DNA from: Bacteroidetes bacterium RIFCSPLOWO2_12_FULL_35_15
GTDB lineage: Bacteria; Bacteroidota; Bacteroidia; 2-12-FULL-35-15
Direction of reading: 5' to 3'
Assembly: GCA_001769385.1 (NCBI GenBank)
Contig: MEPB01000055.1
Location: forward strand, 1-39,196
Length of the DNA: 39,196 bases
Shown here in pieces: positions 1 through 39,196 of this stretch. The notes under the pieces were generated by a model that had not been told where the DNA came from, ran no database searches, and saw nothing but the letters and a program-made list of their open reading frames with translations. The stretch's first letter is position 1. Each line of letters begins with the position of its first letter. Both the position numbers and the translations under genes were made by a program.

Positions 1-84
1 AAAATATTTGAACTCTTCCTCTATAATGCACTACTAACAAACAAAGTTAAACCAATTGCTACCTGTTAATATGACATTGCCCTC
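1..84 (+). repeat. Left copy of an 84-bp terminal inverted repeat
   Basis: These 84 bases are the exact reverse complement of 39105-39188 near the other end of the window. Identity is complete across the repeat and stops sharply after base 84, where the next base is T here and G in the other copy. No open reading frame or hairpin within it explains the conservation. Read outward from the window, both ends run into the same sequence in the same direction. The likeliest meaning is the edge of a multi-copy element such as an insertion sequence that lies beyond both ends. Other readings are an invertible segment or an assembly fold-back. Confidence 0.95.
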
Positions 85-86
85 TT

Positions 87-105
87 GGAGGGGGTAGGGG
101 GAGGG
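87..105 (+). other. G-rich tract able to form a G-quadruplex
   Basis: The tract has G-runs of 2, 5, 5 and 3 separated by A, TA and A (GGAGGGGGTAGGGGGAGGG). That is striking in such an AT-rich window. It begins two bases inside the edge of the terminal repeat and lies about 85 bases upstream of the DUF3467 start. The same kind of GGAGGGGGTAGGGGGAGG string is, from memory, a common dispersed intergenic repeat in Bacteroidota. A quadruplex is only a possibility. Confidence 0.5.
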
Positions 106-109
106 AAAT

Positions 110-145
110 AAAGAGGGACGACAGAAATGTTTGTCCCTCTTTTGT
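110..145 (+). terminator. Strong hairpin with T-run upstream of the DUF3467 gene
   Basis: A perfect 10-bp stem pairs AAAGAGGGAC (110-119) with GTCCCTCTTT (133-142) around a 13-base loop. It is followed by more T and then TTATAA. The shape fits an intrinsic terminator for a transcript arriving from the repeat side. It could equally be a leader structure, because it ends about 45 bases before the start codon at 188. A weak -7-like box (TAACTTTA, 157-164) follows it, which favours termination of upstream transcription followed by a new start. Confidence 0.5.
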
Positions 146-187
146 TATAAAAACTTTAACTTTACACACATTTTAAAAAATACAATC

Positions 188-499
188 ATGGAAGAGCAAA
201 ATCAAAATCAATTAAACATTGAACTAAGCGAAGAAATAGCAGACGGAATTTATTCAAACCTTGCTATTATTACACATTCAAATTCTGAATTTGTAATTGA
301 CTTTATTAAAATGATGCCGGGTGTTCCAAAAGCAAAAGTAAAATCACGTATTGTAGTAACTCCTCAACACGCAAAACGTTTGATGAAAGCTTTGAAAGAT
401 AACATCTCAAAATTTGAGCAGGTTCATGGCGCTATTAAAGATACCGATATGCCAAATGTGTTGCCAATGAATTTTGGTGGACCAACTGCTCAGGCGTAA
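188..499 (+). CDS. DUF3467 family protein
   Basis: This is a small soluble protein of 103 residues with no signal peptide or membrane segment. The central stretch (IADGIYSNLAIITHSNSEF, then a phrase about FIKMMPG and a C-terminal VTPQHAKRLMKAL) is the pattern of DUF3467, a family common in Bacteroidota whose function is unknown. I chose the ATG at 188 over an in-frame ATG at 131. The extra 19 residues do not resemble the family, and they would be read through the hairpin at 110-145. A weak -7-like box TAACTTTA at 157-164 would give a leader of roughly 17 bases. The gene stands alone, with 124 bases before the next one. Confidence 0.85.
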   Translation: MEEQNQNQLNIELSEEIADGIYSNLAIITHSNSEFVIDFIKMMPGVPKAKVKSRIVVTPQHAKRLMKALKDNISKFEQVHGAIKDTDMPNVLPMNFGGPTAQA

Positions 500-623
500 T
501 TTTTTTTTGATTTATAAAATGTGAGAGGCTGCCTGTTGTAATTCATAATTACCGTTTGTCAAAATTGTAATTGTTGAATCTATTTCTTTTAGCATATTCG
601 CATAACCAAAAACATAAATACGA

Positions 624-1778
624 ATGAATTTTAATAAATACTTTTTTATTGCGGCAGCTGTAACCTTAGGTTTTAATATAACTGCTCAGACACTTACCAA
701 CAAAAAAGATGGTAATTATAAATTTACGGTAGTTAAAAATTTAGAAGCTACTGAAGTTCAGAATCAAGCTCAATCAGGCACTTGCTGGACATTTTCCTCG
801 CTTTCATTTTTCGAATCGGAATTGTTACGCATGGGAAAACCAAAAGTGAACTTATCTGAAATGTTCATAGTCCGCAATTCATATCCTGATAAAGCAGATA
901 AATATGTACGTATGCATGGACTTATTAACTTTGGCCCTGGTGGCGCATTTCATGATGTTGCCTATGTAATAAAAAATTATGGTATTGTGCCACAAGCAGC
1001 ATATAATGGTTTCGTAAATGGAGAGAAAGAAATCAATCATAATGAACTTGATGCAATGCTCAAGGCAGAGGTAGATGTTGTTGTAAAGGCAAATAAAATC
1101 ACCAGAGGATGGGCAAAAACTGTAAATGCAACGTTAGATGCCTATTTAGGGAAAGCTCCTGAAACATTTGATTATATGGGTAAACAATATACTCCAAAAT
1201 CTTTTGCACAATCTTTGGGATTGGACATGAATAATTACGTTGAACTAACTTCATTTACGCACCATCCGTTTTATACAAAATTTGCAATTGAAGTTCAGGA
1301 TAACTGGTCCTGGGATGAGGTGTACAATGTTCCGTTAAATGAATTAACAGATGTAATTGATAATGCAATTATGAATGGATATTCTGTTGCATGGGGTGCT
1401 GATGTTAGCGAAAAAGGATTTTCATTTAAGAATGGAGTAGCAATTGTCCCTGATCTGGATTGGATTGATGTGAAGAAAGAGAAAATTGATTCTATTATCC
1501 TTAATCCAGGCAAGCAAAAAGAAATTACACAAGCAATGCGCCAGGAAGCATTTGATAATTACGAAACTCAAGATGATCATGGGATGCACATTATTGGAAT
1601 TGTTAAAGATCAAAATGGTACAAAATATTATATTGTAAAAAATTCATGGGGTATAAAAAACAATGATTGTGATGGTTATTTTTATGTTTCTGAAGCTTTT
1701 GTGAAATATAAAACTACAGACATTATGTTGCATAAAGATGCTGTAAAGAAAGATATTGCTAAGAAATTAGGGTTCTAA
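624..1778 (+). CDS. Secreted papain-fold peptidase, C1B (bleomycin hydrolase/aminopeptidase C) family
   Basis: The protein has 384 residues. Residues 1-21 form a signal peptide ending ITA-Q, so the enzyme is exported. The papain-fold catalytic set is complete: Gln48 and Cys54 in QAQSGTCW, His319 in DDHGMHIIG and Asn340 in KNSWG. The long region between the Cys and His blocks and the C-terminal phrase IMLHKDAV are typical of the bleomycin hydrolase branch, which usually has aminopeptidase activity. Exported versions are common in Bacteroidota and probably serve peptide breakdown in the periplasm. A paralogue lies at 11585-12823. It is followed by its own terminator at 1789-1825. Confidence 0.9.
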   Translation: MNFNKYFFIAAAVTLGFNITAQTLTNKKDGNYKFTVVKNLEATEVQNQAQSGTCWTFSSLSFFESELLRMGKPKVNLSEMFIVRNSYPDKADKYVRMHGLINFGPGGAFHDVAYVIKNYGIVPQAAYNGFVNGEKEINHNELDAMLKAEVDVVVKANKITRGWAKTVNATLDAYLGKAPETFDYMGKQYTPKSFAQSLGLDMNNYVELTSFTHHPFYTKFAIEVQDNWSWDEVYNVPLNELTDVIDNAIMNGYSVAWGADVSEKGFSFKNGVAIVPDLDWIDVKKEKIDSIILNPGKQKEITQAMRQEAFDNYETQDDHGMHIIGIVKDQNGTKYYIVKNSWGIKNNDCDGYFYVSEAFVKYKTTDIMLHKDAVKKDIAKKLGF

Positions 1779-1788
1779 AAAAATGTTC

Positions 1789-1825
1789 AAAGTTCAAAGC
1801 CTTGTTTGGTTTTGAACTTTTTTTT
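1789..1825 (+). terminator. Intrinsic terminator after the first C1B peptidase
   Basis: AAAGTTCAAAGCC (1789-1801) pairs with GGTTTTGAACTTT (1808-1820) with one mismatch, followed by a run of T to 1825. It sits 11 bases after the stop codon. The flanking A-run makes it usable from the minus strand as well, where the convergent SPOR-domain gene ends at 1875. Confidence 0.85.
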
Positions 1826-1874
1826 ATTGTTAAAGAACACAAATTGGACGATGAGCTTTCTGACTTTAAAATTC

Positions 1875-2714
1875 TTACTTCACAATTTTTCCATTCTCGA
1901 AAGAAACAATAAATGCTCCATTGAAGCCCTTATCAATCATTTGTTTTTTACGTTTTGCAGCATCTTCGTAGGATGAAAAATTACCACTGAAATGTTTAGT
2001 CATTCCATTGTCAAGAGTAATGGTGGAGTGTTCCGGAACACCTGTAATTTTTGGTTTTAAGTTATAGGCACCAACCTGTACACGAAATGTTTTGCCTGGC
2101 GATGAAGGAATAGCGGTAACAGGTGTTTTAGAGCTAAGTGGCAGCACAGGTGTTTTTGTTGTGGGTTCTTTTTTTGCTTCCTTTTTTGACATTTCTCTTG
2201 ATTTAGCCAGTGCTGCAGCTTTTGCCGCTTCTGCATTTGCCGCATCTATTTTAGCCGCTTCTTTTCTTATAGCCGCTAACTTTGCAACTTCAGCTGAATT
2301 GTCAATAATAATAGTTTTGTTTTCAAGATCAAAAGCTTTACGCTCATTATTATAAATGTAGGATACTTTCCCGCCTAATATTTTTGCCCCGTTTGCTGCT
2401 TCGTGCACCATAATTTTATAACTAACAGTAAATGTTAATTCACCGGGAGGTGCAATCCATACTATTTTTGCTCCATTTTCTGAAAAAGTAAAACTTCCTC
2501 CTTTGCTATCTATTTCTTTTGCAGTAAATCCTTCCGGAAGTGGTTGAAAAAATTTCATAAAGCCGTTTATTTGACCTTTGTTGATAGTAACCTCAACTAT
2601 AAATTCAGAATTGGCAGCAGCGTTAGCCGGTAGTTTTTGTGTTGCAGTCAATTCTTGTGCAAATGAGATATTAACTGCAAAAAACAAAAAAGCAAATGCG
2701 ATGTGTTTTATCAT
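1875..2714 (-). CDS. Exported protein with C-terminal SPOR-like domain
   Basis: The protein has 279 residues with a signal peptide at 1-19 (FAQ cut). Residues 25-135 form a beta-rich, Ig-like region containing FFQPLPEGFTAKEID. Residues 142-182 are an Ala/Lys/Glu-rich coiled-coil stretch. A Pro/Thr/Ser linker leads to residues 208-279, which look like a SPOR domain (FRVQVGAY..., then a helix DAAKRKKQMIDKG and a final strand). SPOR domains bind denuded peptidoglycan, which suggests a periplasmic, envelope-associated role. The Ig-like part is unassigned. The Ala-rich helix could be a spacer across the periplasm. It stands alone and is transcribed toward the C1B peptidase gene. Confidence 0.75.
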   Translation of the reverse strand: MIKHIAFAFLFFAVNISFAQELTATQKLPANAAANSEFIVEVTINKGQINGFMKFFQPLPEGFTAKEIDSKGGSFTFSENGAKIVWIAPPGELTFTVSYKIMVHEAANGAKILGGKVSYIYNNERKAFDLENKTIIIDNSAEVAKLAAIRKEAAKIDAANAEAAKAAALAKSREMSKKEAKKEPTTKTPVLPLSSKTPVTAIPSSPGKTFRVQVGAYNLKPKITGVPEHSTITLDNGMTKHFSGNFSSYEDAAKRKKQMIDKGFNGAFIVSFENGKIVK

Positions 2715-2835
2715 AAGATAAAAATTATGAATTCAAAATTACTTAAAAAAATGTTAATTTGGCTATGAAATAAAACCCAAGAAGGAAAAAACTACGAAAA
2801 AACAAACTCAAATAGTATCCCCCGAACAAGCGCGT

Positions 2836-3993
2836 ATGCTTTTATTGCAAAGTCAAGGCTTACTGAAGTTCCATACTGGTAAAGCGGAAATGACTGCATT
2901 GTCTATTATTGAACATTTAGGATATGTACAAATCGATACATTGGCTGTTGTTGCCCGGGCCCATCATCACACACTTTGGACCCGGTTTTCGGAGTATAAT
3001 GAGCAAATTCTTACCGAACTTTTAGAAAAAGATAAATCAATCTTCGAATATTGGAGTCATGCTGCATCTTATTTACCAATGAGCGATTACCGTTTTTCGT
3101 TGCCACGGAAAAAAGATTATGCGGATGGTAAATCGCATTGGTTCGGACAGGATAAAAAAATGAATACGTATGTTATTGACAGAATAAAAGCAGAAGGCGA
3201 ATTGCAATCAAAAGATTTTGAATTCAAACGAAGTGCGAATGCAAATTGGTACGAATGGAAACCTGCCAAACGAGCTTTGGAACAACTTTTTATGGAAGGT
3301 AAGTTAATGGTGGCTAAGAGAAAAGGGTTTCAGAAAGTATATGATCTTACGGAGCGTGTTTTGCCAAACACTGTTGATATTTCATTCCCGACTCAAAAGG
3401 AAATTGCGGAGCACCTGATCATGAAAAATATTCGTGCCTATGGTCTGGTTCAGGAAAAAGAGATCACTTATTTGCAGCCCGGCTTAAAAGATTCTGTTAG
3501 CAAGTGTTTAAGACAACTATTAAAAGAAGGAGAGTTACTCGAAGTGAAAATTGAAGATCTACAAAATGAACTTTTTTATACAAGCAAAAAACAATTAAAA
3601 ACACTAAATAAAATAGAATATCCTGATTCCCTTCATTTACTTTCACCTTTTGATAATTCAGTGATACAACGAAAACGCTTGCAAACAATTTTTGGTTTCG
3701 ATTACCAGATTGAGTGTTATGTTCCCGAAGCAAAACGCAAGTTTGGTTATTTTACTTTACCTGTTTTGTATAATGATAAATTTGTTGCCCGTTTAGATCC
3801 CAAAGCTGATCGTGCTTCAAAAACGTTTTATGTAAAATCAATTCATTTTGAAAAAGGGTTTAAACTGGATGGAAAATTTAATCGTCTTTTTGCAGAAAAA
3901 TTAAAACAATTTGCAGAATTTAATGGATGTAATACTATAGTGATTGATAAAGCTGAAAAAAACTGGAAGAAAGAAATAAAAAAATTACTATGA
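2836..3993 (+). CDS. YcaQ-like winged-helix DNA glycosylase family protein (5' end probably frameshifted)
   Basis: The 385 residues match the winged helix-turn-helix YcaQ/DUF1006 family. Recognisable parts are the N-terminal LLLQSQGL, VQIDTLAVVARAHHHTLWTR and the central EYWSHAASYLP. Escherichia coli YcaQ unhooks interstrand DNA crosslinks, so a role in DNA repair is likely. The annotated ATG at 2836 is almost certainly internal. The frame stays open upstream to the stop at 2755 and encodes KKQTQIVSPEQAR, matching the family start, but it contains no normal start codon. An ATG at 2765 lies in another frame and meets TAA at once. One extra A in the A-run at 2768-2770 would give a start reading MKIKPKKEK and join the frames. 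Confidence 0.8.
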   Translation: MLLLQSQGLLKFHTGKAEMTALSIIEHLGYVQIDTLAVVARAHHHTLWTRFSEYNEQILTELLEKDKSIFEYWSHAASYLPMSDYRFSLPRKKDYADGKSHWFGQDKKMNTYVIDRIKAEGELQSKDFEFKRSANANWYEWKPAKRALEQLFMEGKLMVAKRKGFQKVYDLTERVLPNTVDISFPTQKEIAEHLIMKNIRAYGLVQEKEITYLQPGLKDSVSKCLRQLLKEGELLEVKIEDLQNELFYTSKKQLKTLNKIEYPDSLHLLSPFDNSVIQRKRLQTIFGFDYQIECYVPEAKRKFGYFTLPVLYNDKFVARLDPKADRASKTFYVKSIHFEKGFKLDGKFNRLFAEKLKQFAEFNGCNTIVIDKAEKNWKKEIKKLL

Positions 3994-4066
3994 AATGAAA
4001 ATGGATTCTGTTGGTTCCTCCTTGTTCATTCCACAACACAACTAAAGTATAGAGTTTTACTTTCCC

Positions 4067-5542
4067 TTAAATTACAGCAATTTTAACGTTATAAGTGTTT
4101 TCAGAATTGCTTAAACTAATGATATAAAACCCGGTTTTCAAAGTAAAGGAAAAAATTATTTTGTTTCCTTGTATCGAATAGTTTTGAATGATCTCTTGTC
4201 CGCTAATAGTATAAATCTTTATAGATTTTAATTCGATTAAATTAATTCCTTTTGTTGTAATACTGTTATCATCCTTCGAAAAGTAGAGGATTGCTTCTTC
4301 AGTAGTTATTGACTTGATAGAAGTTATAGCTGTGAGAGTAACAAACAATTCAGCAACATCATTTACGCAGTTATTTGATGTTGTTTCAGTAACACTAATG
4401 TTTCCACTTGAAGTTCCAAAATTTACGGTAATGCTGTTGGTGCCTTGTCCGCTAATAATTGTTGCTCCAGGCGGAACATTCCAGGTGTAAGTTGAACCTG
4501 CAAGAAAAGGCACACTATAAACATTGTTTGTCGCATTTTCGAAAAGTGAAATTGCTCCGGTAATTAAATACGGACTTGTCAGAATATCAAAAAAATCAGC
4601 CGCCCAATAGGTGGAGTGAAAGTTGTTTTCTTTAATGGCATACGTACCTGTTGCACCACCTTTGCGAGGACAAGATCCTGTATCCACTGCTATTGCATGA
4701 CCCATTCCTGTAATTTTATAATAATAAACAACAGGATTATTCAAATTGTCGTTATACACAGTTTTTACTATTGCGGCATTTCCCTGAAAGGAATTGATAG
4801 TTGAATCAGCTGTTTGGTCAGCATTGTTCAGATTGGTCCATTGTTTAATGAGTTCCAATGCATTGTTACTATTAACTGTAAAATCCAGTGTGCCATGAAA
4901 AATTGCTAAATGCGGATAGGGGTTTGTATATCCCGGATTTTGCAATCGCACTAAATCGCCCCATTGTTGTGGTGTTTTTATAACACTTCCGTTCATTGCC
5001 GAAAAGGATGCGAAACTTGATGTTGCTGCTTTGTATGGTAATCCTGCCATTACAGCGCCTTTGTTAAAAATTTGCGGATAGGCAGCAAGCATTACTACGG
5101 TCATTGCTCCACCAGCCGACAATCCTGTTACCATTATTTTTGAAGGATCGATTGCATAATTCGAAGTCATATAATCCACCATTTGTTTAACTGATAATGC
5201 TTCGCCTTGATTTTTATTTACATCCAATGTATCAAACCAATTAAAACATAAACTACTGTTATTAGTACTCAATTGCTCCGGATACACCACATAAAATTTG
5301 TGTCGGTCCGCTAATTTATTCCAGCCGCTTTGTATGGCATACATACCTGCATTTTGTGTGCAGCCATGCATTGCAATTACTAAGGGTGCAGCAGAACTTA
5401 TACCACTAGGGATATGTGTGTACATGTTTAAATTACCGGGATTGCTGCCAAAACCACTTACTTGTGTAAGTCCGCTTTGAGCGAAGAAGTCATTATTAAT
5501 TCCTAGAGATAACATTATGAAAAGTATTGTTTTTGATCTCAT
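4067..5542 (-). CDS. Secreted PHB depolymerase-type esterase with type IX sorting domain
   Basis: The protein has 491 residues and a signal peptide at 1-21. Residues 30-320 are an alpha/beta-hydrolase of the poly(3-hydroxybutyrate) depolymerase/LpqC esterase family. The catalytic triad can be read as Ser142 (GLSAGG), Asp220 (HGTLDFTV) and His282 (GMGHA), and the oxyanion region is MHGCTQN at 58-64. Residues about 330-400 form a PKD-like beta domain. The last 85 or so residues have the pattern of a Por secretion tail (IKIYTISGQEI ... GFYIISLSN), so the enzyme is sent out by the type IX system. The true substrate could be a polyester or an acetylated or feruloylated polysaccharide. Confidence 0.85.
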   Translation of the reverse strand: MRSKTILFIMLSLGINNDFFAQSGLTQVSGFGSNPGNLNMYTHIPSGISSAAPLVIAMHGCTQNAGMYAIQSGWNKLADRHKFYVVYPEQLSTNNSSLCFNWFDTLDVNKNQGEALSVKQMVDYMTSNYAIDPSKIMVTGLSAGGAMTVVMLAAYPQIFNKGAVMAGLPYKAATSSFASFSAMNGSVIKTPQQWGDLVRLQNPGYTNPYPHLAIFHGTLDFTVNSNNALELIKQWTNLNNADQTADSTINSFQGNAAIVKTVYNDNLNNPVVYYYKITGMGHAIAVDTGSCPRKGGATGTYAIKENNFHSTYWAADFFDILTSPYLITGAISLFENATNNVYSVPFLAGSTYTWNVPPGATIISGQGTNSITVNFGTSSGNISVTETTSNNCVNDVAELFVTLTAITSIKSITTEEAILYFSKDDNSITTKGINLIELKSIKIYTISGQEIIQNYSIQGNKIIFSFTLKTGFYIISLSNSENTYNVKIAVI

Positions 5543-5722
5543 TTATTTGAAAATTTAAACAAATTGTATGAACCCCAATTATTAGAATAAAGGTATAAAA
5601 TGATATGATAACCTTTGTTCTTTGTTTGAATAATAATGAATTAATTAACCTTAGGATCTATTCACAATGCTATTAGGTTATTATCTTCGATTTGCATAAA
5701 TTTATGCCTCAAATAAACCGTA

Positions 5723-8179
5723 ATGAAATTTCTGTATTCTATTATTTTTTCTGTAATTTTTGTAGTCAATTATTTTGATAGCAATGCACAAGTGTGTCAG
5801 CAAAATAAAAATAGCGAACAATCAGGGAAGGCAACGTGGCAGCTCTTACAGGTCCAGGCTTCGAATACAAGAAGTGATACGGTTGATGTTTTAAAATATA
5901 CTATCAACCTAAACATTACTGATTTTACTACCAACATTATTGCCGGAAACACCGTTGTTAAATTTACTCCTAAAATAAATGGCATCACAAAATTAAATTT
6001 AGATTTGTTGGTTATGATAATTGATTCTGTGAGACAGAACAATATGGTCCTCACTTATTCATACAACGATACCTTGCTTCAGGTCGATCTGCCGGTTGCT
6101 TATACTATAAATGATACTTCTTCAGTAACTGTTTATTATCATGGAACTCCTCAAATAGATCATCCTTCTGGGTGGGGAGGTTTCTATTTTCAAAGTGGAT
6201 ATGCATATAATTTAGGAGTTGGCTTTTCTGCAAATCCGCATGTGTATGGAAGAGTTTGGTTTCCTTGTTTTGATAATTTTGTAGAGCGCTCATCTTATGA
6301 ATTTAATATTACCACTAATGCCGGAAAAACATCTTATTGTAATGGGTATTTAGCCAATGATACAATAGATGGAGGAGGAAACAGAACACGTAAATGGATT
6401 TTGAATGAACCAATTCCTACGTATTTGGCATCTGTTTCTGTTGCAGCCTATGCACAAATAAATAAAACTTTTAATGGAATAAATGGTACTGTTCCAATTA
6501 TAATTGCTGCACTTCCGACAGATACTACAAATGTGAAAAATTCATTTGTAAATTTGAATACAGCATTAGCTACATTCGAAAATCGTTTTGGGCCTTACGT
6601 TTGGAATCGTGTTGGATACTGTATGGTGCCATTTAGTTCGGGTGCAATGGAACATGCAACCAATATTACGTATCCAAAATCTCTGGCTACAGGAAATTTA
6701 ACCTATCAGGATGTAATGGCTCATGAACTTTCGCATCATTGGTTTGGTGATTTGATAACATGCCGTACTGCAGAAGACATGTGGCTAAATGAAGGATGGG
6801 CCAGGTATTGTGAATTTATTTTTAATGAAGCATTGAGTGGATATACCGGTTATTTAAATGCAGTTCGAACAAATCATGAAGATAATTTACATTTCAATAC
6901 TCCTAAAGAAGGGGTTTTAACGCTGGCAAACATCCCACAGGATTTTACTTATGGTGATCATGTATATAACAAAGGTGCTGATATTGCTCATACCATGCGT
7001 GGTTACATGGGTGATAGTTTGTTTTTTTATTCGATAAAAATTTATCTTGCACAAAACCAGTTTACAGATATGTCGAGTGCAGATTTTATGAATATACTTA
7101 CCACAGCTAGCGGAATGAACATGTCTGATTTTTTTAATGATTGGGTCTTTAATCCCGGATGGCCTCATTTTTCAATTGATTCAACAGCTGTTGTTCCTGC
7201 CGGTGCTAATTACAATGTGACTGTTTATGTGAAGCAAAAATTAACAGATGCTCCTAATTATTTTACAAATGTTCCATTGGAAATTACTTTTAAATCGGCA
7301 AACTGGACGGAGCAAAACCAAAATATCATAATGTCCGGAGCAAATTCATCATTTAATTTTACTGTTCCATTTGATCCTATTTTTGTTGCGGTAAATATGG
7401 GTGAAAAAATAAGTCATGCTGTTGCACCGGATTATAAAAAAATAAAGACTACAGGTAGCTATTCTTTTACCAATGCAAAAATGACTATCAATGTTCAAAG
7501 CCTTTCTGATTCAGCATTTGTACGCGTTGAGCATAATTATACCGCACCGGATGGGTTTAAATCTTTTGGCAACACGTACCGGTTATCACCAAATCATTAT
7601 TGGAAAGTAGATGGCTTTTTGTCTTCCATTTTTAAAGCAAAAGCTACTCTTAATTATGAAGGAAGGACATCGTCTTTTTCCGGAAATTTTTGGCTGGACA
7701 ATAATTTAATAAATGCTGTTGAAGATAGTCTTGTATTGATGTATCGCAAAAATGCAGGAAATGAATGGAGTGTTTATCCTTATTATACCAAAAATATGAT
7801 CACAAATAATAATGATAAACGTGGCATCATTACTATTGATTCATTGCAATTAGGGGAATATGTTTTTGCGATGAAAGATTATACCATGGGAATTTTGCAT
7901 CCGGCCGAAGTTAATACATTGCCTCTGTTGAAAGTATTTCCAAATCCTACCAAAGATATATTAACTGTTGAATTAGATGGTGTCCTTTTAAAATCGTCAA
8001 CTAATTCAATGTTGGTCATTTTTGATTCTTCCGGAAAAATTATTTACAAAGAAAAACTTGATCCACATCGAAATACCATAAATATCAATACTTCTGCATA
8101 CAGCAGTGGAATATATACTGTTTCTGTTAAAGTGAAAGAGGCTGTGGTCTCAAAAAATAAATTTATTGTTGCGCATTAA
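5723..8179 (+). CDS. Secreted M1-family zinc aminopeptidase with type IX sorting domain
   Basis: The protein has 818 residues and a signal peptide at 1-22 (SNA-Q). The M1 core shows the substrate-binding motif GAMEH (307-311), the zinc site HELSHH (His334, Glu335, His338) with the third ligand Glu357 in LNEGWA, and the proton-donor tyrosine (Tyr415, YNKGA). The usual motif is GAMEN, so the last residue differs. After the peptidase core come beta domains. From about residue 735 there is a Por secretion tail (VFPNPTKDILTVEL ... GIYTVSVK), so the enzyme reaches the cell surface or medium. It is transcribed divergently from the esterase, with which it shares this fate. A weak -7-like box TATCTTCG lies at 5682-5689. 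Confidence 0.9.
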   Translation: MKFLYSIIFSVIFVVNYFDSNAQVCQQNKNSEQSGKATWQLLQVQASNTRSDTVDVLKYTINLNITDFTTNIIAGNTVVKFTPKINGITKLNLDLLVMIIDSVRQNNMVLTYSYNDTLLQVDLPVAYTINDTSSVTVYYHGTPQIDHPSGWGGFYFQSGYAYNLGVGFSANPHVYGRVWFPCFDNFVERSSYEFNITTNAGKTSYCNGYLANDTIDGGGNRTRKWILNEPIPTYLASVSVAAYAQINKTFNGINGTVPIIIAALPTDTTNVKNSFVNLNTALATFENRFGPYVWNRVGYCMVPFSSGAMEHATNITYPKSLATGNLTYQDVMAHELSHHWFGDLITCRTAEDMWLNEGWARYCEFIFNEALSGYTGYLNAVRTNHEDNLHFNTPKEGVLTLANIPQDFTYGDHVYNKGADIAHTMRGYMGDSLFFYSIKIYLAQNQFTDMSSADFMNILTTASGMNMSDFFNDWVFNPGWPHFSIDSTAVVPAGANYNVTVYVKQKLTDAPNYFTNVPLEITFKSANWTEQNQNIIMSGANSSFNFTVPFDPIFVAVNMGEKISHAVAPDYKKIKTTGSYSFTNAKMTINVQSLSDSAFVRVEHNYTAPDGFKSFGNTYRLSPNHYWKVDGFLSSIFKAKATLNYEGRTSSFSGNFWLDNNLINAVEDSLVLMYRKNAGNEWSVYPYYTKNMITNNNDKRGIITIDSLQLGEYVFAMKDYTMGILHPAEVNTLPLLKVFPNPTKDILTVELDGVLLKSSTNSMLVIFDSSGKIIYKEKLDPHRNTININTSAYSSGIYTVSVKVKEAVVSKNKFIVAH

Positions 8180-8190
8180 TTTAGTAAGTG

Positions 8191-8211
8191 AACAGATGAA
8201 AATCTGTTTTG
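8191..8211 (+). terminator. Short GAAA-loop hairpin with T-run between the M1 peptidase and UbiD genes
   Basis: AACAGAT (8191-8197) pairs with ATCTGTT (8202-8208) around a GAAA tetraloop, followed by a few T. It sits 11 bases after the M1 peptidase stop and only a few bases before the UbiD-family start at 8216. It could be a weak terminator or a structure affecting initiation of the downstream gene. Confidence 0.4.
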
Positions 8212-8215
8212 ATAT

Positions 8216-10060
8216 ATGGGATATAAAAGCACAGAGGATTGCATCAATGATCTGGAAAAGCACGGGTACTTAATTCGTATCAAAGAAGAAGTGGATCCTG
8301 AATTGGAAATGGCTGCCATTCATTTGCGGGTGTTTGAACATAATGGACCCGCTCTATTATTCGAAAATATCAAAGGTTGTAAATTCAAAGCCGTTTCAAA
8401 TATATATGGGACGCTTGATCGTAGTAAATTTATTTTCAGGGATACTCTTGAAAAAATAAAAATACTTATCGATCTGAAAAATGATCCGATCAAAGCAATT
8501 AAACATCCTTTAAAATATGCCAATATAGCTTCAACAGCTTTTTCTTCATTACCCAAAAGGTCAGGTTTTTCAAATCCGGTTTTACAAAATCAAACATCCG
8601 TTTCATCCTTGCCACAAATAAAATGTTGGCCAAATGATGGAGGTGCTTTTATAACACTACCTCTTGTATATACCGAAGATATTGACAAGCCGGGTGTCAT
8701 GAATTCAAATCTTGGAATGTATCGGATTCAATTGAACGGAAATGAATATATAAATGATAAAGAAATTGGTTTGCATTATCAATTACACAGAGGCATTGGT
8801 GTTCATCAAACAAAATCAAATGCAAAAGGTCAACCGCTTAAAGTAAGCATATTTGTGGGTGGTCCACCGGCATTAACATTAGCCGGAGTAATGCCTTTGC
8901 CTGAAGGAATGAGCGAATTAACTTTTGCCGGGGCATTAGGAAATAGAAGGATCCGTTATACTTATGAGGATGATTTCTGCATTGCTTCGGATGCGGATTT
9001 TGTAATCACCGGAGAGATTTATCCGAACGAAACTAAACCTGAAGGTCCCTTTGGAGATCATTTAGGATATTATAGCTTAACGCATAATTTTCCTGTAATG
9101 CGTGTTCATAAAGTATTTCATCGAACGAATGCAATTTGGCCCTTTACGGTTGTTGGTCGTCCACCACAGGAGGATACAAGTTTTGGCGCCTTGATCCACG
9201 ACTTAACCGGAAATGCGCTTCCAAAGGAAATTCCCGGATTAAGAGATATTCATGCGGTGGATGCAGCAGGTGTTCATCCTTTATTGTTGGCGATAGGAAG
9301 CGAACGTTATACTCCTTTTGCCAAAGAGCGAAAGCCGCAGGAAATATTAACCATTGCCAATCATATTTTAGGTTCCGGACAATTAAGTTTGGCAAAATAT
9401 TTATTTATTGTTGCAGGAGAAGATGATCCTGATCTGACAACTCATAACATGCCGGCATTTTTTAATCATGTGTTGGAAAGGGTTGACTGGACAAGAGATT
9501 TGCATTTTCAAACGCGCACAACAATTGATACACTTGATTATAGCGGAACAAATTTAAACTCCGGAAGTAAGGTGGTTATTGCTGTTGCGGGAGATAAAAA
9601 ACGCAAATTGTCAGGGGAATTGCTGAGTGATTTTTCTTTGCCCGGTAACTATACAAATCCTCGAATTGTAATGCCCGGAATAATTGCTATTACCGGACCA
9701 AAATTTTCTGACCAACAGAAGGCGGAAGAAGAGTTAGCTGTTTTAACAAGCCATTTGAAAGGGTATGATGGCATAAATTTACACGGTTTTCCATTGATCA
9801 TTGTTTGTGACGACAGTGATTTTCTATCAGCAAATCTGAATAATTTTTTATGGGCGACTTTTACAAGAAGTAATCCTTCTCATGATATTTATGGGACCAA
9901 TAGTTTTGTACACCATAAACATTGGGGATGTAAAGGTTCTCTCATCATTGATGCACGAATAAAAACTCATCATGCTCCTTTATTAATAAAAGATCTGGTA
10001 ATTGAAAAACGTGTTGATGCATTAAGAGCAAAAGGGAAATCATTACATGGAATTATTTAA
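8216..10060 (+). CDS. UbiD family decarboxylase
   Basis: The protein has 614 residues and matches the UbiD family of prenyl-FMN-dependent (de)carboxylases. Visible landmarks are MNSNLGMYR (162-170) in the cofactor and metal region, GGPPALTLAG, and the conserved EGPFGDHLGYY beginning at Glu276, which contributes an acidic catalytic residue. Such enzymes decarboxylate aromatic or unsaturated acids. In bacteria that make menaquinone the relevant step is decarboxylation of a naphthoate precursor, but the substrate here cannot be read from sequence. The length is longer than E. coli UbiD (about 500), as in many Bacteroidota members. No ubiX-like prenyl-FMN synthase is present in the window. It begins a three-gene operon. 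Confidence 0.88.
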   Translation: MGYKSTEDCINDLEKHGYLIRIKEEVDPELEMAAIHLRVFEHNGPALLFENIKGCKFKAVSNIYGTLDRSKFIFRDTLEKIKILIDLKNDPIKAIKHPLKYANIASTAFSSLPKRSGFSNPVLQNQTSVSSLPQIKCWPNDGGAFITLPLVYTEDIDKPGVMNSNLGMYRIQLNGNEYINDKEIGLHYQLHRGIGVHQTKSNAKGQPLKVSIFVGGPPALTLAGVMPLPEGMSELTFAGALGNRRIRYTYEDDFCIASDADFVITGEIYPNETKPEGPFGDHLGYYSLTHNFPVMRVHKVFHRTNAIWPFTVVGRPPQEDTSFGALIHDLTGNALPKEIPGLRDIHAVDAAGVHPLLLAIGSERYTPFAKERKPQEILTIANHILGSGQLSLAKYLFIVAGEDDPDLTTHNMPAFFNHVLERVDWTRDLHFQTRTTIDTLDYSGTNLNSGSKVVIAVAGDKKRKLSGELLSDFSLPGNYTNPRIVMPGIIAITGPKFSDQQKAEEELAVLTSHLKGYDGINLHGFPLIIVCDDSDFLSANLNNFLWATFTRSNPSHDIYGTNSFVHHKHWGCKGSLIIDARIKTHHAPLLIKDLVIEKRVDALRAKGKSLHGII

Positions 10061-10090
10061 GGGGATTAAAATATATTAAATAAAATAGAA

Positions 10091-10498
10091 ATGAATTTAA
10101 TTATTTCAAAAGTAATAGGAGTCATCATCGCACTTTTCGCATTGCTGACACTTTTTATGAGTGCTTCTGTAATTTTTGATCTGTTTGGTATTCGTGCAAA
10201 AGAAGGCAATTATGTTTTGTTTGTTGTTCTTGCTAATTTTGTTTGTGGTGTTATTTATTTAGTGGCAGCCTATGGCTTTTTTACCCAAAAAAGATGGACC
10301 ACACTAATATTGGTCGTAGCGGTTGTCATTTTAATAATCACCTTTTTGGGATTACTCTTGCATATTAAATCCGGTGGAATTTATGAACCGAAAACCGTAA
10401 AAGCCATGTTGTTTCGGATTTCCATGACAACCGCTTTTATAGCATTATCATGGTATTATGGGAAAAGAAAAATAATATTTAACAAAAAAAAATCTTAG
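10091..10498 (+). CDS. Small integral membrane protein, function unknown
   Basis: The protein has 135 residues with four predicted membrane helices at about 5-30, 42-63, 70-92 and 108-123, and a basic C-terminal tail (GKRKIIFNKKKS). I do not recognise a characterised family. It starts 30 bases after the UbiD-family gene and ends one base before the cytochrome c gene, so the three are almost certainly co-transcribed. Placement between a possible quinone-pathway enzyme and a cytochrome is compatible with a respiratory or membrane role, but that is inference. Confidence 0.7.
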   Translation: MNLIISKVIGVIIALFALLTLFMSASVIFDLFGIRAKEGNYVLFVVLANFVCGVIYLVAAYGFFTQKRWTTLILVVAVVILIITFLGLLLHIKSGGIYEPKTVKAMLFRISMTTAFIALSWYYGKRKIIFNKKKS

Positions 10499-10499
10499 T

Positions 10500-10982
10500 A
10501 TGAAACTAAATTTAATGATTTTTACTTTATTTGGAATCTCCGTATTAACGCTGGTTTCAATATACAGTTGTACTAATTCAAGTACTGCATCAGAACAGAT
10601 CTTTACAGAAACAAGCCCGGGTGTGTTCGAGTTTAAAAACCAAAATTACAGCAAAGGAATTGGACCTGTTAAAGAAATAAAACTCGATCCAGTTGATGCC
10701 GTATTAGCAGAAAAGGGGAAAGGTATTTTTGAAACGAAATGTGTTGCTTGTCATAAGTTTGACATGAAATTAATTGGTCCTCCGCTTAAAGGAATAACAA
10801 GCCGCAGAACTCCGGAGTGGACCATGAACATGATGTTAAACCCTGTTGAAATGACACAAACGGATACAATTGCAAAAAGTGTTTTTGAAGTTTTGAAAGT
10901 TCAAATGGTTACGCAGGATCTTAATCAGGAGGATGTGCGTTCTGTTTTTGAATATTTGAGACAGATGGATGGTGTGAAATAA
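10500..10982 (+). CDS. Exported monohaem cytochrome c
   Basis: The protein has 160 residues. An N-terminal hydrophobic segment ends in IYSC at Cys24, a loose lipobox, so it may be lipid-anchored on the periplasmic side. The haem-binding motif is CVACH at residues 81-85. It is followed by LIGPPLKGI, typical of class I cytochromes, and by a Met-rich stretch (WTMNMMLNPVEM) that can supply the sixth ligand. The C-terminal helix VRSVFEYLRQM closes the fold. It would carry single electrons in the envelope. It is the last gene of the operon, separated by one base from the membrane protein and followed by the terminator at 11006-11041. Confidence 0.85.
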   Translation: MKLNLMIFTLFGISVLTLVSIYSCTNSSTASEQIFTETSPGVFEFKNQNYSKGIGPVKEIKLDPVDAVLAEKGKGIFETKCVACHKFDMKLIGPPLKGITSRRTPEWTMNMMLNPVEMTQTDTIAKSVFEVLKVQMVTQDLNQEDVRSVFEYLRQMDGVK

Positions 10983-11005
10983 ATGAAGTAATTATTTTTG
11001 AAATT

Positions 11006-11041
11006 AAAAAAAAGTCTTGTAGAATTACAAGACTTTTTTTG
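11006..11041. terminator. Bidirectional intrinsic terminator
   Basis: An A-run precedes GTCTTGTA (11014-11021), loop GAAT, TACAAGAC (11026-11033) and a T-run to 11041. It works for the cytochrome c operon on the plus strand. It also serves the SRPBCC gene on the minus strand, whose last codons and stop (11025-11027) lie inside the stem. The overlap of coding end and terminator is economical but not rare in this phylum. Confidence 0.93.
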
Positions 11042-11429
11042 TTAATTTATTTTCTTTGAACATTTCTTGCATGGCTCCTAAATAATAAGCATCCCAGCCA
11101 TCAGCAATGCTGTTTACAGACTTTTCAGGAACATCTTCATGAAGTAATTCAACTATTGTTTTTTTACCTTTTGCTTTTAATATAAAAGTAACTTTCGAAG
11201 GATGTTCCCACTGATCATAACACCATTCCTGTACTAATTTTTTATTTTTTACTACTTCTAAGTTTGTTCCAAACATTTGTCCGCCCCACAAAGAAAATTT
11301 CGCACCTACTGTTGCACCCATTTTTGCTTCATCAGCACTCCAGATCTGAATAATATCCGGATTTACCAAAGCTTCAAAAACCTCTTCTGGCAGGGCGTTC
11401 ATTTCGTATGATTGTTGAATAGTCGGCAT
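11025..11429 (-). CDS. SRPBCC / AHSA1-like domain protein
   Basis: The protein has 134 residues and is cytosolic. The pattern is an N-terminal strand (IQQSYEMNAL), PEEVFEALVNPDIIQIWS, FSLWGGQMFG, LVQEWCYDQW and the C-terminal helix GWDAYYLGAMQEMF. This is the helix-grip fold of activator of Hsp90 ATPase homologue 1-like (SRPBCC) proteins. The fold binds a hydrophobic ligand or a partner protein, and the ligand here is unknown. The stop lies within the shared terminator. Upstream is a MITE-like repeat (11474-11571) that separates it from the peptidase gene. Confidence 0.85.
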   Translation of the reverse strand: MPTIQQSYEMNALPEEVFEALVNPDIIQIWSADEAKMGATVGAKFSLWGGQMFGTNLEVVKNKKLVQEWCYDQWEHPSKVTFILKAKGKKTIVELLHEDVPEKSVNSIADGWDAYYLGAMQEMFKENKLTKKVL

Positions 11430-11473
11430 GTTAAGAAATTATAGGTTTAATAAAATAGTTGTTTTAGCATTCT

Positions 11474-11571
11474 GTCATTTCGACTCCTTCGACTTCGCTC
11501 CGGATAAACTCTGGGAGAAATCTTATTTTTTGTTAAACATTATTGAGATTTCTCCTTCCAGTCGAAATGAC
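11474..11571. repeat. MITE-like intergenic inverted repeat, copy A
   Basis: The outer arms are GTCATTTCGAC (11474-11484) and GTCGAAATGAC (11561-11571). The inner arms are GGAGAAATCT (11514-11523) and AGATTTCTCC (11546-11555). Between the left arms lies CTCCTTCGACTTCGCTCCGG, a string typical of dispersed intergenic repeats in Bacteroidota. The 98-base unit would fold into a long bulged hairpin in RNA or single-stranded DNA. It encodes no protein. Copy D at 22275-22367 is clearly related. Confidence 0.85.
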
Positions 11572-11584
11572 ATTTAATGTAATT

Positions 11585-12823
11585 TTATTTCTTAGGAAAT
11601 TTAGCTAAAATTTCTTTCACTGCATCTTTATGAATCGTAAAACTTGTCATTTTTAATTTGATAAAATCTTCATGCATATACCAGTAACCCGGTGCAGATT
11701 GATTGTTATGTCCACCGCTGCCTGAATCCTTGATCAGATACCATGTTCCATTAGTTTTTTCTTCATATCCAACCAAATGCATTGCATGATCATCGGTGGT
11801 AGAACCATTTGAAAAACGCATCTGACGGGCATATTCATCAATGTATGCGGAAGGGATATCGTAGGTCGGAACCATTGCAATTCCTGATTTATTATCCATT
11901 CCGCTTTCAGATACATCACCACCAATTGCCATTGAATATCCATTTTTAATGGAATTTTTTATGACGGTCATGAAGTCGTTTAATGGAACATTATAATAAT
12001 CAGCTGAATGCCACCAATTGTCGGCTACTTTATATTCTGCTTGTGTCCAATAGGGTGCTTCCATTAAACTCAGGATATCTACATAATCATCAGGATTTAA
12101 TTTTGTTATATTTTTCAAATATTCAAGTGGTGTCATTTTTTTTCCTGCAATAGTAACTGAAACAGGAGGTTCTCCTAAATAAAAATTCTGAATAGATTTG
12201 ATAGTTGAAACGATTTCATCGGTGTTCCAATTATTTGCAACTTTTATTCCTTGTAAATAGTTTTTCATTTCATCTACCATTTTCCGATGGTCATGAAAAG
12301 GTTGTCCAATTTTCATCCCGTTATAAGCATCGAGTGGAACGATGCCATATTTTTTCAGCATAAGTCCAACTCCATTAGTTTCCGACCCTTCATCAAAAAC
12401 GGAAGTGCCGCGTGTACGAACAAATTCTTTTGCTTTTTCAACATATTGCCAATATACAGTATATAATTCTGAAAGTTGAATATCCTGATTACTTAAACGT
12501 TTGATCTCCGACTCATAAAAAGAAGTAGTGGAGAAGCACCAGCAAGTGCCTGTCTCTCCTTGTGAAACTGGTTTTTGAGCAAATACGGTTTTAAATTCTG
12601 AAATAGATTTCGGAGCATCAACACCGGTAAAATCCATGCGCAAAACTAAAGGCTTTTCAGATTTTTCAGGTTCTTGAAATACATCAACTCCTTTTTTTAT
12701 TTGTTCATAAAAGTCATTCGATTTTGGTTTGAAAGACGCTTTGTCCTTTCTTTCTTGAGCAGATAAGTTGCTGCAGATAAAAACGGAAGTCAATAAAAGT
12801 GTAGAGGAAAATAATTTGTTCAT
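11585..12823 (-). CDS. Secreted papain-fold C1B peptidase paralogue with Asp at the catalytic Asn position
   Basis: The protein has 412 residues with a signal peptide at 1-22 (NLSAQ). It is a clear paralogue of the protein at 624-1778. Visible residues are Gln88 and Cys94 in QGETGTCWCF, and His346 in DDHAMHLVG. The block that is normally KNSWG reads IKDSGSGG, with Asp366 in place of the catalytic Asn. The C-terminal phrase FTIHKDAV is shared with the paralogue. Papain-fold enzymes can keep activity with Asp here but usually with altered pH behaviour, so activity is likely but not certain. It starts 10 bases after the GT-C glycosyltransferase gene and is probably co-transcribed with it. Confidence 0.9.
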   Translation of the reverse strand: MNKLFSSTLLLTSVFICSNLSAQERKDKASFKPKSNDFYEQIKKGVDVFQEPEKSEKPLVLRMDFTGVDAPKSISEFKTVFAQKPVSQGETGTCWCFSTTSFYESEIKRLSNQDIQLSELYTVYWQYVEKAKEFVRTRGTSVFDEGSETNGVGLMLKKYGIVPLDAYNGMKIGQPFHDHRKMVDEMKNYLQGIKVANNWNTDEIVSTIKSIQNFYLGEPPVSVTIAGKKMTPLEYLKNITKLNPDDYVDILSLMEAPYWTQAEYKVADNWWHSADYYNVPLNDFMTVIKNSIKNGYSMAIGGDVSESGMDNKSGIAMVPTYDIPSAYIDEYARQMRFSNGSTTDDHAMHLVGYEEKTNGTWYLIKDSGSGGHNNQSAPGYWYMHEDFIKLKMTSFTIHKDAVKEILAKFPKK

Positions 12824-12833
12824 GATCTGATAA

Positions 12834-14249
12834 TTAAAATTTAAATTCTTTTGATAGACTATTAGTAATATTCATATTATACATTTGATCATTATATATA
12901 TATTGCTCCGGTAAATAATAAATTTCATACCCTTCTGCAAGGTATTTAGTTATCTTAACCGAATCAATATAAGGCTCAAAATTAACATTATTATTCTTTT
13001 GGTGCGGAATCATAGTTACCATAATTTCATTATACCACCACCCGGAAATAATGACTGTTTTGGAATTTATATTTTTTGTTTTTTCAATAATAGTTTCCAC
13101 AAATTTTATTTTTTGTTTTCGCTTTGAGTAATCAGAAAATAGTGGACCTGAGAATGCATCAAAAAACAATTCCTGTCCGGAAAGTTTAAAAGTGATCGCA
13201 AACTTTGTATATGCGGCTCCTCTCAGTTTATCGGTTAAATTGATGCTGAAAATAAATGGAGAAATGATGAATGCGATACATACTGATATAAATTGTTTGC
13301 TTGATAAATAATTCCCCAAAAGCAAGATCACGAATGGAAGTATCGGGATCATGTATCCTGATTTTTGCGGCAAACGAAAATAAGAAATGGAATATAAAAT
13401 GATGACAATGAAACTTGCAGTGATTATTTTTTTATCCAGGTTGTAATTAAATAATTCTCCGAATAGTTTTTTATTTCTGTTTTTAAAGATCATCAAAAAG
13501 CTTATTCCAATAGCAATCACACCAACAAATCCAAACACTCCCGGAATCATTTTATAGAGAACTTTTGTAATAGGAGGATACGGAAATTGATCATAATACA
13601 TAAAAAAAGAAAATCCGAATTGTTTAAAAAGAGGAAGGAATGCAAGGACAACAATTGTGGTCATCGGGATTGCAATCTTTAATAAGTTGATAAAATTTTG
13701 TTTGAAATTTTGTTGTTGCCAAATGATCAGCATAAAAGGAAAGAGCATTGCCCCGGTTGTAATTCTGCATCCAAGAGCTAATCCAAGAAAAATTCCGCAA
13801 ACAATTAATTTATCTTTTAATAAATAATATATGCTTATTAAAACAAAGGCTTCAGACCAAACAAAATCAATAGTGTATGTGCTGCTGATGTAAAACACGG
13901 GAATAAAAGCAAAAGCCAATGCTGCAATAAAAAAATGTTTGAACTGGAGATGTTTTAAGATCATGGCAAAAAATACAACTCCTATTGCGCTAAAAAGCGC
14001 ACATAATCCATTAAATAATAGTGGCCCATATCCCCAAAGTGCTGAGTAAATTAATTCCTGAACAGGATGACCGGGAAAACGAGATGGTTCATATATGCCG
14101 GAAATGTTGGTGTGAAAAGCTGCTAATGCTATTCCCCAGGAGTCCTCTTCAACACCATAACCTGCTGATAAGAAAGGAACACGTGAAATAAATACGATAA
14201 GGAAAAGTGCAATAAAATGGAAATGTTTTTTGTTGAGAAAAGATTTCAT
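12834..14249 (-). CDS. Polytopic membrane glycosyltransferase, GT-C fold (PMT/ArnT-like)
   Basis: The protein has 471 residues, roughly ten membrane helices across residues 10-340, and a soluble C-terminal domain. The first periplasmic loop carries the acidic motif GVEEDSWG (residues 32-39), where GT-C enzymes hold their catalytic acidic residue, followed by the RFPGHPVQE segment. Such enzymes move sugars from a polyprenyl-phosphate donor to a lipid or protein on the outer face of the inner membrane. Donor and acceptor cannot be read here. A MITE-like element lies upstream at 14267-14339. Confidence 0.75.
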   Translation of the reverse strand: MKSFLNKKHFHFIALFLIVFISRVPFLSAGYGVEEDSWGIALAAFHTNISGIYEPSRFPGHPVQELIYSALWGYGPLLFNGLCALFSAIGVVFFAMILKHLQFKHFFIAALAFAFIPVFYISSTYTIDFVWSEAFVLISIYYLLKDKLIVCGIFLGLALGCRITTGAMLFPFMLIIWQQQNFKQNFINLLKIAIPMTTIVVLAFLPLFKQFGFSFFMYYDQFPYPPITKVLYKMIPGVFGFVGVIAIGISFLMIFKNRNKKLFGELFNYNLDKKIITASFIVIILYSISYFRLPQKSGYMIPILPFVILLLGNYLSSKQFISVCIAFIISPFIFSINLTDKLRGAAYTKFAITFKLSGQELFFDAFSGPLFSDYSKRKQKIKFVETIIEKTKNINSKTVIISGWWYNEIMVTMIPHQKNNNVNFEPYIDSVKITKYLAEGYEIYYLPEQYIYNDQMYNMNITNSLSKEFKF

Positions 14250-14266
14250 TTTTTAAAATCGTTAGC

Positions 14267-14339
14267 GTCATTGCGAACAGTTGAAGCAATCTTATTTGTT
14301 ATGAAGAGATTGCTTCGGGCGAAAAGCCTTCGCAATGAC
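14267..14339. repeat. MITE-like intergenic inverted repeat, family B
   Basis: The arms are GTCATTGCGA (14267-14276) with TCGCAATGAC (14330-14339), and GAAGCAATCT (14283-14292) with AGATTGCTTC (14307-14316). This 73-base unit belongs to the GTCATTGCGA...GAAGCAATCT dispersed repeat type that I recall from many bacterial genomes. It differs in sequence from copy A but has the same nested-hairpin plan. It sits between rlmB and the glycosyltransferase gene in the same transcription direction, so it may be transcribed and could act as a weak terminator or RNA-stability element. Confidence 0.85.
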
Positions 14340-14348
14340 TCAATTTAA

Positions 14349-15110
14349 CTAATTTACCAATCGCTGACTAACAGCTTCATACAATATAATTCCGGTTGCT
14401 ACCGAAACATTTAAGGATGCAATTTTACCTTTCAACGGAATTTTTGCTTTCGCATCCGATTTTTGAAGGTATTCATTTAAGATTCCATTTTCTTCTGAAC
14501 CCACAATGATCGCTGTTGGTATTGTAAAATCAATTTGAAAATAATATTCAGTTGCTTTTTCAGTACAGGAAACAATTTGCAAACCACATTCTTTTAAATA
14601 ATCTATCACAGTTTTTAAATTTTCTTCCCGGCAGACAGGGATTTTATGCAAAGCACCGGCAGAGGTTTTTATTGCGTCAGCAGTAATCTGTGCAGCACCA
14701 CGCGATGGAATAACAATCGCATCCACTCCCGAACATTCAGCAGTACGCGCTATGGCACCAAAATTCCGAACATCAGTGATCCTATCCAAAATTAAAATTA
14801 ATGGAACAATTCCTTTGTCAAAAAGTGTTGGTAGTATATCCTGAATCTTATGATAAGATATGGATGATAAATATCCTACAACACCTTGATGATTTTTTTG
14901 TGTGATCCGATTTAATTTATCTACCGGAACATATTGAAAAACTATTTCATGATGTTTAAGTAAGCTCATCAACTCACTGTATAATTCACTCTTTAAACCA
15001 CTTTGAATAAATAATCTGTCAATTTCTTTTCCGGCACGTACAGCTTCAATAACAGATCTTATTCCGAATATTAAGTTTTCTTCTTCTTGTTTTTGCTCTT
15101 TTGTTTGCAT
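14349..15110 (-). CDS. rlmB: 23S rRNA (guanosine(2251)-2'-O)-methyltransferase RlmB
   Basis: The protein has 253 residues of the SPOUT (TrmH) family. An N-terminal L30e-like substrate-binding domain (IFGIRSVIEAV ... DRLFIQSG) is followed by the knotted catalytic domain. Its three signature motifs are RNFGAIARTAECSGVDAIVI, IIVGSEENGI and KIPLKGKIASLNVSVATGI. RlmB methylates the 2'-OH of G2251 in the peptidyl-transferase P-loop of 23S rRNA, using S-adenosylmethionine. The length is normal for the family. Other TrmH members share these motifs, but the N-terminal domain favours RlmB. It is cytosolic, with a 76-base gap to the upstream GWxTD gene. Confidence 0.9.
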   Translation of the reverse strand: MQTKEQKQEEENLIFGIRSVIEAVRAGKEIDRLFIQSGLKSELYSELMSLLKHHEIVFQYVPVDKLNRITQKNHQGVVGYLSSISYHKIQDILPTLFDKGIVPLILILDRITDVRNFGAIARTAECSGVDAIVIPSRGAAQITADAIKTSAGALHKIPVCREENLKTVIDYLKECGLQIVSCTEKATEYYFQIDFTIPTAIIVGSEENGILNEYLQKSDAKAKIPLKGKIASLNVSVATGIILYEAVSQRLVN

Positions 15111-15186
15111 GTTTTTATAGTATGTTGTATTACTAAAATTTAATTGTTTTCCTAGATCCTGCTATGAAATTTAAATAATTTTTTTA

Positions 15187-16554
15187 TTAATCCTGTAAGT
15201 ATGCTCTTCCTTGTCTCCAGATATCAACGGCTGTGTACCACGATTGTTTGTAAACACTTGAACGTTCCAATGCATAGTCGTTGTCAGTAAAAGGATTGTT
15301 TACTTTTGAAAATGAATAGGAAAGAGAATTAATATTATTTTCTTCGCCATAAACCCATGTTTCTGAAGTTGCTGTTCTATAAATTACATTTGGTGATCCG
15401 TAAATTAAATAGATCATTCCCCGGTCTGTTTTCCATCCTTCGATGTAAGAGCTGAAATTAGTATTCGATTCTTGCACGCGATTATAAAATTTACGAATTA
15501 CTTCTTTTGCTCTATCAGGGTTTCCTGTGCAATCGAGCCAGAATTTATCTATCAATGCTTTTTTGTTGGTGCTCGAAATTAGGTCATCATATTCTTGTTT
15601 GGAGGTAATAAATCGTAAAGGATAGATCATGTCTTCCGCTTTTTTTACTTCCGGAAAATTATCTGAAAAATTGAAGAGTGTAACGCCTTCCTTTTTATTT
15701 GTATCTAATTGAAAATGATAAAATCCTTTTTTTAGTGATTTAAAATTTACACTTCCTGTGGGTGATAATTGAAGCGCAAAAGTACTATCTGCATTGTATT
15801 GAAAGGGTCTTGGATCAACTAATGAAAATGGTGGAGCAGCCAAAGGGAATTCACGATCATAATAACGTACAAATAAATTGACTGCCATTTTTGCTTTGTA
15901 ATTGATTGAAATTTCTTCCCCTGTTTTTACATAGTTGCGAAACAAGGGAACATCTGTAGTTTTTGATTTTATTAAAAAATTCTGACGGTTCAGGTCATTC
16001 TCTTTTCCCATGGATATTATAGTTGTTACCGTTGTATTTCTATTCAGATCAGAAACTGTAACTCTTAAAACATAAGTTCTCGGTGATCTTGCCTTCACAT
16101 TCATTTTTCCGATAAGGAATTTATCAGCATTGTCATTATTCTGATCAATTAATCGAATGGATGCACTATCCAAAATTTGTTTGGAGTCGAACTCAGGAAG
16201 TAAATGATAGGTAATTAAAACATTGGATGAAAAATTAATTCCATCCGGACGGGTATATAATAACTCCTTGCTATTGATCTTATAATGTAATTCAGATAAT
16301 GTATCATTGGTATTAAACACTACAAATTGCGGATGCAATGCGTTAACATCGCGTTTGTAAGTATTTGTTTTTGTATCAATTGTTGTTTTGCGGGAGGAGG
16401 TACAAGTAACAATAAATAATAAGATAAAAAATGATGCCGCGAAGGCGCGAAGGCGCAAAGAAAAAAATGGAGATTTTTGCGAAACATCGACTCTTGTTGT
16501 TTTAGTAGCAGTAGTAAATCTGCGATAAAGATAGGAACAGAATTTTTTTATCAT
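15187..16554 (-). CDS. GWxTD-domain lipoprotein with an unusual extended leader
   Basis: The protein has 455 residues. The C-terminal third carries the motif that names the family, GWKTD at 373-377, followed by GMIYLIYGSPNVIYR. These proteins are typical of Bacteroidota and related phyla and have no settled function. The lipobox is FIVTC with Cys51, so the mature protein would be a lipoprotein. The leader is abnormal: about 40 residues precede the hydrophobic core, against 3-10 usually. Part of it (SLRLRAFAAS) is encoded by a GC-rich dispersed repeat at 16436-16460. The ATG overlaps the rmuC stop by 4 bases (ATGA), which supports this start and translational coupling. Confidence 0.85.
   Translation of the reverse strand: MIKKFCSYLYRRFTTATKTTRVDVSQKSPFFSLRLRAFAASFFILLFIVTCTSSRKTTIDTKTNTYKRDVNALHPQFVVFNTNDTLSELHYKINSKELLYTRPDGINFSSNVLITYHLLPEFDSKQILDSASIRLIDQNNDNADKFLIGKMNVKARSPRTYVLRVTVSDLNRNTTVTTIISMGKENDLNRQNFLIKSKTTDVPLFRNYVKTGEEISINYKAKMAVNLFVRYYDREFPLAAPPFSLVDPRPFQYNADSTFALQLSPTGSVNFKSLKKGFYHFQLDTNKKEGVTLFNFSDNFPEVKKAEDMIYPLRFITSKQEYDDLISSTNKKALIDKFWLDCTGNPDRAKEVIRKFYNRVQESNTNFSSYIEGWKTDRGMIYLIYGSPNVIYRTATSETWVYGEENNINSLSYSFSKVNNPFTDNDYALERSSVYKQSWYTAVDIWRQGRAYLQD
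16436..16460 (-). repeat. GC-rich dispersed repeat fragment inside a coding sequence
   Basis: The minus strand reads CTTTGCGCCTTCGCGCCTTC and continues CGCGG. This is the core of a short repeat I recall as widespread between genes in Bacteroidota, and it contrasts with the AT-rich surroundings. Here it lies in frame in the signal region of the GWxTD lipoprotein, just before the hydrophobic core, and encodes about SLRLRAFAA. Confidence 0.7.
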
Positions 16555-17972
16555 GATTCAGTATCTTCTGTTAATTGGGAGGGTTCATCACTTTCAATAA
16601 ATTTCGAAGAGATTTGTTTAGTAGTTTTTGCTCCGAGTTTTTCAATATCCAAGGCACGTTTTACTAAATTGCCACTTCCTTTTTGCAATTTGTTAATTGC
16701 ATTATCATAGGCTAAACCGGAAGAATCAATTCCTTTTTTTATCTTATCCATGTCTTCAATAAAACCAACAAATTTATCGTATAAAGCGCCACTTTGTTTT
16801 GCAATTTCAATGGCATTTTTTGTTTGTCGTTCTTGCTTCCAAACTGATGCGATCGTTCGTAAAGTAGCAAGCAATGTAGATGGACTTACAATGACAATTT
16901 TTTTATCCCAGGCAAAATTAAATAATTCCTGATCGGCCTGTACAGCAATGCTGAATGAGGATTCGATAGGAATAAATAATAATACAAAGTCGGGAGTATT
17001 AAAATCAGTCGAGGATTGGTAATTTTTTTCGCTCAGCATTTTCACATGATTGCGAACCGATGCAATATGATCTTTTACAAATTTTAACCGGTCTTCTTCA
17101 TTCTCTGATTTTACAACTGCTTCGTAAGCTACCAGGGAAACTTTGGAATCGACAACAATGTGTTTATTGTCAGGAAGCATAATTACGGCATCAGGTTGAA
17201 TGCGTTTACCTTCATCATTATTAGTGCTGAACTGCAAACGATATTCCTGATCTTTCACTAATCCGGAGCGTTCCAATACTTTTTCCAGAATAAGTTCACC
17301 CCAATTGCCTTGCGTTTTATTTTCGCCTTTTAATGCTTTTGCCAGGTTGTTGGCATCTTCACTTACTTGTTTGTTCAGATCGATCAGATTTTTAATTTCC
17401 GCTTTTAAAGTGGTACGTTCTGTTGATTCTGCTTTGTAGGCTTTATCCACTTTATCTTCAAAATCTTTTATTTTCTCTTTGAGCGGATTTAAAATAATGT
17501 CGAGGTTGGTTTTATTCTGATCGGTAAATTTTTTTGATTTTTCATCCAGAATTTTATTGGCGATATTTTCAAATTCGGTAGTATATCTTTTATGTACGTT
17601 CTCCAGCTCAGATTTTAAGGTGGTAAATTTTTCTTCCTGCGATTTAAAGATCTCTTCTGCTCTGGCGATACGGGATTCTGCTTTACTTAATTTTTCCTTC
17701 TCCGAATTTAATTCAACCTGTAACTTTTCTTTTTCCTTGCCGGAATCATGAATCAATTGCTCTTTGGAGGTTTTAAAGTCATAATCCAAGCGTTCATATT
17801 CCTTTGCAGCATTTTCGAGCTGTGTTTTTAATACTGCATTTTGTTTATCCAATTCAATGATTTTTGCATCCTGAAGGCTTGTATCAATTATACCATTGTT
17901 CTTCGATTTAAAAAACAAAAATGCGATAACAAAACCTAAACTAAGACCAATAATTAAAAATAAAAATTCCAT
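16551..17972 (-). CDS. rmuC: DNA recombination protein RmuC homologue
   Basis: The protein has 473 residues. One membrane helix (residues 2-22) is followed by a long coiled coil (about 35-200). The RmuC domain follows, with the family phrases KTQGNWGELILEKVLERSGL, DAVIMLPDNKHIVVDSKVSL and VLLFIPIESSFSIAVQ. RmuC proteins limit DNA inversions and have a nuclease-like core related to restriction enzymes, where the Asp/Lys of VVDSKVS are the expected active-site residues. The stop overlaps the GWxTD start by 4 bases. A 304-base gap separates it from the divergent PhnA-like gene. Confidence 0.92.
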   Translation of the reverse strand: MEFLFLIIGLSLGFVIAFLFFKSKNNGIIDTSLQDAKIIELDKQNAVLKTQLENAAKEYERLDYDFKTSKEQLIHDSGKEKEKLQVELNSEKEKLSKAESRIARAEEIFKSQEEKFTTLKSELENVHKRYTTEFENIANKILDEKSKKFTDQNKTNLDIILNPLKEKIKDFEDKVDKAYKAESTERTTLKAEIKNLIDLNKQVSEDANNLAKALKGENKTQGNWGELILEKVLERSGLVKDQEYRLQFSTNNDEGKRIQPDAVIMLPDNKHIVVDSKVSLVAYEAVVKSENEEDRLKFVKDHIASVRNHVKMLSEKNYQSSTDFNTPDFVLLFIPIESSFSIAVQADQELFNFAWDKKIVIVSPSTLLATLRTIASVWKQERQTKNAIEIAKQSGALYDKFVGFIEDMDKIKKGIDSSGLAYDNAINKLQKGSGNLVKRALDIEKLGAKTTKQISSKFIESDEPSQLTEDTES

Positions 17973-18276
17973 TACAAATTATCCTTTTTTAAGAACGCTA
18001 ATTTACACATTAATTTGCTTGGTAGGAAGTCTGATTTTTGATTTGTAAGAATGAATGATAGCTGTTTAAATATTTGTTAACTTGTTTTTAATGGATAAAA
18101 TTTTAAAATAAGTGTTAATGGACTTTTGGGCAAGTACAAAAGCAATATGGCAATTTTAAATGCTTCTTAAATAGAATCTCTTGCTATTACAAATAATCTC
18201 CTAATTTTGCAGACTCATTAAAAAATACATTTGTAACAAACATTCTATTTAGTAATCAAAATTTAATTTTAAAAAT
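17973..18276. other. 304-base divergent intergenic region
   Basis: This AT-rich spacer lies between the rmuC and PhnA-like start codons. It contains the predicted plus-strand promoter (18181-18209) and one copy of the 11-mer GCTGTTTAAAT (18061-18071), which recurs beside MITE-like copies C and D. I see no open reading frame of convincing composition, no tRNA and no strong hairpin. The rmuC promoter must also lie here, but no clear TAnnTTTG box was found on that strand. Confidence 0.6.
18181..18209 (+). promoter_or_regulatory. Bacteroidota-type promoter for the PhnA-like gene
   Basis: TTG at 18181-18183 (-33 box) and TAATTTTG at 18202-18209 (-7 box, consensus TAnnTTTG) are separated by 18 bases, close to the usual spacing. 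Transcription would start near 18216, giving a leader of about 60 bases to the ATG at 18277. Confidence 0.65.
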
Positions 18277-18837
18277 ATGTCAATCAGCGCAAAACTTAAA
18301 CTACGAAATCAAGACTTATGTGAATTATGCAATGCAGAAACTGCAACTGTTGAATATACCGTAAGTCCTAAAAACGATGATTCAATCGAAAATCAAGTAG
18401 CAATTTGTGAAACGTGTTTAAAAGCAATGGATGCTGAAGATGCGGATTTTCACTGGCGTTGTTTGGAAGGAAGCATCTGGAATCCGGAACCAAGTGTTCA
18501 GGCATTAAGTTATCGGATTTTAAATAAATACAAAGAGAAAGATTGGGCAAATAATCTGATCAACTCTGTTGACCTGGATGAAAACATTCAACAGTGGGCT
18601 TTAAGCGCTTTTGAAGTGCCGGATGTACACAAGGATGCTTTTGGTAATATTCTTGAAAGTGGTGATAATGTGGTACTCACCCAATTGCTTAATGTAAAAG
18701 GAACAAGTTTTTCTGCTTCAAAAGGTACGGTTGTAAAAAAGATCAAATTAGTGCATGATAATACGGAGCAAATAGAGGGAAAGATCAACGACCAAACAAT
18801 CGTTATTCTTACGAAGTTTGTTAAAAAATCGTTGTAA
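18277..18837 (+). CDS. PhnA-like zinc-ribbon protein (YjdM family)
   Basis: The protein has 186 residues. An N-terminal zinc ribbon is formed by CELCNAE (Cys15, Cys18) and ICETC (about Cys46 and Cys49). The C-terminal part (DAFGNILESGDNVVLTQLLNVKGTS... VKKIKL) has the SH3-like fold of the PhnA/YjdM family. Despite its name the family has no proven role in phosphonate use. E. coli YjdM is linked to mutagenesis and stress phenotypes. A helical insert with FHWRCLEGSIWN lies between the domains. It is cytosolic, has its own promoter, and no gene follows in the same direction. Confidence 0.85.
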   Translation: MSISAKLKLRNQDLCELCNAETATVEYTVSPKNDDSIENQVAICETCLKAMDAEDADFHWRCLEGSIWNPEPSVQALSYRILNKYKEKDWANNLINSVDLDENIQQWALSAFEVPDVHKDAFGNILESGDNVVLTQLLNVKGTSFSASKGTVVKKIKLVHDNTEQIEGKINDQTIVILTKFVKKSL

Positions 18838-19150
18838 CAAGAATTCTATAAATAATTTTTTTTGTTTTATAAACTGGAGCTATTCCAACCATTTCGGATT
18901 CACTCAGTGTACTACCAGCTATATTTTATAAAATGGTCCAATGTGTGAAGTCCGTCAGAGTTTGTCGAAGACCGTGCGCAGGAATTTGTTGGACCAAAAT
19001 ATATTTGTGATTGGTATAAACTCCGTAGAGGAATCTTTATATTTATTATCTACAAAGAGTAAAAAGATTTCTCCCCTTCGTTCCTCATAATTGACAAAAC
19101 AGGTTAGCGTTTGCGCAATCACATAAGGATGATTAATTAGTTGTTTTGCA
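18838..19150. repeat. 313-base gap holding degraded dispersed repeats, copy F
   Basis: The gap lies between convergent genes. It contains TGGTCCAA (18934-18941) and TTGGACCA (18989-18996) as inverted arms around GAGTTTGTCGAAGACCGTGC. To the right is a degraded unit of the copy A type (GAGGAATCTTTA ... AAGATTTCTCCCCTTCG, about 19029-19083). These look like remnants of two different repeat elements next to each other. No open reading frame or clean terminator was seen. Confidence 0.6.
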
Positions 19151-20929
19151 TTAAAAATAATTCACAATACCAAAATGGATCTTCCCGCTTTTTAATTGGA
19201 TAGGATTAGCGAATTGTTTACCAAGGGCATAGTTGATGGAAAAAATTCCAGCTTTGGTTTCAAAGCTGATGCCTGCGCCAAAGCCAATAGGCGTGTCCCT
19301 TACATAATCACTTATATTGTTTTTTTCGTACCAGGCTCCATCCCCAAAAACATATAAATAGGAGTTTTGTTCTAAGATAAAACGATATTCTAAAGTAAAG
19401 ATGGAATAAGCTGTTGCATAAATCGATTCTTCATCAAAACCACGCAAGGTTTTTAATCCGCCAATACGAAATAATTCATTCTGAAAAGTAGTTTCTCCAT
19501 CCAAAAAGGCTGTCTGAACACCTATCTTTACTGTGTTTCTATTCAAAAAAGGAATAAATATACTTCCTTCAAAGTCTCCGGTATATTGTGTTGAATTTAA
19601 TTTTAATTTATCATAAACTACCGGATTTAGTTTTGCATTTTTGATGATTTTTTTTGTTCCTGCACTAGCATTCATTAGTATAGAAAAGCCTTTGCGAGGA
19701 TTCAAACGGTAATCTAATTTTTCATATTTGAGTCCGGCACCATACATGTTGTTTCGTATGTCTGCATTTGGAGGCAAAGTGGTCATGTATTCCAAGCCTT
19801 TGGTAGAAAGCAAGGAAGAGGTTTTATTGACGTAAAAAATTTTAAAATAATTTCCTCCTGTCAATAAATATTGTATCCCAATATTTTGTTTTACATCTAA
19901 AAAAGTAGTGTCTTTTTTATAAAGGGAAAAGTTATAATCTATACCAAACGGTGTGCGCAACACAAAAGGATAGACAAATCGGATCTTTAAATTTTGGGTT
20001 TGCGTTTGCAAACGCTGCCAGTTTAAATCGATCAGTTCGCCACGTGATAAACCGTTTTGTAATTTCAATCGGACATCCCCCGTAAATAAAATTTTCCCTG
20101 TTTTATCATCGGGCAAAATTCCAATAATTCCATCAAACTGACTGGCACGTTTTTTTTCAAGGAACAATTCCAGCTTGTTGTATTTATTTGTAAATGTTAC
20201 AGCGGCAGGCTTTGTAGATCGAATAAAAGGCAATTCGGCAATACGTGTGTTTACTTTTTTTAGTTGCGCTTCATTGTATAAGTTACCCGGTTTTATGCCT
20301 AAATAATTATACATATAAACAGCTGTAATTTTTGCATTTCCTTTTATCACCACACTATCAATTTTTTCTAACTGGTTTTTTGTTAAGTGGAGCTGTGCTG
20401 CAATGCTTTCATTCGTAATGATAATGCTGTCAAGCTTTACAGAAGCAAAGGGATAACCATTGTTCTCGTAATAGGTGATCAGTTTTTCCTGAACCCGTTT
20501 TACATCCTTAAATGAAACAGGTTTATTGGTATATAGTTTTTCCCGGAAGCCAATTTCACTCAATACTCCTTCATCCACATTTCCATTTTTCAGATATGCC
20601 CATTTATATTGTGCGCCAAAATTTAAAAAGGCGGTAAGTTTTAGTGAATCATTTATTAAACTATCATAGGAAGCAGTTAAATATGCATTGTCAAAACAAG
20701 TGAATAACACACTTTGTAATTCTTTATCACGGTCTGTTTTTAAAGAGAATGTTTTTTTATAGGTGATCTTAGTTAACAGTGCGGCATCATTCAATGATTG
20801 AATTGTAAGCGTGAAAGTTTGCGGAAGGGTAGAGATTTCTCTCTTTATCTCAGCAGGTGCCTGTGCAACCAAAATGATTGGCAAAAAAAGTACTATTAGA
20901 AGGAAGAGACAAACTCTTTTTAAAGGCAT
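19151..20929 (-). CDS. Omp85 superfamily outer-membrane protein (BamA/TamA-like)
   Basis: The protein has 592 residues with a signal peptide at 1-22. Residues about 45-255 include POTRA-type repeats, for example the region VKRVQEKLITYYENNGYPFASVKLD and the next one starting EKIDSVVIKGN. Residues about 270-592 form a beta barrel. It contains LRGFDEES with Arg496-Gly497-Phe498, the loop-6 (V/I)RGF signature of Omp85 proteins, and ends in Phe, as outer-membrane barrels do. At this length it is shorter than housekeeping BamA (about 800 with five POTRAs). It is better seen as a TamA-like or accessory paralogue, perhaps exporting or assembling a specific protein. It stands alone between two repeat-bearing gaps. 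Confidence 0.85.
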   Translation of the reverse strand: MPLKRVCLFLLIVLFLPIILVAQAPAEIKREISTLPQTFTLTIQSLNDAALLTKITYKKTFSLKTDRDKELQSVLFTCFDNAYLTASYDSLINDSLKLTAFLNFGAQYKWAYLKNGNVDEGVLSEIGFREKLYTNKPVSFKDVKRVQEKLITYYENNGYPFASVKLDSIIITNESIAAQLHLTKNQLEKIDSVVIKGNAKITAVYMYNYLGIKPGNLYNEAQLKKVNTRIAELPFIRSTKPAAVTFTNKYNKLELFLEKKRASQFDGIIGILPDDKTGKILFTGDVRLKLQNGLSRGELIDLNWQRLQTQTQNLKIRFVYPFVLRTPFGIDYNFSLYKKDTTFLDVKQNIGIQYLLTGGNYFKIFYVNKTSSLLSTKGLEYMTTLPPNADIRNNMYGAGLKYEKLDYRLNPRKGFSILMNASAGTKKIIKNAKLNPVVYDKLKLNSTQYTGDFEGSIFIPFLNRNTVKIGVQTAFLDGETTFQNELFRIGGLKTLRGFDEESIYATAYSIFTLEYRFILEQNSYLYVFGDGAWYEKNNISDYVRDTPIGFGAGISFETKAGIFSINYALGKQFANPIQLKSGKIHFGIVNYF

Positions 20930-21285
20930 AGCATAAAGGTAAGCAATTACAGAAAACGAAAAAAGTGTGCTTTTATTTTAACCTTTATTGCTTGTTAGCT
21001 AAATCGATTCCCGCGAAATTAAATGTTCAACAATTAAGTGGCTGTTTAAATTTCCCTAAAATAAAATACAATATAACATAAACTGCTTGGTCACTTCGTT
21101 GCGACCCCTTCGACTTTGCTCAGGATAAACTCAGGGAGCGTATCGAGAAGGCGGGGAGCATTGCGAAACAATAAGCTCTCGCACTTTCTCGATATGCCTT
21201 CCTGAAAAAGGAAGGCTACTCGAAATGACAACCCGCAGTGAGATAACAAATAATTTGAACAAAATTTAAACAGGCTCTAAATGTT
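20930..21285. repeat. 356-base gap with nested MITE-like element, copy C
   Basis: The outermost arms are GCTGTTTAAATTT (21041-21053) and AAATTTAAACAG (21262-21273). Inside are GGTCACTTCG (21090-21099) opposite CGAAATGAC (21221-21229), and then TATCGAGAA opposite TTCTCGATA. A small palindrome, CCTTCC...GGAAGG, lies near 21197-21214. The whole unit of about 230 bases can fold into one long imperfect hairpin. It separates the Omp85-like and SIMPL-like genes, both on the minus strand. No protein-coding potential was seen. Confidence 0.75.
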
Positions 21286-22176
21286 TTATTTTTTGGTTTT
21301 CTCAATTTGAAATTTTATTTGAAGTGTCAAAATAAATTCAACTGCGGGCTCAGTAACTATTGGATTGATTACTTTATCAAACCCTGAGTAGTTTATTTTG
21401 TCATAATAATAGGTAACACTTTTTCTCAGATCTTTTTTTGTATAACTGTTATATCCCCCATAAACATCACTGCCTTCATACGCTGTGTAGCTTTTGTAAA
21501 GTTGTGAAGGAGCATAACTATAAAATTCATCACCATAAATTTGCGAGACAGAAGAGAGTTTTGCATTTGTCGCACCTACATAAAGTCCTTTTTTTTGATT
21601 AATTATTTCTGTTGCTGTTTGAAACAATTGAGTATAAATTTTAGTAATATCTGTAACGTTATAATCTACTTTCACAAGATCGTAGATCTGAAAAGTGGAT
21701 GCTGAAAGAACCATCTTCTCTAAGTCTTTTATATTTTTAAATTTTACGATAACATTTTTCTTCAATTCAAAACCTTTTAAATATTCTTCAGCAATACTGG
21801 AGCTCATTTTGTAATCATAAATTTTATTTTGAGTGGTCATGTCCACATAAATATCTGTTTGAGCGATACTGAGTTTTGATAGATCGGTAATAAAATTTTG
21901 AATTCTTTTTTCAATTTTATCATTACACTCCATAAGAGTTGCAGACTGTTCGGCAACTCCGAATATGGCCACATAATTATCAGCAATAACATTAAGGGCA
22001 ACGTTTGCCTGGATTATAAATGTAGAGTCGGTAAGAAAAAGTTTGTTAACTGTTTGCAATTTCGCATTTGTCGAATTGTAATTCTGAGAATAAACGGAGT
22101 TTCCACTTACCTGAGCATTAATTATCGAAACGAGCAGAAGTAAAGTAGCGGTGATGAAGAGGGTTTTTGTTTTCAT
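21286..22176 (-). CDS. Exported SIMPL (DUF541)-like protein
   Basis: The protein has 296 residues with a signal peptide at 1-21 (NAQ cut). The layout recalls SIMPL/DUF541 proteins: an early beta segment with VALNVIADNYVAIFGVAEQSATLMECNDKIEKRIQNF, then LSKLSIAQTDIYVDMTTQNKIYDY, a short helix-strand unit with ELKKNVIVKFKNIKDLEKMV, and a C-terminal strand VEFILTLQIKFQI. Their functions are mostly unknown (periplasmic, stress-associated). The match is by pattern, not by any catalytic residue. A Tyr-rich stretch (about 215-250, YSYAPSQLYKSYTAYEG) is distinctive. Repeat-bearing gaps lie on both sides. Confidence 0.65.
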   Translation of the reverse strand: MKTKTLFITATLLLLVSIINAQVSGNSVYSQNYNSTNAKLQTVNKLFLTDSTFIIQANVALNVIADNYVAIFGVAEQSATLMECNDKIEKRIQNFITDLSKLSIAQTDIYVDMTTQNKIYDYKMSSSIAEEYLKGFELKKNVIVKFKNIKDLEKMVLSASTFQIYDLVKVDYNVTDITKIYTQLFQTATEIINQKKGLYVGATNAKLSSVSQIYGDEFYSYAPSQLYKSYTAYEGSDVYGGYNSYTKKDLRKSVTYYYDKINYSGFDKVINPIVTEPAVEFILTLQIKFQIEKTKK

Positions 22177-22274
22177 TTTTTTAATTATAGTTTTTTTGGA
22201 TATATAATTCTTAATAGTCTGGATCCTGTTAAAGTTTTAATAAAAGAGTCTAATTAAGGCGTTTTAACCATTCT

Positions 22275-22367
22275 GTCGACTCCTTCGACTTAGCTTAGGA
22301 TAAACTTCAGGAGACATCTCAATAAAATTAAGCTAAAAATGAGATTTCTCCCTCTGGTCGAAATGAC
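22275..22367. repeat. MITE-like intergenic inverted repeat, copy D
   Basis: This is related to copy A along its length: the left part is GTCGACTCCTTCGACTTAGC and the right end is GAGATTTCTCCCTCTGGTCG followed by AAATGAC. Compared with copy A the left arm lacks ATTTC (GTCGAC instead of GTCATTTCGAC), so this copy appears damaged at one end. The flank ATTCTGTC before the left arm is shared with copy A. Next to the right end lies ATTTAAACAGC (22388-22398), the inverse of the GCTGTTTAAAT motif seen around copy C. Overall this suggests a family with variable extensions. Confidence 0.8.
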
Positions 22368-22437
22368 ATCTAATACATTTGAATAAAATTTAAACAGCGT
22401 TTAAGATTCTCCTCTTTTTATCAACAAAAAAACTTTC

Positions 22438-22842
22438 CTATTTATAAAAGAAAAAGTAGAAAAACAGTATGGCTTTCTGTGTATCCACATTATCAATTCT
22501 TCCCAGGGTGGAGCCTGATTTGTCGTATAAATAGTTGCCATCAACTCTTCCTAAAGTGCTACCGGAACCATCGTAAATGTAATTACCATCAATACGACCA
22601 ATTGTGCTTCCGGAGCCATCGTAAATATAATTGCCATCAATTCTTCCAATTGTACTACCGGAACCATTGTAAATATAATTGCCATCAAATCTCCCGATCG
22701 TACTACCGGAACCATCGTAAACATAATTGCCGTCAATTCTTCCTACAGTGCTGCCTGTAGCATCATATAAGTATTGGGCAAATGCTGTTGTTGTAAATTG
22801 CATTAATAAAATGCAAATTGCTGATGTGATAATTTTTTTCAT
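22438..22842 (-). CDS. Exported six-repeat protein (beta-flower type)
   Basis: The protein has 134 residues with a signal peptide at 1-22 (AFAQ). Residues 24-119 are six consecutive 16-residue repeats of the form YxYDGSGSTIGRIDGN. This motif resembles the 4-fold beta flower domain that I recall from Bacteroidota. The tail is strongly aromatic and hydrophobic (AILFFYFFFYK). The DNA repeats are nearly identical 48-mers (22486-22773), so copy number could change by slippage. Function is unknown, and an exported envelope or surface role is likely. A -7 box TATTTTTG on the minus strand lies at 22866-22873. Confidence 0.8.
   Translation of the reverse strand: MKKIITSAICILLMQFTTTAFAQYLYDATGSTVGRIDGNYVYDGSGSTIGRFDGNYIYNGSGSTIGRIDGNYIYDGSGSTIGRIDGNYIYDGSGSTLGRVDGNYLYDKSGSTLGRIDNVDTQKAILFFYFFFYK
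22486..22773 (-). repeat. Six 48-bp tandem repeats within the beta-flower protein gene
   Basis: Six units of exactly 48 bases encode the 16-residue repeats. The marker string CCGGAACCATCGTAA or a close variant recurs every 48 bases at 22562, 22610, 22658 and 22706. The first and last units diverge most (TG for DG, and DKSG). Since 48 is a multiple of three, gain or loss of units would keep the frame. Confidence 0.9.
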
Positions 22843-23159
22843 GGATTGAGTATTTGTATTTAATTCAAAAATATGAAGTTATTTTTATAAGAAAAAATTA
22901 TTTCATGCTGTCACGCTTTCTCGATATGTCTGCTTCAACGCAAAATACTTGAAATGACAGCGTGATTCAGGCGAAGGAGCAAAATGTCGATTGTGGTGGT
23001 CACCCTGAGTTTGTCGAAGGGGCGGGAAAGCCAACACACATGTTTCGATGCTTCGACAAAAGCTCAGCACAGGCCAAGCTCAACATGACAACGCATAGTT
23101 CGGTTTGGTCAATTTCGAGGGGAGTCGAGAAAGTGTGTAGGTTTAAAATGCTAAAATAA
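22843..23159. repeat. 317-base gap with two dispersed repeat remnants, copy E
   Basis: The first unit has arms GCTGTCA (22907-22913) and TGACAGC (22955-22961) around TTCTCGATATGTCTGCTTC. The second unit has CTGAGTTTGTCGAAG (23005-23019) opposite CTTCGACAAAAGCTCAG (23051-23067), flanked by GGTCACC and ACATGACA. The second is the CCTGAG...TTGTCGAAGG type familiar between genes in many bacteria. A 65-codon open frame at 22962-23159 runs through it and is not a gene. The promoter box for the repeat-protein gene is at its left edge. Confidence 0.7.
22866..22873 (-). promoter_or_regulatory. -7 promoter box for the repeat-protein gene
   Basis: The minus strand reads TATTTTTG, a full match to the Bacteroidota -7 consensus TAnnTTTG. 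It lies 23 bases upstream of the ATG at 22842. No TTG was seen at the expected -33 position. Confidence 0.5.
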
Positions 23160-25601
23160 TTAGCGTATTTCTGCGCCCACTTTTTCCTGATAGGTTTTCA
23201 TCAACTTCTCCATGATCTTTTCGATTTGTTTATCAGTGAGCGTTGCATTCTCATCCTGCAACGTAAAACTCAAAGCGTAAGATTTTTTTCCTTTAGGTAA
23301 TTTATCACCTTCATACACATCAAATAAATTTACATTTTTCAACATGTTTTTTTCTGATTGATATGCTAATTGTTCTAATTGTTCGAACTGAATAGCTTTA
23401 TCAATAAGTAATGCCAGATCACGTCTTACTTCAGGAAATTTAGGCACTTCCGTGTACATCACTTTTGTTTTTTTAACGGATTCAATGATCAGGTCCCAAT
23501 TAAAATCGGCATAGAAAACTTCTTGTTTAATGTCCATTAGTTTCAATACGGATCTCGAAACTGTTCCAAATTCTATTACTGATTTTTTATTCAAATTAAA
23601 AATTAACCCTTGCGAAAAAATATCAGAATTAGTTTCGTTTATTTTCACATCTTTAATTCCTAATCGTTCCAAAATAGCTTCTACAATGCCTTTTAGCGTA
23701 TAAAAATTTACGGTGTCATTTTTTTTATTCCAGTTTTCGTCATTTTTTTGACCCGTAATAAATAAAGATAAATGTCTTGTTTCAATATATTTTGCTGCTT
23801 CTCCACCTTTTATGGCCAGGTAGGTTTTACCAAATTCATAGATTTTCAGATCAGCATTTTTACGGTTTTGATTATAAGCAATGGTTTCTAATCCACTGAA
23901 TAAAAGAGTTTGACGCAATACATTCAGGTCGCTGCTTAAAGGATTCATCATTTCCACGCTTCGCCCGGCATCCAATGAATGCAGCTTTGTTGCATATTCA
24001 CCTTTTGTTAAAGATAAACACATCATTTCCGAAAACCCGTTGTTGCTCAGCAAATCAGAAATAATATTTTGTATTTTTTCTTTATCAGGTTTTTCTGCAA
24101 AGGCTAAGGATGATTTTAATGTTGTAGGGATTTCAACATTGTTATACCCATAAATCCGCAATACTTCTTCAATAACATCTTGTTCACGGTGAACATCTAC
24201 TTTAAATGGGGGGACGGAAAGTAATAACGCATCATTCCCTTGGTGCTCAATTTCAATCCCTACCGAAGTAATGATTGTTTTAATTGTTTCCACATCAATG
24301 TGTTTCCCAATTAAATTTTCGCAATTTTGAAATGAAAATGGCACTTTAGTATTTTCAATTTTGCTTGGGTAGTGATCAATTATTTCGGATGAGATTTCAC
24401 CACCTGCAATTTCTTTAATTAATAAAGCGACACGTTTTAATGCAAAAACAGTGATGTTTGGGTCGGTGCCTCGCTCAAAACGAAAGGAGGCATCAGTTTT
24501 TAATGCATGACGTTTGGATGCTTTACGTACTGATGTCGAATTAAAATAGGCACTTTCCAAAAATATATTTTTTGTGTTTTCAGAAACACCTGATTCCATT
24601 CCGCCAAATACACCGGCAATACACATTCCGCCATTAGCATCGCAGATCATCAGATCTTCTGAAGATAATTCGCGTTCTACTTCATCCAATGTTTTGAATT
24701 TGGTTTTTTCGGCAAGTGTTTTTACTATTACTTTATTGCCTTTTATTTTATCTGCATCAAAAGCATGTAATGGCTGACCTAATTCATGAAGCACAAAATT
24801 GGTGGCATCTACAATGTTATTGATAGGACGCAGACCAATTGATCTTAACCTGTTTTTTAACCATTCGGGTGAATCAATAACAGTTATGTTGCTGATTGAA
24901 ACTCCGGAGTAACGCGGACAAGCTATCGCATCTTCCACAATAACTTCTATCGTTGAGTTTGTATTATCCGGTGCAAAGTAGTTAACATTAGGTAATTCCA
25001 GAGTTTGATTTGCTTCAGCATTTAAATTTAATATTGCAACCAGGTCACGTGCAACACCAACATGCGAAGCAGCATCAGCACGATTCGGAGTTAACCCGAT
25101 CTCAAAAATAAAGTCTTCTTCAACTTTAAAATAATCTTTTGCAGGGGTTCCGATCTTAACATCGGCATCAAGCACCATAATTCCTGCATGTGAAGTTCCC
25201 AATCCGATTTCATCTTCGGCACAGATCATTCCTTCTGAAAGTTGACCCCGGATCTTTGATTTTTTTATTTCAAAAGATTCACCGCTTATAGGATATAAAT
25301 GAGCGCCAATGGTGGCAACAACCACTTTTTGACCAACTTCTACGTTGCTTGCACCACAAACTATGTTCAAGGATGTTCCTGTTCCAATATCAACTGTAGT
25401 TAAATTTAATCTGTCTGCATCAGGATGTTTTTCTTTGGTTAATACTTCTCCAATTACAATTCCATTTAAGCCACCTTTAATGGTTTCAAATTTTTCAATG
25501 CTTTCCACTTCAAGTCCGCAATCAGTAAGCAATTTGCCAATATTTTCCGCAGGCAAATCAGTATTTACATAATTCTTCAGCCAGTTGTATGAGATCTTCA
25601 T
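23160..25601 (-). CDS. pheT: Phenylalanine--tRNA ligase beta subunit
   Basis: The protein has 813 residues, the normal length for bacterial PheT. It opens with MKISYNWLKNYVNTDLPAE. Then come the EMAP-II-like tRNA-binding domain (about 40-150, with HPDADRLNLTTVDIG and IVCGASNV), the B3/4 editing domain, the B5 domain with FRFERGTDPN, and the C-terminal FDX-ACB domain (KFPEVRRDLALLIDK to the end). With PheS (not in the window) it forms the alpha2-beta2 enzyme that charges tRNA-Phe, and the beta subunit also removes mischarged Tyr. It is a single-gene unit transcribed toward a repeat-filled gap. Confidence 0.97.
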   Translation of the reverse strand: MKISYNWLKNYVNTDLPAENIGKLLTDCGLEVESIEKFETIKGGLNGIVIGEVLTKEKHPDADRLNLTTVDIGTGTSLNIVCGASNVEVGQKVVVATIGAHLYPISGESFEIKKSKIRGQLSEGMICAEDEIGLGTSHAGIMVLDADVKIGTPAKDYFKVEEDFIFEIGLTPNRADAASHVGVARDLVAILNLNAEANQTLELPNVNYFAPDNTNSTIEVIVEDAIACPRYSGVSISNITVIDSPEWLKNRLRSIGLRPINNIVDATNFVLHELGQPLHAFDADKIKGNKVIVKTLAEKTKFKTLDEVERELSSEDLMICDANGGMCIAGVFGGMESGVSENTKNIFLESAYFNSTSVRKASKRHALKTDASFRFERGTDPNITVFALKRVALLIKEIAGGEISSEIIDHYPSKIENTKVPFSFQNCENLIGKHIDVETIKTIITSVGIEIEHQGNDALLLSVPPFKVDVHREQDVIEEVLRIYGYNNVEIPTTLKSSLAFAEKPDKEKIQNIISDLLSNNGFSEMMCLSLTKGEYATKLHSLDAGRSVEMMNPLSSDLNVLRQTLLFSGLETIAYNQNRKNADLKIYEFGKTYLAIKGGEAAKYIETRHLSLFITGQKNDENWNKKNDTVNFYTLKGIVEAILERLGIKDVKINETNSDIFSQGLIFNLNKKSVIEFGTVSRSVLKLMDIKQEVFYADFNWDLIIESVKKTKVMYTEVPKFPEVRRDLALLIDKAIQFEQLEQLAYQSEKNMLKNVNLFDVYEGDKLPKGKKSYALSFTLQDENATLTDKQIEKIMEKLMKTYQEKVGAEIR

Positions 25602-25624
25602 TTTGTATGATATTTTTAGAGCTG

Positions 25625-25632
25625 CAAAAATA
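25625..25632 (-). promoter_or_regulatory. -7 promoter box for pheT
   Basis: The minus strand reads TATTTTTG, a perfect TAnnTTTG match. It lies 23 bases upstream of the ATG at 25601, the same distance as for the repeat-protein gene. A -33 TTG is not evident. Confidence 0.55.
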
Positions 25633-25733
25633 GGAAAATTATCGGTTGGAAGGACTCTTAAAGCGGTATCATTTTTGTTTCTTGTTATGCTCTGAAAAGC
25701 TTTTCATACATTTAAGGATTCGTTTTAAGGGAC

Positions 25734-26204
25734 ATGAAAAAATTAATATACTTCGTACTACTATTTTTACCGCTATTATCAATAGCTCAAACCTCTGATG
25801 GTATTAAAATAATTACACTTCATCCTTCAATTGGAAAATCTATTGATGCACAGGAAAAGAAGGAGTTCTTTCTTTTTCCCGATTATAAGGACAGTATTTT
25901 TGAGTCGGCAGAAATATTAAAATATAACGATTCCACGTATGCCATCCGTTTTACTACTATCACAGGAAAGGTTTTCGAAAAACCTGTCAATACAAATGAA
26001 CTGGATGCAATGTTTGCGAAAGTAGATTCTAAAAAACCGAATGAATATGTAGAAACGAATCGTGAACGCACTTCGGAGGCAAAAGAACGCAAGTCGGAGG
26101 GTACTACCAGCCGGGATAAAGCAGAAATGGGACTTCACGTTGGCAATATTATACTTCAAGTGGTTTTAATAACTCTTTCCATATTAGTTCGGGCTTCCTA
26201 CTAG
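25734..26204 (+). CDS. Exported or membrane-anchored protein, function unknown
   Basis: The protein has 156 residues with a signal peptide at 1-18 (SIAQ). Residues 20-90 look like a small beta-rich domain (DSTYAIRFTTITGKVFEKPV). Residues 95-132 are a highly charged Glu/Arg/Lys linker. Residues 135-152 (VGNIILQVVLITLSILV) are hydrophobic enough to be a C-terminal membrane anchor. I recognise no family. The arrangement suggests a periplasmic domain tethered to a membrane. It is divergent from pheT and is followed by the yidC promoter, so it is probably a separate unit. Confidence 0.65.
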   Translation: MKKLIYFVLLFLPLLSIAQTSDGIKIITLHPSIGKSIDAQEKKEFFLFPDYKDSIFESAEILKYNDSTYAIRFTTITGKVFEKPVNTNELDAMFAKVDSKKPNEYVETNRERTSEAKERKSEGTTSRDKAEMGLHVGNIILQVVLITLSILVRASY

Positions 26205-26270
26205 TTAATTTTTCGGCTTTTGATTTCCATTTCAGATTATTTTTTTTAAATCCCTCCTTCAAATAATTAT

Positions 26271-26278
26271 TATCTTTG
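26271..26278 (+). promoter_or_regulatory. -7 promoter box for yidC
   Basis: TATCTTTG matches the TAnnTTTG consensus and is followed by CG, as is common at such promoters. Transcription would start near 26285, giving a leader of about 28 bases to the ATG at 26314. The -33 region is T-rich without a clear TTG. Confidence 0.7.
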
Positions 26279-26313
26279 CGCCCTAAATTTAAAATAGTTT
26301 ATAATTAATAAAA

Positions 26314-28224
26314 ATGGATAGAAATTCGATAATTGGTTTACTATTAATTGGCGGAATTTTAGTAGGCTGGTTAGTTTTAGCACAACCTTCAAAAGAAGAG
26401 CTTGCAAAAAAACAACATCAATACGAACTTGATTCAATTGCAAAATATGATCAAACAGTAAAAGCAAAAACAAACATAGCTGTTACAGCAGCAGCAAAAG
26501 CTTCATCAACTTCTGGCGTAAGTCACGATTCAACTAGTGTTCTGAGTGATTCTGCAAAATTAATGATCAGTAAACAAGTGTATGCTGATTTTATTGATGC
26601 TTCCAAAGGAGAAAACAAAATCATCACTATTGAAAATGATCTTATGAAAGTAAATGTCTCCACAAAAGGCGGTCGTATTTCTTCTGTGGAACTGAAAAAA
26701 TATAAAACGTATGACGGTAAACCATTGATTTTATTTGATGCTGATTCCTCCACACAAAATATAACTTTTGCCTCAAATTCAAAAACGTTTTCCACGGATT
26801 CTTTGTATTTCACCCCTGAGGGAGGAAGTTTTGCCGTTTCAGGTGAAAAAGATTCTAAAAGCCTTTCGATGAGGTTATATGCGGGAAGTAAAGCAAAGTA
26901 CATTGAATATGTTTATTCCTTAACAGGCAATGAATATATGATGGGATTCCATTTAAATATGGTTGGAATGCAGGACATTATTCAATCAAATGCAAAGGAT
27001 GTATCTCTTAACTGGCAAATGAGAACACCAGTGCAGGAACAGCATCATCAAACACAACAAATGGCATCCACTATTTATTATAAATATGTAGAGGAAGATC
27101 CGGATCGAATTTCTGAAACCAGTGAAGAAAATTTACCGATGGAATCAAAAGTCAAATGGATCGGTTTTAAACAACAGTTTTTTACTTCTGCCATCATAGC
27201 CGATGCGTCATTTGAAAAGCCAAGTTATATAGTAACGGAGAATGAAAAAGGTTCCACAAAATATGTGAAAAATTATTTAGCTTCCTTATCAATTCCGTAT
27301 AATCATAAAGCGAATGAAACATTTGGTATGCGCTTTTATTTTGGTCCAAATCATTATCAGACCTTAAAAAAGTATGACATTCAATTAGAGTATCAAATTA
27401 ATTTAGGATGGAAAATATTTGGTTATGTTAACCGTTTTTTAACAATTCCGATTTTTAATTTTTTAAGTGGTTTTAATTTGAATTATGGTATCATTATTCT
27501 TATTCTAACTCTTATCCTTAAATTATTATTATTGCCAATTGCTTATCGTACGGTTCTTTCATCCGCAAAAATGCGTGTGTTAAAACCTGAGATCGATGAA
27601 TTGAATGAAAAATTCAAGGATGAGGATCCGATGAAAAAGCAACAGGCTACCATGGCACTTTATAAAAAAGCAGGTGTAAATCCAATGGCAGGTTGTATTC
27701 CGGTATTATTACAAATGCCAATTTTGATTGCATTATTTAGTTTCTTCCCGGCATCAATTGAATTACGTCAACAAGGCTTCCTTTGGGCTCATGATCTTTC
27801 AACCTACGATTCAGTCTGGACTTATGGTTATGTTCCGATTATTGACAGTATTTATGGAGATCACGTAAGTTTGTTTGCATTGTTAATGACAGCTTCTACA
27901 TTGCTATATACCTGGAGTAACAGCCAATTAATGGGTACACGAAATCAGATGCCCGGCATGAAATATATGATGTATTTAATGCCTATCATGTTCCTTGGTT
28001 TTTTGAACAGTTATTCTGCCGGGTTAAGTTGGTATTATTTTCTCGCCAATATGATCACATTTGGTCAAACATGGGTAATGCAAAAGTTTGTAATTGACTC
28101 GGATGCCTTGCATGCGAAGATTCAGGAGAATAAAAAGAAACCCGTTAAAGTTTCAAAGTTTCAGCAAAAATTAGAGCAAATAACAAAAGATCGTCAGCAG
28201 CAACAAGGCCAAAAGAAAAAATAA
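26314..28224 (+). CDS. yidC: Membrane protein insertase YidC
   Basis: The protein has 636 residues. An N-terminal membrane helix (5-24) is followed by a large periplasmic P1 domain (about 90-350) and the conserved Oxa1/YidC core of five helices from about 375. The core includes LLLLPIAYRTVLSSAKMRVLKPEIDEL, the cytoplasmic hairpin (MKKQQATMALYKKAGVNPMAGCIPVLLQMPILIALF) and LSWYYFLANMITF. The basic C-terminal tail ends in Lys and Gln. YidC inserts proteins into the inner membrane, with or without SecYEG. The length and P1 domain fit Gram-negative YidC. It has its own promoter. The stop codon abuts the psd start (TAAATG), so the two are coupled. Confidence 0.97.
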   Translation: MDRNSIIGLLLIGGILVGWLVLAQPSKEELAKKQHQYELDSIAKYDQTVKAKTNIAVTAAAKASSTSGVSHDSTSVLSDSAKLMISKQVYADFIDASKGENKIITIENDLMKVNVSTKGGRISSVELKKYKTYDGKPLILFDADSSTQNITFASNSKTFSTDSLYFTPEGGSFAVSGEKDSKSLSMRLYAGSKAKYIEYVYSLTGNEYMMGFHLNMVGMQDIIQSNAKDVSLNWQMRTPVQEQHHQTQQMASTIYYKYVEEDPDRISETSEENLPMESKVKWIGFKQQFFTSAIIADASFEKPSYIVTENEKGSTKYVKNYLASLSIPYNHKANETFGMRFYFGPNHYQTLKKYDIQLEYQINLGWKIFGYVNRFLTIPIFNFLSGFNLNYGIIILILTLILKLLLLPIAYRTVLSSAKMRVLKPEIDELNEKFKDEDPMKKQQATMALYKKAGVNPMAGCIPVLLQMPILIALFSFFPASIELRQQGFLWAHDLSTYDSVWTYGYVPIIDSIYGDHVSLFALLMTASTLLYTWSNSQLMGTRNQMPGMKYMMYLMPIMFLGFLNSYSAGLSWYYFLANMITFGQTWVMQKFVIDSDALHAKIQENKKKPVKVSKFQQKLEQITKDRQQQQGQKKK

Positions 28225-28884
28225 ATGAAATTTCACAAAGAGGGAATACCATCATTATTAATTACAATTTGTATAGTTGCAATTATAAATTTTCTGACAC
28301 TTTACTTTTTAAGAAATTATCCAATTGTAATTTATTCAGGTTATTTATTGTCTGCTTTTTTGTTAATTGTTATTATTCAGTTTTTCCGTAATCCAACACG
28401 AAATATAATTATCAACAACAATCATATTATTGCTCCTGCAGATGGAAGAGTTGTTGTAATAGAAGAAGTAACGGAAACAGAATATTTTAAGGACAAGCGT
28501 ATTCAGGTTTCTGTTTTTATGTCACCAACCAATGTGCATATCAATCGTTATCCGATCAGTGGGATCGTGAAATACGTAAAATACCATCCCGGTTTGTTTT
28601 TAGTGGCCTGGCACCCAAAATCATCGACAGATAATGAGCGTACAACAATTGTTGTTGAACATAAGAACGGACAATCAATCTTGTTCCGGCAAATTGCAGG
28701 AGCCCTGGCCAGACGTATTGTAAATAATGCGAAAGAGGGTGATAAGGCGATACAAGGTGATGAATTCGGATTTATAAAATTTGGTTCTCGCGTTGATCTG
28801 TTATTGCCTACCTCGGTAAAAATAAACGTAACGCTCGAACAGGTTGTTCGTGGACGGGAAACGGTAATAGCAACATTTGATTAA
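28225..28884 (+). CDS. psd: Phosphatidylserine decarboxylase family protein
   Basis: The protein has 219 residues, the short form of the family. Two membrane helices (about 8-28 and 34-53) come first. Then follow APADGRVV, FMSPTNVHINRYPISG and VEHKNGQSILFRQIAG. The C-terminal self-cleavage site is FGSR, where Ser188 becomes the pyruvoyl group after cleavage between Gly187 and Ser188. The family makes phosphatidylethanolamine from phosphatidylserine. It starts directly at the yidC stop, giving a two-gene membrane-biogenesis unit. Confidence 0.93.
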   Translation: MKFHKEGIPSLLITICIVAIINFLTLYFLRNYPIVIYSGYLLSAFLLIVIIQFFRNPTRNIIINNNHIIAPADGRVVVIEEVTETEYFKDKRIQVSVFMSPTNVHINRYPISGIVKYVKYHPGLFLVAWHPKSSTDNERTTIVVEHKNGQSILFRQIAGALARRIVNNAKEGDKAIQGDEFGFIKFGSRVDLLLPTSVKINVTLEQVVRGRETVIATFD

Positions 28885-28982
28885 TTGATGAAGATCACCT
28901 GAATATTATTTTTTTAATGAATAGTTGGTATATTTTTTGTATATTTAATCCGATAAATTTAAACCCTTAAAAACAAATTAAC

Positions 28983-29279
28983 ATGAAAAAATTATTTTTA
29001 ATAGCTGCATTAGCTGGAATATTTACTGCAGCATCTGCAAGCACCGTTATCTCTTTTACAAAAGGAACTGTTGTTACACTTGGTGGTGACGAGAAAAAAG
29101 GTGATGACAAAAAGAAAGGTGATAAAAAGAAAAAAGATTGTTGCAAAAAAGATGCTACTGCAAAAGGGTGTACTGAAGGAAAAGCAGAAGCAAAGGCTTG
29201 TTCTCATGATGAGAAAAAAGAAACAAAATCGTGTTGCAAATCAAAAGCTGCAGAAGTAAAACCTGAAGAGAAAAAATAA
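28983..29279 (+). CDS. Small exported Lys- and Cys-rich protein
   Basis: The protein has 98 residues with a clean signal peptide at 1-19 (ASA). The mature part is mostly Lys, Glu, Asp, Ala and Gly with six cysteines: the pairs Cys53-Cys54 and Cys84-Cys85 plus Cys63 and Cys73. There are no aromatic residues after Phe25, so it is likely to be disordered until it binds something. The paired cysteines suggest metal binding or disulfides in the periplasm, but no known family is recognised. It sits alone between psd and a strong terminator. Confidence 0.7.
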   Translation: MKKLFLIAALAGIFTAASASTVISFTKGTVVTLGGDEKKGDDKKKGDKKKKDCCKKDATAKGCTEGKAEAKACSHDEKKETKSCCKSKAAEVKPEEKK

Positions 29280-29300
29280 TACAATTGTATTTTATAGAAA

Positions 29301-29332
29301 AAGTCTGATAATTTTTATCAGACTTTTTTTTT
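29301..29332. terminator. Bidirectional intrinsic terminator
   Basis: AGTCTGATA (29302-29310), loop ATTTT, TATCAGACT (29316-29324), then a T-run to 29332, with an A-run on the left. It ends the Lys/Cys-rich gene (stop at 29279). It also ends the long minus-strand train, whose last gene stops at 29341. Confidence 0.93.
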
Positions 29333-29340
29333 CGGTTTTT

Positions 29341-30036
29341 TTAAAGAAAATTAATCAATTCTTTCAAGCTGCTGATTTCAAAAGTAACATCTTCAGAATG
29401 AGGTTCTTTTTTTGGATTAAAATAAACCTGATGTATTCCCGCATTTCTTGCTCCGATAATATCCGCTTCCAGGCTATCTCCAATCATCAAACTGTTTGTG
29501 GCATTGCAATTTACTGTTGCTAACGAATATTCAAATATTCGAACATCAGGTTTTTTAAATCCTGCACGTTCAGAGGTAATCACTTGATCAAAGTATTTTT
29601 CTATCCCGCAATTTTTAATTTTAACATGCTGCACTTCTTCAAAACCATTTGTTATTATATGAAGGTTATAGTTGGCATTTAAATAGTCCAGCACTTCTTT
29701 TGTATGAGGGAATAATCCGGTTTTGAGTGGTGAGGTTATCACATAGTCGTTCCCAATAGCTTGAGATAAGAGCCGGTCATCTATTTTGAACTTTAGTAGT
29801 GTTCTATAAAACCGGTCGTAACGTAAGGTGTTTTTATCAACATCTCCTTTGCGGTATTCATCCCACAATTGTTCGTTTATTATCAGATATTCTGTGATGA
29901 AGTCAGATGCAGATTCAATTCCTTTTTCAGGCAGTTTGTGTTTCTGTATAAGCTCGGAAAGAGTTTCGTGTGAATTGGTTTCAAAATCCCAAAGGGTACG
30001 GTCGAGATCAAAAAAAATATGTTCGTAATCGCTCAC
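29341..30036 (-). CDS. HAD hydrolase, YjjG-type noncanonical pyrimidine nucleotidase
   Basis: The protein has 231 residues. HAD motifs are visible: FFDLDRTLWDF with catalytic Asp10 and Asp12, IITNG (motif II), GFKKPD (motif III) and MIGDSLEADIIGARNAG (motif IV). The TLWDF variant and overall length match YjjG, which removes phosphate from noncanonical pyrimidine nucleotides as house-cleaning. The start is GTG at 30036; it overlaps the stop of the upstream membrane protein gene by one base (TAGTG), which supports this choice. It is the last gene of the minus-strand train. Confidence 0.88.
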   Translation of the reverse strand: MSDYEHIFFDLDRTLWDFETNSHETLSELIQKHKLPEKGIESASDFITEYLIINEQLWDEYRKGDVDKNTLRYDRFYRTLLKFKIDDRLLSQAIGNDYVITSPLKTGLFPHTKEVLDYLNANYNLHIITNGFEEVQHVKIKNCGIEKYFDQVITSERAGFKKPDVRIFEYSLATVNCNATNSLMIGDSLEADIIGARNAGIHQVYFNPKKEPHSEDVTFEISSLKELINFL

Positions 30037-30488
30037 TAAAATAATAATTTTAACGAGGAAACAGTAACGGACCAGAATAATATGGCACCAAACATATAAA
30101 TCAATATCTTTTGTTTGTTTTTAAAATACCGTACAGCAAGAAAGCATCCCAGCGGCAATGGAAAGAGAAAAGGAGAAAGGAAAGCGATACCGAGAAGACC
30201 AAATCGTTTTTTTACCCGTACAATCATTCTGTTTCTATTTGTAAAAACTTTTTTGTGTGGCGTGTCCGGATTTTCTAATTTTTTGCGAGCTTTTCTTTTC
30301 TTAAAAAAAGAAAGAATTTTGTCACTCATAAAAACAAAAAAAATAGCCCCGGTAAATCCACCAAGAGAAGTGACTGTTACGGCTTCAAAAAAAGAAAATC
30401 CGAAACCTAATGCAAGTGGAACAGAGCCAAAAACAAATTTTACGGTGCTCAATAAAAATACAAGTATAATTTCCCAGAGTGATTCCAT
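30036..30488 (-). CDS. Small integral membrane protein
   Basis: The protein has 150 residues with about four helices (5-25, 30-55, 95-118 and 125-147) and a basic cytoplasmic loop (SFFKKRKARKKLENPDTPHKK). The pattern of SVPLALGFGFSFFEAVTVTSLGGFTGAIFFVFMSD, followed by FGLLGIAFLSPFLFPLPLGCFLAVRYF, resembles the small multidrug export protein family, but I cannot confirm that. It lies between upp and the nucleotidase with short or no spacing, so it is co-transcribed. Confidence 0.7.
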   Translation of the reverse strand: MESLWEIILVFLLSTVKFVFGSVPLALGFGFSFFEAVTVTSLGGFTGAIFFVFMSDKILSFFKKRKARKKLENPDTPHKKVFTNRNRMIVRVKKRFGLLGIAFLSPFLFPLPLGCFLAVRYFKNKQKILIYMFGAILFWSVTVSSLKLLF

Positions 30489-30497
30489 TTCAATTAA

Positions 30498-31145
30498 TTA
30501 TACTTTTTTACCATACGCTAAATCTCCTGCATCACCTAGGCCGGGAACAATGTAAGATTGCGCTGTTAATTCTTCATCAATTGCTCCACACCAAATAGTA
30601 ACATTTTCAGGCAAATGTTTTTTAGCATAGTCAACTCCTTCTAAACTGGCTATTAATGAAACGATATGAGTATGTTTTGGCTTTCCTCTAAGCAACAATG
30701 CTTTATAGGTATGAACGATGGATGCTCCTGTAGCTAACATCGGATCGCACAAGACCAATACTTTGTCGGTAATTTCGGGACTGGCAACATATTCCAATTG
30801 AATATCAAAGGTGCCGTCTTTATGATGTTTGCGATAAGCCGAAATAAATGCATTATCTGCCCTGTCGAAATAGTTTAGAAGACCTTGATGCAAGGGCAAA
30901 CCTGCACGTAAGATCGATGCAATTACCGGTTGTTCTTTTAATAATGAAATATTTGAAATGCCAAGTGGCGTTACCACTTCACGGATTTCATAAGTAAATA
31001 CTTTACTTATTTCATAAGCCATTATTTCGCCCATGCGTTCGATATTTCTACGAAAACGCATACTGTCTTTTTGAATATTCTCATCCCTGATCTCGGAAAT
31101 GAAATGATTAAATATCGAATTGTGATTTCCTATAATGCGCACCAT
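30498..31145 (-). CDS. upp: Uracil phosphoribosyltransferase
   Basis: The protein has 215 residues. The PRPP-binding loop VLVLCDPMLATGASI (about 129-143) and the C-terminal uracil-binding segment PGLGDAGDLAYG are both present. It makes UMP from uracil and PRPP for salvage. The length fits the family (about 208-216). It is in tight linkage with the acyltransferase gene upstream (6 bases) and the membrane protein gene downstream (9 bases). The nucleotidase at the end of the train also concerns pyrimidines, so these genes may form a small salvage and clean-up module. Confidence 0.95.
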   Translation of the reverse strand: MVRIIGNHNSIFNHFISEIRDENIQKDSMRFRRNIERMGEIMAYEISKVFTYEIREVVTPLGISNISLLKEQPVIASILRAGLPLHQGLLNYFDRADNAFISAYRKHHKDGTFDIQLEYVASPEITDKVLVLCDPMLATGASIVHTYKALLLRGKPKHTHIVSLIASLEGVDYAKKHLPENVTIWCGAIDEELTAQSYIVPGLGDAGDLAYGKKV

Positions 31146-31151
31146 TTGTTG

Positions 31152-32072
31152 TTATGATTTTAATGATTTAACCCATTTTATAAATTTGGGTAACTTGTTT
31201 TTTTTCACCTGTAAATATACGCAATCTTTTGCTCCAAAATTTTTGTAAAAACGAGCAACTGAATCAACGGATGAACCGCCAAAATCCAGTTGGTATCCCT
31301 TATTAGAGTTTTCTTTTATAAAATGATCAAATAGAAAATGCATTGCCCCCTTTGATTTTCCTTCATTTGTAACACCACTTTTCAGGAATACAAATCTATT
31401 ATTGCTTTTCATGAAAAATCCGGCTGCGCACAATGTATCTCCATCATACACAGCAACAGAATGTCCCTTGTTTTGTCTTACACATTCATTCATTAATTTT
31501 ATTAATGTTTTATAATGTTCAGGTTTAAATACCTCCAGTTCATTTCCTTTTGTGGTTTTGAACAAATTCACAATTTTTTCGGGAGAAATACCTGAATGAA
31601 CAGTCAGTCCGGCTTTAATTGCTTTTTTTATATTTCGTTTTGCATTATCTGAAAATTCTTTTTGAATGAAGTCATATTCTTTTTCTAAACTCAAGATCTG
31701 ATATTTCTTTTCCTTTAAGTCAAAATTGTTTTTAATAATGGGGTTCGATTCATGAATGCAAAACTCAATGAATTTAAACTTTTCAGGAATAGAGTAAAAA
31801 AAATCTGAAATTATTTTTTCTGAAATTTTATGTTTTGAATACAGCCCAAAATAACGTGTAAAAAAAGGTTGTATTAAATAATTAATCTTATATTTTGATT
31901 TTGAAGCTAAAGGGAAAACATATTCGTAATCATTTAATACTAATGCCGACCAATTTTCGGAAACGATATCTAAATACCAGGAATAAACAAAGATGGAAGC
32001 GTTTGTACTTTCATTGATACAGGCATCCCATTTATGTTTATTAATATTTTTATATTCAATATAGTGTATCAT
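31152..32072 (-). CDS. FemAB/GNAT-superfamily acyltransferase
   Basis: The protein has 306 residues from the start at 32072 (MIHYIEYKNINKHKWD). A longer in-frame start at 32105 would add 11 residues and overlap the upstream SDR gene. The late block FKTTKGNELEVFKPEHYKTLIKLMN, SVAVYDGDTLCAAGFFMKSNNRFVFLKSGVTNEGKSKGAMHFLFDHFI and FGGSSVDSVARFYKNFGAK is the acyl-CoA N-acyltransferase fold in the FemAB/BioF2-like style seen in polysaccharide clusters. It probably transfers an acyl or aminoacyl group to an amino sugar. The start lies two bases after the SDR stop. Confidence 0.75.
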   Translation of the reverse strand: MIHYIEYKNINKHKWDACINESTNASIFVYSWYLDIVSENWSALVLNDYEYVFPLASKSKYKINYLIQPFFTRYFGLYSKHKISEKIISDFFYSIPEKFKFIEFCIHESNPIIKNNFDLKEKKYQILSLEKEYDFIQKEFSDNAKRNIKKAIKAGLTVHSGISPEKIVNLFKTTKGNELEVFKPEHYKTLIKLMNECVRQNKGHSVAVYDGDTLCAAGFFMKSNNRFVFLKSGVTNEGKSKGAMHFLFDHFIKENSNKGYQLDFGGSSVDSVARFYKNFGAKDCVYLQVKKNKLPKFIKWVKSLKS

Positions 32073-32074
32073 TC

Positions 32075-32758
32075 TTAGAATAATCCTCCATTTAAATCTA
32101 AGCAAGCGCCTGTTAGATAAGGAGTTTGACGAATATATTCAATTGTTTTAAAAATGTTTTCAGGGTCGCCAAAATCATTCAAAGCAATTTTTAATTTAAT
32201 TTTTTCCTGTAGTTCAGAAGGGATAGTATTGATCATTCCTGTTTTAAAATAACCCAAATTAATGTTGTTTACAGTAATGCCTTTTTGTGCATTTTCTATT
32301 GCAATGCTTTTTATCATACTGTTGATACCCGCTTTAGAAGCAGCATATGCGCTGGTTCCCATAACACCTGTTTGTGAAACGATGGATGAAAGATTAATTA
32401 TTCTTCCGAAATTTTGTTCCCGCATTAAAGATAAAAGAGAATGGATCATATAAAATGTTCCATTTAAATTCACATTAATTACATGCGCCCATTCATTCAG
32501 ATCCGCTTTGTGAGCAAAGGAGTTGTATGTTATTCCTGCACAGTTAATAAGCGTAATGTTGTTTAATTGTTTTTGTGTTTTTTTTACAAATAATTCAATT
32601 TGTTTAATATCCGTAATGTCCACCTGTGTTGTATGTTCGAACTCTTTTCCAACAGGTTTTGTTAAATGATAAGTTCCAATTACTTCTTCGCCTTTTTGAA
32701 CAAACGTTTTAAATAAATAATTCCCAATTCCTCCTGTTGTTCCTGTTATTATTATCAT
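32075..32758 (-). CDS. Short-chain dehydrogenase/reductase
   Basis: The protein has 227 residues with a classical SDR set: the nucleotide-binding TGTTGGIG (5-12), NCAG (72-75), the catalytic Ser125, Tyr138 and Lys142 (YAASK), and the Asn in NVNLNG. It uses NAD(P)(H) and oxidises or reduces a carbonyl or alcohol. It resembles FabG-type enzymes, but its place between a deacetylase and an acyltransferase favours a sugar or acyl substrate in the surface-polymer pathway over fatty-acid synthesis. Confidence 0.85.
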   Translation of the reverse strand: MIIITGTTGGIGNYLFKTFVQKGEEVIGTYHLTKPVGKEFEHTTQVDITDIKQIELFVKKTQKQLNNITLINCAGITYNSFAHKADLNEWAHVINVNLNGTFYMIHSLLSLMREQNFGRIINLSSIVSQTGVMGTSAYAASKAGINSMIKSIAIENAQKGITVNNINLGYFKTGMINTIPSELQEKIKLKIALNDFGDPENIFKTIEYIRQTPYLTGACLDLNGGLF

Positions 32759-32778
32759 GTTACAGTTTTTGTTTTCTG

Positions 32779-33771
32779 TTAATGTTTTAAAAATTGCTTT
32801 GAATAGGTTGTAAAATTATGATGTTCTTTATTATTTTCAATAAATTGTTCTAATTTTTTAATAGAGTAGGGGGATAGTGCTTTCGGGTGACCTATAACAA
32901 CCATGTGTTCCCTTTTCTTTTTTAGCAACTTACTTAATACTCTTCCTAATAGATGCACGTTGTAACCATCAAGGGAAGCAGGATTGTTTGTAAACTTAGT
33001 TAAAAGATTTTTTCGGTAACCGGGAGCCGGCATTGCCCTGCCATCTCCCAAAGGTTTATGTAATTTCGGATTTTTTCGCCCTAAAAAAAATAATCTCCAA
33101 AAGAAAAGTGGGGAATTGCGAATTCCGCTGATTGGAACTTCAGTAAAATATCCGTCAGGGTTTTCAATTGTTGGTTCATCATCAAAATGGTAAATATCTT
33201 TATCAGGAGCAGTTCTAAAATCATAGGAATAATGTTCAGAACTGAATGATCCATTTTTAAAAACACTACTGTCCAGGTTTATCTGATTTTCAATAAAAGC
33301 TTTTTTTAATTTTGAAAATGGCTGCAAACACCACCCTCCGGCACGAAAAGCGAAAATAGTTTTTCCTGTAATTTCAGTAAGAACTTTTTTGTAACGGTAA
33401 ACAATATCCGCAATTTCTGTTTCCGAAAAATCAATGAGTTTATAACGTTTAATATCAATGATCCATTTTTCACCGTTGTAATAAGAATCTTCCCAATGTG
33501 GATGAATGTGTAATTGAATATCATGTCCTGAATCTGAAAGTAATTTAACCTGTTCTGTTATTTTTTTATAATCACCCTCCAGTTGTGGATATTTTTTACG
33601 GTATTCGTCTAACTTTAACAGGAAACCGCAATCAACAAAAAATGAAAAAAATACCTGATGTTTGTTAGCAATCCGGATCAATTCAGAAGTAGGATAAATA
33701 ATACATTTCTCAACTGTACCATGGTTTTCACCAAAGTAAATTTCATAATCGAGTGTGATGTATATATTCAT
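32779..33771 (-). CDS. NodB-fold polysaccharide deacetylase-like protein (WbmS-like)
   Basis: The protein has 330 residues without a signal peptide. It keeps the (beta/alpha)7 NodB signs: Asp8 in ITLDYEIYFG, the metal site QLHIHPHWED with His88, His90 and His92, FRAGGW at 142-147, and late GHPKAL. The opening LDYEIYFGENHGTVEKC resembles the WbmS group known from LPS O-antigen clusters. Such proteins are thought to deacetylate amino sugars in the cytosol. It is not closely similar to the NodB-fold protein at 34751, so the cassette carries two different members. Confidence 0.8.
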   Translation of the reverse strand: MNIYITLDYEIYFGENHGTVEKCIIYPTSELIRIANKHQVFFSFFVDCGFLLKLDEYRKKYPQLEGDYKKITEQVKLLSDSGHDIQLHIHPHWEDSYYNGEKWIIDIKRYKLIDFSETEIADIVYRYKKVLTEITGKTIFAFRAGGWCLQPFSKLKKAFIENQINLDSSVFKNGSFSSEHYSYDFRTAPDKDIYHFDDEPTIENPDGYFTEVPISGIRNSPLFFWRLFFLGRKNPKLHKPLGDGRAMPAPGYRKNLLTKFTNNPASLDGYNVHLLGRVLSKLLKKKREHMVVIGHPKALSPYSIKKLEQFIENNKEHHNFTTYSKQFLKH

Positions 33772-33851
33772 TTTATTTGATTTGTAAAATAGTTAATGAG
33801 TTAAATGTGGAAAAGTGTATCTAAATTAACTTATTTAACCTAATTACCCAA

Positions 33852-34748
33852 TTACTTATTTCCAAACGGAGTGTACATCGTAACTCCTCTTTCATTATAA
33901 TTTTTTATCATCACCTCCAGCATTTTGTTGGCATCGATCAACATACTTTTTGCTTCAGCAATTTCTCCATTTACTAAAACATTTGCTTTTTCAAACATTG
34001 GCTTTAAGGCATCACAATTTCGTTTTGCAGAAAAATCTGGATTGTGAACTTTTGTTTTCATCATTAATTTATTTCCTTCTGCATCGATCATTTTTACATC
34101 AAATATTTTTTGATCATAAACAGGAAACTTAAATTTAACAGCATCTTCAAGTGTATGTAGATTCGTGCAGGCTCCATTGAGTGTAGTCCCGAGCATTAAG
34201 ATCTTTCCGTTTTTTGCACATAGTTTTCGGAATGGTGAATTTTCGGTATAGGGAGTTAATTCACCAAAGTGTGTATTGGTATAGTATTCAGCCAATGGAC
34301 CTTTAGCAGCAACACAATCTGTTGGGTGAAAACTTCGATAAACACCATCCAGGTTTCTGAAATATTCGGTGACGCTTCCCATTTGGGAGGGTGTATTTTT
34401 TATATCAAAAACAGGATCTTCTTCTAAATAGGTTTTATGTCGTCCGGTTGCCGGAAATGTTGGAAACAATAGTGTTCCTTCTGCACCGATGGTTTCAAAT
34501 AATGCTTCTACAACAGTTTTGGCTCCACCTTCAACGTAGCCAATTTTACTCAAGCTGCTATGTACTAAAACTGAATCACCCTGTTTAATTCCGATTTTTT
34601 TTAGATCTTCAATTAATTTTTGTTTCGTGATTCCTTTTTGATTTTTCTGCTGTTTCAGCAATTGTTTTCTTCTCTGATTTTTTTTCAGTTGCTTTGCCCA
34701 TTCAAGAACAAATTTGGGAGAATATTTTAAAAGGATTTTTTTTATCAT
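33852..34748 (-). CDS. AAC(3)-family N-acetyltransferase
   Basis: The protein has 298 residues. Family landmarks are LVHSSLSKIG (HSS at 63-65), LLFPTF, SFHPTDCVAAKG (His141) and GTTLNGACTNLHTLEDA with His198 and Glu201. Although the family is named for aminoglycoside resistance, members inside polysaccharide clusters acetylate nucleotide-linked amino sugars. The setting here, with two deacetylases, an SDR and WecB around it, favours that role. I do not call it a resistance gene. It starts two bases after the upstream NodB-fold gene ends, so the two are tightly coupled. Confidence 0.8.
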   Translation of the reverse strand: MIKKILLKYSPKFVLEWAKQLKKNQRRKQLLKQQKNQKGITKQKLIEDLKKIGIKQGDSVLVHSSLSKIGYVEGGAKTVVEALFETIGAEGTLLFPTFPATGRHKTYLEEDPVFDIKNTPSQMGSVTEYFRNLDGVYRSFHPTDCVAAKGPLAEYYTNTHFGELTPYTENSPFRKLCAKNGKILMLGTTLNGACTNLHTLEDAVKFKFPVYDQKIFDVKMIDAEGNKLMMKTKVHNPDFSAKRNCDALKPMFEKANVLVNGEIAEAKSMLIDANKMLEVMIKNYNERGVTMYTPFGNK

Positions 34749-34750
34749 TA

Positions 34751-36055
34751 TTATTTTACAGCGTATTCAACCATTTTTTCATACACAGATCTCCAGCCTA
34801 ACCATAATTTTTGATTGTTCAAAGAATCATTGTGGAACAAACTAATAAAAACTCCATTTACAGCTTTCGTTTCATCGATCAAGGGTTTTATTTTTTGGAA
34901 TGCTTCTTCCGGTTGAACTTTCATCGCATATTTTAAGGTACCTTCCATGACTGCAAAAGGATGAATTTTTAATTTAGTTTCTATATCCATATCCAGATCA
35001 TAAAAATTGAAAGGCGTGCAAATGCTTGCCCGAAATCCAATTTGTGATGCGTATCCCATCGTGTAATCATCTGTAATATCCAGATCTATTAAGTTACGAT
35101 AGGTTTCCGGCAGTGTTAATTTTAAAAAATGTTGGCGACTAATTGTTACATCGCGATGCAATACTTTTGATAATCTTCCTACTTCTTTTTTTAATTGTTC
35201 TCTGCTTTTGTTTGAGCCGTAAGAAGGATGAATTCCAACATACGCATAATCACCTATCATTTTAATTAGGGATTGAAATTTTTTGCTTTCGATCGGAAGA
35301 TTTTTATCATTTACTCCATAATCACCAAGCAGAAAAAAATAGATACTTCTGAATTTGTATTTTTTTAAGACTTCCAATTGAAAATCATACGTGTCGTAAG
35401 GATCTTTTTGGATTCGTAATAAAACTTTTGTTCGCTCGGCAATTTCCGAAAAATCGAATTTTGAAATGGATTTCAAATATCCTCCAATACTACGTGTAAA
35501 CCCTTTTTCACGGTAAGCATAAGCATTGTCAATATCTATCGTAGATACAAATTCATGTTTTTTTTCAGGAAAAATTAAGTGTGGATACTTATTTTGTAAT
35601 AATTCTTTGACCCAATTTGTCCAGATATTTACGACCGGTTTTTGTAAAAATCCATTGATGAAAGCAATGCTGTCTTTTGCATCAAAACGGTCGTGTTCAT
35701 CTCTTATGTGGGGCAAATACTCTTCGTAACGACTAACCAAATAAAAACTGGCAGCAAAAATATCAAAAGGTAATGCCGAGATCTTCCCTGTTGCAAAAAA
35801 TACTTTACAGCTATTGTGATCGAATATGGATATATTTTGTTCGCTGATTCCTGTTTCAAATAATAAATTGCGGGAAGAAAAAAATAATTCATCACAAACA
35901 GGCAGGTTTGTATAACTTAATTTTGCACCATTGAATAATTTGAATTCTTCGGTATCCGAAATCAAAGTAAAATCAACGCCAAGTATATCTTTAAAAACCA
36001 AATTAAAGATGTACTTGTTACGATGAGTTATTTTATGTGTGTATAGGAGTAACAT
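34751..36055 (-). CDS. Polysaccharide deacetylase family protein with N-terminal DUF7033-like region
   Basis: The protein has 434 residues and no signal peptide. Residues 1-165 form a separate N-terminal region (VSRYEEYLPHIRDEHDRFDA at about 108-127) that I recall as typical of a Bacteroidota deacetylase group. The NodB-like part follows, with Asp174 and Asp176 in STIDIDNAYA, GIHPSYGSN (His276) and GFRAS at 340-344. The metal site is less canonical than in classical NodB. It is probably a cytosolic deacetylase of a glycan or nucleotide sugar. It lies between wecB, with a MITE-like element in the gap, and the AAC(3)-family gene. Confidence 0.78.
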   Translation of the reverse strand: MLLLYTHKITHRNKYIFNLVFKDILGVDFTLISDTEEFKLFNGAKLSYTNLPVCDELFFSSRNLLFETGISEQNISIFDHNSCKVFFATGKISALPFDIFAASFYLVSRYEEYLPHIRDEHDRFDAKDSIAFINGFLQKPVVNIWTNWVKELLQNKYPHLIFPEKKHEFVSTIDIDNAYAYREKGFTRSIGGYLKSISKFDFSEIAERTKVLLRIQKDPYDTYDFQLEVLKKYKFRSIYFFLLGDYGVNDKNLPIESKKFQSLIKMIGDYAYVGIHPSYGSNKSREQLKKEVGRLSKVLHRDVTISRQHFLKLTLPETYRNLIDLDITDDYTMGYASQIGFRASICTPFNFYDLDMDIETKLKIHPFAVMEGTLKYAMKVQPEEAFQKIKPLIDETKAVNGVFISLFHNDSLNNQKLWLGWRSVYEKMVEYAVK

Positions 36056-36067
36056 ATCTTTTTTTTT

Positions 36068-36138
36068 GTCATTTCTAATGTAAAAAAAATCTCGTGTTTT
36101 TTTTCATTCATGAGTTTTCTCCCTGCGGTTGAAATGAC
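36068..36138. repeat. MITE-like inverted repeat, degraded copy G
   Basis: GTCATTTC (36068-36075) and GAAATGAC (36131-36138) are the outer arms, with AGTTTTCTCCCTGCGG near the right end. The inner left arm (GGAGAAAT) is replaced by an A-rich run. It sits between wecB and the deacetylase gene, in the middle of the gene train. Confidence 0.65.
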
Positions 36139-36146
36139 ATGCAGGC

Positions 36147-37301
36147 TTAAACTATATATTTTAAGATTTTTTCACAAATAAATTCAGCTGCTGTTCCTTC
36201 TCCAAAAAGACCCGGGAATTGTAAAGCGGTCGTTTTTGAAAAATAGTTATAGGCATCAACAATTTTTGTTTCATCTGCATCAGCAATTTTTGCTGAACCG
36301 CAATTTACTAATTCAACCCATTCGGTTTCTGAACGTAAAATAATACAAGGTTTTTGGAAGAAAAAGGCTTCTTTCTGAACTCCTCCCGAGTCGGTCATAA
36401 TTAGTTTTGCATTTTTTTCCAATGCGATCATTTCTAAAAATGAAACAGGTTCAATTATATTAATATACTTACTTGTTTTAATGGCAGTATATAATTGGGA
36501 AGAGAGGTTTTTGGGTAATAGTTTTGCTGTACGCGGATGCAAAGGAATGATGAACCTGATTTTATTTTCGGTTGCTATTTTATTTATAGCATTGAAAAGA
36601 GTAGTTAAGCGAATAGGTTCATCAGTGTTGTTGTTTCGGTGAATAGTTGCTAAAACAAATTCACCTTTTTGTAAATTATGAGTTTTCAGAATACTTGTTT
36701 TTTCTTCTGCAATGGCTGAAAAGTAAAGACTATTGTCATACATAACATCTCCACAATGATAAATTTTAGGGTTATCAATTGAAAAAGGTGCCTGATTGTT
36801 TTCCTTAAATCCTTCTTTTAGTAAATTATTGAAACCGGCTTTTGTTGGTGTAAATAGCAAGGTGGAAACATGATCACATAGGATACGATTTATTTCTTCC
36901 GGCATTGATTTGTTGAAGGACCGCAATCCCGCTTCAATATGAACCACCGGGATCGAAATTTTTGATGCTGCTATAGCGCCCGCCAATGTAGAGTTTGTAT
37001 CTCCATACAAAACAATTGCGTTTGGTTTTTCTTTTAGTAAAATTTCTTCGATGCCTTCAATCATCGTTGCTGTTTGCTTTCCATGACTTCCGGAACCAAC
37101 ATTCAAATTGTAATTGGGGTGGGGGATAGCTAATTCATCAAAAAACACCTGCGACATGTTTTCATCATAATGTTGCCCGGTATGAACAATTACTTCCTTG
37201 ATCCGGTCAGCAAATTTTCTTTTAATAGCTCTGCTTAATGCTGCTGCTTTAATGATCTGTGGACGAGCTCCTATAATTGTTAAGATTTTGAAATGCTTCA
37301 T
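36147..37301 (-). CDS. wecB: UDP-N-acetylglucosamine 2-epimerase
   Basis: The protein has 384 residues of the WecB/MnaA family. Landmarks are LTIIGARPQIIKAAALSRAI at the start, HTGQHYDENMSQVFFDEL, YGDTNSTLAG, HIEAGLRSFNKSMPEEINR and TDSGGVQKEAFFF. It converts UDP-GlcNAc to UDP-ManNAc, the precursor of ManNAc and ManNAcA units in surface polymers. The usual partner WecC is not in the window. It opens the polysaccharide part of the train, 49 bases downstream of the phospholipase-like gene. Confidence 0.95.
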   Translation of the reverse strand: MKHFKILTIIGARPQIIKAAALSRAIKRKFADRIKEVIVHTGQHYDENMSQVFFDELAIPHPNYNLNVGSGSHGKQTATMIEGIEEILLKEKPNAIVLYGDTNSTLAGAIAASKISIPVVHIEAGLRSFNKSMPEEINRILCDHVSTLLFTPTKAGFNNLLKEGFKENNQAPFSIDNPKIYHCGDVMYDNSLYFSAIAEEKTSILKTHNLQKGEFVLATIHRNNNTDEPIRLTTLFNAINKIATENKIRFIIPLHPRTAKLLPKNLSSQLYTAIKTSKYINIIEPVSFLEMIALEKNAKLIMTDSGGVQKEAFFFQKPCIILRSETEWVELVNCGSAKIADADETKIVDAYNYFSKTTALQFPGLFGEGTAAEFICEKILKYIV

Positions 37302-37350
37302 ATGTTTATATCCTGCATGGGGATTGACTTAATTTACAGTTTGAAGGAAA

Positions 37351-38337
37351 TTAATCATTATGTCCTTTTATTTCGGAACGATTTCCATTTTTCCAAAGCT
37401 CTTCTTCTGCTTTTTGTGCAAGTTTTAAGGAGTCGGAAATATCTTTATCGTTGAATCTATTCAGATTCGGTTTGCCTGCATTTATCCAAGCTGTGTACCA
37501 CAAACTACCAATAGAAATAATTGCGGCACGCATTCTCCGTTCCACCATGCCATTTAATAATTTATCATAATCTTCGGTATATTCTTTTGAATATACTTTC
37601 ATGATTGTGGCTCCACGGTTTTCAAAACTGTATTTTTTATCCTGAGGATACTTTGCATTTAATTCTGCTTCGAATCTTAGTACGGAATCAACTGCTGCAT
37701 GACTTGTTTTTACTGCATTCCAGGCTGCATCGATTGGTTTATCTATATACTTTGCTTTCCCGATCCAATAGTCATAACCTTCTGATTTCATTTCAGGGAT
37801 CCTTGATTCCCAAAAACCATGAATTCCTTTTTGATTCGTCATTTGGCCGTTATAATTTTCTGTTGTGTGTAACGGGACATGTGAATCGGCAATGTAATGA
37901 CCCAGATCGGCAGAATAATGCAGGATCAGATCAAGGTTTTCATCTTTAAAGGCTTCGGTTAACCGATACACCATTTTCTCAATGTGCCAGGGAACAATAC
38001 CATATGCTTTTAGTGTGTCTTCCGAATATTTTTTTATTGCCGATTTCCAAAACTTCGGTACTGAATCAAAAGGAAAACTCCCATAATGGTCTATATCAAT
38101 GTAATGGCGCGGTGCTTCATCAGGATTTGCATATCTTCTCTTATCAGGATCAACGGCATGTTGTGAAATATATTCAATGTGTTTTTTGTAAAACCCGATC
38201 ATTTCTGCCGGCAAGGTAAAAACCGCCATCCTGTTTATTTTTTGATGCGCATAAAATCCCCAGGAATAGGCAGGTTGATTATTGGGAATAAAAAACAACA
38301 GCAGTGCAAGGAAAAGTATTAAAATAAATTTGCGCAT
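37351..38337 (-). CDS. Exported zinc-dependent phospholipase C/S1-P1 nuclease-like protein
   Basis: The protein has 328 residues with a signal peptide at 1-25. Cleavage after AYS would leave Trp26 as the mature N-terminus, as in zinc-dependent phospholipase C and S1/P1 nucleases, where the N-terminal Trp binds zinc. Other likely ligands are His31, Asp63, His118, His147 and Asp151 (LGHYIADSHVPLH), His173 and Glu177 (HGFWE). Phospholipid or nucleic-acid phosphodiester cleavage is possible, and sequence does not decide between them. It starts 25 bases after the comB stop and is probably co-transcribed. Confidence 0.82.
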   Translation of the reverse strand: MRKFILILFLALLLFFIPNNQPAYSWGFYAHQKINRMAVFTLPAEMIGFYKKHIEYISQHAVDPDKRRYANPDEAPRHYIDIDHYGSFPFDSVPKFWKSAIKKYSEDTLKAYGIVPWHIEKMVYRLTEAFKDENLDLILHYSADLGHYIADSHVPLHTTENYNGQMTNQKGIHGFWESRIPEMKSEGYDYWIGKAKYIDKPIDAAWNAVKTSHAAVDSVLRFEAELNAKYPQDKKYSFENRGATIMKVYSKEYTEDYDKLLNGMVERRMRAAIISIGSLWYTAWINAGKPNLNRFNDKDISDSLKLAQKAEEELWKNGNRSEIKGHND

Positions 38338-38362
38338 TTATATATTTGTTTTATGAGTATTC

Positions 38363-39085
38363 TTAAACCATTTTTACCAGATATTTCCCTTCTAAAACAG
38401 GAATAATAGTTGTTTGGTCGAGTGTAAGACAATATTTTATATCGTGCTTTAGTTTTAATGCCGCCAAACGTTCGGCATGCGATGAATACCTGATATATTT
38501 ATAGGGATTCAGGTGAGCCGATTGATATAAAATACTGGTTGCCAAAGCTGCATCACCTGATTTATATTTGTTACTTTCAGATAAAAGATTATCCGCCACA
38601 GCACCTGCAAATAATGAATCTTCAATATTAAAACGGTTTTTCCATCCGGAACATAAAAGTAAAACATTTCTGTTTTGTGATTTAAGCCAATTGCATAAAG
38701 ATGTAATATTTGTAAATGCACCAATCACCACTTTATAAGCATGACGCGATGCTTCAATTGCCTGAGTGCCATTAGTTGTTGAAATAACAACAACTTCTCC
38801 TTTTATTTTTTCAGACATATAGGAATAAGGTGAATTTCCAAAATCGAAACCATCTAATGCAATTCCATTACGTTCGGCACCTACCAAAAATCCTTGTTTT
38901 TTGTATTCGGTTGCTTCATCAATACTCGCAACCGGAATAATTTTATCAACTCCATAATGAAAAGCAGTACAAATTGCAGATGTGGCCCGAAGAATGTCAA
39001 TGATCACTACGATTGCATCATCCTTATGATATACCGGATACAAATGAGGTGATAAACAAACATCAACTGTTAATTTTTTTTCCAT
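38363..39085 (-). CDS. comB: 2-phosphosulfolactate phosphatase family protein (ComB)
   Basis: The protein has 240 residues from the ATG at 39085 (MEKKLTVDVCLSPHLYPVY). A longer in-frame start at 39133 would run into the terminal repeat and does not fit the family. Landmarks are VVIIDILRATSAICTAF, VGAERNG, LDGFDFGNSP and VVVISTTNGTQAI. ComB removes phosphate from 2-phosphosulfolactate in the coenzyme M and sulfolactate pathways. In Bacteroidota the family is common, and its role there may relate to sulfonate metabolism (for instance sulfonolipid-type products), which is inference. It is the first gene of the train, 19 bases inside the repeat edge. Confidence 0.9.
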   Translation of the reverse strand: MEKKLTVDVCLSPHLYPVYHKDDAIVVIIDILRATSAICTAFHYGVDKIIPVASIDEATEYKKQGFLVGAERNGIALDGFDFGNSPYSYMSEKIKGEVVVISTTNGTQAIEASRHAYKVVIGAFTNITSLCNWLKSQNRNVLLLCSGWKNRFNIEDSLFAGAVADNLLSESNKYKSGDAALATSILYQSAHLNPYKYIRYSSHAERLAALKLKHDIKYCLTLDQTTIIPVLEGKYLVKMV

Positions 39086-39104
39086 ATAAAAACCCCACTC
39101 TTTC

Positions 39105-39188
39105 GAGGGCAATGTCATATTAACAGGTAGCAATTGGTTTAACTTTGTTTGTTAGTAGTGCATTATAGAGGAAGAGTTCAAATATTTT
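39105..39188 (-). repeat. Right copy of the 84-bp terminal inverted repeat
   Basis: This is the exact reverse complement of bases 1-84. Its inner edge (39105, starting GAGGGCAATGTCATATTAAC) lies only 19 bases upstream of the ComB start codon at 39085. The boundary therefore sits in the ComB leader. Eight further bases (39189-39196) follow that are not represented at the left end, so the repeat may continue outside the window on the left. Confidence 0.95.
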
Positions 39189-39196
39189 TTCTTCTC

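Follow-up and report, generated by a model that had tools for sequence, protein, structure and literature searches.

At its two ends the window, a stretch of 39,196 bp that constitutes the complete contig C55 in a 110-contig draft genome of 5.39 Mb, almost certainly carries the 3′ ends of two separately inserted, oppositely oriented copies of one high-copy insertion sequence (IS) of the IS1595 family. One copy would lie between rpoC and the DUF3467 gene and the second would separate gcvT from comB, the transposase genes of both reading into the window. Both copies were presumably inserted through ordinary DDE transposition, the target being cut with an 8-bp stagger, and the assembler would have been unable to cross the ~965-bp repeat, leaving the contig to stop 81 and 89 bp inside them. 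A striking long-range repeat within a single contig resolves in this way to ordinary assembly breakage.

Extent and copies of the terminal repeat

Bases 1–84 and 39105–39188 are exact reverse complements of each other (repeat pair I1, 84 nt, 100% identity), as had been reported in the preliminary description of this DNA, and the second-listed inverted-repeat pair of the window, I2, spans 44 nt at 84%. The repeat had also been said to bound the entire window, which holds in the sense that both arms are terminal, but the bounds in question are the two ends of the contig. The contig contains the repeated element only in truncated form, and at the right end the element continues through bases 39189–39196. 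On the inner side the element proper stops at base 81, and the match of other copies extends to base 81, 82, 83 or 84. Bases 82–84 (CTC) are target DNA, which is alike at two different target sites because targets mostly begin with CT.

A search for further copies, which had been suggested as a check, gave 26 matches to the 84-mer in its own genome, of which 25 are located at contig ends (at most 13 bases away) with 97–100% identity and one is internal to contig C98. The left end of the IS gave 25 matches, 24 of them at contig ends. We note that a 27th right end, comprising 9 element bases only, is present at the start of C48 and stands outside these counts.

An IS1595-family insertion sequence

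The sole complete copy of the element is the one internal to C98, where it spans 965 bp (L031:1681–2645) and contains an open frame of 303 aa. Both termini of this copy carry GGCAATGTCCTAT in inverted orientation, imperfect beyond, and the copy is flanked on both sides by the 8-bp direct duplication CACGGAAA. The encoded transposase matches PF12762, the ISXO2-like/IS1595 transposase domain (E 1.3e-40, above its cut-off), as well as NF033547 of NCBIfam (216 bits versus a cut-off of 75), and its N-terminal zinc ribbon matches PF12760 (36.5 bits versus a cut-off of 25.4). In addition, a catalytic signature of the ISApl4 type (DE.Y.G, D, H.N.IE.FW) could be recognized by eye in the translation, as VDETYVGG, VSDGFGAY and HTNNIEGFWS. 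The features of IS1595 membership found in the element are the transposase domain, the zinc ribbon, the putative signature, the terminal inverted repeats and a duplication of ~8 bp. Judged by its sequence, the element is an ordinary, high-copy IS of the IS1595 family.

Both ends of the window encode the last residues of this IS1595-family transposase, 282–303 at the left end and 280–303 at the right end, and both read into the window. The 84-mer comprises the last 22 codons of the transposase, the stop codon and the right terminal repeat (together 81 bp), followed by 3 bp of target. A protein query against the assembly found a full match in C98 only, and otherwise end fragments and one distant match of 29% identity. 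Because the assembly lacks the inner part of the abundant copies and the C98 variant diverges from the other copies (88–90% identity at the right end, 96–99% at the left end), an intact transposase is presumed rather than read in the two window copies, which would share the interior of the complete C98 copy.

A close relative of the IS, with a transposase 89% identical, is found in the Bacteroidota MAG JAUXTT01 (L079:2921–3964), on the basis of which the genome of the window is itself probably that of a Bacteroidota. This copy also resides within a GC-rich palindrome, and a partial copy in the same MAG abuts a similar site. The 8-mers flanking the L079 copy, CTCTCAAG and CTTGAGAG, are reverse complements of each other and not direct repeats; it is possible that the copy has recombined or that it represents a joining error. 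For three Arcicella loci with distant homologues, a boundary finder that relies on exact 8-bp duplications returned only weak, chance-like pairs, a result of little weight, since the finder missed the ends of L079 too, although these are readily visible. When the Chitinophagaceae locus, along with eight loci from the same genus, was scanned for the terminal repeats of the present IS, no match was found.

Among described systems, the element resembles ISApl4 of Actinobacillus pleuropneumoniae in its transposase family, its terminal inverted repeats, its 8-bp direct repeats and its tens of copies, and for ISApl4 it is likewise described that matches to the ends of the element occur on multiple contigs in draft genomes (PMC12561309). 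The two differ in that ISApl4 measures 712 bp and is described as having duplications that are preferably A/T-rich (PMC12561309), whereas the IS studied here measures 965 bp and prefers symmetric sites that are C-rich on one side and G-rich on the other.

Target duplications name the neighbouring contigs

IS ends were paired by an exact match of the 8 bases outside each end, with 25 left ends set against 26 right ends. An exact partner exists for 24 of the 25 left ends, the exception being the start of C5, and for 23 of the 26 right ends, the exceptions being the starts of C95, C3 and C21; no partner pair agrees over 9 bp. Fifteen pairs are unique and one-to-one, including the C98 copy's own two ends, and some 8-mers are common to several copies. 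When the left-end duplications were shuffled by column (20,000 shuffles), the number of partners averaged 2.6 and never exceeded 10, compared with the 24 observed.

The left end of the window pairs only with the end of C19 (CTCTTGGA) and the right end only with the end of C75 (CTCGAAAG). In the shuffles, a chance partner arose for the left window end in 0.05% of cases, for the right (comB) end in 8.4% and for both in 0.005% (5e-5). At the C19 end, the IS begins 81 bp past the stop codon of a frame matching PF04998, the C-terminal part of an RNA polymerase β′-type subunit, and we took this frame as rpoC; at the C75 end, it begins 22 bp past the stop codon of gcvT (PF01571, PF08669). The junctions would thus have read rpoC–IS–DUF3467 (C19–window) and gcvT–IS–comB (C75–window) at the time of insertion. 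It is this insertion-time order that the pairing gives, the present orientation being unreadable from the assembly because the interior of the IS is collapsed.

The same gene neighbours recur in the genomes of relatives from the same genus, for which 29 loci were examined per junction. In all 29 loci gcvT adjoins comB, with spacers of 17–846 bp (the 29 exclude an additional genome in which the comB match was partial and which gave no locus), while rpoC adjoins DUF3467 in 13 of 29 and was not found beside it, within a stretch of up to 1.5 kb, in the other 16. In the closest relative, G023 (DUF3467 99% and comB 92% identical), an IS-free gcvT-CCCTCTCCCAACGGAGAGGGTTTTT-comB arrangement is present where the window's genome has CCCTCTCGAAAG–IS–CTCGAAAGAGTGGGGTTTTT, and the rpoC–DUF3467 spacer contains neither the IS nor the G-rich palindrome that surrounds it here. 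A transposase search of G023 at E ≤ 1e-60 gave no match. The IS-free state of G023, together with the 97–100% identity of 25 of the 26 right ends, would fit a recent expansion of the IS in the lineage of the window. On a larger scale, DUF3467 and comB are separated by ~75–165 kb in those relatives that carry both on one contig, and long-range gene order in relatives is therefore of no use for establishing the present orientation.

Two of the readings offered in the preliminary description, a segment lying between two oppositely oriented copies of one mobile element and a contig broken at a repeat node, describe the same event. Both are upheld by what is observed: the ends belong to an IS1595-family element, throughout the assembly 25 of the 26 matches to the 84-mer fall at contig ends, and the duplications tie the window to two contigs, which they name as its neighbours. 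Read together with the gene neighbours, the 8-bp target duplications indicate, with no need for long reads, which contig ends are likely to adjoin each other, and in practical terms they provide a partial scaffold of this genome.

Alternative origins of the inverted ends

Two copies in opposite orientation make it physically possible that recombination between them flipped, or regularly flips, the intervening 39 kb. Recombination between IS copies is described as a cause of rearrangements and as one of several reasons for a missing duplication (PMC11708052), and for ISApl4, 8-bp repeats are reported at every insertion except four, among which are those at an inverted region (PMC12561309). The non-matching 8-mers that flank the L079 copy could likewise reflect inter-copy recombination, or a joining error. 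In the window, however, each end has an exact duplication partner that agrees with the gene neighbours in relatives, and nothing suggests a flip. The inversion envisaged in the preliminary description is possible in principle, but it has left no sign here and we consider it unlikely. The accompanying proposal, that inversion would exchange the leaders of comB and the DUF3467 gene, does not apply, as both genes already lie just downstream of the same IS end; because comB (22 bp) and DUF3467 (106 bp) abut that same end, inversion would swap only DNA beyond the ~965-bp IS. Nor does the bounding of the segment by two inverted IS copies indicate that the 39 kb moved as a unit, as a composite transposon. 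A shared duplication would be expected at the outer flanks of such a unit, but these differ (CTCTTGGA on C19 versus CTCGAAAG on C75), and each instead matches the inner flank of its own IS copy, while the junction genes keep the two neighbourhoods found in relatives. With the matching outer duplication not found, this explanation was rejected as having next to no probability.

The terminal position of both repeat arms had also raised the prospect that an assembly fold-back or a chimeric read created the inverted ends. Such an artefact should have duplicated some of the adjoining unique DNA too, whereas the edge of the repeat coincides with the boundary of the IS, complete with terminal repeat and duplication, and the same sequence recurs at 25 contig ends, most of them differing in their flanks. 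Given the target-duplicated flanks, a fold-back is very unlikely indeed and was rejected. Finally, a contig that begins and ends in long inverted repeats might carry the termini of a 39-kb linear plasmid, phage or large transposon, but here the repeat belongs to a transposase gene that is present at many other contig ends, and the four genes at the junctions are rpoC/DUF3467 and gcvT/comB; on these grounds we rejected this explanation as well, its likelihood being negligible.

Features along the window

The features adjoining the two IS copies are collected in Table 1. The hairpin upstream of DUF3467 is probably the rpoC terminator, which now separates the IS from DUF3467, and it would probably stop transcripts leaving the IS before they reach DUF3467. 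A similar hairpin was recognized by eye in 13 of the 13 rpoC–DUF3467 spacers printed for relatives. An Rfam scan of the window at the gathering threshold gave no match, the hairpin included, and a tRNA scan of the window gave none either. Using a consensus for Bacteroidetes-type promoters, we found two candidate outward promoters, each with 2 mismatches, within the final 250 bp of the C98 IS, as well as two overlapping 2-mismatch candidates at the comB start.

Table 1. Coordinates of the features at the two ends of the window
Feature	Position	Strand	Remarks
IS1595-family IS right end, cut by contig start	1..81	+	last 22 transposase codons + stop, 1-69; right terminal inverted repeat ATATGACATTGCC, 69-81
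8-bp target duplication CTCTTGGA	82..89	+	partner copy at C19 end
G-rich half of target palindrome, joined site CCCCCTCTTGGAGGGGG	90..105	+	missing from spacer of nearest relative
Hairpin followed by T run, GAAA loop	110..142	+	-18.4 kcal/mol, z -4.9; probable rpoC terminator
DUF3467 gene, 103 aa (PF11950)	188..499	+	start codon 106 bp from IS edge
comB, 2-phosphosulfolactate phosphatase (PF04029)	38363..39085	-	start codon 22 bp from IS edge
8-bp target duplication CTCGAAAG	39100..39107	-	partner copy at C75 end
Second IS copy right end, cut by contig end	39108..39196	-	transposase residues 280-303 at 39123-39194

Two further repeats were observed within the window. Tandem 48-base repeats, with 16 residues per unit, occupy positions 22492–22779 within a predicted minus-strand frame (22438–22842). 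In addition, the CCTTCGACTTnGCTnnGGATAAACT repeat is present in three copies (11480–11523, 21101–21144 and 22276–22319) and is also found beside a copy of a dispersed palindrome in C98.

Target-site preference

The flanks of the 25 left and 26 right ends yield a symmetric consensus, CCCY-CTYNNRAG-RGGG, that is centred on the 8-bp duplication. For the 24 paired left ends, the joined sites were compared with CCCNCTNNNNAGNGGG, using the best partner where several share an 8-mer, and exhibit no mismatch in 5 cases, 1 in 4, 2 in 9, 3 in 5 and 5 in 1. Exact matches to the motif are rare, with 2 unoccupied in the assembly and 0 for a reversed-pattern control. When ≤2 mismatches are allowed, the motif shows no enrichment genome-wide (418 sites, a few of which are contig-end halves of occupied sites, versus 466 for the reversed-pattern control). 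The target preference is thus graded, since the motif at ≤2 mismatches is no commoner than the control and the joined sites vary.

Several insertions reside within a dispersed repeat with a CCCCC...GGGGG core, and others at sites without a clear hairpin. The comB-side insertion site corresponds in a relative to a hairpin followed by T (-15 kcal/mol, z -4.3). Among the 15 uniquely paired sites, 6 can form a perfect stem of ≥5 bp, compared with 12% of 5,000 sites drawn at random from the window as a control that was not matched for G+C, and the remaining 9 have a perfect stem of only 3–4 bp; a hairpin as the sole determinant of the target was consequently not upheld.

ISs that target palindromes (REP) have been described in other families, namely ISPsy8 (IS3), ISPa11, ISPpu9 and ISPpu10 (IS110), and ISRm22 (IS4) (PMC1525189). 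The present element may resemble these ISs, as they are described there, in that several of its copies occupy a fixed point within a dispersed palindromic repeat, but it differs in belonging to another transposase family and in its looser symmetric motif, with many sites that are not clear hairpins. With respect to targeting of the REP type, a symmetric consensus and several ends in one dispersed repeat are found together with stems of <5 bp at 9 of the 15 sites. Our tentative suggestion is that the element may seek GC-rich palindromes that are dispersed between genes and in part resemble terminator hairpins, via CCCY-CTYNNRAG-RGGG, although a loose preference for a symmetric sequence would account for the data just as well. 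If palindrome seeking were true, this mode of insertion would extend to a further DDE family, and the element would multiply with little harm to genes. An IS1595 element would then be a further palindrome-seeking case beside IS3, IS110 and IS4. The term IS1595 is absent from the main text of PMC1525189, and in the titles and abstract openings of the papers listed on IS1595 in combination with targets or palindromes we found no IS1595 element that targets palindromic repeats, which leaves the absence of such a report unproven. In biological terms the yield is modest, namely an IS1595 element that markedly prefers symmetric, GC-rich sites.

A dispersed repeat, one arm of which is the G-rich GGGGGCAGGGGGATGAAATTAAATAATTGAAATAGAGCC, gave at least 14 matches of ≥45 bases at ≥90% identity in the window's own genome, besides weaker ones. 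Its copies include G000 C110:27–130, C48:10–79, C2:9957–10027, C98:20638–20700, C98:23541–23603 and C60:46766–46832, among others. At least six copies abut an IS end, and the three unoccupied copies that were read carry a different centre of ~20 bp. At G000 C71:1859–2594, five matches of ~35 bases are clustered, suggesting a short repeat array.
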